From the NCBI GenBank assembly GCA_021018995.1, contig CM037598.1, positions 72,868,671-72,932,670 of the forward strand: 64,000 bases of DNA, written 5' to 3'. Below the pieces are notes generated by a model, which did no database searches, was not told the origin of the DNA, and was given only the letters and a program-made list of their open reading frames with translations. The number at the start of each line of letters is the position of its first letter. Position 1 is the stretch's first letter. A program made the position numbers and the translations under genes. This document shows positions 1-64,000 of this stretch, one piece after another. The stretch comes from Chloranthus sessilifolius (taxonomy: Eukaryota > Streptophyta > Magnoliopsida > Chloranthales > Chloranthaceae).

Positions 1-1573
1 GTTGATCGACTTCTGAGTGACGTACGTGATGTCGAATTCAGATAATAAAAGTTTCCATCGTGCGATTCGTCCAGTGAGAGCTGGCTTTTCAAATAAGTAT
101 TTCAATGGGTCCACTCGGGCCAAGAGCAGAACCACTTGAGATAGCAAGTTGTGGCAGAGCCTTTGAGTAGCCCATACAAGAGTCAGGCATGCTTTCTCCA
201 GATAAGAGTAGCGTACTTCATAATCAGTAAACTTCTTGCTCAGATAGTAAATGGCCTGTTCACTTATTCCCGTTTCTTCGTGCTACCCCAAGACACATCC
301 CATCGAAACTTCCGTCATGGAGAGATACATCAAGAGTGGTCTCCCTGGCTCAGGTGGTACGAAAATAGGTGGATTAAGGAGGTAGCTTTTGATTTTTTCA
401 AACGCTGCCTGACAATCATCGTTCCATTCAACAGGCGAATTCTTCCTTAGAAACTTAAAGATCGGCGTGCAGATTGGAGTTAGCTGTGCAATGAACCAAC
501 TGATATATTGTATTCTACCCAAAAATCCTCTAACCTCTTTCTCGATAGACGACGGTGGCATTTTAGTGATGGCTTTGACTTTGATTGGGTCGACCTCGAT
601 CCCCCTCCAGCTAACGATGAACCCTAGAAGTTTCCCTGACATAGCATCAAATGCGCACTTCTGTGGATTTAGTCGTAGTTAATACTTCCTCAGTCTTTCA
701 AACAACTTTTGAACATTTACTAGATGGTCGCTTCGCTCCAGTGATTTGGCTATCATGCCATCGACATGCACTTCAATCTCTCAGTGCATCATGTCATGAA
801 ATAGTGTAGTCATAGCTCTCTGGTACGTTGCACCGGCATTCTTAAGCCTGAATGGCATGACTCGATAGCAAAAGGTTCCCCAAGGGGTAATGAACGTTGT
901 CTTCTCGCGATCAACCTCTACCATTTTGATCTGATTGTATCCTGAGAATCCATCCATAATTGAAAGCATCCCGTGCTTAGTAGTATTATCAACCAAGATG
1001 TCGATGTGTGTCAATGGGAAATCATCCTTTGGGCTTGCTCTATTCAAATTGTGGAAATCGATGCACATGCGTACCTTTCTGTCCTTCTTTGGTACGGGCA
1101 CGATATTGGCTAGCCACTGCGGGTACTTGGATACCATGAGAAACCCCACATCGTATTGCTTGATGACCTCATCTTTGACTTTCAGCATCCATTCTGGTCG
1201 GAGACGTCAACTTCTGCTTGACTGGCTTCATATTAGGGTAGAGAGGCAACTCATGCTCGACATCCAGACTAGGCATGTCCTCGTACGACCAGGCAAAAAC
1301 GTCTTGGTATGATCGAAGGAAGTCGATCATTCTTTTTCTTTCCTCGAGAGACAGTGACATTTCGATCTTGGTTATTCTGGGAATCTCCTCAGTCCCTAAA
1401 TTGACGTCTTCAGTCTCTTCGACAATGGGGGTAGGGCCATACTCAAAGTCGACAAATCGATCAAGGAGCTCATTGGGGAGCTCCTCGAAGGGGACATCCT
1501 CGTCCAGACTAGTGATCCCTACCTCTTCTTGTAGTTCTACAGGGAAGGGGTCGATTTCACGTGGGACGGGCAT
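1..1573 (-). pseudogene. Reverse transcriptase and RNase H start of A
   Basis: Minus-strand cues in order are FLRSYQDVFAWSYEDMPSL (the pre-RT block of Ty3 pol), VPKKDRKVRMCIDFHNLNRA (RT motif 2 region), DGFSGYNQIKM (RT motif A, D-G-F-S-G-Y-N-Q), and TFCYRVMPFRLKNAGATYQR (motif B). The thumb/connection block follows with GFIVSWRGIEVDPIKVKAI and VRGFLGRIQYISWFI, and an RNase H beginning near 400-280. This places it with Tat-type Ty3/gypsy RT. RT copies element RNA to DNA in the particle. The copy is interrupted and continues past position 1. Confidence 0.85.
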
Positions 1574-1589
1574 TTTAATTCAGGCATCC

Positions 1590-1790
1590 TTTTATGGGAC
1601 ATTTTCTGGAGTTTTAAATGACAATATTTTTAGACTTCGGATTTTTTTAATATTATTGGGATTTTGTGTTTTTTTCATGTTTTTGAGATTTTGTATTTTT
1701 TCCATGTTTTTGAGATTTTTGTTTTCTTCGGAGACGGACCCTTGGCAAGGCGAGTTACTATATACACAAGGTATTGTTTGCAAAGGGCTT
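1590..1790 (-). repeat. Low-complexity insert between protease and RT of A
   Basis: A T-rich plus-strand stretch repeats TTTTTCATGTTTTTGAGATT with small variation, about four units between 1630 and 1735. In the minus direction it reads as NLKNM-like repeats. It carries no domain and looks like a slippage-expanded linker. Confidence 0.6.
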
Positions 1791-2418
1791 CTCTCACTTT
1801 TTATAGGTAATTTTTTTTTGGGAAACGAGTGCCAAATGTTAGGCCACTCCCCGATTTCAGGGTTTGGGGCAAAGATGCCCAGTTGCGTACCTGAGGGGCT
1901 GCTTCTTTACCTGTTGGAATAGAGGGTGCTGACTGATATGGCTCATTGGAGTCAGCCTCCATCATATTGATCCCCATTTTGTATGAGATCATGTCCTCAA
2001 ATGATAACTCAATTTTATGGTGATTCACCACAGGGGGGGTTTGTTCAGGTACCGACCGCCGTTCCTCTAAAAGGGACAACGCGGCCAAATCTATCTCCAA
2101 GCTGGGAAGGGAGATCTAGGGATTGGTGGGATGGATTGGGGCTGTGGGTTTGTGTGGGGTCAAATGGGTTGCCCCATTTTGATCGATCTTTATGACCCCT
2201 GCACTGACAAAGGAATCCCTGATGTGCGGCCTAGGGCGAGGTTTCTTTTCGATGTTGATTCCTCGAGCTCTTGCAGCTGCGACGACCCTGGCTTTCTCTT
2301 TGGCTTCTCGGACCTCTTCTTCTGTGGGCTTGTATCCTAACCCGAATCAGACCTTCTGCCCCTTGGCGACAACTAGCTCTTTTCTTCCTTGTAATCTGGG
2401 TCCCAGACCCCTTCCTTT

Positions 2419-3236
2419 CTAATAGCCCCACTTTTGGAGCATTGCCACTGCCGCTACCATACCGCCTCCTGTTTTAGGCATGATGCCCTCAATGGGTTCT
2501 GAGAGTACCGCTGATACCTCATATTCAAAACTGTGAAGGTCGACATCCTCAGCGGTGTGCGGTATATCTAACATATTGGGTCTTTCGATGCTATTGACGG
2601 CCTTTTCTTTTTCATTGTGCCCCTCCCCGATGATTGTAATGATCTTGTGCCTAGACACAAATTTGAGTTTCTGGTGCAAGGTTGAAGGCATAGCTCCGAC
2701 CTCGTCCAGCCATGGGCGCCCCAACAATAGATTAAATGAGGATTTGATATCCATGACTTGAAACAAGATGGAAAATGTCATTAGCCCTATCAACAGCTCA
2801 AGATCAACTTCTCCCATTATTTCTCTCCTGGTATTGTCAAACCCTCTAACGCTAGTTCTGGTGGGCCTTAAATGCACGGATCAACCCCGATCTTGGTGGC
2901 GGTTCTTAACGGGCATATATTCAATACAGACCCATTATCAATTAGTACCAAGGGAATTACCATGTTTCCAGACTCGACTGTTATATTTAAAGACTTCGAG
3001 TGGCTACCCCCTTCTTCCGGCAAGTCAGCATCAGAAAATGAAATGGAATTCGGAGCCATCACTTGCCCAATTATCTGTCCGACTGCATCTGGGCTAACTT
3101 GGAGTGATACATGTACATTTTTTAACACCCCAATTAATGCTTGAAAATGGAGTGGGGACGTCATCAATAGATCCCAGACGGTGATATGGGTGGGCATTCT
3201 TCTTAGTTGAGTCTCTAATATATGTTTCCGACTCAT
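2419..3236 (-). pseudogene. Aspartic protease region of A
   Basis: On the minus strand the cues are VLIDNGSVLNICPL, matching the D-[ST/N]-G-S active-site loop of retropepsins, then LLIGLMTFSILFQVMDI and the GRPWLDEVGAMPSTLHQKL block. The last is typical of Tat-lineage protease and its C-terminal extension. The family role is polyprotein cleavage. The region lies between gag and RT as in all Ty3 elements. The stretch from 2418 to about 1800 continues as decayed polyprotein without a named domain. Confidence 0.75.
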
Positions 3237-4029
3237 TTTTTTTGAAAGGGTTCACAACATTGTCTTTCTTCCCCTCTGGTTGGGCCTGTGGTGCTGCAGG
3301 CGCCTCTGGCTGTTTTGATATCCTTCCTGACGTGGTGACAAAGTCCACTGCCCCTTTTCCGCTACTACTGCCGGTGTTGACATCTATTTGTTCGTAGCTT
3401 AACGGGACCTGATGAGGATCATAGGTTGGTCCCGAGAGCTAGAAAGGTATGGCTGCCAGTTCTTGAGGTACTTGTACTGTTGGCTCAGGAGGTGTGGGCA
3501 ATACTTGATTCACCTTAGTGGTAGCGGGTTGGGTGAAAAGACTGGGCCAAATAGGGGTGGTGAAGCTTGAGGGTGGGGGTATTGGAGGGAAGGAGGTAAA
3601 AGTAGGCCATTGATAGCTGGTGGGTGCTGGCGACAGATGGGGGGTCTGATGGACTGTTGGGTGATTGACGGGGAGGGGGGGTGGATTTTACAGGCGGAAC
3701 TTGGGGTGATGGGATGGGCGTAGGGCATTGGTAATTATCGGGTGCGGGTGTGGGATTGGGGGCCTGGTGGCTTAAAGGGTAATTGATGGGGGTTGTGATG
3801 TATGGTTGGTATGCATTGATATTTACATAATTGACGGGTGTGGTGGACGGAAAGTATGCCCGGAGATCCAAGGGTTCAAATTGTGGGGTTGGGTTGGGGA
3901 AATATTCTGACAAATTTAGGAGTTTAATTACCCCTACATTCGCCTCTTCTATGTTTCTTGAAAAAGGTGCTACATAACTCTCCCGATCACTGATATAATC
4001 GGATGGATCAAATTCAAACTCCTCATCTT
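3237..4029 (-). pseudogene. Spacer between gag and protease of A, Pro-rich
   Basis: The minus-strand reading is acidic at first (EDEEFEFDPSDYISDRESY) and then Pro/Thr/Ser-rich. It probably acts as a linker in the polyprotein. No enzymatic motif is visible. Composition resembles the gag N-terminus more than pol. Confidence 0.55.
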
Positions 4030-6823
4030 CTATCATTCCGACGGTGGGTCTGTGACTTGCTCCTCCGGTGGGATGTGGGGGTAGTGGCACTTGGTGAATA
4101 TTAGCATGCTGAGAGGGTGCAGGGGAATGATTTTTCCAGCATCGATCAAATCTTGGATGGCGTGCTTCAATGGGAAGCAGTGATCAGTAGGGTGACCTGG
4201 ACCCGGATGAAAATTGCAGTGGGTATTTGGGTCATAGTTCCTTGGGATTGGGTGAGGAGGAGGTTGTGGTTGGCGGATAGCCACTAATCCCTTTTCTACT
4301 AATAGGGGCAAAAGTACACTCAATGATTTCCCTAGAGGTGTGAAGACTCGGTCATAGCGGGCCATTCTTTACGTCTGCTCAGGCCTAACGGGTGCTGGTG
4401 GGGCAGCTTGAAATTGAAATGGGGTTTTATTGTTATTGGGTCGGGTATTGACTATATTCTGGACATCGCCCCCTATTCTCTTCTTGTTCCTTTACTCTGA
4501 AAATCTTCTAATCCCACTGGGTCCACTCGGCATATTCTTATTCAAACGCCCCTCCTTGATGGCGTCCTCGCATCGATTAGCATTTCTCACGGATCAAGAA
4601 AGTGTCTCTTTGACTATACCAAAAGTCCAAATCACCGCGAGTGTTCTTTGAAATCATCTCTATCTGTTCATCATCAGGTATTCTATTCCTGACCTGAGCT
4701 ACCAATGCTCTCCATCGCCCCAAGTAGTCGCTGAAGGTCTCATTCTGGTTCTGCTTTAAACGGGCCAAGTCGGACTTACGCGGCTCGATGTCTATATTGT
4801 AGACATACTGTTCTTGAAAGAGATGCGTCAAGTCCCTTCACATTTTCATCATAGACGGTTCTAAAGATGTTGACCATCTTAAAGCCGGCTCGGTCAGACT
4901 CTTTTGAAAGATTTTTATTAGCAGTCTTTCGTCCTCCCCGTATTGGCACATGTCTGCATAGTAGGACTTCAGGTGCACAATAGGATTGCCAGTGCCATTA
5001 TATTTGTCGAAGGCTGGCATTTTAAAATTGAGGGGCAGGGGGACCTCAGCCAACAGACATAAGTCTGTGAAATCCGTGGCATGGATTTTAGCACCACCCA
5101 TTTTCATCAGCTACTTTTGTATTTTGTCTAACTATTCTTTCAGCTGTTTCGACTCTTTTGATACGGTGGCTTTCTCAGTCTGTTCTGAACTTCACTATTA
5201 TGGGAGGAGGGTTGAGGCTGGTCAAAGCCCCAACATAGGCTCCACTATTCCTAATCTCGTCCTCTTCATACTGCTGGTCGGCATAGTGTGAAGTGAGGGC
5301 GGGATTCTCCTGTTGTTGTTGCATGGGTTGGATGGGAATGACATGAGTGGGGGTTGGGTGAGCCCATTGGGGGTGAGGAAAGATTTGTTGGGTGATGGGA
5401 ATTTGGTTTTGAGGTGGGGCCTAATAGGGCCATTGGGTATGGGGGAAGGTTTGGAGATGGCCTTGGGGTGTGGTGCCATGGGAGAATTGGGTTTGAGGTA
5501 TGGCATGGGTTTGACCCGGCTGTGATGGTTGGGTTAAATGTTGGGGGTATTGTGGAAGGTATGAGTGTGGGATTTGGGTTTGGGCCATGAACCCTTGACC
5601 ATTTTGGGCCACAAGCCATTGATAGGTTTGGGCCATGGACCCTTGGTAGGTTTGGGTCACAGGCCCTTGGTGGGTGTGGGCCAGTGGGCCTTGAGTAGGT
5701 ATGGGCCAAGGGACCTTGGGGGGTTTGACCCAATGGGCCTTGATGGATCTGGACCATGGGCCCTTGATGGGTCTGGCCTATTGGGTCTGGGCCATGGGCC
5801 CTTGGTGGATCGGCCCAATGGGCCTTGATGGGTCTGGGCTATGGGCCCCAGGTTGGTCTGGGTCATGGGCCCTGGGTAAGTTTGGGTGGTGGGGTATTCG
5901 GCCATGGGCCCCTGGGATATGTGAGAAAAGGGGGTTTGGGCCAATGGGCCTTGGGGTAAGTGGGTAATGGGGGTTTGGGTGGTGTGGATTATGGGGGTTG
6001 ATGGGGTCATGGGGAGTGAGGCATGGAGATTGGCTAGGGTGTGAGACGGGTTTAGGGAAATGGGGGGTGAAGGAGGAGGGGGGGTGTTTTGAGACGCCTT
6101 CCACATGGAATAGGCTTGGAACATCTCCTCTATCATTATCGTGGGGGGAGGGTTGGATGGAGATGGGGGATTTAAGGGATGATGGGGTATAGATGGGATG
6201 GAGAGGCAGAAAAATTGGGCATGGCCCCGGTATAATCGTGCATGACCATGGTAGGTGGGGGTATGGGGTGGATGAGGGGATGTATTGGGTATGTTTTGGA
6301 ATGATGGGGGGCATGATGAGGAGGGATGAGAAAAGTTGGGCATGGCCTCGGTAAAAATGGGCATGACCCAGATGGATGGGGGATTTTGCGGGGGGGCGGA
6401 TAGGGCAGAAGTGGCGTATGTGAAAGTGGGTGGATCGGGTCTATAGGGGGATGATGGGATTTGAGGCATGGATGTGGATTGGGAAAATGGGTTTGGGTTT
6501 TGTGTGGATGGGAAATGGGTCGGATTTGGCATGGGCATGGTTTGGGCAAAAGATGGAGAATGGGGGGTAGGACTTTGGATATTTTGGGGGGTAATGGTTG
6601 GGAATATGGGGGTGCCGAATGCGCCGGTGACGGTAAAGGGGGGTTGGGTGAGGGGGATGGTTGAAAGAACTCTCGAATGGGAGTGAGTTGGAGAATGTGG
6701 CGGGGATGAGTCGGGATCGGCGTAAGCCGGGTCCACTACCCACGACATTCTGCGGGAACGGGTTGGGTAAGGGTGCCTTGGGTAAGGCCCAAAAATCCTC
6801 CTCCTTCTTCCCCTGCGGGACAA
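4030..6823 (-). pseudogene. gag region of A: proline-rich N-terminus, gag core, zinc-knuckle-like tail
   Basis: The chosen start is the ATG at 6823 (MSRRGRRRR), the first in frame after the leader. About 500 residues follow that are extremely rich in Pro, His, Ser and Thr, including a 24-bp minisatellite that encodes an octapeptide (5580-5882). The capsid-like core follows at about 5100-4570. Its cues are a block around FDKYNGTGNPIVHLKSY and then LLIKIFQKSLTEPALRW, typical of plant Ty3 gag. Near 4240-4130 is a CNFHPGPGHPTDHC pattern, the Cys/His motif usual at the gag-protease junction in this lineage. Gag would form the particle. The copy is broken in several places and is not expected to make a whole product. 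Confidence 0.8.
5580..5882 (-). repeat. 24-bp minisatellite in gag of A, about 13 units
   Basis: The plus strand shows a 24-bp unit beginning TGGGCCATGGGCCCTTGG, repeated about 13 times with drift. In the gag direction each unit gives an octapeptide close to GPLAQTHQ. B has the same octapeptide array at 26583-26812 with fewer units, so copy number changes between family members. Confidence 0.85.
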
Positions 6824-8148
6824 CGGAGGGCAAGATGATGCCGTTTTTCCGGCACCACAAACCCCCTCTTTTTTTTGGTTTTTGATTTATTATATATATA
6901 TATTTCAAATTTTTTTCGAAAGAGTTTTTTGAAAAACAAAGGTTCCGAGGCCTTGGAACTCTCTTTTTGGGTGGCCCTCGTACCTTAATTCAAGGCCCAT
7001 GGCGATGATTTCGATGCACTTCGAAAGAATCGAAGAAGAACCTTCTATCTATTGAAGGCATGAAAATCGAGGCAAACAACCGATCCCCCAAGATGAGCCA
7101 AAAAGAAGTTGCCTTCTTTTGACCGGCTGGGGCGTATTGGGTGTCGGAGATGGCGGGGCCCAAACAAGGCACTAAGCACACTAATCAGGGAACTCGGGAG
7201 GTGAAGAAGGCCATAGATTCGGGCTGGTAGGCTGATAAACAAACCTGGCGCAACTAATACCTACGCCCAGGTTGCAGGGGACTCCTTTTACACTAGCGCA
7301 ACTATTAGTTGCGCCAAGGTAAAGTTTGGGGATTTTACTTGCAACTAATACTTGCACCAGACAAAAATGGAATTCCAGAATGAAATACAGCAGAGATAGC
7401 AGCCCAAGATGAGTCCTTTTTTTCTGGTTTTTGTGGAAGCTAGGCTTCCGGGAACTGAACTATTTTTTGGTGATCGATTCGCTCCGCACCGCACCTAAAG
7501 GGTTTGAGTCCGGTATAACTCGCTAGCGCGCTCCTCCAAGGGTTTTAAGCTTCAGAATGGGAACCCACCCGATATACCTCTGGCGCAAGCGCCTTCTCAG
7601 ATACTAGGTGGGCTGGGACTTTTCTGGATCATCACCACTAAGGGCTGCCGCCATACTAAGACTCGGGTGTTTGTGTGTTTGCCTAATCCCAACCCTTTTT
7701 AAAATCTACCCCATAAAAATAAATTAATTAAGCTCCCTAACTTGGTTCAATTTTATTTTTTTCAAAGCTTTTCTCTTTTTTTGGAAGTTTTCTTTAGTTC
7801 AAAGACCGAGGGTGATTATCCTGTGCCGCCACTACGGGCCGACGTCCACTAATGGAATATGACTGCACAAGTAGGCCTGCCAATCGGCTAAGGCACTTTA
7901 AATGACGGAAATTTAAAAGAATTGAAAGACAAAGCTCAAGTAGGCCCGCCAATCGGCTAAGGCACTAAAATGATGGAAAAGTAAGGAAAATAAAGGACAA
8001 ATGCGCAAGTAAGCCCGTCGATCGGCTAAGGCATGTAAATAACGGAAACGTAGGGGTGAGTAAAAAAAGAGAAAAATAAAAAAACTGCAATAAATGGTTA
8101 GTAAAAAAAAAAAAAAAGCCAAGTTTAAGGGGAAGCTCTACAAGCTAG
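6824..8148 (-). other. 5' leader of A with a second palindrome cluster (7244-7360)
   Basis: About 1.3 kb of non-coding sequence separates the primer site from the gag start at 6823. Three palindrome units sit at 7244-7271, 7293-7319 and about 7337-7360. The middle one has arms TAGCG/CGCCA, inner bases CAAC/GTTG and centre TATTA; the outer two are decayed. Downstream, around 7110-7150, a stretch with CCGACACCCAATACGCCC on the minus strand matches B's leader near 25405-25430. The rest shows no coding signal. Confidence 0.75.
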
Positions 8149-8166
8149 TCCCCAGCAGAGTCGCCA
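8149..8166 (-). other. Primer-binding site of A
   Basis: The minus strand reads TGGCGACTCTGCTGGGGA four bases after the LTR end, where a tRNA 3' end would prime minus-strand DNA synthesis. B has the same site with one difference at 24312-24329. It is not the initiator-Met type (TGGTATCA) seen in element D. I do not assign the tRNA. Confidence 0.75.
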
Positions 8167-8170
8167 TCTG

Positions 8171-9809
8171 TGCAACCGTGAAATTTTTGACGATCCCCGT
8201 CGCGACGATGCGCTTGCTAACAAAAAATATAGAGTCGCCACCTAGAGCTTTTGATGTCTCGAGAAACCTATATCATTTTTATAAGCACCGAAGTGCCACA
8301 AATATGACTTTGAATTCGGTCCACACCAAAGGCTCTTGGGTAGGGACTTCGGTTATCAATCGGAAAGGTGTTAGGCACCCGACCAACCCGCTTAATGCGG
8401 TCTCTACTAATGGCCAGAATTAAAATGAAGTAAAAGAAAAGGAAATGGTCCCTCTTGCCCAAATGGGCCTCCAATCCTATTTGTGCCCCTCCGTTCCTAC
8501 CGAAAATTCGACGGCATAATGGCACAAAATGAGAGGGTAGGGAGAGTAAAAGGAGATAGGAGAAGAAAGGGGAGAGCCGGAGCCCTCGGGCCCTTGCAGC
8601 ACCGTAGGAGAGCCTTGCATGGCTTGCTTTTATGAGCTCTTGAAGGCTTTGTATGGGGGAAAATGGGGTTCTAGCTCTTAAGGCTTGAAGCTAATAGGTA
8701 GGGAAGGAAGGCAAAGGGGTCACACACACCTAACCTAAGGGTTTTTTATGAAATGCTAAGGGTGGGCTGAGGTTTTAGAATTTTAGTTTTTGTATGGGAG
8801 GGGTGCACCAAAGGGAGAAAGATCTTCTCACTTTAAGCTCTTTCTCTCTTAGGTAGAAATTCTCAACCCTTAAACCAAGGGGAGGGGGGCTCTATTTATA
8901 GGAAAATGATACGTTAGGAGGCTACTTAGATGCTAATTAGGGTTAGCAATTAGGTAATCTCTAATCTAAGGTTTCCTAGGATTTTGAGAGCTTTAAAATG
9001 TGTGGAAGGATCCTCCAATGGTGGATGATGGGGTGAGACCTTAAGCCACTTAAGGGGTTGCAACTAGGTAGTGAATAGGTGCAACAGAACAATCAAAACA
9101 CACCTCCAAGGTCGAGGTGGTCAACAAGTCAAACCGCAAACACGAAATTCGGGGCAAAATCTAACAGTCACTGTTCATATGTACAGTAAAATAGTGTTTT
9201 AAAAGTGGGGCCCACCCTCGCCAGGCAAATGTACAGTAAAATAGTGTTTTAAACAGTGTTGAAAGTTGCCTCGCGAGGGCGGGCCCCACTTTTAACCTTG
9301 GCACAACCATTAGTTGCGCCAGGCTTAAAGTATGGGAGAATTGGCCTGGCGCAACTAATAGTTGTGCTAGGAAAAGTTATAACTGGCGCAACTATTAGTT
9401 GCGCCAAATCCCTATGGGGCCCGCATGAATTTACATTTATGCCCTCCGGGCTCGGTTTGCTATATCTTTTGATGTATACCTCCGATTGGGGCGATTCTTG
9501 GACTGTCAAAAAGCTGACGACCTTTACTCTTCAATGTTATGGGACTCGATCACCGTAGAAGGCTGTAGCCAATTTCGATGCACCCCTCCTCATCCATTAT
9601 CCGAGAAGGTTAGGTTTAGGGTTTGAAAGGGGTTCTAAGGGTCGGGATTGGTTTCTAAAGGTTCGAGGTGGGTTCCTAAGGGATCTAGGGTGATTTCTAA
9701 AGGTTTGGGGTGATTCCTAAGGGTTCCATACATGCCATCAAAAGCTCAGAAACGTGCCTCTCTCGAAATGTGTGTCGATCTGGCCTTGGGCCAAATTTGG
9801 GTGTCTACA
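8171..9809 (-). repeat. 5' LTR of element A
   Basis: On the minus strand it starts TGTAGACACCC at 9809 and ends TTGCA at 8171, about 1.64 kb, just before the primer site. It aligns along its length with the B LTRs (22753-24309 and 32629-34217). A TATA box (CTATAAATAGAG on the minus strand, near 8885-8900) marks the promoter. Near the LTR start, about 9610-9745, a unit of about 20 bp built on CCCTTAGGAATCA is repeated around five times; B has the same array. The palindrome cluster at 9296-9408 lies in U3, upstream of the TATA box. Confidence 0.85.
9296..9408 (-). repeat. U3 palindrome cluster of A (CAAC type), three units
   Basis: Three palindromes start near 9296, 9345 and 9383. The clearest, 9384-9406, is a perfect 23-nt palindrome with outer arms TGGCG/CGCCA, inner bases CAAC pairing with GTTG, and centre TA-N-TA. 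The copy at 9345-9371 extends the outer arms to CCTGGCG and differs at two positions. The same word recurs in this element's leader at 7244-7360. B carries the same frame with TGTA in place of CAAC. Confidence 0.85.
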
Positions 9810-10373
9810 CTTGGTCATTTCGTTCCTAATTTCTTCAAAACTTATGGGCTGTGCGAAAGGGGGTAAAAGGTTCATCTCGGGAACATACACGGGAAAACAT
9901 TCCAAAGATTCATGAATGTGGTGCAAGTTAAAAAGATACTTACGACCATTGATTTCGGTCGTAATGGTGCTAGCTTCCCTACCCTCTTTCAGATGCTGGC
10001 AAAATAACCTAACTAGCCTAGGGTAATAATAATCATGCAAGGGCTTCAAGAGATTACCGAGGCCCACATCAATGAGGTATTTTCAGGCCCATTTCATCTC
10101 ACCCTCAACCTCAGAATCCACAAACAGAGCTTCGTCGATAACATATTCATTCTCAAAGATCTTCGTGGCCCACCACTCATTAGGTTGCGGTAATTGGCCA
10201 GGTTGAGGTGGTGGTGGTGACGATTGGCGCGATGATGCCTCCATCGAATATGATGACGAAGAGGAAAGTGAAAGTGAAGGTGAAGGTGATGGTGGTGGTG
10301 GTGCAGTGTTCTTACGTCGTACGGGTATTTTAGAAGCCGCTTGCTTCGAAGCTAGCCAAGTTTTAGGTGGCAT
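9810..10373 (-). pseudogene. Accessory gene of D downstream of integrase, cut by element A
   Basis: The start ATG at 10373 (MPPKTWLASKQAASK) is followed by a basic N-terminus, a Ser/Pro low-complexity stretch, then an acidic WWATKIFENEYVIDE block and, nearer 10050-9850, YYYPRLVRLFCQHL followed by INGRKYLFNLHHI. The pattern 'reach the field, then G-x-x-[FY]-x-hydrophobic' recalls the plant transposon protein families PF20167/PF04195 that ride in Ty3 elements, but this is a weak match from memory. It has its own promoter: TATAAG near 10617-10623, then a leader with a splice-donor-like GGTAAGCCC near 10458. Element A entered at 9810; anything encoded past that point is LTR of A. I could not show that the gene belongs to D rather than to another element abutting it. 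Position and the shared motif cluster favour D. Confidence 0.5.
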
Positions 10374-10629
10374 TCTAGGGTTTTAAGGTGAATATTTGAA
10401 ACCTAGGGCTTTAATTTACTCCAATTACATGGAAATTGGTGAGATTTAGGGCTTACCGTGCATAAACGATTCAATGGCTAGGGTTCTTGATTTGATTTTG
10501 ATCCTGAAGCCCCTAAATCCTCGCAGGTGGCGCTAGCCAAAGGAAGAAGAAAGGCGCCCAAAATTAAAAAGAAATAGTTTGAAATTTGAATGGGAAGAAA
10601 ATTCCCCAAAACTTCTACTTATAGGCAGA

Positions 10630-10875
10630 AATCGATTAATTGATTTCAAAATCGATTAATCGGTTTTTACTACTCAAACTCAACTGCTCGAAATTGATTA
10701 ATCGATTTCAAAAATTGATTAGTCGATTCTCAAAATCGACTAATCGAATTTAAGTCGATTAGTCGAATTTGACTTATATTTCTTTCCAGGTCCCTCAGCT
10801 CACTGATGTGAGCCAGTCGTTCGATCGAACCATTTTCGATTAATCAAAAATCAAAATCGATTAATCGGTTTTGAC
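10630..10875 (-). promoter_or_regulatory. CGATTAATCG motif cluster upstream of the D accessory gene
   Basis: About eight copies of a palindromic word built on AATCGATTAATCGATT or AATCGACTAATCG lie just upstream of the TATA box at 10617-10623. One member, near 10817, reads TCGTTCGATCGAACC and is close to the word of LTR I. The same word makes the cluster in the D LTR at 17724-18020. Confidence 0.8.
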
Positions 10876-11176
10876 AGAGCTCTTAAAATTTTGATTCCTG
10901 ATTCTCCTTCATTAGCTTCTTTCTTTTTGTCAGGTTCACTATGGCTTTTACGTTAGCCACTAACTGACATGTCTTACGCTTCTCATGACGTGTTATACAT
11001 TCGTTTCATGATGCAAATACCATCATGCTAAATATTTTTGATTTCACAAAAGGTCCATTTCTAGCCAACATTTTTCTTTTCATTTCCTCAATAAAGTTGA
11101 CATAGACGTGCGAACTTTCACTTACATACACATGTTAAATTTTTACAAAAATAAACGCAACAATACAAGCGTGCTC
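10876..11176 (-). other. Spacer between integrase of D and the accessory promoter
   Basis: About 300 bp, AT-rich, with no open frame, no LTR terminus and no obvious polypurine tract. It is most likely 3' untranslated sequence of the D polyprotein unit. Confidence 0.5.
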
Positions 11177-12635
11177 TCAGTTCTCCTCAAACAAGTTTGG
11201 ATATTGTTCCCTCACATCCGCCTCGCGTTCCCAAGTAGCTTCTTCGGCTGGATGATTCTTCCACCTGACAAGCACTAAAGGAATCACCTTGCGTAAAACT
11301 TGCTCTTTTCTATCTAATATTTGGGCTGCTTCTTCTATCATGTTCATGTCTTCGTGCATTTCGATCGGCTAACCTCCCACGATAGGTGTAGGGTCATTTA
11401 CATACTTTCGGAGCATGGATACATGAAACACGTTATATACCCAATCAAACAATGGAGGCAATCCAATGCGATAAGCGACCTCGCCGACTCGACCCAAAAC
11501 CTCAAAGGGTCTAAGGTAAAGGGGACTCAACTTTCCCCTCTTCCCAAAGCTCATGACGCCTTTCATGGGCGATACCTTTACGAGCACATGCCCACTAATG
11601 GCATAGTCCACGCTCGTTCTTTTGATATCGGCATAGCTCTTCTGTCTGCTTTGAGCCAATTTAAGTCTCTCTCTTATCATATGAACAACAATGGCATTAT
11701 CTTCAAGTAACTTCGGCCCCAATACAAACTTTTCACCGGTCTCTTCCCAATTGATAGGCGATCTACATCGCCTTCCATAGAGAGCTTCATAAGGTGCCAT
11801 TCCAATGCTCACTTGAAAGCTATTGTTGTATGTGAATTCGACCAACGGTAGATGTTGATCCCATGATCCTTGTAATTCAAGCATACACGCTCTGAGCATG
11901 TCTTCTATTACCTGATTTACCCGCTCCATTTGTCCATCGGTCTGTGGATGGAATGCTAAACTAAAGTCCAATCGCGTACCCATGCCTTCTTGAAACTTCT
12001 TTCAAAATTTTGAAGTATATAATGAGTCACGATCAGAGACAATGCTACTAGGAATCCCATGCAACCGTACTATCTCCTTCATATGCAACTCTGTGAGTCT
12101 TCCTGTTGTGTACTTTGTGTTGTAGGGTAAGAAGTGAGCTGACTTAGTCAGCCGATCAACGACTACCTAAATAGCATTGTATCTCTTTGTTGTACGCGAT
12201 AATCATACAATAAAATCTATGGAGGTTTGATTCCCACTTCCACTACGGTATAGGTAGAGGTTGCAACAATCCAGCGGGGTGTCTGTGGTCCACTTTCACC
12301 TGCTAACATGTCAAACACCTTGACACGTACTTGGCTACGTCTTGCTTTAGACCTCTCCACCAGTAACTCTTCCTCAAGTCCTGATACATTTTGGTGCTAC
12401 TGGGCTGAATTGCATATCTAGATTTGTGAGCCTCATCTAAGATATTTTGTTGTAGATTAGCATCAACTGGAATGTAAAGGCGTCCCCTGAATAGTAAGGA
12501 ACCATCCTCTTTCACCAAAATTTCTAGTTTGGTTTCCTCAATCACATCTTGTCGAATTTTGATTAATTCAGGGTCTTTCATCTGTAGCTCGTGAATATGC
12601 TCAAAGATCATCGGTCTTACTGTGATGTTGGCCAA
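11177..12635 (-). pseudogene. Integrase with C-terminal chromodomain of D
   Basis: Minus-strand cues are an N-terminal zinc-binding region around 12430-12300 (HKSRYAIQPSSTKMYQDLR, then WWRGLKQDVAKYVSRC), the catalytic-core end DFSLAFHPQTDGQMERVNQV near 11970, and the GPKLLEDNAIVVHMIRERL and KLSPLYLRPFEVLGRVGEVA C-terminal region near 11700-11480. The chromodomain VRWKNHPAEEATWERE ends at 11177. Integrase joins the cDNA to host DNA; in chromoviruses the chromodomain is thought to guide it to heterochromatin. Domain order and spacing are normal for the family. The reading frame is broken. Confidence 0.9.
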
Positions 12636-12836
12636 GAAAGTCCCTGTAGCTTACACCTCGATATTTACATCATACAATAAAAGATCTTCAAACAACTTCC
12701 ATCTATGCATCCCCATGATCAGATTAGCTAACTGAGCCGAACCCTTACGACTCAAGACATCTGCTACGACATTTACCTTACCTGGGTGATATTGTATGGA
12801 GCAATCATAATCCTTGAGAAGCTCCATCCACCTTCG

Positions 12837-14330
12837 CTATCTCATATTTAATTCTTTCTGTGTAAATAAGTACCTGAGGCTACTATGGTCAGTGAAGATC
12901 TCAAAGGTCTCACTGTATAAATAATGTCTCCAAATTTTCAATGCAAATATAACCGCTGCTAGTTTTGGGTCGTGTGTCGGGTAATTCTTCTCGTGATCTT
13001 TCAGCTGCCTCGACCCATAAGCAATCACTCTCTTGTTTTGGTTGGGCACGCAACCTAAGCCACTATGTGAAGCATCACTATATACCATAAACCCTCCACT
13101 ACCTGAAGGAATTGGTAGTACTGGAGCTGAAGTGAGTCTCTTCTTGAGTTCTTGAAAGCTCTTTTCGCACGCTTCGTTCCACTCAAATCTCGCATCCTTT
13201 CTTGTGAGTCTCATAAGCGATCGCAATATTTTCGAAAATCCCTCCACAAAACGTTGATAGTAGCCAGCTCGCCCAAGGAAACTATAGATATCTGTCACCG
13301 TCTTTGGTTGTTCCCATTTTACCACTACTTCGAACTTGGCCGGATCTATTGCGACACCCTCCTTTGAGATGATATGTCCCAAAAAGCTAACTTTCTCTCA
13401 TCAAAACTTGCACTTACTGAGCTTGCCATACAATTGGTGTTCACGCAGAGTCTGTAAAACTATTCTCAAATGCTCTTTATGTTTCTTCTTCAATTTTGAA
13501 TATATCAGAATGTCATCGACAAATACTACAATGCAAGTGTCCAGGTGTGGCTTAAACATCCGATTCATCAAGTCCATAAATGATGCCGGTGCATTCGTCA
13601 AACTAAATGGCATCACTAAAAACTCATAGTGTCCGTACTGCATCTTGAATGCTGTCATCTGGATGTCCTCTGCCTTGACTCTCAGCTGATGGTATCCAAA
13701 TCTCAAATCGATCTTGGAAAAATATCTCACTCCTTGCAACTGATCAAATAAATCGCCAGTCCTAGGCAAGTGTTATCGATTCTTGATGGTTAGTTTGTTT
13801 AGTTGACGATAGTCGATGCATAGCCTCATCGACCGATCCTTCTTCTTAACAAACAAGACCGGTGCTCTCCAAGGAGACATGCTCGGCCTTACAAACCCCT
13901 TATCTAAGAGCTCTTGTAACTGCTCTTTCAATTCCTTCAACTCAGCAAGAGCCATTCGGTACGGTGCTTTGGAAATAGGCTCCATTCCCGATGCTAAGTC
14001 GAATGCGAATTCCACCTCTCTATCAGGATGTAACCCTGGCAATTCCTCTGGAAAGACATCCTCAAACTCACGCGTAACCTCAATCTCTGAAATAATGTTC
14101 TTTACTTCCTTGTCTTCCTTCAAGAATGCCAAGTAACCACTGCACCCCTTTCTGATCAAGCGCTCGGCTCTGACGGCGGACAGAAGTGGCAGAAACTTCA
14201 TTCTCACCCCTATGAATCGGAATAATCTTCTTGTATTCGGTCTAAAGATGACTACTTTGTTCTTACAATCGACCATTGTACAATGAGTTGACAACCAATC
14301 CATGCCAAGGATCACGTCGAATCCTTGCAT
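12837..14330 (-). pseudogene. Reverse transcriptase and RNase H of D
   Basis: Minus-strand cues are [15 protein letters not shown]-like pre-RT sequence, [36 protein letters not shown] (motif A), [20 protein letters not shown] (motif B), and [10 protein letters not shown] (the catalytic YVDD-type loop). RNase H cues are [13 protein letters not shown], then [16 protein letters not shown] and [14 protein letters not shown]. These match chromovirus pol closely. RT/RNase H makes cDNA and degrades the RNA template. The frame is interrupted, so no working product is expected. Confidence 0.9.
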
Positions 14331-14600
14331 ATCTAACAGACATCCCCATCTCTAATGGTTACTATCACCGACTTACAAACCAAGTCCGTATCGACCGATT
14401 CCCCGGTCGGAATAGATACTGCCAAGATAAAATCCAACGTCTCTGGGTTGACCTTCATCTTCTTTGCAAATCGAGGAGTAGTAAATGAATGGGTAGACCC
14501 CGGGTCTATCAACACTCTAGCTTCATAAGTTACGTCACTTTTCTTTCCGTACAATTGTAAGGTATCTATATCATACATATATATATATATATAACATACT
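14331..14600 (-). pseudogene. Aspartic protease of D
   Basis: The minus strand shows ARVLIDPGSTHSFTTPRFA, with the D-[PS]-G-[ST]-[ST]-H-S-F active-site loop typical of chromovirus proteases. It is followed by the flap region and then, within the pre-RT segment, [10 protein letters not shown], the usual second protease motif. A (TA)n run at 14577-14594 sits just upstream. Confidence 0.8.
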
Positions 14601-14699
14601 TATACATCAAAATTTATATACATGAATGAGTCTACTCTACTTCCTACATGCATGCACCTTCTCTATCTAAAAACTTTAAGTAGTTGAAATTCTAAATTT

Positions 14700-15850
14700 T
14701 TAAAAGAAAATGTTACCTTGGATAATGTCATTGATATTTTGTGCTTCCTGGGCAGTAACCGCATAGGCTCTTCCTTGCACGACCGACTTCTTTGATTGTA
14801 TCTGTCTAGGCATGGAAGCAGAAGTCGTTCTCTCTTTATTCATCTCAGGGCAATCTCGGATCAAGTGGCTTATCTTCCCACACTTGAAACAACCCTGAGT
14901 ACCCCGCCAACAAGCTGCCGTTTTGTGAGACTTGCCACACTTGACACAAGTCTCAACTGTAGTAGAAGATGCTGCCCGTGAGAAACCCTGGGAGACTGAT
15001 GCTCTGGTAGTGGTAACAAGGTTTTCATATCTGATCAGCCTCCTAGACGCAAGCATAGGTAGTCTAGGATAGTTTGTCTGCGTCGGTCTAACGAAACCCA
15101 TCTGAAACTATTACCTCTGAATGGGTGCTATGAATCGTGGCTTTTTGTTCACCGGCTCGTAGTTTCCCACTTTACTCTGCTCCATCCTCCCCCTTCCTTG
15201 TTGGTCTCTTCTCTGGTATCGATCCTCGTTATCTTCCTCGATCACCAGAGCCTTACTCATAACCTCTCCATAGGTCTTCAGCTCAAAGGCCGCCACTCTC
15301 CCCCTAATATTCGGCCTCAAGCCGCGTTGAAGCCTCTTGGCTTTCATCAAGTCGGTAACCACGTAATCAGGAGCAAAGCGAGCGAGCCTCATAAACTCTA
15401 CTCCATATTCCCTTACTGACATCTTTCCCTTTTCAAGTGAAAGAAATTTTACTTCCATTTGGTTACGCATGACTTCAAGGAAATATTGTTTATTGAATTC
15501 GATCACGAATTCATCCCATGTCCATGGCAATCCTGGGGTTTCCTGAGCCCTAGTCCTCGACACAGACTTCCACCATGGGCCTGCCTCCCCATCTAACATA
15601 TATGCCGCCCAACAAACACTTTCATCTTCAGTGCACGTAAGCACACTGAATACCTTCTCCATCTCACTTAGCCAATTCTCTGCATCCATTGGCTCTGCTT
15701 GTCCTCAAAAACTCGGTGGACGCATCCTCCGAAACTCTGTGAACACTGAGGGAAATGGCAGTGTAGTACCCACAGGAGGCGTAGGTGGTGGCTGATGCTG
15801 GTCATTGGCATTATGTGCTGCCAAGGACGCCACTTGCTGAGCCGTGACAT
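14700..15850 (-). pseudogene. gag of D with zinc knuckles
   Basis: The minus-strand capsid-like region lies at about 15690-15110: DAENWLSEMEKVF, then CTEDESVCWAAYMLDGEAGPWW and REYGVEFMRLARFAPDYV, all standard in chromovirus gag. Near 14950-14850 two Cys/His arrays follow: CVKCGKSHKTAAC and CFKCGKISHLIRDC. The second is a canonical CX2CX4HX4C knuckle that binds element RNA. The N-terminus near 15850 is Gln/His/Pro-rich, and the leader from about 16190 to 15850 shows no other gene. Confidence 0.85.
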
Positions 15851-16189
15851 TTTCCATGGTTTCCATAGTATACATCATCCTCTGATGCTCTTCTCTTTCC
15901 TCATTTGTTTCTCTTATCCTTTCTTGTTCTCTCTAATCTCTATCTTGATTCGCCTCTTGGTCTCTGTTCTCCTGACTACTACCTCCTGGGGCATCCCTAT
16001 TTCCCAACGGCACTCTATTTGAAGCCGAGACAAAACCGTCTCTGCTCTGCAAGTTTCTATCATGACCGCCCCTGGGTCGGCCCCTCCCTCTAGAAGACAT
16101 AACGCTATGCACATGAAACTAAAGTTTTATTAGCAGAAGGTCTTATACTCTGACAAAACCAAGACTTATCAAAATTTTTAAAAGAAATA

Positions 16190-16202
16190 GCTTTGATACC
16201 AA
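16190..16202 (-). other. Primer-binding site of D
   Basis: The minus strand reads TTGGTATCAAAGC directly after the LTR end. This is the initiator methionine tRNA type of site (consensus TGGTATCAGAGC), normal for chromoviruses. Confidence 0.75.
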
Positions 16203-16203
16203 T

Positions 16204-18618
16204 TGTGATAGCCCAGATTTTGACACCCTGAAACCTGCGCCTTCGGCACCACCCTCGAGGCCATGCCCCATATACATGCACGGAATAATTGGTAAATCCA
16301 CACAACTAGAGAGTAAAACATGCACTAAATAGCTAATACAGAACTAAAACTCCAATTTTATAAGATTAAACTAACAACATATAGCCTAAAAGATAGTTCT
16401 GATCTCATGCCACTGCATGAGAAAAAGAACCAATCTGAACCATCGGTGACAAAACAACCGTCACCCTAGATGATTCACCAAAAGAATGTCTCACTAAAAT
16501 TACATTGTCTTATATAAAAGGTTGGATATACCAAGCCGTACAATTTCTCTCTCAAAAATCTGTCAACGTATGCAGAGGGCCCTCTAGAAGAAATCCTCAG
16601 GAGGGGGCTCTGACTCCTCCTCAGGCACATAATCAGAATCCTCCAGATCAACGTCTCCCGAAGCAGCGGCAGCAGCTAACACTGGATCTGTGACGTATAG
16701 TTGGAGTGAGCTACATCATAGCACAGTAGGGAATCAACTGAATGAACATATAAGTTTATCTTACTCACATATATTCCATGACATTAGAAACATGATTTAT
16801 CAATAAAAGATAGCTGGAAAAATAGTTTAAGTTACTGAAAGCTTGAACTGGATGCATCTGTTACTCTACATGTATTAACTTGTTTTCAACTTGTTCACAC
16901 GGGCCAGAAGATCAATTTTGAAACTTAAATCAAATAACTTAAATAATCCTCGAGCAATATAGCATCGAGCCCCGATGGAATACCCACCATCGTCATCCAA
17001 TTGAACTATATTTCAATGTAACATAACCCAAGTCCCTTTCTCCTAGGCGACGGGGCACATAACTCATGTACATCCCTGGGATGTCTTACTGGTGTACGGA
17101 TTGGCCATCGTACCAGTCACGAATATTCTGCCGAGTCAGTCACTGGTATTTCGTCGAGTCGGTGGGGTATTCTACGAACCTCAAATTAATTATGCAAAAT
17201 ACATAGAATTTATCACCATGTAATTGTGCTAATTATAATATTCAACGTTTGTTCAAGGCTCATTCACATAGTTTCTCATTTGACTATACATCCCTGGGAT
17301 GTCACATACTCATATGCATCGCCTAGATGCTCACATCTCATATACATCCCTGGGATGTCATGCACTTATACGCTTACTGGTTTCTTACTTAGTGTACACA
17401 CATGCACACACCTCTTTAATTCACATGCTTAAGCTCAATTTTGATTAACAAGCAAATAACTATGCTCTTAACACACGCATGTACATATCACATCACTACA
17501 TATATAATTTCGTAATTAAGGGTACATGTTCAGGGTATTCCCTACCTCACATGCTTTAGCCCCAAACATCAAGGTCCAAAGTAGCTTTACGTGCTCATAT
17601 CCAAGTGCTCAACCTAAAGTACATCATATCATACACAAAGCATCAAGAACGATGCATGAAAGAAGGGTACAAGGCCCTCCCAGAACTCTGCGGTCAAAAA
17701 TATAACCCAAACTAAAACTGTCAAAATCGATTAATCAATCACAATATTGATTAATCAAATTCCCAAATTCGATTAATCAATCCCAAATCGATTAATCGAA
17801 AATCCCAAATCGATTAATCGATCCCAAAATCGATTAATCGGTTTTCCAAAACCTAGACTTTTCCAGCCACTGAAAGTACCCAGTCGAGTAATCGATTCCA
17901 AATCGATTAATTGAAAACTAAAAATTGATTAATCGAATTAATTGGTTTCGTGCTTTAGTCTCCAGAATTGATTTCTAACAAAAATTGATTAATCGATTCT
18001 AAATTTGATTAATCGATTTTGCCAGAAAACTGCCATCTTCGGGCTATTCTTCCAACTTTCTTTTCTTACAAATTTTCCCTTTTTTCTACTCCTTTAATTC
18101 ATCATACATTCAATAATGTTATGCACAAATCATACACATCCTAAATCAATGAAATCTTACCTCAAATCCAACGTATAGATGATTCAATGGCTTGAATCAA
18201 AAGCTAGGGTTCTTAGCTTCGACTCCAACTATGCGTTACCTTCGAGATTAACCGCCCACGTATGGCTTCAAATCCGAAATTCCACACCAAATCCTTGGCA
18301 TTTACTCCTTCTCCCTTACTCACACACTCTCTCTCTCTCTCTTCATAAATTCCTAACCACCAAAATCAAAGAGAAATAACTTCTCTTTAACTAATACCTA
18401 TTTAACCCATTCCACTTCTTTGGTGCAAAGTACGCACACCTATAACAGGTGTATGTGACCTTATAACAAGACCCACACCACACACCTTAGTGTACTTTTC
18501 ACCTCAAGCCTAGTCTAGCCTAAGTTATTAAGTTGACTTTCACTTGATGAAACTTACGACCAGTCGAGCACGTATCTCGAGGATACTATTCTAAGCCTAA
18601 ATTTTTGGGGATGTTACA
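16204..18618 (-). repeat. 5' LTR of D, Tekay-like
   Basis: It starts TGTAACATCCCC at 18618 and ends near TATCACA at 16204 on the minus strand, about 2.4 kb. Landmarks shared with LTRs H and I are a splice-donor-like GAG/GTAAGA near 18163, the word cluster at 17724-18020, then GAGGTAGGGAATAC near 17555-17540. Further along come repeated CATCCCTGGGATGT blocks around 17060-17360 and a GATGG-GTATTCCATCGGGG block near 16985. Its word cluster differs from those of H and I. Confidence 0.85.
17724..18020 (-). repeat. CGATTAATCG word cluster in the D LTR, about ten copies
   Basis: About ten copies of a word with core GATTAATC and flanks usually AAATC-/-GATT lie between 17724 and 18020. Several are perfect palindromes (AATCGATTAATCGATT). 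The cluster lies 598-894 bp into the LTR, downstream of the leader donor. H and I have other words at the same offset. Confidence 0.9.
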
Positions 18619-18667
18619 AGTGTAATCTCTTTGATTTTTTATTCGAACTGATAAGAAATGGTCACTA

Positions 18668-18952
18668 GAGCAACTCGATCAATCGATTGTCGAAAATCAA
18701 TCGATCGACTGATGCATCCTGAAAACGTATTAATTTGTTCACATCACACATCAATCGATTGAAATTTCAATATCAATCGATCGATGTAGGGTTGATTCGA
18801 ATTTCAAGAGTTTAGAAACTTTCTCGAATTAATTGACCAGCCTAAAACTAGTCATTCTTATAAATAGAATGGTTTCTTTCATCCGGTGGTCAAACTTCCA
18901 AAGTTAACATGTCCATCGATTGATTTTCATTAATCAATCAATCGACCGTGGT
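18668..18952 (+). repeat. ATCAATCGATCGATTG word cluster around the E0 promoter
   Basis: Copies of a word with core AATCGAT lie at about 18676-18712 (three), 18752-18760, 18772-18786 and 18913-18950 (three), on both sides of the TATA box at 18858. A second group is at 19915-20030. Half-sites face each other, for example ATCAATCGATCGAC and CAATCGATTG. Confidence 0.8.
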
Positions 18953-19420
18953 CGGTTTCCAAAGTCCCACACAAAAAATTGCAATTTTGGTTGTTTCCAT
19001 TTTTTTCCTCTTTTATGTTAATTTTCACTTATTTAATAGCCTTGGATCTTAAATTCTGTAATTCATTCTCTAGTTCCATTAAGTCTCATTATTTTTCATC
19101 CCTAAAATTTGATCAATGGCTGGCATCAAATTCCGAACTCGTGCAGGTCAGGTATGAAAAAGAGCTCGACACTATTCACCACCAAAGCCGTTGGATTTAT
19201 CCAACATTGAAGTGATGGATCTGGACCCGGCTTCACCACCCCCTCCATCCCCACGTTTACCACTCGATCTCACGATTATCGATCCGCCTCCACCACCATC
19301 CTCCCCACCGTGCACACCAGTTTTCGAATCTGTTCTTGCCTGAATCATTGAACAAATGTGGAACTTTGCTTTCCCAAAATTGAAGCCCAGGATGATTAGT
19401 GATGAGGATTAAGGATCTAG
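18860..19420 (+). pseudogene. Decayed accessory reading frame of E0 with its own promoter
   Basis: A TATA-like CTTATAAATAG near 18858 is followed by a leader and an ATG near 19113 reading MAGIKFRTRAG, then a Pro-rich stretch near 19230-19340 (DPASPPPPSPRLPLDL). The place, between pol and 3' LTR, is where Athila elements carry an env-like or other extra gene. I recognise no domain. It is too decayed for a firm call. Confidence 0.35.
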
Positions 19421-19914
19421 ATTTTGTTTGAGTTTTCGTCTTGCTTAGGCGCTAGGATTTGTTTTTGGGTTTATTTTATTTTTGTACTAGGTTAGTTTGT
19501 TCTGTTTGATGCAGTGGACTTAGTTTTATTTTTAATAAGTGTAATAAGCGCATAGTAATTAATAAAGTTTAGGTTATTTTATTAAATGCTGCATTATTTG
19601 TTTAAATATGCACTTTGGTATTAATTGTCGATTCATAACCTGCAGGTTTTGATGATATGGGGCACAATATTTTTCACCTACTCTGCCTTTGGGTTGTGGT
19701 ATGTTTTACATAGGTTTGGGCGTACCAAATTCTGTTACTTTCGAACCAATGAGGACATTGGACACATTAGGTTTGGGGGTGAGAAGTTCATCAACTCAGG
19801 TTACATCACTTTAATTGAGCAGTAATGCATGTAAATTCAAATTTGATGGCTTCTTCTTCGAGAAAAAAAGCAAGGATTTTGCTCTCGGGAATGTGGGATT
19901 GTTGAAATATTATG

Positions 19915-20030
19915 CAATCGATCGATTGAACTATCAAAATCGATCAATTGACTAACAAATACTATTTGAGCAATTTTTGAAAATGGGCGCAATTTAATCG
20001 ATTGATTTTTGAAATCAATCAATCGACTAA
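19915..20030 (+). repeat. Second ATCGATCGATTG group in E0
   Basis: Five or so copies occur: CAATCGATCGATTG near 19916, AATCGATCAATTGAC near 19938, TTTAATCGATTGATT near 19992, and two of AATCAATCAATCGAC near 20010-20030. It lies 150 bp after the ATGAGGACATTG block. Confidence 0.75.
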
Positions 20031-20639
20031 GCACATTAAGGCCTATATCAGAATTTCAATAATTTTTGACCGAATTTTTGAATGTCGATACTCGTGAAGC
20101 TTTTGTGAAAATTACCATGCCATGTTAAGATTCTAATTGCCTATTATCATTAATTTCAATGGGAAGTTTTAAAGGTGATTTTGCAGCTCATGTTTAGAAC
20201 TTTCTACACCATTGCCATGCTGAAATTTTGAAGTCAAGGAATTAGTCTAAAACTTTGAATCCTAGGATTCTAGTGGAGACTAAAAACCCATAAGCTTTAG
20301 AGCCGATTTATCGTTCTTGATGAGTGCTTAAATAAATTTAGAGTATCTTTGGAATTCGTGCTTACTTGTTTAAATCTCATACATTTTTCATTTGCTTGTT
20401 TACTTTGCATTGTTATATCATCATGCTAGAACTTGCGTTTGAACTCAAAGCAAATAGGCATCATTACCACCTTTTGAGGAAATGAACGAAGGTCATCTTT
20501 GTCTCGTTTGAACCTAAAATGCCCCACCTCACACTAATTTACCTATTAGCACCCCTTTTGAGCTTTGTTGAAAATTTTTGCCTTAAAATATTTATTGTTA
20601 AGCCACACTAACCATACCCGACACTATTGCTGAAAATTA

Positions 20640-20945
20640 AGCCTTACCCATCAATCTCTGAAAAATTGGAAAAGAGGGATGAGAAGTAAATTAAAAGAGA
20701 GTACTTGGAGAGGCGTGATAGTGGTGACCATTGGGAGCATAGGGCAAAGTTTTTGATGAAAAAGGGTGAAGAGAAAAAGAAAAAGAAAAAAGTATATGTG
20801 TGAAAGAGGTAGAAAAATGCAAAAAAAATAAAATGAGGTGATGTTGAAAAGAAAAGCAAAAGAAGGACTGAAAGAAAAGGAAGTTGATAAAAAAGAAAGA
20901 AAAATTCTGAAAAATTCGAAAAAGAAAGAGTGAAAATGACAAAAT
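20640..20945 (+). other. Purine-rich tract in E0
   Basis: About 300 bp is almost all purine on the plus strand (AAAGAGGGATGAGAAG then many GAAAAAG runs). Any open frame on the opposite strand is a composition artefact. Athila 3' regions often hold such tracts. Confidence 0.6.
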
Positions 20946-21753
20946 CAAATGTGTTTCTTCTTCTGGTTTCCCAGAGAATTTTGAATCATATTTTCCTTTC
21001 TTCCATAACCTTCACCCGAGCCCCATTACAACCTTGAAAAAGACCTTCTTGATACAATTTCGGTTGGTAAATGCCTTGTGGAGAGTGAGAAAGTAATGTC
21101 TATGGTGCGTAATATGACATGTTTAGGATGCAAACATCTTTCCAATATGAGATTTCTCTTTATTCATTGATGCACAGTGTTTCTTATATCTTATGAGACC
21201 TTTTTGATTCATGTTGTAATTCCATCTCACATGTGTGTGAAAACTGAACCATACATCTAAAAGACTTCATTGTGAGTGCTGATCTAAAGTGAGGATTGAG
21301 TCGAAACATGGGATCCAAAGATTCCTGGTTCGGGCTTGTTCCCCGGCGAAAGGATTCTAGCATTGGTAATCACACACGGAACTCTAGGCATAAATGAAAG
21401 AATCATCTGAAGATCAATGCATTAATTTAATTTGAATGGGCATTAATAAGATTAGAATGACATTGTATTTAACATTAAAGACCCACAGATTGCAAACAAT
21501 TAATGGTTTTGATATAAGACTAATGATGAAATTTAAAGGCTTCGAAGTTTGTAGGTATCTTCACTGAAAATCTTCAGGAAACACAACTCCTCCACTAGAG
21601 ATCACCTAGGAGTTTAAAGGCTTATTGCATATGCTAAATGCAATCATGCTTCCTACTAAAGTGGCATTTATTTTCATAAGATGTTAGTTTTACTTGCTCT
21701 AACATATTTATTACTCTCTTTGCTTAAGGACTAGAAAAGTGTAGATTTGGGGG

Positions 21754-22752
21754 TGTGATCTGATCAATCATATAATTTACCATTTTATCACCCTTAACTA
21801 AGCGATGCTAGACCGTAGTTTGCTACTAACAAGTTAATGATGTGCATATATTAAAGATAAGCAGCAAAATAAAGTCAAAGTGTTAATATTCGTCAAAGTA
21901 AACTAAAAAAGTAGTAAGAAAGACGATTGAAAGAAAAAGATGATTTGCCATAGACTAAAAGCTAGAAAATCATAAAAGATGATTGAGCGTTATTGCTGAA
22001 GAAGAGAATAAGAAATCGTAAGAGACGTTCAAGAAGCTGAAGCGATTGAAAAAGAAAGGTGATCGTTCGTAAATAGAAATCATTCCATTGGAAGCTGTGC
22101 TGAAAGATAGAAAATCGTGATTTACGATTTCCCAGAGAAAGAAAGCTTGCGCTGCTGCTGCTTACATGAAGATCCACACCGCCATGCATATCTTTAAAAG
22201 CCTTCTATAATTAGAAGTTTGGTAGAACACAAATCTGAGAAGATTGATGAAGAAGAATCCTAGAAGACTTTGTTGCTAAAAATAGGGATCAGATTTATAG
22301 CACATCAACTATCTAATGCAAAAGGAAAATAAAGATAGACTTAGAGTTAAAGTAGGAATCTTTTATTTTTAGTAGTTTTTTTTATTAGAATTAAATCACT
22401 ATAAACTGACTCCTTATGATCTATAAATAAGAGAGCCTGGTATAGAAATTCTTTATCGAAGAAATTCTCAACATCAATTGACAACTGAGGTTGGATTTTC
22501 TTTCATTCAAATTTAGAGTAGATTAGTTTAGATATCCAAGGTTTCTCGATCACAATTGACGACTAGGATTGAGAGCTGAAAGATTAGTGTAGATATCTGT
22601 AGTTTCTCATAAATAATTGACGCCTGCGGCTGAGGGGTGAAAGATATAATTTTTATTGCTTTCTAGTTTAGATTTATTTTTATTAAAATATACTAATTAG
22701 TAACATCTTCAAGTTTTAATTTGAATTGACAACTCATATTGAGAATTGCAGA
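21754..22752 (+). repeat. Athila-like LTR shared by E0 and E, first part
   Basis: It starts TGTGATCTGATCAATC right after the tract GATTTGGGGG. The partial LTR at 52556-52890 starts TGTGATTAGTC and matches this copy for about 330 bp. It contains AATCGT/ACGATT dyads, for example AAATCGTGATTTACGATTT near 22113-22131. Element B interrupts it at 22753; it resumes at 34223. Confidence 0.8.
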
Positions 22753-24309
22753 TGTAGACACCCAAATTTGGCCCAAGGCCCGATCAAAACATACTTCGAG
22801 AAGGATGCACCACCAAGCTTCTAATAGCATTCCCCAAACCCTTAGGAATCATTCCAAACCCTTAGGAATCAACCTCAATGTTTCCGGAACCCTTAGAACC
22901 CATCCCGGACCAGTTTCTGAACCCTCCTAAGTAGTGGTTGAAAAGAGGAGTTATAAAGTTTACATTGATTTTTTTTAGAGCCAAGTTATATGCCATTGGA
23001 AAGAGGTCTTTCCTAGCTTTCTAACAAACTAAGAATCACCTCATTTTGATATAAAGATCAAAAGTTATGGCAATTTGTAAATTGGGTTGTTTGACTGGAT
23101 GTTGCTTGGCGTGGATAATATACACACTAGGCCATTTCTTTCCAAAAATGGCTTGGCGTGGATAATACACACGCTAGGCAAAAATTGGTCTTCTTCCTCT
23201 CGAACAGAGCCCCTCGACGTGCTTTGAACCTCTTGAGGCACTGTAGCTATGCCCAGCATGGATAATACACACACCAGGCTTAGCTATAATAACTTCTGGA
23301 TTTAGCCCGAATTTCACTTTTGGGATTTGACTTGTTGACCATCCCAATATTTAGGGTAGGTTTTATTAGGACTGTTTCACCCTCATTTACCCTATTTGCA
23401 ACCCTCTAGTCATTTGAAACCTCATCCTATCATCTACCATTGAAGCCCATTGCCCATATATCCATAACCTTAAGATCCTAGGAAACCTTAGATATTAGGA
23501 TTACCTAATTGTTAATCCCATTAGCATTTAAGTACTCCTTAACCACCCCCATTCTCTATAAATAGAGAGGCACTCCTCCCATTACAAAGGTTTGAAAAAA
23601 TTTCCAAAAGAGAGAAAAGAGTAAGTGATCCCCCATCTCCCATTTCAGCACTAAACCCATAAAATTCTAGAATTGAGTTCATCTCTTTCAATCTCATTTT
23701 CCATCATCAATCTCTCGATTTTGGTAGGAACTAGGCCTTAATCCTCTTCTCCTATCCTCTAGCTTCCTAGCCTTAGAATTTAGAACCCATCCAACAACTC
23801 ATTTGCTATCGGAAGCTTATCGGCGCCGCTCTCGCGCGAAGGACCACATCGATGCTACAAGGGCTTGAGAGCTCCGGCTCTCCCATCTATTCCTCTACCT
23901 TATTCGCTTTTCCTTTATCCTAGAATTGAGCCATTACGCAACCCAAATTTTGGCAAGTGGGAAGGGCTCAATAGGATCAGTGTGCCTTCGGGCAAGGGGA
24001 AGTGCCGCTCATTTTCTTTTCTTATATATATATATATAATTATATATATTTTATATACACAGCCAAACAGCCATAGTAGAGACTGCTTACGAGCGGGTTA
24101 GTTGGGTGCCTAACACCTTCCTGATCGATAACCGAAGCTCCTACCCAAGAACCTTTGGCGTAGACCGAAATCAGAGTCATATTTGGCACTTCGGTGCATT
24201 TAATATTGATTTAGGTTTCCCGGGACACCAAAAGCTCCGGGTGGCGACTCTATACTTTTCACGAGATCACATTGTCGCGACGGGTTTGATAAAAATCTAC
24301 GGTTGCATA
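22753..24309 (+). repeat. 5' LTR of B
   Basis: TGTAGACACCC start, CCCTTAGGAATCA repeats near 22830-22915, palindrome cluster 23104-23280, TATA box CTCTATAAATAGAG near 23555, and a (TA)n run near 24024-24050 in U5. The end is TTGCA(TA). It aligns with the 3' LTR throughout. Confidence 0.85.
23104..23280 (+). repeat. U3 palindrome cluster of B (TGTA/GTGG type), three units
   Basis: Units begin near 23104, 23151 and 23251; the first two are exactly 47 bp apart. The arms are CTTGGCGTG/CACACTAGG and similar, around a GATAATA centre. The 3' LTR has the same three units near 33001, 33048 and 33148 with the same spacing, and its first unit has perfect 9-bp arms CCTAGCGTG/CACGCTAGG. Confidence 0.85.
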
Positions 24310-24311
24310 GA

Positions 24312-24329
24312 TGGCGACTCTGTTGGGGA
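24312..24329 (+). other. Primer-binding site of B
   Basis: TGGCGACTCTGTTGGGGA follows the LTR after the short spacer. It differs from A's site at one base. tRNA not assigned. Confidence 0.75.
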
Positions 24330-25640
24330 TCCTTTAGAGCTTCTACTTAAAGTTGACCCGTTATTTTTTGCATGTGTCTTTCATGTTTTTACTAACTTTT
24401 GTTATTTCTCTTTCGTTTTTGTACTCACCCCTACATTTCCGTCATTTTTTGCTTACCCCTATTTTTCCGTCATTTACACGCCTTAGCCGATTGGCGGGCC
24501 TACTTGAGCATTGTCTTTACTTTTATTTATTTTCCGTCATTTACATGCTTTAGCCAATTGGCGGGATTACTTGCGCATTTAAATTTCGTCATTTACATGC
24601 CTTAGTTGATTTGTGGGCTTACTTGTGCATTTAAATTCTGTCGTTTACATGCCTTAGCCGATTGGCGGGACTGCTTGTGCATTGTTTTAAGTTTAATCAT
24701 ATCCCATCAGTGGACGCTAACCCATAGAGGCGGCACAGAACCATCACCCCCGATTTTTGAATATTAAGCAAGCTCCCTTAAAATTGAAATTAAAATTTAA
24801 CCAAGAGGGCGTCTTAAATGAATTTTTGCGGGGGTAGATTTTACAAGGGTTGAGAATTTTAGGCAAAGATACAAACGTCCTGATTCTTATTTCGGCGGCA
24901 GCCCCCTAGTGGTGATGATCCCGAAAAGAACCACCCCATCCAGTATTTGAGAAGACGCTTGCACTGGAGGTATATCGGGTGGGTGACCGAGCCGGTTACA
25001 AAGCTTAAAACCCTGAGGGAGTGCATTTAGTTGCCCCGAATCAACCTTGTATCCCTAGGATCGGAGAGGAGGGACCGTTATAACAAGAAAGTCAGTCCCC
25101 AAAAGCATTGCTTTCAGAAAACCAGAAAAAGAGACCAATTTCGGGCTTATTGTTCTGCTATCAATATAAATATATACCTTGTTTTTTCCTGGTGTATGTA
25201 AAATGCACACCAAGCCACTTTATTTTAGAACTGGTCTGGCGAGTATATTAGACACACCAAGCTTCTTTTTCTTAGAACTACTGTGGCGTGTATAATATAC
25301 ACGCCAACCATGTTACAGGCTAGGCAGCCCAAATCTGAGGCCTTGCTCACTTCCCTAACTCTCCTGCTTAGCGGTTTAGCATCTCCGGTAAATCCCGCAC
25401 TCTTCGACACCCAAAACGCCCTCGCCGATCAATAGAGGTCACCCTCTTATTGACTTTTTTTTAGGGATCGGGTTGCCGTGTGGGTTCTCGTGCCTTCACA
25501 TTGATCAAGGAGTTTTCTCTTTGATTCTTTCGAAGTGTATCGGGATCCCGTCGCAGAAAATATTTGGGGTGCGAACGCCGCCCGAAGTGGGAATTCCAAA
25601 GGCCCCGGAACTCATCCTATAAAGGTTCATTTGCTTTATC
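24330..25640 (+). other. 5' leader of B with palindrome cluster at 25188-25309
   Basis: Non-coding leader of about 1.3 kb. Units with TGGTG/TGGCG arms start at 25190, 25237 and 25284, exactly 47 bp apart. The last, 25284-25306, is a perfect 23-nt palindrome with arms TGGCG/CGCCA, inner TGTA/TACA and centre TAATA. Near 25405-25430 is a CGACACCCAAAACGCCC block shared with A. Repeats near 24480-24680 with GCCTTAGCCGATTGGCGGG also occur in A (7880-8030). Confidence 0.8.
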
Positions 25641-27400
25641 CAAAAACCAAAAAAATCAAAATCCAAAAAGGCTTGTGGTGCTGGTACAACGGCATCGCCT
25701 TACCCTCCATCGTCCCATAGGGGGAGGAGAAAACTTTTCGAGCCTTACCCGAGGCATCCATACCCAATCCATCCATCATGCCCAATTTTCCCCCATTCAC
25801 ATCTAATATACCCCATTTTACCTCCACCTCAACCATACCCAATTTTCCACATCCATCCACACAACATACGTCCCATTTTTCTCCCATACCAATCCAAAAT
25901 ACCCCCCAGATTTTAAACCAACATACTTCCCATTTTCCCTCCACATCCAATTCAAATCCCTCACACTTCCCCTCATCTACTCAAATCTTGCCAAATTTTC
26001 TTCCACATCCGATCCAAATAACCCTAATTTTTTCCCACCCACCACCTCTCAAAATTCACCCCATTTTTGTCCTTCTTCACCTAGGTCATGCCCAACTTTC
26101 CCCAAACCATGCCCAATTTGCTATTTTTCCAACACACACACCATTTCCCCCGCACCTCCACCCAAACTATGTCCCAATTTTCTCCATCCATGCCCATATC
26201 TTATCCAAACCTATCACATTCCCTCCCATCTACCCAAGTCATGCCCGATTTTACCCAGGCCATGCCCAATTTTTCCCTCACATCCATCGAATCCATGTCC
26301 CATGCTCCCCCCTTATCGGATGGACCATCTGCATCCACTCCCACACTCGATCCCATGATCATGATGGATGAAATGGTTAAGGCCTATACAATTTAGAAGG
26401 CTTCTCAAAGCCTCCCCCATCCATCCCACACATCTGCAAACCCATCCCATACACTCCAAAAGCTTCATGTCTCATTCCCCCAAAATGTCGACCCTAATCA
26501 AACCCCTATTGTTCATACCACCCAAGGCACCCATCAACCATGGGGCCATTTGAGTGGGCCTCAAGGCTCAACACCCTATACCCTAGCCCACCAAGGCCCA
26601 ATGGCCTAGACCCACCAAGGCTCAATGGGCAAACCCACCAAGGCCCAATGGCCCAAACCCACCAAGGCCCAATTGCCTAAACCCAATAAAGCCCAATGGC
26701 CTAGACCCACTAAGGCCCAATAGCCTAGAGCCACTAAGGCCCAATGGCCCAGACCCACCAAGGCCTAATGGCCCAGACCCACCAAAGCCCAATGGCCCAT
26801 GCCCATCTAAGCTCCATGCCCTACCCCCAAGCACATCAAGGCCCACACCCGGGAGCCCCATTTGCAAACCCTCCATCACTCTCCCAATATCCCACATTCA
26901 CTTACACCCAACAAGTCCCCATTCCTCCTAAAATTACAAACCCATTATTCCCAATTCCTCAAACGGACATGAGCCCCATCCATCCATGTCCATCATACCC
27001 ATCCCAACACGGGAACCCATCTCCATCCATCCAAAATCCCCAATTTTTGCATCCTATTACCCATTCACTCATTCTCCAAAATTCCCAAAATGCACAATGG
27101 TCCCATCCCGCACCCACTCAATCCACCCAAAACCCGCCATTCATCCACCCCCTTACCCCACAAGTCACTCATCAAAGCTTTCCCTATCTGTAATGGCCCC
27201 ATCAAACCCCCATGCAGCCCACTCAGAATCAATAAGATGATCTCATCCCCCCCTCCCCATTCGTTGATACGGATAACCAATATGATGAGGAGGAAGCCAA
27301 AAATTGCAAAGCCTACATGGGGGCGGTCGTTAGTTTCAATCCCTCACCCCCAAAAGGTCAAGCTATCGGACTGTTGAACGATGGAGACATCGTTAATGGT
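25640..27400 (+). pseudogene. gag N-terminal region of B, Pro-rich
   Basis: Translation is very rich in Pro, His, Ser and Thr, like the gag N-terminus of A (4030-6823): PHSTPTL-like runs, FTYTQQ, and the octapeptide array at 26583-26812. Short open frames overlap in several frames because the composition is biased. I treat this as decayed gag N-terminus and do not pick a start, since the ATG matching A's 6823 is not clear. Confidence 0.65.
26583..26812 (+). repeat. 24-bp minisatellite in gag of B, about 9-10 units
   Basis: The unit is CCCACCAAGGCCCAATGGCC plus four bases, in tandem with drift. In the gag frame it gives an octapeptide like AQTHQGLM. It corresponds to the array at 5580-5882 in A. 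Confidence 0.85.
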
Positions 27401-29370
27401 AAGTGATTCTTTGATGACCAAGAGGATGAGGACGAGACATTTGAAAGTGAGGATTATAAGCTAACATATTCGAGTCCTCGCTTCTCAAAATCGGTGAAAT
27501 ATGAAGGTCCAACCCTGGACCTACTCAAATGTCTCTCATCTATGCCAACTAGTGTACGACCCAAGAAAACTTGGAGATGCCAATTCAAAGCCCCATTGCC
27601 TTCATCTAATCCAAAGCCCCATGAAAGTGGCAAATTCTCCAATGATCCGCAGTCGTCTGATGAGCCCGGGGAGGCATTGGATCGAGATGAGGATGAAGGA
27701 CCAAGGCAAAGTCATCCCCAAGGAGAGGTATACCTCTATCCTCATAGAAAAATAAAAGAGCAAGTCAATGAACACATCACAACCTCTTTAGAATGGTTAC
27801 TCGAAAGCCGAGAGGCACTAGAGTCAAAAGCGTTGCAGATCGAGGTGGCCATTGAAAGTCTGCCAATAATGCCTTTGGAAATACCCATGATGCTGGTCAA
27901 AGAAAACCTCCTAACTGGAGACTCAACTCTCGTGGCGAAAGGTAGAAGAATACCATTGCCCCCAATGGCCAAATGGTTTTACATAAAGGCCCGAACGGTT
28001 TTGAACCCCTCCAAACCAAAAAAAGGGTAGTGAAGGATTAGGATTAACTTTCAGCATGTCTTTTATCTGTCTCAACTTGTCTATGGAACCATGCACCCGG
28101 GCACTAAGAAGCCCAATGAGACTAATAGTGGGTGATATCGATATCAAGCTTCATGTCGAGCCCCTGGCAATCATGGTCATTAAGCTCACTCCACATTCAG
28201 ACCATCCGTGGGCCCACAATGCCCAGAGCATCTGATCGACATACCATGCCAAGAGTCTTTCTATCACTCTTAATGTCAAAGCTTTGATGGGATTGGAAAA
28301 GGATACCTTGTTGATGAAGAATTCTCCCCTCAATAAATGGAGCAAGTGATGACCCAAAGGTTAGGATCGTATGATATGGCAATGATAAATGATGAAAATG
28401 CCTGTATCTCTTGCACCATTTTGAACTCAAAATTTGGATTTACGGCATGATGGGCCTCAATTATAAGTACGAAAGTATTGGAAAACAAAGAGTGCAATGC
28501 CCAATTGACCATTGGATCCCCAAAGTTGAAAATCATTGTGCCTCCTTCTATTTTACAAAGGAGACAATTGTGCTCTAAAGAAATAGTCAGGACCCCACCT
28601 TTGGTTCGGGATGAGGAACTTGCCACCAAACGTCTTAATTGCATTATCTGTAATCCTTGGGGATCATTCCTTCAACCATCCAGTTCCCAACATCCAAAGT
28701 CATTCATTCCCCATAAGCTAAAATCCACCATTCTCGCTAATCCAAAATCAGTTAGCTCAATAAACCCAAGGTTATTCATCTCCCCAAGGATGAAATCATT
28801 TGCACTCAGTAGCGTAAAATCGTTCACATCCATCCTCTCAAAGCCATGCAAATCATCCTCATTCACCATTATGAACCTGGGACCCGTGATGCCATTCCCA
28901 TCATCAATGATTATTTTGAAGTCAAGGTCATTTAACCTTTCTTTCAATAACTCATGGACTGAGCTCTCCATGTCGTATCACCCTTTTCTGGATAAACCAA
29001 TAGGTTGTATCAAGAATCTTATACGAGGGTTCAATGCTCGCAAACACCACTCAGTTCGTCGAGCCCAGCCTGTCCAAATAAATGGCCACGCCTTTGCGAC
29101 GCCAAATCTCCCACAGGTAGGTAGCAAAGGTATGATTCCATTAGGAGAATTTATTCCACTCATCATCCAGGAGGCACTTTGCCTAGATCAAAATATGTCA
29201 GGTTATGTGATATTTTGAAGAGCCCTTGGTAGGCAATACGCTGTGTATATAGAGACCCACCTTGCTAAGGCCCATTTTCGAAGAAAAAGAAAATTCTATA
29301 TATATATATATATATATATATAAGAAATATAAAATAATCCCACATAAAAAAATTATCTTTCAAAAATTTC
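27400..29370 (+). pseudogene. Internal coding remnant of B between gag N-terminus and RT
   Basis: About 2 kb with scattered coding-like segments. A stretch near 27494-28030 reads hydrophilic, Pro- and Glu-rich, including EQVNEHITTSLEWLLESREA. Around 28130-28330 there may be remains of the protease region, such as IVGDIDIKLHVEPLAIMVI, by comparison with A. I recognise no complete domain. A (TA)n run sits at 29300-29322. Function cannot be given. Confidence 0.45.
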
Positions 29371-29379
29371 CTAGAAAAT

Positions 29380-30245
29380 TAAAGAAAATGATGCCTTAAC
29401 AGAAAGAGGAATCACGAGTCTGAACGAGGAAATCCCTTTTGAGGAACTTCCCAATGAGCTCCTTGAACGGTACACCGATTTTGAGCATGGTCCTACCCCG
29501 ATTGTTGAAGAAATTGAGGATGTCAATATGGGTACCGATGAGGTTCCTAGAATCACCAAGATTGAACCGTCACTGTTTCCCAAGAAAAGAAAAAGCATGA
29601 TTGATTTCCTTCGATCATACCAAGACGTCTTCGCATGGTCATATGAGGATATGCCTGGTCTGGATACTGATTTGGTCGAGCATGAGCTGCCGTTATATGG
29701 AGATGTTAAGCCGATCAAGCAAAAGTTGAGACGTCTCTGGCCAGAGTGGATGCTGAAAGTAAAGGATGAAGATATCAAACAATACGATGCGAAGTTTCTC
29801 GTAGTCTCCAAGTACCCTCAATGGTTAGCCAACATTGTCTCGGTACCGAAGAAAGATAGAAAGGTCATATGCATTGACTTTAGATATCTGAATAAGGCGA
29901 GCCGAAAGGATGACTTCTCATTGCCACACATCGACATCTTGGTCGATAACATTGCTAAGCATGGGATGTTGTCGTTCATGGATGGATTTTTTAGATACAA
30001 TCAGGTCAAGATGGCCAAAGCAGACTGAGAGAAGACAACGTTCATTACTCTATGATAAATTTTCTGTTACCGAGTCTTGTCATTTGAAAAATTCAAGCTC
30101 AACTGGGAACGACCTTATGTCATCCGAGAGGTGCTGCCTGGATACAGGCTTCGCCTTGCCACCATGGACGGAGATAACTTTTTTGAGCTCATCAATAGTG
30201 GATACGTCCGACGATTTTACTCCTAGTCTCTTGCAGCAAGGTAAA
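29380..30245 (+). pseudogene. Remnant of pol in B: RT N-terminal half and integrase tail
   Basis: RT cues are FLRSYQDVFAWSYEDMPGL, PKKDRKVICIDFRYLNKAS and DILVDNIAKHGMLSFMDGF, close to A's RT. Near 30090-30235 the C-terminal end of integrase is recognisable (WERPYVIREVLPGYRLRLAT). Most of pol between these is not present in this copy. B could not have moved by its own enzymes in this state. Confidence 0.8.
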
Positions 30246-31455
30246 TATTGAGAAGATAGATATATGACTGCTTATGAATCTCGTAAAAGAGGTCATCATT
30301 TCAAAGCCAAGTAGCCAAAAAGCGTCCCTGAAGGATCATACCCTTTGCTAAACCTATTGAGCCATAGGCCTTTCTTTCATAGCCCCCCTCCCCAAAAAAG
30401 AAGGAAAAAGTGTATATACTAAACAAAAAAAAAGATAAAAGAAGAAAAAGAGTTACTATCAAAAATTTAAAAAATTAGAAAAGTAAAATCCCAAAAAGAG
30501 GATATCTGAAAAAAGTAAAAAAAAAGAAAAGAAAAGAAAAAAATGGGGCATGTACAGTCAAAATACCCCAAGGAAGAAGTATATTATGGCAACTGAAACC
30601 CTATCAAGGAAACCTTTTAACCCCAGAATACCTTCAAAATTCCTAACCTTACCCATGGTCACGATTCATCTTGAGAGAAAGCCCTCTTCAAGGTCTACGA
30701 GCACTCATAGTATCCGTTGAGTCAAGCTGTAAGACAATAAAAGAACTCCATCTAGCCGGCTATGATGAGGTCGATGTCCATGTCGTGGCCTTTAAAAAAA
30801 AAAAGAAAAAAAAACAAAAAAGAATACAAGCTCAAAGCGAAATGGACGTGGAGAAAACTCGCAAGGGCGGCACGGGTAAAAAGAGCGAGCTTGTGTGGAC
30901 CAGGTGAAAACCTAAAAAGGCACCTGGGGTAAAAATGCATACCCATGGACGTAGTGAAAACTCGAAAGGGCACTACGGGTAAAAAATAGGGCAACAATGG
31001 GCATAGCGAAAACCCATCTTGGGTGCTGTGAGTAAAAAAGGTTGAAAAAGAAAAATAGAAGAGAGAAGAAAAATCTTTCAACTAATCCTTCAGTTACGTC
31101 GCTCATGTCCACTCAAATCCGGTATATCTTCAGACTGCACCGTCAGAAGCATGACCCAAGGTAAGGATAAAAGGTTGATTCTACCCAAAGAGATTGACAT
31201 TCTGACCTTGGTAAAAAATGCTGAACCTTGCTCGGATTTGACGACATAAAGGGGTTCGATTATGCTCAAAATGGGACCCATTACTTCGCTTCATAATTAA
31301 GGGACCAAAAAAAAAAAGAAAGAAAAAGCAATGAAAACAAAAATCTAAAAAAATCCAAAAATATATATATATACTCCTTTTTTATTCCCATATTTATGGT
31401 ATTGTACTTCAATCTCAAAATAAAGGAAAAGAACAAAAAAAAAATAATCTAAAAA

Positions 31456-31488
<33 letters not shown>

Positions 31489-32628
31489 AATCTTGAAAAA
31501 TGAAAAAAATGTAGGTAAAAATTTACTTCTTCTGTCAATTAGGATGCATATTGTTACCTTTATAAACAAAAAAAGGACTGACGTTTTCTTGAGAAATGTG
31601 CAGGAACATCAAAATGATCCAAAGCCTTGAAGCCGGCAGCCTCTCGGCGAAGGACAGATCAAATGAAACATCTCTCCACAGACATCATTCTATTAAAAAA
31701 AAAAAGCAATCATTTGAAAAAGAAAAAAGAAATCTGTATTTTCATCATGCATAGCTACGCACATGTGTGGTCCAATGCGGTAAAATATCAATATTTTATC
31801 GGCAACATAGATGTGCTACATTAATGTCCCGAGTCTAAGGTTCACCTTGGATCTTTGGATCCTACCTTAAAGTAGGAGCGATAGTATCAATCTCGATCAA
31901 ATGGTCAATATTTCGATCAGGTTGATTCCACTAGTAAATCACTGCACCAAGCGATTTATTTTTTGGATGCACGTGAACTTAAGTGTCTTAAGCTTCAGAT
32001 TCCTCAGAGAAGGGTCACTTGTTGATTAAAACCAACCTGTCAAAAAGGAAATTACCTATCAAATGACTATGTTCAAATATGTATTCCGAAGGGCTCATTT
32101 TATGGTGCAGGCTTAAAACCTGCATTAGTACGATATCCCTGTAAAGTGTACGCCTTACGTTTGGGTATCCGTTGGGTGGTCATTTGTTCTCATAAATTAT
32201 ACCTGGACGGGTTCTGGGTTGGGACTTCTATTTTCTTTTGATCTTCGCGTATTTGTGTCACACCTATCTTTAAGTATGGGTCGATCACCCTCTCACTCAC
32301 AGGGCTATTTTATTCAGAATAAAACTTGAGCATCAAACATCTTCAATCATCTCGAGAAGCGGACATTTTTCCTTACATATTAGACTTTCACAACTCGTAC
32401 CATCTCGGTTATGCCTAGTAATGTCGCTAAGTGCTTGGAGATTGATAGCCTTAAGGAACGAATATTTTTTTCAACATGCAGGGCTTCCATTTACTCACCA
32501 TGTTACCCACCTGATGTTTGAGGTTCGTCCTGAATACAGCGGACCCGTCAGTGTTGCCTTGGGCCTCTTCGGACATCTCTTATCTTTGGCATTCGATCAT
32601 TAGTGATCAAATACCAAAGAGGGGCATC
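30246..32628 (+). other. Long 3' non-coding region of B
   Basis: About 2.4 kb between integrase and 3' LTR, A-rich, with no gene seen. It holds the stem-loop row (30847-31030), a stretch at 31090-31280 that matches the minus strand of fragment C (59110-59300), (TA)n at 31466-31490, and the polypurine tract AAAGAGGGGCATC at 32616-32628. Related Tat elements are known to hold extra or antisense genes here; none remains in B. Confidence 0.7.
30847..31030 (+). repeat. Row of four stem-loops with near-constant loop and different stems
   Basis: Units start near 30847, 30900, 30950 and 31002. Units 2 to 4 each have a 7-bp stem around a 14-15-nt loop close to AAAACYYRAAAAGG. The stems are CCAGGTG/CACCTGG, CGTAGTG/CACTACG, and CATAGCG/TGCTGTG with two G-T wobbles. 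Unit 1 keeps CGTG/CACG. Each unit is followed by GGGTAAAAA or similar. Fragment C carries the same row on the minus strand at 59365-59546. Confidence 0.8.
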
Positions 32629-34217
32629 TGCAGACACCTAAATTTGACCCAAGGCCTAATCGAAATACACTTCGAGAAGGACGCACCCCCAAGTTTTCGA
32701 TAGCATTCCTAAAACCCTTAGGAATCACCCCAAAACCCTTAGGAATCATCCTGAACCCTTAGGAATCAACCCCAACCTTTCCGGACCCCTTAGAACTCGT
32801 CCAGGACCAGTTTTTGAACTGTCCTGAGCAGTGGTTGGAAAGAGGAGTGCCAAAGTTTATACAAACCTTTGTTGGAATCGCGTTATATACCATTGGAAAG
32901 AGGACTTCTCCAGATTTTTAATGAGCCAAGAATCACCTCATTCTAATATATAGATCAAAACTTATGGCAATTTGAAAATCAAATTGTTTGAGTGGATGTT
33001 ACCTAGCGTGGATAATATACACGCTAGGCCATTTCTTTCCAGAAATGGCTTGGCATGCATAATGCACACACCAAGCACAAATTCGACTTCTTCCTCTCAA
33101 ACAGAGCCCCTCGATGGGCTCTGAACCTCTCGAGACACTATAGCTATGCCCGGTGTGGATAATACACACGCTAGACTTAGCTACAGTAACTTCTGGATTT
33201 TACCCGAATTTCACTTTTGGGATTTGACTTGTTGACCATCTCAATGTTTAGGGTGGGTTTTATTAGTACTGTTGCACCCTCATTTACCCTATTTGCAACC
33301 CTCTAGTCATTTGAAACCTCATCCTACCATCTACCATTGAAGCCCATTGCCCACATATCCATAACCTTAAGATCCTAGGAAACCTTAGATATTAGGATTA
33401 CCTAATTGCTAATCTCATTAGCATTTAAGTGCCCCTTAACCACCCCCCTTCTCTATAAATAGAGAGGCACCCCTCCCTTTTCAAAGACTTGAAAAAATTT
33501 CCTAAAGAGAGAAAAGAGTAAGTGATCCCCCATCTCCCATTTTAGCACTAAACCCATAAAATTCTATAACTGAGTTCATATCTTTCAATCCCATTTTCCA
33601 TCATCAATCTCCTGATTTTGGTAGGAACTAGGCCTTAGTCCTCTTCTCCTACCCTCTAGCTTACTAGCCTTAGAGTTTAGAACCCATCCAACAGTCCGTT
33701 TGTTATCGGAAGCTCACCGACGTCGCTCTCGTGCGAAGGACCACAGCGGTGCTACAAGAGCCCGAGAGCTCTGGCTCTCGCCTCTATTCCTCTGCCTTTT
33801 TCACTTTTCCTCTATCCTAGAATTGGGCCATTACGCTGCCCAAATTTTGACAAGCGGGAAGGGTTCAATAGGATTGGTGTGCCTTCGGGTAAGGGGAAGT
33901 GCCGCTCATTTTCTTTTCTTTTATATATATATTATATATATATAATTATATATATATATATATACACATCCAAACAGCCATAGTAGAGACCACTTACGAG
34001 CAGTTTAGTCGGGTGCCTAACACCTTTCCGATCGATAACCGAAGACCTTACCCAAGAGCCTTTGGCGTAGACCGGCATCAGAGTCATATTTGGCACTTCG
34101 GTGCATTTAATATTGATCTTAGGTTTTTCGGGACACCAAATGCTCCAGGTGGCGGTTCTATATTTTTCACGAGAGTGCATCGTCACGACGGGTTTGATAA
34201 AAATCCACGGTTGCATA
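32629..34217 (+). repeat. 3' LTR of B
   Basis: It starts TGCAGACACCT after the tract AGAGGGGCATC, contains the palindromes near 33001-33175, the TATA box TCTATAAATAGAG near 33455 and (TA)n at 33922-33963. It ends at GCATA before GCAGA. It is 1.59 kb against 1.56 kb for the 5' LTR. Confidence 0.85.
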
Positions 34218-34222
34218 GCAGA

Positions 34223-34662
34223 TTAGTGTAACAGTATTTTATTTTCCATCTTCAATTTTCTAGAATTTTATTAACACCCAATTTTTAGGAGATTGTTGAT
34301 TAGATTAAATCTATATTGATAGGATTCTAGTTTCTATTGACGACCAATGCTAGGAGACTTGATATATGGTGTAATGGTATTTTAATTTCATAAATATCTA
34401 AGAGAAAAAGGAAACTGATTGACGATCACGATCCAGAAGTTTGAAGATTAGGATTTATTTTCTGCAATTAGTTTAAGAAACCATTCTTTTATTCATATTT
34501 CTCAAGTAGTTTAGAATCTTAAAGATAAATATAAATTTTCAGAAAAATGAAATATGAAATAAATCACTTCCTTGTGGGAACGATCCTATGCTAGTGTTAT
34601 AATTTCCATTGTGCACTTGCAATAGGTTAAGACTTAATTAGAACAACATAAATATCAAGAAC
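34223..34662 (+). repeat. Athila-like LTR shared by E0 and E, second part
   Basis: This is the continuation of the LTR broken by B. It ends AAGAACA at 34662, directly before the Athila-type primer site. The whole LTR is about 1.44 kb without B. The GAACGATCCTATGCTAGTG stretch near 34580 is a usual Athila U5 feature. Confidence 0.75.
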
Positions 34663-34665
34663 AAG

Positions 34666-34687
34666 TTTTTGGCACCACTGCTAGGGA
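34666..34687 (+). other. Primer-binding site region of E
   Basis: TTTTTGGCACCACTGCTAGG follows the LTR directly. It resembles the Athila primer region (TTTTTGGCGCCGTTGCCGGG in typical copies) and the site of F at 62071. Confidence 0.7.
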
Positions 34688-34947
34688 AGCGGATTTTATC
34701 TTTATATTAGTTTTAGAAACAAGTGCTTATCTTTCACTTTTTTATATTTTGTTATATTTTTATTTTCTTGATAACTTCTTAAGCTTTTGCAGGTTTACTC
34801 GAAGCCAGCGATTCAGGGTTTCAACTTCCCCTGATCAAAGAAGCTAGAGGCTCATATTTTTTTCTCTCCCTGCTTTCTAAAATAAATCTCATATAAAAAA
34901 ATAAATAAAATAAAAATATTTATTATATATAGTTTCGATTCTGGTGT

Positions 34948-36420
34948 ATGCATCGCACTCGATCTCGAAGTTTATATTTCTTAGAGTGTGACCCAGAAAT
35001 CGAACTAACTCTCTTGCGTAATCTTGTGTTGAATCCATCTTCTAGGAGAGAGTCCTTAACCATGGCTGACGACCGCTCAATTCAAGCACATTTTAGCCTG
35101 GTTGCTCTGACTACACTCTCCTATATAGTTATACTAGAGGTTGCGGCCGAATAGAATTATGAAATCAAACTCAATACACTTCAAGTTGTATCTACTTTTC
35201 ATGGGATTGATAGAGAAGATCTCATATCAACATTTAAGAGATTTTATAGAACTCTGTACGATGCTACAACTTTCGACGGCTAATGAGGAGTTAGTCAAGC
35301 TATGGTTTTTCCCGTTCTCTCTCAAAGATAGAGCGAAAGCATGGCTGACTTCACTGTCTGCCAGGAGTATAACCACTTGGGATGAACTGTAATCCAAATT
35401 CTTAAATGAGCACTTCCCAATTGGTAGAACTAACCAGATTCTCTAAGAAATTCAAGATTTCAGGCAACGGCCTGGAGAGTTGTTTCATGAAAGTTGGCAG
35501 CAAATGAAAGACCTACTAAGAAAGTGCCCTCATCATGACGTGATGAACTGGTCAATAGCGCAGAGTTTCTACCAAGGGTTGACTGAGACTAACCAGTCAA
35601 AAGTCAATGCCGTGAGCGGAGGAGCGTTTATGGCTCAAAATGGCCAACAGTCCTGGAACCTACTCGAGAAACTGACCGATAACTCAGTAAAAATAAGCCC
35701 TGCTTAGATCTGATCCCGATATCACTCGTTACACCCTAATCACGAGGGGTGGACTTTATGATATCGGTAAAGATAAAGTAAAGAAAGAGGATGATATGAG
35801 TGTGAAAGTTTTGACTCTTGAACAAAAGATTGCAACATTATTGGTTGTCAAACTGAGCACTCCGGAAAAACCCTTGGCAAACAGTTCTAACTGCCAGTCT
35901 CAAACTTACACTAAAAACCCAGCTGCGCCATCATACTAAGAGGTGGTAGAAAATAAATAAGTAATGGCCTTTCAGAGAGGAGATTATGGAAACACGTATA
36001 ACCCAGTGTGGAGAAACCACCCTGGATTTAATTATGGTTTCACAGGAGGAGCACAACTAGCACTATCGGTTGTGCAACCCCGATTTCCCTAGACCCAAGT
36101 TTTCTACCAGAGACCTCAAATGCTTGTTGTGCCACATCAATTCGGACCAAAGAGCAATGCACCTGATGCCACAGTTGTTCAAATCCTCTGGGATTTGCAG
36201 CAGCAGTCGCATTAGCACTCAAAAAATTTACATCAGCTTGCTCAATTCTCACAAGTGCTCCATTCACACACTCAGTCCATTATGAAGCTGGAAAGCTAGA
36301 TAGGCCAACTAGCTTCCCAAGTGGCTAAAAGAGAAAGTGGCCAATTACTGACACAGCCAGTTAATAATCCAAGAGGACAAGTATTCTTGGGGGATGCATC
36401 TGCTCCCCATAATCCTAATT
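34948..36420 (+). pseudogene. gag of E, Athila type
   Basis: Cues are MHRTRSRSLYF at 34948, then FYRTL-like and LWFFPFSLKDRAKAWLTSL near 35300-35355, FLNEHFPIGRTNQI near 35400-35445, then LRKCPHHDVMNWSIAQSFYQG near 35510-35580 and a Gln-rich tail with QIGQLASQVAKRESGQL near 36300-36345. These blocks are shared with F gag (62386-63973), for example LFPFSLKDRATTWLATL and LKQCPHHKIPDWQLVQSFY. Gag of this type is usual in Athila and related elements. The frame is interrupted in several places. Confidence 0.8.
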
Positions 36421-36790
36421 AAAAACCTCAATGGATTATCGAGCTACCAACTCATCCATAGCACCCTTTGTAAATTATGTAAAAGTATTTCTTTTCTTTT
36501 AAGTTTAGGCTTTATATTATGGGCCAAATCATTGAAAAATGATAGATTGTAATATAATTCCTATTGTACACTTCTACGAACAGTCTTATGGATTTATGAT
36601 TGTTCGTAAGGTTGGGAATATTTATCGGTTGAAGCGTAGCAATTATGATTTCATCGATACAAGAGTTTGTATTTACCATTGCTGGAAGGACCGACGATTC
36701 TAGGTTAAAACACACATAATGACCGGTTCAACAGGTCATCACTGAGATAGGGCCTACATAATCGGGAGAGGATACGTCGACCCCATTTTC

Positions 36791-36927
36791 TGTAACAGCT
36801 TGATTTTCCTATTTCCACAAAGTCCTTTACAATATTTATTTTTATTCTTTAAACCAAATCCAACAGGAAAACCGAACCGTCGGATCACACTTCACAATCC
36901 GAATACAAAAATTTACTTGGTAGATCC
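36791..36927 (-). repeat. Tekay-like LTR H, terminal part beyond the G insertion
   Basis: On the plus strand TGTAACAGCTTGATTTTCCT and the next 130 bp match the reverse complement of the end of LTR I (49082 to about 48950), including AACCGTCGGATCACAC and AAATTTACTTGGTA. The remainder of H is at 43094-45489. Confidence 0.75.
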
Positions 36928-39425
36928 TGTTAGTGCACGCTTTTTCTTGGTTCCTCTCGGTCCCCGTTGAATCAATGGCTCCAATTCTATCCAAGTGGAC
37001 TTTAGCGATGCGGCGTTTGGAATAGTGGAGGTAAAAAAAGATAAAGGGGTTTCTAGGAAGGTTCCTAGTTTATTGCGATCGTCAGCTGCAAATATTTATC
37101 GACGTTGCAACACGCCAATAATCACGCTTAAGAGCGGGTATGGGTTACTTCTATACTGAATCTTCCACCTACGAACGTCAGCAGCTGTCTTCTTCTTAAT
37201 TTAGATAGTTTAATTTCCCTTTTATTTCCCTTTATAGCTGTAGTTTCGGTCAGTTTAGACTTCCCTGATTCTATTATGAATTTAGCTGTGAATTTGTTAG
37301 AGTGAGCGAATCTACTCTAATATTATAATCCTATTAGGGTTCTAATTAATTTTAGCTTCCTAATCTTATTAGAATTCTAATTATTTTAGTGTCTTAATAC
37401 TACCAAAAGTCTAATTAATTGTAGTATCCTAATCCCATTAGAAGTCTGACTGTGATCAGGTCTCCTAATTGTACAAGGAGTGCACATGTAGTAGTCTTAA
37501 TGAAACTCTAATTAATTTGAGCATGCTAATTATGCTAGAATTCAGACTGAGCAAGTATACTAGTTGTATCTGAATTCTAATTAAGTCCAGTATAACGTCT
37601 TACTAGAATTCTAATCGAAATAGAAAACTAATTTGACTGAAACTCTAATTTAAGCAAAAGAATTAATTTTTATTAAAATCTAATTAAAATAAATAAACTA
37701 ATTTTATTAAAATTTTAATTAAAGTAAATAAACTAATTTAATTAAAATTCTAATTAAAGCAATGAATTAACTATACTAAAAATCTAATCAAAGAAATGAA
37801 TTAATCATATTGAACTCTAATTAAAGCAAGATATTAACCAATTAAAATCTGATTTAAAAAAATCAATCAATCATACTAAAATCTAATTAGCTTAATTAAT
37901 TAATTATGCTGAAATAAAATAAATCTACTAATTAATTATACTAAAAAAATAAAGCAATTAATTGATTATAGAATTCCTAAAAAGAAGGTGTTTTGGGCCC
38001 ACTATGCTAAGGAGGATTGGCCTCATTCCCGAGTTCCCTCCGTAAGCTCCCTTGGGTAAATCGTATGGCTGAGATTAAAGATAAATTAAATTTTAGACCG
38101 TAAAATAGTATTTTTAGCTTGTTCGGAATTGATTTCGGAATAATAATTATGAATTGAATCATGAACTAGAATTGTAGAAACTAATATTAATATTTAGGAT
38201 TTTTCGGAGATATGAAAATAAGAAATTAAAATCAGTATTTAAATTTCTAGGACTGAATTCGGGTCTGAAATCAGAAAATCAGACCATATGATTAAGGATT
38301 AGTTCTGAAATCCAAGGATTAGAACAGAAATTAATGATAGGAATGAAAATTAAGATTTTATGATGGAATTAAAGCCTAGGGTCGATGAATTAGACCGTCG
38401 GATTAAGGACTGGTTCTGAATTCGGAGAATTAGAACCAAATATAAAATATTTGCGGTCTAAAAAAAGGTGCTACGGTCTCAGACTGAATATTAAAACCTA
38501 TAATTAAAATTAATAATTAAAACTATGAGAAATATCCCAAATCTAAAGCTAAGATTTTTACCTAGGACCGGGGGTTGTGGAGAGAAATCTTGAAGATTCG
38601 AAGCTTGAATTTCGAAATCATAATTAGGTTGCTCTATGGGTTTGTCCTCGGAGTTCTCTGATTTCGGAATCCCAAAAAAATCCATTCTCTCTTTCAAAAT
38701 TGCCCAGCCTTGTTGTGTTGTTGTTGTGGGCCAAGTTAAAAAAATTTTTTTATAGGTTTTTCTTCAATTACGTGCCATATTTTAGGCGTTTAACTGAATT
38801 ACGCGTCAGTCTCCCAATGCTTAATCGCTTTGAGTCGGTCACCGACTCGGTGAGCGACCGGCTGACTTGTTCAGCGAGTTTTCTAGTCCTAATAGCATTA
38901 GGGCTAATTGCGCGCTTGTTAGGACGTGCGTAATCTGATTAAGCGTTTCTTTAGAAGCGCTTAATCGAGGAAACTTGGGGGTCAAGGACTGTGAGGCTAG
39001 GTCGGGCGTAGGCCAATTGCACGTCGGTGATCGGGCTTGCAACTCAATCGTGCGTATGATTTCAAGCGTGTGATCGAGATGGTCTTGGAAAGGAAGTTTA
39101 GTCTGAAAGGGGGACTGATTGCGCGTTTGTGGTCAAGCGTGCAATTGAATTACGTGCGGGGTTTCAAGCAGTTAATTCGGGGTTGTCCGAGTCTGGTCTC
39201 TAGTCTGAAATGTAAGACTATTATTTCAGTTTGCATTCCGACTATATACTATTATTTCAGTATATAGTCTCCCTACGTTGGGATCTGAGCCACAAAGCTA
39301 CTGTTTCAGCCTGTGTTTAGCCATGTACTATTGTTTTAGTGCATGGTCCCACATTAGGGTTATGAGGTTAAAGGTTGACCGAACATAATTGTATATTCTG
39401 AGAGGGAAAAATGGGGGTGTCTACA
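36928..39425 (-). repeat. 3' LTR of G
   Basis: It begins TGTAGACACCCCC at 39425 on the minus strand and is about 2.5 kb. The first 430 bp match 42655-43093. A TATA-like CCTATAAAAAAA near 38745-38757 (minus) and the leader to a donor-like CCTAG/GTAAAAA near 38563 follow. Copies of a GCGC-TTAAT word lie at about 38780-39180. The far part (37290-37980) is a run of CTAATTAA-like units. Confidence 0.65.
37290..37985. repeat. CTAATTAA-rich degenerate repeat in the G LTR
   Basis: About 700 bp is built from drifting units such as ATTAAAATTCTAATTAAAGC, with a spacing of about 30-40 bp that becomes shorter to the right. It looks like an old AT-rich minisatellite within U5 or an LTR intron. No coding signal. 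Confidence 0.7.
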
Positions 39426-42400
39426 GATGACCCTCTTCGACGCGCTTTTGCGAAGTAAGAATGCGTCGAAGAAGTAGACACCCCTCATTCGAGGTGTCTT
39501 CTCGTTTCTCTTGAGAAATGACGAATGTCAATTGGTGATGCTGACATGACATGCTTGGCATTCTTATCTATCAGTGCAAGCTAAAATAGAGCATTTGAAG
39601 GGCAAATGGTAGCTGTCGAAGGGTATATTTTGAGTCTATGGGTGCATGGCGCATCCCATCGCATGGCGCGAGCTAACAGAGGGATTTTATGCAATTGAGG
39701 TACCGGGGCATCAATTAAATATCCAAAACAAGGTCCAAAGACTGATAATAATAAAATAAAGTACCATGTAATATCGAAGGCTTTTGCAAGTCATGTTAGA
39801 CCGGGCGCATCATTGCTTACACCAATGCGCGCCATGCGTTCCTTTTCTAATAGTCGTTCGTAAGTTCTTAGATTAAATATACTCAATGTTCAATTTCCCA
39901 GGGGAATGGCCAGTTTGGGATGGTAATTGAAGTGGGGTCTTATGAGGTGTGCTCAGTTGAATTCTGTGCAGTGGCGCGTGCACTTGATTCATCTAGAGTC
40001 GGCCTCGAAGTTGGGAATTCTAGTACTAATGCATCTGAACAAATGATTATGTGCAGTGGAGTAGGCGCTTGATCCAATTATGCACAGTAGGATATGCACT
40101 TGATTGCGAGTTCAGGGGTTGGCCTGTAAGTTGGGTATTCTAGTCCTAATGTGTTTGAACAAATGATTCTGCGTAGTGGTGTATGCGCTCGATCCAAGTC
40201 TGTGCATTGGGATATGCACTTGATTGCGAGTTTAGGATTGGCCTGTAAGTTGGGTATTATAGTCGTAATGTGTCTAAACAAACGATTATGCGCAGTGGCG
40301 TATGCACTCGATCCAATTCTGCGTAGTGGGATATGCGCTTAATTGCAAGTTCAGGTGGTCTTAGGAGTTAAAGGTCAGGTTCAAATGTAATTTATTGTGC
40401 GCGAGTTATGGGGTGCTTAATCAATTTTTTTTTTGGTATTTAAAGAAAGGTGGGTTGGGTCTATTTATCTTGTTGCTTTATTCTTCTCTTTATTCTCTTT
40501 TTTCTGTTTTAGTTTTGCTTTTGTTTTGTGAAGTAAAGGCTTTTCTTTTTTTTTGAAATAAAGGGCATTTTGAAAATTTGAAATTTTAGGGATTTTAACT
40601 TAAGATCAATTCAATGGTAAAATAATGGAAAACGTGGCCTCCGAGACGTCACTGACAACACTTGGCATGCCGGATTGTGAACCCGACTGTTATTGTGGTT
40701 GTCAAGACAACACTTGGCATGCCGGATACTCCATCTAACCTTCTCGATGAGTACTGATGATTGTCTCTTATGGGAGGACTACAGTGACTTCCGAGTCGAG
40801 AGAGATGAGTTTTGAAAACATTTGATTTAATCATAGCTAACTATATTTATAAGCAATATCGAGTAATTGAAAAATGGGTAGTACTTACCTGGGGGTGATA
40901 CTTGCATGGATTGTCTGTAGCTTGTGCGGTCTGGTGATGTTGTAGTATCGTGATGGGACTTTGGTGAGTTTTCTTCTCTTCGGGTACACTATGGCAGGGC
41001 TTGGCTGTTGTGATGTGATATCTTGGGAGAAATGATGCTGCGATGGGGTGTCGACTGAGTGTAGTTACTGGTGGCCTGCTCGCATCCTCAGGAGATCTGC
41101 TTGCGGCTTCTCGCAATGGGACGTGAGGGTATGGTTATGAAGGGACTGGATATTGAGGTGATATCGCATGTGTACATGTTATCGCGATGGGAATAGGTGT
41201 TGTCAATGCTTCCTTCTCATGTAAGGGGTATGCGATGGGACGGGTTAGTAAGTCTCTTTTTTTTCTTCTGTCGGAACAGCCTGTGAGGCTACGCGATGGG
41301 ACAAATGAATCTTGACCGCAATGGGGCAAGAGGTATGAGGGTGTAGATTTCATCCAAAGTCAGGTATTGTGCGCCTATTTTAGGTCGCTCAATGAGATTG
41401 TGCGCTTGTTTCAGGGCATGCGATCTCAGGCTGAAGGGGTCGTTTACGTGCGTGTGGGTATGCGTGAGATTGTATTACGCATTATAATATAAGTGCATGA
41501 TTGGAGCATCACCAGGTCAGTGTACGGGTGACCGTTCAGGTCGTGCGGCGGCAGTATGTTGTTTGATCAATTTGCATGATTTATGGAGTGCGCATGATTG
41601 AAGCGTTGTGCTATTGGTGCTGGAGATGGCTTATTTATCCATTTGGGTGGTAGCGCGTGTTTTGGATAATGCGCAGTGTGTGTAGCGCGTGATCAAATTA
41701 AGCGCACGTGTCTGAGCACGTGATTAAGTCTGTACTCTATATAATCAATAAAGCTTCATTTGTTTTTCATTCTCTTGTTCAGTCTCGAGTTTTGACCTTT
41801 TTCTGGATATTTGGTGTTCTGAAATTTGTATTTTAGCGATATCGGGTGATCTAACCGTCCGATTGGTATGTCGTTTCTTCTTATATTTGTTATTTTGCGT
41901 GATCTCCGTCCTGAGGTGATGGTCGTGGGCAACATTGTTCTGGGAATGGGCAGTATTGGGAATGAGAGCGCTTGTCTTCACATCGACAATTTTAGGGAGC
42001 AGTGAAGGCAGCGTCAAGGAGGTGGCGGTGGAAGCGGTGAAGATAGCGGAAGAGGAGTAAAAAAGTGGAGGGATGTATTTCCCAACCAATTCTCCCTAAA
42101 GTTTCTGATTGGACGTTCATAGCGGAATCTGCTCCTCGCTTCGTCTCAGTTTTTAACCCAGTCTTCGTTTTGGGTTGTAGGTTAAAGTTTTAGGTTTTCA
42201 TTTTGGGTTGTAAATTCAGGAGGTATACCTCCGGTGATACTTGTAAAACTTCTGAGTTATGAATAAAGGGGCATTTCTTTTTGTTTTGTTCTTGTTTGTT
42301 TGTTCGTTTGTTAAGCTTATTAGCAGATTAATTGAATTTACTTGATTTGTTTGACTTATTTTTTGTTTTAATTTTTAGGATACATTTCAAATTTATTCAT

Positions 42401-42654
42401 GGCTTATCCCGGGGTTAAATCATTTTATTGGGCTTGGTTTAGAGGATTTATTTAATTCTGTTTGGTTTGTTGGGGGCATTTTTTTGTCTTAAACCCGTCA
42501 GGGTCTCATTCTAGAGAGTTGCTTCTTTTTTTTTACTTAAAGTTTTGTCTGGTTTAAGGTTTGATTTTAACTTGCGTTTTAGTCTTTTATTTGATTCAAC
42601 ATGAGGCTTAAAAGGGTGTTCTAGATGGGTGTTAAGTGTTTTAATTCTATTGGT
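39426..42654 (-). other. Internal remnant of G, with possible antisense promoter
   Basis: About 3.2 kb with no gag or pol. On the plus strand, antisense to G, there is a TATA box CTCTATATAATC at 41735-41746. Upstream lie many GCGC words (41657-41730 best) and downstream a leader-like CT-rich stretch. A 120-bp tandem repeat is at 39950-40370. One minus-strand frame of 114 codons (42089-41745) lacks any known domain and I do not call it. A 36-bp direct repeat (AACACTTGGCATGCCGGAT) is at 40658-40730. Confidence 0.5.
39950..40370. repeat. 120-bp tandem repeat in G, about three and a half units
   Basis: The block GAACAAATGATTATGTGCAG recurs at 40037, 40157 and about 40275, with GGCCTGTAAGTTGGGTATT and TGCACTTGATTGCGAGTT in each unit. 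Each unit holds two or three GCGC/TGCGCAGTGG words. Confidence 0.85.
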
Positions 42655-43093
42655 TTATCTAGGTCGGGCGTAGGCCAATTGCGCGCCGATGATCGGGCAT
42701 GCAATCCGATCGCGTGTATGATTTCAAACGCGTGATCGAGTCTCGAGATGGTATGGGAAAGGAAGTTTGGTCTGAAAGGGGGACTGATTGCGCGTTTGTG
42801 GTCTGGCGTGCAATCGAATTATGCACGGGGTTTCAGGCGCTTAATTCGGGGTTGTCTGGGTCTGGTCTCTAGTCTTAAATGCAAGATAATTGTTTCAGTC
42901 TGCATTCCGATTATATGCTATTGTTTTAGTATATAGTCTCCCTACGTTAGGATCTGAGCCACAGAGCTATTATTTCAGCCTGTGTTAAGCCATATACTAA
43001 TATTTCAATGCACGGTCCCACTTAGGGTTATGAGGTCAAAGGTTGACCAAACATAATTCTATATTCTGAGAGGGCAAAATGGGGGTGTCTACA
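42655..43093 (-). repeat. Partial 5' LTR of G
   Basis: It matches 38996-39425 over about 430 bp, including GGTCGGGCGTAGGCCAATTG and GGGGGACTGATTGCGCGTTT. Beyond this the two copies do not align. Confidence 0.75.
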
Positions 43094-45489
43094 CATCCAC
43101 ATATAAATACGGAAATCAAAGCAGATATCATATGTATGTAAAAATAAAATTTAGATATCACAAGCCAGATCTACTCTTTTCTACTGTATACATAACATCC
43201 AACCCAAAAGACTAAAGGAAAACACCGATGATGGCCGACCATCACCTAAACAGTGGCCTATAAACATACTTCCAAATTAATCTTTTTAACATTGAATTTA
43301 GTCATTGGACATACCAAGTCCAAATATATAAAAGTCTATAAAATCCACCATATAAATCAAAAACACGCCCAATCCAAGCCCACAACTAGGGTAGAATTTC
43401 CCAAACGGAGGATCCTATACCTTTCTCCAGCTCCAGATCAAGATCAACACCTGTGCCTGTGACGTATAGTCGGGGTGAGCTAACATCCAAGCTCAATAGG
43501 AGTATATCAAAAGTATTTATATTATCACAAAAACATAGATTCCATGACTAAGTTTCACGATTTAACACATTTCACATAAATCATCTGTTAAAAAGAAACA
43601 TGAACTTACTCAAAACAGAATTTAACACACTTTCACAAATGTCATTTGATTTTCTAAATTCTTATTTGCAACTTCATATTTTGTTTCACATTCTTTCTTC
43701 ACATCTTATTATACTTAAAGCAACGACTTAAATTACCGCCCCAAGCAAATATAGTATTGGGAGCCACGTTATTATTATACCGATGGGAATCCTAATCATC
43801 GTCGTTCAATGAACCTTATCATGAAATTATCGTTGGCCGGTATTAGATGAATGGATATCCCGCCGTACCGGAGCACAATGAACGGATATCCCGCCATATC
43901 GAAGCACAATGGATTCGTTATACTAAACCTTAAATAAATGTGTAGATAATAACTTATAGTTTCACACCGTGTAAAGTGATTTAATTTATAATTAGATTTA
44001 GGATTTCATGTACTTGCTTATCACATTCACGTTTACACTTATCACATTCATGCTCACATTTGCATGAATTACTTATCACGTTAACACATATTTCTCATTT
44101 TACCATTGGTCGGTAAGAAATGAACGGATATCCGCCATACCGGAGCACAATAAATGATGAGTTACTTGTCACGTTTACACATATTTGTCATGCACACTTA
44201 TCATGTTCACAAACACTTATCATGTTAACACATACACACACGTGCTCATCATTTTTTCACATTTTAAATCACATGCTTTAAATCCGTGTAAAAAGCGCAA
44301 ACACAACAAAATCACATCCTTACTTACCACATCAAAATTTCAATGCATTCGTATCAATATAAATGATATAGAATATTCCCCTACCTCAAGTAATGCTTTA
44401 AATATTCCACATATAATCCTCTTGCGAAATCCCACATAAGCTCAACACTTTAATCCTACATTCAAAGTGTCCCAATACCCCTTAGGAAATGCTTAAGAAA
44501 ACCTAACAATACACATTTCCAAAGAATTCATACAAAAAGAATCCAAATAAACTTGACTGTTTCTCGTGCGAGCAAGCCTTGGAGCTCGGGCGCGCGAGCT
44601 CAGAAATACACATGGACTTCGGGCGACCAATGGGATTTTAGCCTACTGAAGCTAGGAACGCGAGCCCTCACGCGAGCGAGCTTATAGTTCACTTAAGTCC
44701 TCGTGCGAGCGAGTGTCAGAGTCTCAAAGGCACTTATGCCTTCTGAAGGCCTCTCGCGCGAGCGAGCTCTGGAGCTCGGGCGCGAGAACCAAAGTTCTTG
44801 CAGATCTGAGTTTTTTCTTAACTCGATCTTCTCACTTTTTTTCTCTAATTTCTCCCACACTTCTTACACATCTTATAAACCATGTTATTCATAAAATTTA
44901 CCTACTTTGAGTATCGTTTTCTCACCTCTAATCCAATGATTCACTCGAAGATCGGAACGTCTTCCTTCCTCGCAAGTAAATGGGTTTCCAAACCCATTTT
45001 GATCTCTCCAAGCTCCACACTCACCATGACGCCGACATAATCGTATGGTTATCTTTCACACGATGATCCTGTGATTCAAAACACACAGATTCAAGCAAGC
45101 AAAAATCCTATCTCTTCAAACCCTACTTCTCTTTCTCTCCTCTTCGTTTACAACAAATGAAACTTCAAAAGGAAGTTTCACTTAAACACATGGACTGGGT
45201 TCTATGCTAAGCACATACATCCATTTGGGTGATAGTTCTTATCCACTTATCCACAAGGCTTGGTTCCGGTGTGAAGCTCATACACTTAAGTTAATCCTTA
45301 GCTCCCTTATCCAAAGGTCCACGGTCGGCTCAAATAGTTGGCCCACCAATTTAAATAAGTTTTTTTAATCATTAATAAACTTTAATTTTTCCACAAGCCT
45401 TGCCGCTGGGCTGCACACACGCACAATGTGTCATTTCAGGCACGCTCACTTAGTCAGTTCGTGCGGGTTCAAAATTTAGGATTATTACA
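43094..45489 (-). repeat. Tekay-like LTR H, main part
   Basis: On the minus strand it starts TGTAATAATCC at 45489, right after a polypurine-type tract (plus strand TTCTTCCCTCTTTAAAG), so it is a 3' LTR. Landmarks shared with D and I are a donor-like GAG/GTGAGA near 44928, the word cluster 44571-44788, then TTGAGGTAGGGGAATATTC near 44390, and the GGAATCC-TCATCGTCGTTCAATGAACC type block near 43790. G is inserted close to its end. Confidence 0.8.
44571..44788 (-). repeat. CTCGCGCGAGCGAGC word cluster in LTR H
   Basis: Copies read CTCGTGCGAGCAAGC (44572), GAGCTCGGGCGCGCGAGCTC (44582), CTCACGCGAGCGAGC (44667), CTCGTGCGAGCGAG (44700), CTCGCGCGAGCGAGCTC (44752) and GAGCTCGGGCGCGAG (44772). CTCGCGCGAG is itself a palindrome. 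The cluster lies 701-918 bp into the LTR, the same place where D and I carry other words. Confidence 0.9.
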
Positions 45490-46778
45490 TTCTTCCCTCT
45501 TTAAAGAATTTTCGTCCTCGAAAATTGACCTAAAGGTACTCTGAGTAAAAAGCTCAATTGTCCATACCCTCTATGCACACATACATATCCATTATCTGTG
45601 GAAATAGCCATAGCTACACAACACAATTTATATGTACGCTCCCCCATAGTCCACACATCGACACAAGCCACATTGACACAATAACACACGTACTTGCATG
45701 AAGATACACTCATAATCCACACACACACACACACATACACATTCACAACCTGCCTTTAAATCCATTCAAAATCCACCGAAAATGTGAACAAGGCATCCCA
45801 TGTATAAAGCGTCCCATATCACACACCCATAAAACAATTGAAATACACTTGGATTTCATATCAAATACAATAATTAATCAGATGGGACCCACAATGGTAC
45901 CTGCATAAAAATCCATATATCTTCACATAAAAAATCCTCACATCCAAAAGTTACATAAATGAGTACAAGGTACTCCACTACCCATCCATAAAAACAATGG
46001 AAAAACTATTGGATTCATCTCCAACTCAACAATTGGTCAATTTGACCTTAGAGTCTTTATACGCACAAAACAAAATTCCACAATTGACGTATCCACGTAT
46101 GAAACACAATTGGAATCATAATAACCGAATACACATAATGACCCAAGGTCCTTCACATTCCCTCATCTAGAAGTTTCTACTTGTTAACATCCTCATTAAA
46201 ACTTGAGAATTATCCACACTTTCACATTCACATTCTAATTCCTAGAATTATCTAACACCATCCATATTAAAGTTTTAACCATCCCAATATTTATGGGCTA
46301 ATTCAAAACCATATACAACCAACATTGACGATTACCCGAAAAGTTACCATTATCCAAAAGTTATAATTATCCGAAATTTGAAATGTACCATTTTTCAATT
46401 ATCTCAAAATCAACCCAAAGTCCACAGCTATCTCTCGTCCCCACTCATCTGGTTATCCTCATTAAGAATCAACATCCTCGAAACCAGGGTTATCACATTT
46501 TTGAACTCTCCATTTTTACCCATTCTTTCCCTCTATTTTTCAAAATTCCCGTATACACGACCCAATCATTTTTGGTTCCTTCTATCTTCCTTGAAAAATT
46601 TGTTCAATTTCGGAAACCCTATATACGCACCGGTTGACATTTTGAAATTAGGGTTTGGAGATTTTCATAAATTAAGATAAAAAGAATTGCAGAATGTCAG
46701 GGGCGACGGATAAATGACCGAGAGAATAAGACAATGGGGAAGGAGCATTGATCCCAAGGAGAAAGCTCTGCCAAGAGA
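45490..46778 (-). other. 3' internal flank of H, no gene recognised
   Basis: Minus-strand reading next to the LTR contains TTTTCGAGGACGAAAATTC, the sequence that usually precedes the polypurine tract of Tekay-like elements. The remaining 1.2 kb is AT-rich with only short frames and a (CA)n run near 45718-45740. The element's coding part is missing; LTR I begins at 46779. Confidence 0.6.
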
Positions 46779-49082
46779 TGTAACGTCCCGAAAAATTCAA
46801 ACTTTGAATAGTGCACCTCGGGAAGTGTGCCCAACTGGTCGCTTGGTTGACCGGGTCAAGGTCGGTTTGGTTTACTTACTTGGTTAAATTTAGTTAAATA
46901 AACTAGATGTAAAATATGGCATGTGTGTAATAAGAGAGATAGATTGGGTCATATATACCTAGCTAGGTATGTATGCTTTACACCCAAATAATGAATAGGA
47001 TTATAAAGAGTGGGGAGAATTTATTTCTCCTTAGCTTAGGTTGTTGAGAAATTAAGAGGGAGTGAATGAAAGGAGTGTGATTTTGTGGTGAAATCAATAG
47101 CTGCGTATTAAATGGGAATGATTGTGTGTGGATCAGATAGCTTACGAATTAGAGCCTTTGCATCAGAAAAAAAAAGATTTGAGATTTGGGGTTGTGAAAC
47201 CCTTGAAGTTTAGGGAAGCTTGGGATCATGGGATCCGACCAACTAGAAAGGTAAGTTAGATTATTTTTGTGAAAACATATTGATTTTACTATGAATCTAG
47301 CTGCTATGTAAGGATAAAATGAGTTAGAGGGAGGTAGATGTTGAAAGGATGAGTCCTAAAGGTTAGAACACGACCTTTTCTGAAAATGAGCAAAACCGAT
47401 CGAACGGAATTAGTAACCGTTCAATTGATTTTGCCAGAGAAGAAAGGACTGCAGTGCTGTGTTCTGAGGAAATCGTTCGAACAATTTAAAAAAATCGTTC
47501 GATCGGTTTTATTAATGAATAAAAGCAAGTATAAAGGATTTCTAAGGAAATTGATCGAACGAAATAAGACCGTTCAATCGATTTGCCAAACCATTCAATC
47601 GATTTAAAAATCGTTCGATCGGTTTGGGCTGATTTAGGCCTTTGTTGAGATTTACTTTATGAATTGTTTATAAACAACGTTTAGGCTTCCAAGCTCCACG
47701 TTTTACACCATTTATGATACATTGCACGTGTTTTGGCCATGCCTAGGTTGAGCCAGACCTTAGGATGGTTAAGGCTAGCTTGGATTGCAGAATCCGTGGA
47801 TTTAATTGCGTATGAGGTAGGGAATACTTTGGACATGTACACTTGATTACGAAAGCATGTATGTAGTGATATTATGTGTATGCATGTGCGTTTAAAGCAT
47901 AGTTAAGTGCTTGTGGTTTAAAAGTATTACGATAAGCATGTAAAATTAAGATATGTGTGTGCGTGTGTACACTAAACAAGAAATGAGTAAGCACAAGAGA
48001 TGTAACATCCCAGAGATGTTTATGCAATGTGAGCATCTAGATGATGGCTGTGAGTATGTGATATCCCAGGGATGTGAAATCAATGTGAATATTTAGATAA
48101 TGTGGTCTATGTGGATGAGACTCGAATATGCTTTGAATAATTATACTTAGCATAATCACACGGTGAATAACTATATGTAGGGGACAATTGATTTAAGGTT
48201 TGGAAAATATCCATACACCAGTATGACATCCCAGGGATGTATGTGAGTTTTATGCCCAGTCGCCTCTGTGAAAGAAACTTGGGTTGTATGACATGAAAAA
48301 TAGTCTTATTGAACGACGATGGAGGGTATTCCATCGGGGCTCAATGCTATATTGCTCGGGGATTATTTAAGTTATTGATTTAATTTTGTGACACAAGTCT
48401 TTGTATGATATGAGAACGGGTGGAACAAAAAATAACATGTGTAGTGTAACAAATGTATTTTGTTCATTCTTCCAATATTTCAAACTGTTTTCTATCTGTT
48501 TAATGTTGATAAAATCATGCTTTGATTATGTCATGGAATATGTGTGAGTAAGATAGATTTACATGTTTAGTTATTTCCCTATTGAGTTATGATGTAGTTC
48601 ATCCCTCGACTATACGTCATAGGTACAGGTGTAGATCATGATCCGACTGCGGAGAAAGTCTTGAGATCTCCCGTTTGGGAAATTTTACCTTAGGTGAGGT
48701 TTGGGCATGGGTATGTTTTGGAGTTTGTATAATGAATGTTTTGAGGTCTTTTGGATTATAGACTTGATATGTCCGGGGATCTATTACTGTATTAAGATTT
48801 ATTCTGTAGGTATCTTTTTGAGGCCACTGTTTAGGTGATGGGTGGCCATGACCGGTGGTTTTCTTGTGGGCCCTTCTTATTCAGTCTTTACGTATAGAAG
48901 AACCTTTATTGTTGTTATATTTTTACTTTGACTCTACCCTTTGTTGGCATATCAAGTAAATTCTATATTAGGATCGTGATATGTGCGACCCGACAGTTTG
49001 ATTTTCCTTGAGTTTATGATGTAAGAAAGAAAAAAAAATATTATGCAGATTTTTGTGCCTTAAGGAAAATCGGGCTGTCACA
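46779..49082 (+). repeat. Tekay-like LTR I, apparently solo
   Basis: It starts TGTAACGTCCCG at 46779 and ends GGGCTGTCACA at 49082, 2.3 kb. No primer site or gag follows, so it looks like a solo LTR. The flanks AGAGA and GTAGA agree at three of five bases, too weak to call a duplication. Landmarks are a donor-like AAG/GTAAGT near 47250, the word cluster 47392-47625, GAGGTAGGGAATACTTTGG near 47814, CCCAGGGATGT blocks near 48010-48240, and GGGTATTCCATCGGGG near 48326. Confidence 0.8.
47392..47625 (+). repeat. AATCGTTCGATCGGTTT word cluster in LTR I, eight copies
   Basis: Copies begin near 47392, 47416, 47470, 47492, 47549, 47569, 47588 and 47607, in alternating orientation so that neighbours form inverted pairs. 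The best is AAAATCGTTCGATCGGTTTT (47492). Flanks AATCG and TCGGTTT are shared with the D word, but the centre is TTCGA where D has ATTAA. Confidence 0.9.
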
Positions 49083-50690
49083 GTAGAGGAAAGCCTAATG
49101 GTAACAACTTATTGGAGAACTTTAGGTGTCGAAAATAAAACAAAAATCCCTCCAACTACACGCATAGAAAATACCTTCCCTACACCAAGCGTCACACAGA
49201 TTCCGGAGATCCAGAAAGAACCAACTGTGCACATATTTGAAGCAAAAAGGGGAGTAATTCCAACAGAAGGAGCAAGTACTTCTACTCCACCTAAAGAGAG
49301 ATCGAAAATTAGAACCCCAATACAAGAAGTGCCAGCTGAGTCAGAACTACCAGTTGCACCAGAACCAGTACAAGAAGGGCATTTTACTCTTTATGACTCA
49401 GCCCTAGATTCACCAATCGGGCCTACTTTTCCCCTTTCTACTGAGGCAGACATACTACCAGAAGCAGTGCCCGTGAATCCAATAACAACATCTACAAAAG
49501 AAATTTTTTCACCAACAGAGCAAGTTACTGAATTGGCTACTTCTAGCCATGTTCCTGCACCTATTGAGTTGATTTCCCCCGTAGTTTCATCCGCCATAGA
49601 GCAGACTCCGACATTTCAACCTGCAGAAGTAGGACCTAGTTTTGAAGCTCCAAGGGTGGGTTTCATCGGATTATTGAATCAAGAGATGTCTCCTCCAGCA
49701 ACTACTACATCAGTCCCAATATTTGAACAACCCGGTCTAGAAAGAAGACTGAGAGAAGTAGAACAATGGTAGCTTACAAATGCACCAAATTTAATGCCAT
49801 TGCCAAGAGTAGTAAGAAGAACGATGGAAGAATTCACCAGATTGAAAAGTAGAGTCCTTGAATCCATGCCTACTGCACAAGAATGCCAGGAGATAATAGA
49901 AAATCTAAGGCAAAAAGCTGTAAAAGACCACCAGGCACATTAGATAGCAGAAATAGTAAGGAAAGTCCATGAGACCACTGAGACACTTCAATCTCAAATT
50001 GTGCAGTTGCGAGAAGAAAACAGAATATTACGACATGACCAACAGGCATGGGAAGGAGAGAAGAAGGACTATGAAGACAAAATAGCTACTCTGATAGAGC
50101 AATTTGGTGAATTCATTGAAAACCCAAATGTCAAAGAAACAACAAAGGGAAAAGCCCATCAAGAATACGAGCAGGCACTAAATGCTCAATTGAATGAAAA
50201 GACTCACGAGCTAACAGTAGAGAGAGGAAAATTGTTGAAGATGCAAGACGATAATAATTCCTTAACTCTTATGTGTACTGAGGAAAGGAAGAAAATTGAG
50301 TCAATCACGAACAAGTTCTAGATCATAGTAACAGGGTTACACACAGAGGCTAGCAAACTAAGAGATGAAATCCAAGCAAAGTCTAATGTGATTGTTAAAT
50401 TAAATGAGAACTTGAAAAAGAGGGATACAGATACAGAACAATTGTAAGCTTTGAAAGAAAAATATGCGGCATTGATAGCAGAGAAAGTAAGTTCTGAGGC
50501 ATAAGAAACACAATCAAGACCACACGTGGAAGCTGAAGTAGACAGAAAATCTGATTGCTCTCCAGGAGTAATGCACGAATCAGAAGAGGACGATACAAAC
50601 ATTATTTCTTCACCAATTGCCCAACCAGTACTAGCTCCACCCATATCCCTTGTGCCATACCCATCTTTGCCAAGTGAGTAAAATTTTCAG
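49083..50690 (+). pseudogene. Extra reading frame of E: Pro/Thr/Glu-rich then coiled coil
   Basis: After the end of LTR I the frame reads about 230 residues rich in Pro, Thr, Ser and Glu (for example PTPSVTQIPEIQKEPTVHIF), then near 49790-50600 a heptad-like, charged stretch (QLREENRILRHDQQAWEGEK, later LNEKTHELTVERGKLL) that looks like coiled coil. Athila elements often carry an extra or env-like gene here; I see no signal peptide or membrane segment and no known domain. The 5' part was lost or displaced by LTR I, so the codons before 49083 are LTR sequence. The frame is interrupted in a few places. Confidence 0.55.
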
Positions 50691-52555
50691 AACATCACAA
50701 GCCTCACAGGTATGAATTTTTTTTTTAAAATTTAAATTTTGACTATATCCCCTATTTTGTGTGCCAATGAGGTCATTGTCCAGTTTAAGTTTGGGGGGAT
50801 ATACAACTTTTGTATATATTAGTTTAATTTTAAAAATAACACTTTATTTTTGCATTACTTTTAGCATTTTTTTTTTATAGAAGAAATATTTCTTTCTGTT
50901 TTAATTTTTAGAAGTTTTTAGTTTAGAATTTTTGATTATTTAAACATCACATGTGAATATGATAGAAAAAAATATGATTTCAAATAACCCAACGATTCAT
51001 TATAGTAGAAGTTCAACAATCAGAAAATAGAACAGTTGAAATTCATGTTTTAGCTCTTTGAACATTGTATCAGATTGAATGTTTGAAACAATAGATTGAT
51101 CTGAACTGTAATATTTAGACTATAGTTTCAAAATTATATAATCAGTGAGCTTTAGAGACTAACTTTTCCTCTTCTATTCTAAGAGAGAGACTGCTTCTAT
51201 TAAAATTAAAATTTTCTTGAACTTCTTGACTGTTTTAAACGAAATCTCATATTTTAAAAGAAATTGAATTAAAATATTCTGTAATTATGATAATCTGTTT
51301 CTTTTAAAACTGTCTATTAAATGTATCAAAATAATATGACATCCATGCTAGTAAATCGTAAAAATAATTAAAGGCCATCTTTTATTTAACCAGAGCCAAA
51401 AGGCTAAAATCTTAGAAAATATTTATCCTTTGAACCCATATTAGAAGCCTAACTTAAATTTCTTTGTACCAAAATTTTATAAACCCTTAACCATATGTAC
51501 TACCCAATGCTTTCAACCTTCCCTATATTTTCAGAGAGTTTAGAATGTAAAAGGTGGGAAGAAGAGGGAGTGAAAGGAGTAAAAGTTAATAGATAAGGGA
51601 CCGGCCGAAAAAGGGTACAACTGAGAAGAAATTATTTTGAAGAAAATGAGAAAAGAAATGAAAAATCGTAAAAGACGATTCTCAATCAAGAAAATGGAAT
51701 CTATAAAAGAATTAGTAAATGGGAAGAAGTTATCCAACTTTTTGGATACTGATGCTGAAATAAAGAAAAAAGAAGAAAAGATAGGAGAAAGAAGAGCTAA
51801 ATTCTTAGAAATATTTGAATCCTATCTACCTTTCTTTGAAACCTTTTAAAATCCAAAGCCTCATTACAAGCTAAAGGAAAGACCTATTTGATTTATGATT
51901 TGCAAAAGCATGAGTCTAGTAGAGATATATGCAATAGATATTATGAATGAACAAGAAGTCATATGAACAAAATTGATTATTCATTACATGAGATTTATCT
52001 TTAGTCAATTGTCCTTTGAATTTATCATTTATATCATATTGAAAGAAATAAAAAATTTTGATATTCTTTTTAGAGTATGCCAATGGTGAGAATTTGAATG
52101 AAAATATTTTCTAAATCTGCAATTTAAAAATGTTTATGATGAATAAACTTTTCAGTGGTACGCACACTCCATGCTATACTAAATTGAAATTGTTGAGTTC
52201 TGATCAAGGATAACTGTTAGGATGGAAAGTGGTGGTTAATGGAATCTAATTTTTGAAAATCATAATAATCATATGATGATTAATTTAGCTAGTGTATAAA
52301 ATTAGAGTAGATTTTTAATTTTTTGTTTTGTTTTGAAAAACTGAAAAGTCCAAAAATATTTTGAAATGTAGGTAACTTCGCTGAAAACCTTCAGGAGACT
52401 ACAACTCCTCCACTAGGGATCACCTAGGGATTTAAAAGCTTGTTGCATCTGCTAAATGCAATCGTGCTCCCTACGAAAGTGGCATTTAAATTCTTAGTTT
52501 AAGATATTTTATTTTTCCTTGTTTACTAGGGACTAGCAAAGCTTAAGTTTGAGGG
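50691..52555 (+). other. 3' non-coding region of E
   Basis: AT-rich, about 1.9 kb. It contains the GCCAATGAGGTCATTG block followed by TTTGGGGGGATA (near 50760-50805), an AATCGTAAAAGACGATTC dyad near 51664, the CTCATTACAAGCTAAAGG block near 51863, and a GTTTGAGGG tract before the LTR. It parallels E0 at 19740-21753. A Lys/Glu-rich frame at 51637-51849 is composition, not a recognised gene. Confidence 0.65.
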
Positions 52556-52890
52556 TGTGATTAGTCATATAATTTATCATTTTATCACCCTTAACTTAGT
52601 GATGCTAGACCCCAGTTTGCTATTAATAAGTTAATGATATGCAGATATTAAAAATAAATAGCAAAATAAAGTCAAAGTATTAATATTTGTTAAAGTGAAT
52701 TCAAAAAATAATAAGAAAGACGATTGAAAGAAAAAAATGATTTGCCATATGTTAAAAGCTAGGAAATCATAAAAGGCGACTGAGCGCTGTTGCTGAAGAA
52801 GAGAATAAGAAATTGTAAGAGACGTTCAAGAAGCAGAAGCGATTGAAAAAGAAAGGCGACCGTTCATAAATAGAAATCGTTCCATTGAAT
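52556..52890 (+). repeat. Partial 3' LTR of E
   Basis: It starts TGTGATTAGTCATATAATTT and follows the copy at 21754 for about 335 bp, to TCGTTCCATTGAA, then similarity stops. No continuation was found to the right end of the window. Confidence 0.75.
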
Positions 52891-53044
52891 TTTTATTGAT
52901 TTTTATATTTATTTTTTATTTGATCGGGATTTTTATTGATCCCAAATCATGTATTTTAGCACAGCTTCCCCAGCAGGTCAAATGGAGATTGATGCGCTCC
53001 TTGGGGCGTGTGCACCTTCTTGTGCCCTAGGGGAGAATAAGCTT

Positions 53045-53162
53045 ACCATGTGTAATATACACGCCAGGCCAAATCTGACAGGTTTATACCTAGCGTGTAT
53101 ATTATACACGCTAGGCCAAATCTGGCAAAAACAAACCTAGCGTGTATATTATTCACGCTAGA
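53045..53162 (+). promoter_or_regulatory. Palindrome cluster upstream of the first antisense gene
   Basis: Three units, exactly 47 bp apart by matching ends (53066, 53113, 53160). The middle one, 53089-53115, is a perfect 27-nt palindrome with outer arms CCTAGCG/CGCTAGG, inner TGTA/TACA and centre TATTA. Spacers read CCAAATCTGGCA or similar. A CTCTCGCCGATCAA block 160 bp further on also occurs after the cluster in B's leader (near 25420). Confidence 0.9.
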
Positions 53163-53701
53163 CCAAACAAGGGTTTTAAATCATGTCGGGCCCGAGCAAA
53201 ACAGGGCATTTTTCAAAATATTTTCTTCCCCCTCTTTCTAAACTGAACCGGGACCTCCTCCTAGGGTTTAATTGAATCGATTTGAACCCCGACATTGCAC
53301 CGGCGTCTACTCTCGCCGATCAAATGCACATTCTACTCCAGATCAAGGGTTTATTTTCTTTTTCCAAATAATCATCTCTTAACCCTATTTCTTTTGATTT
53401 GTCTTGCATTATTTTCAATGTGGTTAGGATTCTTGCATTTTTAGATGATAAATAGATATTTTTTCTATAAGTATGATCGTTTATGATCCGTTTGATTGAT
53501 TTTCTGTGCATCGGCATTGATTTGCGTGGAAAACTTGATGGAATGGTTCCCTACTCTTCTTTTTTTTCCCCTCTTTTTTTCTTTCTTCTTCTTTTTTTTT
53601 TGGATTTTCTTGGACTATTTGCTGGTGTGACTAGGGCCTTTTGTATCTAAAAATGATTTTCTGTGATGAATTTTTTATATCCACACATGGATTTTTGAAA
53701 A

Positions 53702-53753
<52 letters not shown>

Positions 53754-53934
53754 TTTTTTTTCAAATGTGGGGGGACCACTCTAGGATTGCCCCTCTTGAT
53801 GTTGTTATCGAAATGATGATGATCATGATTGATGATGAATAAAAGGGGGCATACTTACCTTCTTTAGGCCTGTTGCAATTGGTTTCCCCTTACTGATATT
53901 CTCCTAACATTCGCAGCTTGTGCTCTTTTGAGGA
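53163..53934 (+). other. Leader or first intron of the plant-mobile-domain gene, with (TA)n
   Basis: No coding signal. It has a CT-rich run near 53555-53605, a (TA)n tract at about 53703-53747 and a TTCGCAG acceptor-like site near 53917 just before the ATG at 53935. This suggests a leader with a long first intron. Confidence 0.5.
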
Positions 53935-56310
53935 TGTCGAGTGAAGAGGAGCAGGGTAATGAGGGTGGTCCTGACGTGATCTATGGTACCCGGGGGGAGC
54001 AACTTATTCCAGTGTAGCGTTCTTCTCGGATCTGGTACGAGATGCAGGGTGAGGGCAGCCCGCAATGGGTTACTCCACCAACAGTACACCCACATTTCTA
54101 ATTTTGGGATCGTCGGTCAAGTAAGAAATAATCTTTTTTTGGTTCCCTTTGTGCGAGCTTTCTTTGTTCCAAGACCTGACACCTCCTTCATTTTGCAGCT
54201 GTCTTTGCCCTCGATCATGTTTCGCAAAGGTTGGCACGACCTCCAACGTCTTTATATCTTCCTCCCTCTGGTTGTGAGGTTCCTCTTAGCCCAGGCTGGC
54301 TTCGGGGACTTTCTTTCATGCCCTGCCATGAGGGGAAATTCGGCCTATGTGAAGGCCTTGGTAGAACGATTTTGACCCGAGACTATGACCTTCCATATGT
54401 TAATGGTTGAGATGACCATCACCCCAGTTGATTGGTTGATGATCACAGGGATCGGGATGGGGAGTATACCGGTGGCTGGTCTTTGCATACTAGTTCGGGA
54501 TTAGGTGGTTTAGTTGATCGGGGATTACCCCTCCTCTCAGGATATGAACGGCTCCGAGGTCAAGTTATCCTGGTTGGCCGATCTGTTTGAAGAGAATGAA
54601 TTGTGGATCAAAACCAGCCAGACATGGATGTCGTTATTAAGCCTGAAAGTGCATTGATGTTGGCTCGTATCTCACTCCTCTTTCTCCTAGGCAAGACTCT
54701 TTTTGCCAATGCTAGTGGTGGTCAGGTCTCATTATCCCTACTCAGCCTTATGGGAAATTGGGATCATGTGCATCTGTATGATTGGGGCGGTGCTAGGTAC
54801 ACCATAATGATGCCCAACTTGGCTCGAGCTTCGGTTGGGGACTTGGGGACTTGGGTTCTGTTCTCGATATTTGGCCCGTGATAGAGGTAAGCCCTGACTC
54901 TTTTACTCCTCTTAGTGCATTATTTATTTTTATTTTTTTGTGCCTATGTTGTCTTTCATGTCTTCTCCTTCTTTCAGATCTGGGGATACTTACATTTTCA
55001 GTCAGGCCGCCCCCTCCTTTTCTCATATGAGTTCACATATCCCCTTATGAGTAGTTGGCATAAGAGCCGTCGTAGAGACCTGGGAATGAAGCATTTGGAG
55101 TTAGGCCTGAGGTCCCAATTTGATTTAATGATCCCAGAGCAGGTATGGATACTTCTCTTTTCTCTTTCTTAGAGAGATTTTTTTTGGTGATGTTTGTTTT
55201 ACTAAAGGACTCTCTTTATCTGAGTAGATCACCCTTGATCCTTATGTTGGTTCTCCCTTTTGGGATCGAGTTGCCGTGGGCTAGTCTCGACTATTCGTGG
55301 ACCATCGGGTTATCTTTTTCTACGGTGTTTGGGTCAGAGCCTACTATTTGGGAGAGAGAGTAGTGCATTAGTACCGAGATTATTTTGCTATGCCGTGGGG
55401 TCCTCCCGGGGATGTCATGTCTCCTGAGGGTATGATTGAGGAGCTCTCAACTGGGCTCCTCCACCACAGGATCCCCGTTGATGATATCTTTGACCATGGA
55501 GGGAATCTGACGTGGTATGAGTCCCTTCCCTACCGGTCCATCCTTCCGCGCTTTGTACCTGGTGCCAACTTTCTAGCCTTTGGCAGTCCACAATCTTAGG
55601 TAATCCTCCTCATCCTTTATGCAGGTTCGTGATAGTTTTGATTTGATTTTGATCTAACTGCCTGGGCCTTTGCTTCTTTCTACAATTTGATGGGGGAGAT
55701 GATTCTGATGAGGATGATGCAGTGGCAGGCCCTGCCAAGGCTCCAGGTGCTGGACCCTCAGACCCCTCTAGTAAGGGTATTTATGGGAGTTCGACTATAG
55801 AGACTCAGGGGGGCTTCAGGCGCTTTGACGATGCCTTCCTCTCAAACTTATGTGTGAATGTAACTGAGCGGGTCCGCCTATCTGCTGAGGCGATCCAGGT
55901 CCCTCCTCCGGTGCTGGTCCCAAGGGTGAGTTTTCTTTCCATCATATTTCCTTTCCAAGGAAATGCTTGCTTTTGTATTATGGCTCCTGCAACTAACTTC
56001 TCTTTTTCTTTCTTTATTGTAGGATTACGAGTCAGCTATTAATCAAGCAGAGTACTATCACCACATCACAGGCCTTCGAGATGTGGAAGTGGTAAGTGTC
56101 ACACCGCTTGACTTTGATTATTGCTTTGCTGCCCTTTACCTTTTAACTGACCTCAACTGATGATTTTTCGGTATGATCTGTAGCGTGCTCGTGAGAAGGA
56201 GTCTTGCTCGTTGCTCGGCAGGCTTTCTCAGGCATGGTCAAGAGTGGGGGACATTAGGACATATCAAAGTACCTCGCGCCGGCATAAGAAGGCCAAAGGC
56301 ACTGATTAGA
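53935..56310 (+). pseudogene. Plant-mobile-domain (PMD-like) accessory gene, decayed
   Basis: The start ATG at 53935 reads MSSEEEQGNEGG. The best domain cue is near 54215-54480: GWHDLQRLYIFLPLVVRFLL, NSAYVKALVERF, then TFHMLMVEMTITPVDWLMIT. That is the 'reach W, then T-F-H-x-x-x-[GV]-E-x-T-[VI]-T' block of the plant mobile domain (PF10536), known in host MAIN-like proteins and inside several transposons. Several GT-AG intron borders are plausible, for example 54121-54198, 54887-54977, 55141-55228, 55925-56023 and 56091-56183. The C-terminus is basic (RRHKKAKGTD). It is interrupted in several places. Alternatives are a host MAIN-like pseudogene that only abuts C. The palindrome cluster before it, shared with the retroelement, favours an element gene. 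Confidence 0.6.
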
Positions 56311-56763
56311 ATCAACGTTTTTCTAGTTCTGATGAATATTTGAGACTTTTAGGATATTTTTCTTTTTATTTCTTGAGAAGATGTAATGGATGATATGAGA
56401 ATACACTTCAGATGGTTTTCTTTAGAATGAATGTTAGTGCTTTCCCTTTCTATTGGCTGCTCTATCTCTTCCTTTTGGCCGTGACATACTTGATTATCTG
56501 CAGGGCGGACTCAGGTTTTTTTTTTTTTGAAAAAATGGCCTTTGGGCCATGCATTTGGTTTAATACTGGCCAAACCTTGTATGTCTATGCGGATGGTTCC
56601 TGAATGAAAAACCATATAGAATTTAAATATCAATTTTTTGTATTCCAGCACGTGATCTAGAGTGATTTGAATAAATAGTAGAAAGTGTAGGTGGGCTGGC
56701 TAGAGGGCCGGTAAAAATAATCTCCCTAAATCCCCCTCTCTCTCTCTTTTTGGTGGCATTTCT
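56311..56763 (+). other. Spacer between the two antisense genes
   Basis: About 450 bp of 3' untranslated-like, T-rich sequence. A short hydrophobic frame at 56412-56603 has no homologue I know and reads through low-complexity T runs. A TC run precedes the next palindrome cluster. Confidence 0.5.
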
Positions 56764-56936
56764 GGCCTACCATGTGTAATATATACACTAGGAAATTCTG
56801 GGAGGTAATTGGCCTAGCATGTATATTATACACGCTAAGCATGCCCTCGGGATTTTTGGCTTAGCGTGAATAATAGACATGCCAGGCAAAATCTGGGAAA
56901 TTTTGCACTAGCGGGTGTACTACACATGCTAGGTGC
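56764..56936 (+). promoter_or_regulatory. Palindrome cluster upstream of the second antisense gene
   Basis: Four units start at 56764, 56811, 56858 and 56905, exactly 47 bp apart. Arms are GGCCTAGC/GCTAAGC-like, with TGTATATTATACA-like centres; units 1, 3 and 4 have drifted. The cluster ends 144 bp before the next ATG (57080). Confidence 0.9.
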
Positions 56937-57079
56937 TTTCTGGGGAGTGCGGGGCCTTTTAGGCCCGAGAACACACCTTTTCTCTTTCTTTTTAACTGGG
57001 TCTTGTATTTTCTGCTTTCCGCTTTCTGACCCCACCTCGCATTGGGGGTCCGGGACCTTTATACTTCCCTCTTCAAGTA

Positions 57080-58514
57080 TGGGGCCCAATTTTCTAACGA
57101 AAAGGCTTGAAAGCTTGAATGAGAGCGAGCTTGCGGATTTGGATCAGCTTGGGCCCATCTCTCATCCTTCCATGGAGTCCCTCCGCTTTGGGATCTTATT
57201 TATGCGGCAGCTTCTTTTTGGGAAGTGGATACCCATGTCTTTCATTTTGGGAACCGCTAGTTAACTCCCACTCTTGAGGAGCTCTCCAGCCTGCCAGGTT
57301 TGAAGTTGCATAGAAGCTTTGCTAGGGTAGTGCCAAAACTAGGTTACGCTAAAGCCGTCCACACGACTTTGGGTTTGAAGAAAGCTGATTATGAGAAAAG
57401 CCTCGTTGGTGGGCCCACCAGGTGTTCGATGAAATTCCTGAGAGAACTTTTTGGCGATGAAAGCTTGCAGAAATTATTGATTAGAAATATCTGTAATGTA
57501 AAGTCTTTTGCTCTCTGTCTTCTCTCGGAGGTCCTTTTCTACACTGGGGGAGAGAGTTTCTCACTTGCATTTTGTGATGTCCTGGCGGAACTCCATAATA
57601 CAAATGGTTTTGGCAGAAATTTACCGCTGCCTTGATGCCTTTTCTTTGGGCAAAGTTGAGTACCTCCGGGGATGCCCTATCCTGTTCCAAGTCTAGTGTG
57701 GGGAGCACTTCACTATTTTGGGGCTTGTGCCTCGCTTCTATGTTGTTCGTGGTGAGGCGGCTCGCTGCTTTTTGGGTCGATGCCATAGGTTGCCGCAGGG
57801 GAATATACAAGAGTTGAAGCTTTGGTTGGCTGAGGCTGAACTGGTGTGGAGGCTTCCCTGGTTAGATAGGACTTTTACAGTAGTTCGATCTAGAGATTAC
57901 GAGGGCATCACTCTTCTTGGTTTGACTAATAGAACCTACTACTTCCCATTTTGGGTGCTGCGCCGGCTTGGTTGTTCTTAGCAGGTGCCCTGTGCGATGA
58001 AACCACCCCTATGTGACTTGATTTTTTCTCGAGGATCCTCTGGGGACTTGGATAGGATAGCCGCTCTCTGAGAAAAGCATCAGTCGACGCACATGTGCGA
58101 TCAAGAGCAGGGGAATCTGATTTTGTCTTCTCCAGAGTATGAGGCTTGGCTACTATCTGAGAGGCCTCCTGCCTGTTGCCTGGACTAGGCAGAGAGTAGT
58201 GATGCAGGGGGACCTTGGCCAAAGAAGGAGTCGACGCTTTGAACCCGTATTGAGCTGCTGATAGATGAGAAGCGAGTCCTGCATGAGCAAGTAGAGAAAC
58301 AAAAGGTTAGAGCAGAGGTGGTGAAAGCACAAGCTTGTGTAGCTGAGTGTGAGGTTCTTCGTGTGGGAGGAGCCTTGAGTGACGCTCTTGGTGCTACTGA
58401 TGTCTCCCAGAAATGATATAAGAGCCTTCACTGCCACTGAATGACAGATCGGGATGTTCAGGAGGATGATTTACGTGCAGAGTTCCATGCCCTAAAGCGC
58501 GAGTTGGGTCGTTG
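57080..58514 (+). pseudogene. Second antisense accessory gene, DUF7745-like, decayed
   Basis: The start ATG at 57080 (MGPNFLTKRLESLNESEL) follows the palindrome cluster. Cues are LRFGILFMRQLLFGKWIPM, a FHFGNR then LTPTLEELSSL block near 57240-57290, and LGLKKADYEKSLVGGPTRCS near 57370-57425. The 'HxFxFG-x-x-E-L-T-P-T-L-E-E' pattern is what I remember of DUF7745 and related plant-mobile-domain-like proteins in Ty3 elements. The C-terminal part near 58250-58510 is charged (RVLHEQVEKQKVRAEVVKAQ) and probably coiled coil. The frame is interrupted in several places. The domain name is tentative. Confidence 0.45.
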
Positions 58515-58832
58515 ATTCCATCCCTCAGACTTCTTTTTACATAGATCAAAACCATAGAAGGGGACATATGAAACCCCTGTTCAGATACATCTTTTTGGTA
58601 TAGATATTTTCTTTATGTTTTTTGTCTTTTCAACTTTTGTAAAAAAGAAAGGGACGCTAGACATCACACCGATTATTTTTTGAGATGTGGTGCAAGTATA
58701 GTACAGACACGTAAATGGAAAAGGGAAATTTATTATCTTACATAAATTTTATCTTTCTCTCTTTTTTTTTTGAAAAGGGGCAAACTAGGTATTATGCCGA
58801 TCATCCTTTTGGGAAGTGGTGCACACAATGTC

Positions 58833-59075
58833 GGCCTGAAAAATGGGAAAGGAAAATTTATTATCTTTTACAAACGTGGTCTTTCCGGTCATCAAACTAA
58901 TCATCCCGGAGTGAGGTGTGCACAGTGCTGGCCTGAAAATGGGAAAGGAAAATTTATTATCTTTTGTAAATGTGGTCTCGTTGGTCATCGAACCAATCAT
59001 CCCGGAGTGGGTGTGCATAGTGTTGGCCTGAAAATGGGAAAGGACAATTTATTATCTTTTGCAAATGTGGTTCTC
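58833..59075 (+). repeat. 96-bp tandem repeat after the second antisense gene
   Basis: GGCCTGAAAATGGGAAAGGA recurs at 58833, 58930 and 59025, each followed by AATTTATTATCTTTTG. A weaker partial copy is at 58717-58745. The unit also holds CATCCCGGAGTG. It is probably 3' untranslated sequence of the gene before it, or the border with the C 3' region. Confidence 0.85.
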
Positions 59076-59109
59076 TCCTTTCTTCATTTATTTGATGCCT
59101 CAAGGTGAG

Positions 59110-59546
59110 TCCCATTCTGAGCGTCGCCAAACCTATTTATGAGGTCGACCCTAAGTGAGGTTCAGTAATTCTTACCAAGGTCGGAATGCCCATCCCTTTA
59201 GATTAAATCGACCTTTTATCCTTACCTCGGGTTGCACATTTGACGGTGTGGTCTAAAGATACACCTGATCAAGATCTGATTTGAGCTAACATGAGCGGCC
59301 CAGTTGGCGACCAGATAAATCGAAATTGTAACCAAGGGAGTAACCGATGACTTTCTCTTTTTTTTTTTTAACCTTTTTTAATCACAGCGCCCAAGATAAG
59401 TTTTTACCATGCCTTTTGCTTCCCTCTTTTTTACCCGTAGCGCCCTTTTAGGTTTTCATTATGTCCATGGGTATGCATTTTTACCCTATATGCCTTTTCA
59501 GGTTTTCACTTGGTCGGCACAAGCTCGCTGTTTTTACCCGTGGCAC
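59110..59546 (-). other. Tat/Ogre-like 3' non-coding sequence in C with decayed stem-loop row
   Basis: On the minus strand this matches B 30850-31280 in order. It includes the GCGAGCTTGTG block, the GAAAACCTGAAAAGG loops and GGGTAAAAA spacers. The stems have lost several pairs compared with B. Many changes look like C to T or G to A. Confidence 0.75.
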
Positions 59547-62068
59547 TGTTAAGACCTAAAAAGTACCACTTTTCACCCGTTAACTTAGCCTTTGATTAGG
59601 CCCTTAGCCATCTAATAAAGGTTTGTTAAGTATTTTCTGTAGATAATAAACAGCAGTGCAATAAGGCCATAAATCCTGTTAAGGAGCCCATGATTGGCAC
59701 CAGAAGTCCCTCAGAAGAATGAGCCATAAATCCAGACCTGAGACAAGCCTCGCGCAGCTTCCACAAAGCTTTAAAGGATTCAGAAAACTATGTTTCGCGC
59801 AGTCCTCGCAACCTTCCCAAGACTTCACAAGTGCTCGCGTAGTTGAGTAACAGAAGAGCTTCAGAAGCACAACCTTGCACAGCTCTCGCGAAGTTCAGCA
59901 GTAAATGGTCGCGCAGTCTCGCATAGTTCAAGAGGACCTGAAATCAACCTCGCTCAGCTCACTCAGAACCGCTGACGAGAGAGAGCTTAAGGAGATTCTT
60001 CGCGTCATCACGCAGAGTCATGGGTGCAAATGTCAAGAGAACACGCCATATTCGAAAAGCCTCAAAGCTATCGTGAGGATCCTCGCGAAGATCTATCAAG
60101 AAAAGAAGCTGTCGCGCAGTTCAGGAAGAAAAAAGCCTCGCGAAGCCAGAGTTAGCCCTGCGAAGTGAAATGGAATGCTTGCGCAGTTCTCGAGCTTTTC
60201 ATAAGTAACTATCCAACCGCGCGAAGCCCAATCCAGCGAGAGCTTAACTATCTACCTCGTGACTGCTCAAAGCATTAAGAAGCTGCAACCCCGTGACGTC
60301 TGAAGTTCTAATGTTAAACTCAACCACGCGAAGAACAGAGCTACCACGCGACAAGTTTGGGAATCGACTGCAACCTGGCGAAGCTCTGAACTCCAACTTC
60401 CATCTTTCTGTAGAGGACATTCTAGGGATTTCCAGCGATTAGGGCACGCACTCCCATGCTCAAATCTCTTTGCACGGGCCTCGAGGCATCCAAGGATCAT
60501 TAATAGGCCATGTGGCATCACTAAAATTAGGGTTTCCTAACCCTAATGTGCCGCCACACCCACTGCTATATAAACCTAGGCCTGGTTTAGGTTTAGGAGG
60601 CCGAAAGAGTTCAGTTTTTGCTCTATTTTGTTTTTAGCATTGCAGTCATGTTTTTTTGTAGCTGTAAGCAATTTTTCTTTTCCTTTTTCTTCTCTCCATG
60701 GCCCAGCATTTGCTGGCCATGCCTTTGTATGTTTATTAAGTTTAGATTAATAGATTTTGTGGTTGGGTGTTGCACTTTTATGGGATTCATGTGTTTGTGA
60801 GTTGCTCTGTGCAAGGCTGCTGCCTTGTGATCTACCATTGCTTTGGCTGTGATTCAAAGCAATGGAGGACCGATTCTATGGTCCCATTCAGATCCAAGTG
60901 ACCTGTGTGTCTGGGCTATCATGGTCCTATACTGCCTTAGCCCCACTACAGGACCCACTAGATCTGAAATCCCCATGGAAGCCTGAGCTGGTAGCTTTGT
61001 GACCATGGTGGTGATAGCAATATTCTTGTTTTATTTTGGGCTCCGTGAGGAGGATAGCCTCTGGGATAGTCTGTGACCATTTAAGTGGACAGGTTATAGT
61101 CTTAGGGTGAATCTAATATGCCGATCCAAAATGGATCCTTCTTCTCCGAGCCTGAGCTTGTAGCGTGGTAGGCGAATGTACAGAGGCAGACTCCCCTATA
61201 TTAGTATAGACCCGCCATCAGATGGCAGATCTGATCTGGGTATGGAGATTGTAGGCTTGTGACTGGACCATTGTAGTCCCACTCAAGCAATGGACAGCTA
61301 GATCTAAGGTGGTACTCAATCTCTTGCTGTTTCTATGTGTCTGGGCTATCATGGTCCTTTACAGCCTTAGCCCCACACATAGAGCTTTAGAGGTTGAGGT
61401 TCCCTATGGATTCCTGAGCTTGTAGCCTGGATGAAGTAGTGCCTACAATGATTAACTTGTTTTGACCCATCTCTGGATTGTGGTTCCCCTATGGGATAGT
61501 CTGTGACCATTTAAGTGGACAGGTTATAACCTTAAGGGATTGGATCATGGCACAGGGATGAGTTGAATTCTTTCTCCTCTTTGGTGATAATGTAGCCATT
61601 GGACAGGATTTCTACACCAGCAGATCTGGATTTGAGTCATAAATTCCAGCATACTTCTCACCCTTCTCACCTCTTTGGTGATAATGTAGCCATTGAACCC
61701 AATAGCATACTTCTCACCCTTTTATATTTATTTTCCCTCACTCCATCCATCTTCTCAACCCTTTTCTATAGTTTGTTCATTAGGCTACCTTAGGATACTT
61801 AGAATAAGGGACCCTAAACTCCCCTCCTTTTAAGACTGTCAGATCTGTGGTCAGATCTAGAGGGACTACTAGAGATGGCTCCCTTGGAGCTGTAGATCAC
61901 CTTTCCCTGTGGGACAAACTCTTACTTATCAAAACTTGCTACAAATGGACCTTGTATCTTGCAGGTCTAGGATTTCTCAGTTGTGCTAATTCCATCTCCT
62001 ATTTTACTTTGATTTTAAATTTCTTTTACCACCAACAAATAAAGTAAGCACATCTGAAAATCGCAACA
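59547..62068 (+). repeat. 5' LTR of F
   Basis: It starts TGTTAAGACC and ends CGCAACA, 2.52 kb. The TATA-like CTATATAAACC near 60568 marks the promoter. A CGCG word cluster lies upstream (59755-60400). Downstream is an internal duplication: 60906-61115 and 61335-61545 share TGTGTCTGGGCTATCATGGTC and GTGACCATTTAAGTGGACAGG. A shorter repeat (TTTGGTGATAATGTAGCCATTG) is at 61579 and 61674. Confidence 0.8.
59750..60400 (+). repeat. CTCGCGCAG/CTCGCGAAG word cluster in U3 of F
   Basis: About 15-20 copies of a word with core CGCG or TCGCGA followed by NAG occur: CTCGCGCAGC (59748), TTTCGCGCAGTC (59792), CTCGCGTAG (59834), CTCTCGCGAAGTTC (59881), TCGCGCAGTC (59910), CCTCGCGAAG (60081), CCTCGCGAAGCC (60134), CCGCGCGAAGCCC (60217), CACGCGAAG (60326) and others. 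It ends about 170 bp upstream of the TATA box. Confidence 0.85.
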
Positions 62069-62070
62069 AG

Positions 62071-62092
62071 TTTTTGGCGCAGTTGCCAGGGA
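62071..62092 (+). other. Primer-binding site of F
   Basis: TTTTTGGCGCAGTTGCCAGG lies just after the LTR. It is close to the usual Athila site, and to the E site at 34666. Confidence 0.75.
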
Positions 62093-62385
62093 AAGATGAT
62101 CTATTAGTAGACCCTTAGTTTTTAAATTTTTAGTATTCTTTGTAGCTCTGAATAATTGATACTGCTGATGTAATTTTGAATCTTTTTTGCAGATCTGGAC
62201 AGCAACAGAGGAGGACAGTGGACTGCATTTAGAGAGTAGCTACCTCTGTTTGCAAATTCTCTAACCTTTAAAACTCTGTCTATTTCTCTTACAATTTCCA
62301 TAGCAGTATTTAGGATAGTTATAAATTTATGTTTTCTTAAAATAGCTGTAAATTTGTTAGATAAATTCTTTGAGTCAAGTACAAT

Positions 62386-63973
62386 GTGCCTGCAAGGAGT
62401 TGTCCCTGTTGGTGGTGTGTTTGGATGCTAGGTAGGAGATCTCTTAGTCCTACTTTAGAGCCTTTCAACCCTGAGCTAGAAAGGGGTAGAAGACTTAGAA
62501 GAAACAGACACACCACAGTAGAGCCCCCAATTGAATCTGAGACAGCACTCATGAGTGAAGAACAACCCAGAACTCTCAAGGAGTTGAATGCTCTGGATGA
62601 CTATAACTCTCCATTTAGCATTCAATTCCCTGATGTTCAGGGGAATTATGAAATTAAAACCTCTATCATCCAGATGCTGCCCTCTTTCCATGGGCTTAGC
62701 AAGGAGGACCCTTACAAGCATATTGACTAATTTTTGGCCTTGTGCGCCACATTCAATATCGCTGGTTTGGGACCTGAGGCTACTAGGCTCAGGCTCTTTC
62801 CCTTCTCTCTGAAGGATAGGGCTACTACCTGGTTGGCCACTCTTCCCAACAATAACATTGCATCTTGGAAAGACCTATAGACCAAGTTTCTGACAAAATT
62901 CTTCCCTGAGACCAAAACGAGCCAGTTGAGGAAGGAAATTCTTGCTTTTGCCCAATCCCCAACTGAGAATTTTAATCAAGCCTGGGATAGGTTTAAGGAA
63001 GTGCTCAAACAATGCCCCCACCACAAGATCCCAGACTGGCAGCTTGTACAAAGCTTCTACAATGGGATTGATGAGAAAAATAGAGATATGGCTGATGCTT
63101 CTTATGGTAGAACCTACATGCACAAGACTGCTGATGAGGCATGGGAATTGTTTGAAGTAATCAGTGAAAATGCTTTTCAAAAGCTATCCTTGGCAAGAAC
63201 TAGTCAGGAGTCTGTGTCAAAAGTGGAGGCTGTTGCATCGTCAAGAGGAAAAGTTTATGAGGTGTCTGGGAACAATGACTTGCAGCTGCAGATGGCAAAC
63301 CTCTCTTTGAAGTTTGACAAATTACTAACTGTGATGCATCCCAGAAGGGCTGCTCAAGTGGTGGAGGCATGTCTGATATGCCAGTCCCCATAGCACACAG
63401 TAGAGGAATGTCCATCTGCAGGGCAATATCCTGAATTGATATTGGAACATGCTGCTGCTACGCAATCTTTTGGCCAGCAACAATCTGGTGGCTACAACAG
63501 ACAGCCATATGGATACCAACACCAAAATGCTGGTTACCAATGGAGAGACCACCCAAATCTGAGGTGGAGGTAAGACAATTTATATGCAGCCACAGCAGAT
63601 GTTGGCTTTACCTCAAAGGCCACAACAGCAGTTCAACCAAGGATATGCCCCTAGGTCTAATTTCCAACACCAGCAGTAGCCCCATCAGCAACAAAATCAA
63701 TTGGTCCTACCCCCATCTCAACCCAGAAATACTTCTTTCGAGGACCAGGTCTTGACCTCACTGCAAAACCTGGGGTCCGTGGCTCAGACTGTGAGTTCTC
63801 ATGGTCAGAGCATAAAGAAGATGAAAGAGCAGATTGGCCAGCTAGCGAATGCCTTCGCTAAAAGAGAGGAGGGAAGGTTGCCTAGTCAACCAGTGGTTAA
63901 TCCCAAGGGCCAATTTTTGATTGGTGAAGGATCCTTAAACCTTGAGGGGCAAGGGGATCTTTCATTGACTTGA
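62386..63973 (+). pseudogene. gag of F, Athila type
   Basis: A leader from 62093 leads to a frame with EPPIESETALMSEEQPRTLK near 62520-62580, QMLPSFHGLSKEDPYKHID near 62670-62730, LRLFPFSLKDRATTWLATLP near 62785-62845, LKQCPHHKIPDWQLVQSFYN near 63004-63063 and a long QTADEAWELFE region. A CLICQSP then TVEECPS pattern near 63370-63420 resembles a Cys/His knuckle. The Gln-rich tail and KKMKEQIGQLANAFAKREEG near 63815-63875 are usual in Athila gag. The frame is broken in a few places and the element continues past the window. Confidence 0.8.
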
Positions 63974-64000
63974 TTCATAGAATTGTGCATTGTGTATGTT

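Follow-up and report, generated by a model that had tools for sequence, protein, structure and literature searches.

Can LTR retrotransposons recognize their own copies through short, family-specific DNA motifs, as some DNA transposons of Arabidopsis do? The question is raised by a 64,000-nucleotide stretch of the Chloranthus sessilifolius genome (hereafter, the window), where the initial annotation had described family-specific word clusters in several LTR retrotransposons, some of them next to accessory genes, and had likened this arrangement to the VANC/VANDAL system, in which Mutator-like elements of Arabidopsis counteract their own silencing (PMC5735166, PMC10398659). No description of a VANC-like arrangement for LTR retrotransposons was found in the literature searched.

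Word clusters in the window

Fifteen cluster regions were each compared with 60 Markov shuffles, the number of copies of a 12-mer serving as the statistic. In 14 of them no shuffle reached an equal number of copies (0/60), and the weakest cluster, in an E0 LTR, was equaled once (1/60). These figures are optimistic, since the regions were chosen once the clusters had already been seen; the whole-genome word counts given below are free of this after-the-fact choice. The clusters were confirmed in D, H, I, C and G, in the E LTRs and in the E 5′UTR and accessory region. The cis half of the proposed system is present in a stronger form than had been claimed. Clusters at 39950-40360, 40930-41340 and 59740-60400 also exceeded the Markov expectation. 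From their LTR ends and primer-site features, C and E are putative Ogre/Tat elements and D, I and G putative Tekay elements.

The 5′ LTR of D (16204..18618, minus strand), the ends of which were located (TGTAACATCCCC ... GGGCTATCACA), matches the LTRs of other D copies at 74-89% where an LTR is present. It bears about 11-12 copies of AAATCGATTAATCGATTT and its variants (17724..18019, minus strand, 0/60 shuffles). The downstream half of the I LTR (46779..49082, plus strand) is homologous to the D LTR, and words of the AAAYCGWTCGAWCGRTTT type (47394..47625, plus strand, 0/60) occupy the LTR part where D has AAATCGATTAATCGATTT; at the word position of 19 relatives of the I LTR, five have I-like words, 13 have D-like words and one has an unclear pattern. 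The LTR holding the G cluster (about 43097-45489), with words of the CTCGCGCGAGCGAG type at 44563..44766 (minus strand, 0/60), is related to the I and D LTRs as well. In H, a cluster of TCAATCGATTGA / ATCAATCGATCGA words (18672..18952, plus strand, 0/60) surrounds TATAAATA at 18859 and precedes an ATG at 19116, and a second one lies at 19915..20029 (plus strand, 0/60).

The 5′ LTR of element C (8168..9809, minus strand), which abuts D at its start and is homologous to the E0 LTRs, contains three copies of TGGCGCAACTAWTAGTTGCGCCA (9299..9406, minus strand, 0/60); these precede the TATA box of the LTR, at 909, by some 400-500 bp. Three more C words, two of them decayed, are located between the LTR and gag (7246..7359, minus strand, 0/60). 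The 5′ LTR (22753..24310, plus strand) and 3′ LTR (32629..34218, plus strand) of E0 carry E words at 23107-23276 (1/60) and 33004-33173 (0/60), respectively, and the E words in its 5′UTR (25237..25306, plus strand) adjoin the site to which the C words at 7246-7359 align. The C word is found in all four blocks of element C, and the E blocks of the window carry E words. With up to 6 mismatches allowed, the E word is absent from the joined 19.8 kb of the C element and no site in the window reads as both a C word and an E word; for C and E, the description of the words as family-specific is therefore justified.

Accessory genes next to the clusters

Directly upstream of the start of a PF20167-like accessory gene of D (9810..10376, minus strand), which has an internal stop and is cut at 9809 by the C insertion, lies a second D cluster (10629..10871, minus strand, 0/60), followed 3 bp past its last word by a TATA-like box, CTATAAG. 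Both in the LTR and before this gene, the words of the Tekay-like D are 18-bp palindromes. The juxtaposition of cluster and gene was corroborated by 20 further copies: among the 21 D copies, a TATA-like box stands 2-7 bp past the last word in 19 and at 42 bp in one, and one has none. The window piece matches PF20167 at E 0.039; a sister copy (L018) matches this family (Transposase_32) at E 1.5e-7 over positions 4-169 of 177, its 32 bits being below the membership cut-off of 45 bits. Profile-profile comparison with a Camellia PF20167 protein gave a probability of 99.4, which indicates that the D accessory protein is related to PF20167. A search of solved structures with the D protein returned one match only (E 0.083), and the predicted structure of a PF20167-like protein (P0002, mean pLDDT 37.5) was useless. 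Outside D, the sequence upstream of a single PF20167 locus (L070, n = 1) was read; this locus resembles, by eye, a copia reverse transcriptase and lacks a word cluster.

In the E accessory region, three copies of a word of the TAGCGTGTATAWTATACACGCTA type, 47 bp apart (53044..53160, plus strand), lie upstream of a PMD-like gene in pieces (53980..56200, plus strand; introns inferred by eye), and four copies with 1-5 mismatches to the E word, also 47 bp apart (56768..56931, plus strand), lie upstream of a broken DUF7745-like gene (57080..58530, plus strand). The PMD label of the first gene is tentative, coming from a single weak PF10536 match (E 0.027, 14.1 bits vs. a cut-off of 34.9) and from a homologous antisense gene in C, with which its pieces share 42-57% identity. 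The DUF7745-like gene is firmly placed through its relatives. A piece of it matches PF24924 at E 0.025, below the cut-off; it shares 82% nucleotide identity over 850 columns with a copy found by PF24924 with a score above the cut-off (L052), and it groups in the tree with such copies. Among the genome matches listed, there are 117 copies of PF24924 (DUF7745), all above the family cut-off. In the E0 element (22753-34218), words are present but no piece of the cassette was detected at E 1e-3.

The words of the C/E group are palindromes in a fixed frame

The words of this group are 19-bp palindromes built on the frame GCG-N4-TAWTA-N4-CGC. Whole-genome counts gave 48,037 matches to the frame vs. 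154 to the reversed pattern, 12,638 vs. 0 for the exact C word and 9,961 vs. 1 for GCGTATATWWWATATACGC. The sites are found in the LTR, in the 5′UTR and upstream of both accessory genes (DUF7745-like and PMD-like). Across families, the outer bases and the centre of the words stay similar, and what changes is the inner 4 bp of each half-site. Short motifs peculiar to the element and repeated in its noncoding sequence characterize VANC-type systems, and they are found here as well. The gaps between the blocks of C are 2053, 12289 and 3785; judging from coordinates alone, one element of a further type has a five-block layout with gaps of 1951, 13066, 3799 and 2588, and other elements have partial layouts.

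Word type and DUF7745 protein

The promoters of 20 DUF7745 loci were compared. Adjacent words are in most cases separated by 47-49 bp. In 11 loci, a TATA-like box stands 25-31 bp past the last scored word; two others have it at 38 and 72 bp, and none was found in seven. Only one scored word is present in each of L069, L053, L054 and L066, and family words are absent from L068.

On a tree of 22 DUF7745 copies, the word type changes 7 times, the minimum possible being 6, and shuffled word types require 12.1 changes on average, with 0 of 200 shuffles as low as 7; the tree and this count include L068 and L069, and a recount without both gives 5. The prediction of the initial annotation that word type can be told from the protein clade was thus upheld for DUF7745, although the picture is less clear for single types: C corresponds to one clade, and none of the E, M and K types does. 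Similarity of the inner bases follows DUF7745 identity (Mantel r 0.79, 0/2000 permutations). Without the use of types, it is 0.95 at a protein identity of 0.90-1.00 and 0.15 at 0.60-0.70, and the similarity of the frame is 0.75-0.90 in all identity bins, the frame also tracking protein identity weakly (Spearman 0.22). In matched promoter slots, with types defined by the words themselves, the identity between types is 0.24 for inner bases, 0.79 for frame bases and 0.45 for spacers; within types the values are 0.84, 0.84 and 0.67. L068 and L069, with no family word and a single decayed one, respectively, were left out of the slot comparison and the identity correlation; L065 has no slot (anchor not found), one misplaced non-word slot of L062 was counted, and the third, decayed slot of L063 was left out of the correlation.

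The correlation is in part plain co-descent, because word and protein share one element. Co-descent, however, fails to predict that, at several separate places, the inner bases turn over while the frame around them is conserved. A further VANC-type feature, motifs that vary from one related family to the next along with the accessory protein, is seen for DUF7745 only, where co-descent may contribute. Close DUF7745 pairs show no full word switch, and the closest pairs with inner similarity below 0.4 are 0.71-0.73 identical. A search for a hypervariable stretch in DUF7745 yielded no decisive candidate; between types, the most divergent block was residues 1-20 (0.41).

A candidate self-recognition system

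We propose that the word clusters are candidate binding sites of a dimeric protein on the promoters of its own family, and that this protein is rather likely to be encoded by the elements. Each palindrome would be a cis-regulatory site to which a sequence-specific DNA-binding protein attaches as a dimer; such dimeric binding is very likely, and the origin of the binder in the element, most likely as an accessory product, is a reasonably probable assumption. The C/E sites would operate in the LTR, in the 5′UTR and upstream of the PMD-like and DUF7745-like genes of the antisense cassette, and the D sites in the LTR and the promoter of the PF20167-like gene. The accessory protein may act in trans on every copy sharing its word and maintain the activity of the LTR and of its own promoter, whether by activating them directly or by warding off silencing; that it is anti-silencing rather than plain activation is a doubtful supposition. 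Profile comparison detects no relationship among the DUF7745, PMD-like and PF20167-like proteins (probability under 1), so a single binder does not explain both groups, and one common accessory protein family was rejected. A VANC-like system in LTR retrotransposons is partly supported: the clusters and the correlation of DUF7745 with the words speak for it, but co-descent would also yield such a correlation, and no cassette was detected with the words of E0.

Might the words instead be sites for host transcription factors or repressors, the elements borrowing host proteins? Plant LTRs are known to use host factors, and some words contain homeodomain-like cores such as TAAT and ATCGAT; the three accessory families being unrelated, a host factor could be their common denominator. 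This explanation is unlikely, since related families carry different words in the same part of the LTR, the switching of inner bases in a fixed 19-bp frame is hard for a fixed set of factors, and words occur not only in the LTR but also at the promoters of the accessory genes themselves.

Among 24 C-type units from seven loci, the words are 0.91 alike and the spacers 0.53 over all between-locus unit pairs, which rules out simple amplification of a 48-bp unit; a homogeneous tandem repeat was rejected as well, as the spacers differ between units. The same figures make it quite improbable that slippage or conversion amplified the repeats and let them drift family by family with no recognition protein. 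Such neutral turnover would fit the near-regular spacing of 47-48 bp and the D words, whose conservation within their family does not significantly exceed that of the surrounding sequence (0.881 vs. 0.844, p 0.30), but palindromy and fixed outer bases are not expected from it, nor is the recurrence of one word within a single element at four or five separate places as much as 18 kb from each other. Finally, hairpins for dimerization or packaging of genomic RNA are very hard to credit and were rejected as the main function: the 5′UTR palindromes of C and E0 could be kissing loops, but many words of the accessory genes stand upstream of the TATA-like box, where one was found, and so outside the accessory transcripts, and the C LTR words precede the LTR TATA at the distance given above.

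Comparison with known systems

The proposed system shares with VANC/VANDAL (PMC5735166, PMC10398659) an accessory gene on the element, short family-specific noncoding motif repeats, and different motifs in related families that change together. The present elements differ in that they are LTR retrotransposons with other protein families and with palindromic sites in a fixed frame, many at promoters. The PMD-type proteins MAIN/MAIL1 are tied to a promoter motif, 'DOWN' (PMC7156037), and the title of Pelissier et al. (2025, Nat Plants) announces a PMD-motif module counteracting Polycomb silencing. A PMD-type protein linked to promoter motifs would be the common feature, the PMD label of the window gene being weak; such modules, however, consist of host genes and host promoters, whereas here the gene lies in the element beside its own words. 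PMD-A clades are reported to be encoded exclusively by Gypsy elements (PMC5418596), PMD occurs in 57% of Ogre elements (PMC6317226), and in Camellia 175 phased-siRNA loci map to PMD genes (PMC10673657).

In Retand elements, too, an antisense accessory ORF (TRP28) with possible DNA binding is combined in one element with tandem repeats specific to the family (PMC11963269). Their protein is PF04195, however, and their tandem arrays lie between pol and the 3′ LTR; in the accessible text of that paper, the repeats are not described as palindromes that occur both at promoters and in the LTR, and no link is drawn between protein and repeats. Additional ORFs of Tekay have predicted nuclear localization (PMC11728184), and the accessible parts of PMC7264820, PMC6317226 and PMC11728184 do not describe cis sites matching the additional ORFs of plant LTR retrotransposons.

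LTR retrotransposons make up a large part of many plant genomes. If the proposed system is real, sequence-specific self-recognition of transposons, known from VANDAL, extends to them, widespread accessory genes of unknown role gain a function, and there is a hint at the origin of host PMD proteins and their motifs. It would also supply a naturally occurring set of related DNA-binding proteins that differ in their four-base half-site codes, in which protein-site co-evolution is directly testable. It is also possible, although we would put this below an even chance, that the DUF7745 and/or PMD proteins of LTR retrotransposons in this genome are fast-retargeting dimeric regulators reading a fixed-frame palindrome with a four-base variable code per half-site. 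Retargeting would split the elements into private, mutually non-activating families. New specificities might arise via mixed half-site intermediates; in an element at C1:35.53 Mb, the half-site CAAC is combined with CATG and with others in the words.

Results

Palindromic words in the elements of the window

The window (C15:72868671-72932670), taken from a source genome of 2.17 Gb whose content is that of a plant, contains nested LTR retrotransposons. Element D (minus strand, LTR at 18618-16204) is cut at 9809 by the insertion of element C, also on the minus strand; E0 occupies 22753-34218, and further elements are I, G and H, together with a fragment of E. From LTR and primer-site features rather than a tree, we take D, I and G to be Tekay-like and C and E to be Ogre/Tat-like. 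The initial annotation had claimed clusters of family-specific words in these elements, and an unguided scan (3 shuffles per step) recovered repeated 12-mers at most of the claimed places. For 14 of 15 regions, which were picked after inspection, none of 60 shuffles was as rich, and for the E0 LTR one was. Clusters above chance were also present in other elements at 39950-40360, 40930-41340 and 59740-60400, with the words TATGCACTTGAT, CGCGATGGGACA and CTCGCGAAGTTC.

The D word AAATCGATTAATCGATTT and the I word AAAYCGWTCGAWCGRTTT are palindromes with a common 18-bp layout, and the C word GCGCAACTA-W-TAGTTGCGC and the E word GCGTGTATA-W-TATACACGC are palindromes with a common 19-bp layout. The same part of the related D, I and G LTRs carries different words. 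From 40 scored matches, 19 relatives of the I LTR were selected by their downstream half, and in these the word position was I-like in 5, D-like in 13 and of unclear pattern in one. H has an arrangement resembling that upstream of the D accessory gene (below), with words around TATAAATA (18859) and ahead of an ATG (19116). Apart from these, C and E0 have 24-bp repeats around GGGCC/CCCAATGG, at 5578-5861 and 26582-26797, in gag-like frames rich in proline; they are coding, unlike the palindromic kind.

Exact C words number 12,638 in the genome vs. none for the reversed control, GCGTATATWWWATATACGC 9,961 vs. 1, and the open frame GCG-N4-TAWTA-N4-CGC 48,037 vs. 154. Individual places were taken from the first 50 matches of each word search, all on contig C1, and what is said of the mix of word types applies to these matches. 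In the 50 open-frame matches listed, a full match between the two inner arms was seen in 25, a single mismatch in 10 and two to four mismatches in 15; the chance of at most one mismatch is 5%.

Word blocks and accessory genes

C was read after adding 10 kb to the left of the window. In its sense order, words lie in the LTR (404-511) and the 5′UTR (2451-2564), and gag-pol frames extend to about 11.3 kb, followed by an antisense cassette with a DUF7745-like gene (PF24924; 14589-13589), words at this gene (14735-14853), a PMD-like gene (PF10536; 17550-15651) and words at the latter (18544-18614). Every block fits the C word when up to 6 mismatches are allowed, and within the same limit the E word is absent from C. 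The E fragment (53044-58530) shows the same order, words, PMD-like gene, words, DUF7745-like gene, with E words at 0-5 mismatches; C and E share 42-57% protein identity in the PMD-like and 45-66% in the DUF7745-like product. A 96-bp tandem repeat (2.6 copies, 58824-59071) lies downstream of the DUF7745-like gene. E0 has words, and an accessory cassette was not found in it. One element of the inner-TATA type has blocks at the LTR, 5′UTR, DUF7745, PMD and 3′LTR distances, and others have partial layouts, the block identities being inferred from distances between coordinates alone.

The PMD label is a weak match, the PF20167 score of the D accessory gene lies below the family cut-off, and no relation was detectable among the three accessory families. 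PF20167 gave 13,856 first-look candidates in the genome. One copy with an open frame outside D (G000:C7:129647450-129648150), behind a stretch that by eye resembles copia reverse transcriptase, has no word cluster; it was the sole such locus read.

Words upstream of the accessory genes

At least 117 DUF7745 places are present (118 candidates scored of 4408), and the best 20 were examined with about 900 bp upstream. By script, 19 of these carried at least one 19-bp word, a single scored one each in L053, L054, L066 and L069; adjacent words were mostly 47-49 bp apart. The exception is L068, a K-clade copy. Its upstream stretch (1-900) holds a dense cluster, 13 copies, of AACCTATCGACAGGTT, a different palindrome-like word that probably belongs to another inserted element having a word type of its own. 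A TATA pattern followed the last scored word by 25-31 bp in 11 of the 20 loci, and in two others the distance was 38 and 72 bp; the script pattern was not found in 7, and at L056 a false late word masks it. In all of 20 further D copies (from 40 scored matches, the window among them) words lie between integrase and the accessory gene. A TATA-like box stands 2-7 bp past the last word in 19 of 21 D copies, window included; one of the other two has it 42 bp past that word, and the remaining copy lacks it.

Word type and DUF7745 sequence

The proposal that protein clade predicts word type was borne out for DUF7745, less clearly for single types. On a tree built from the DUF7745 nucleotide sequences of 22 copies (the 20 loci plus window C and E), word type changed 7 times (minimum 6, shuffled mean 12.1, 0 of 200 shuffles as low). 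The nine C-type copies form a single clade (82/80; matched by none of 500 shuffles), with N as its sister. E, M and K are not single clades; E requires 3 changes (13 of 500), and M and K require 2 each (40 and 500 of 500, respectively), L068 falling inside K.

At matched promoter slots, identity was 0.84 for inner bases, 0.84 for the frame and 0.67 for spacers within types vs. 0.24, 0.79 and 0.45 between types, a comparison that is circular as types are named by words. Free of types, inner similarity across the 20 loci fell from 0.95 at DUF7745 identity 0.90-1.00 to 0.15 at 0.60-0.70, and frame similarity was 0.75-0.90 over the same range. Spearman correlation with DUF7745 identity was 0.75 for inner bases (Mantel r 0.79, 0 of 2000 permutations) and weak, 0.22, for the frame. 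No close pair among these loci showed a full word switch, and co-descent on the same element accounts for part of the correlation.

Discussion

The sites stand just before TATA-like boxes, are palindromic, and keep a conserved frame while their inner bases turn over at several places at once; this is the trace that would be expected from a protein that binds DNA as a dimer and shifts its specificity. The putative binder is probably the element's own accessory protein, which would fit both the word-protein pairing and the words at the promoters of the accessory genes themselves; acting on those words, it would activate its own expression.

VANC, the anti-silencing protein of Arabidopsis VANDAL DNA transposons, offers a precedent for anti-silencing by such a protein-motif pair (PMC5735166, PMC10398659). 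No comparable system for LTR retrotransposons was found in the literature searched, which covered few subscription papers. Host PMD proteins are connected to a promoter motif (PMC7156037), and a 2025 title names PMD protein-DNA motif modules opposing Polycomb silencing. The discussion of a paper on LTR-retrotransposon methylation places the VANC system next to an additional ORF of Tekay elements (PMC12844716), and an anti-silencing role of PMDs captured by MULEs is raised as speculation in PMC5418596.

A possible intermediate in a specificity switch is one element at C1:35.53 Mb (G000:C1:35533408-35549839), where mixed words, CAAC half-sites with CATG and others, stand at the usual block distances.
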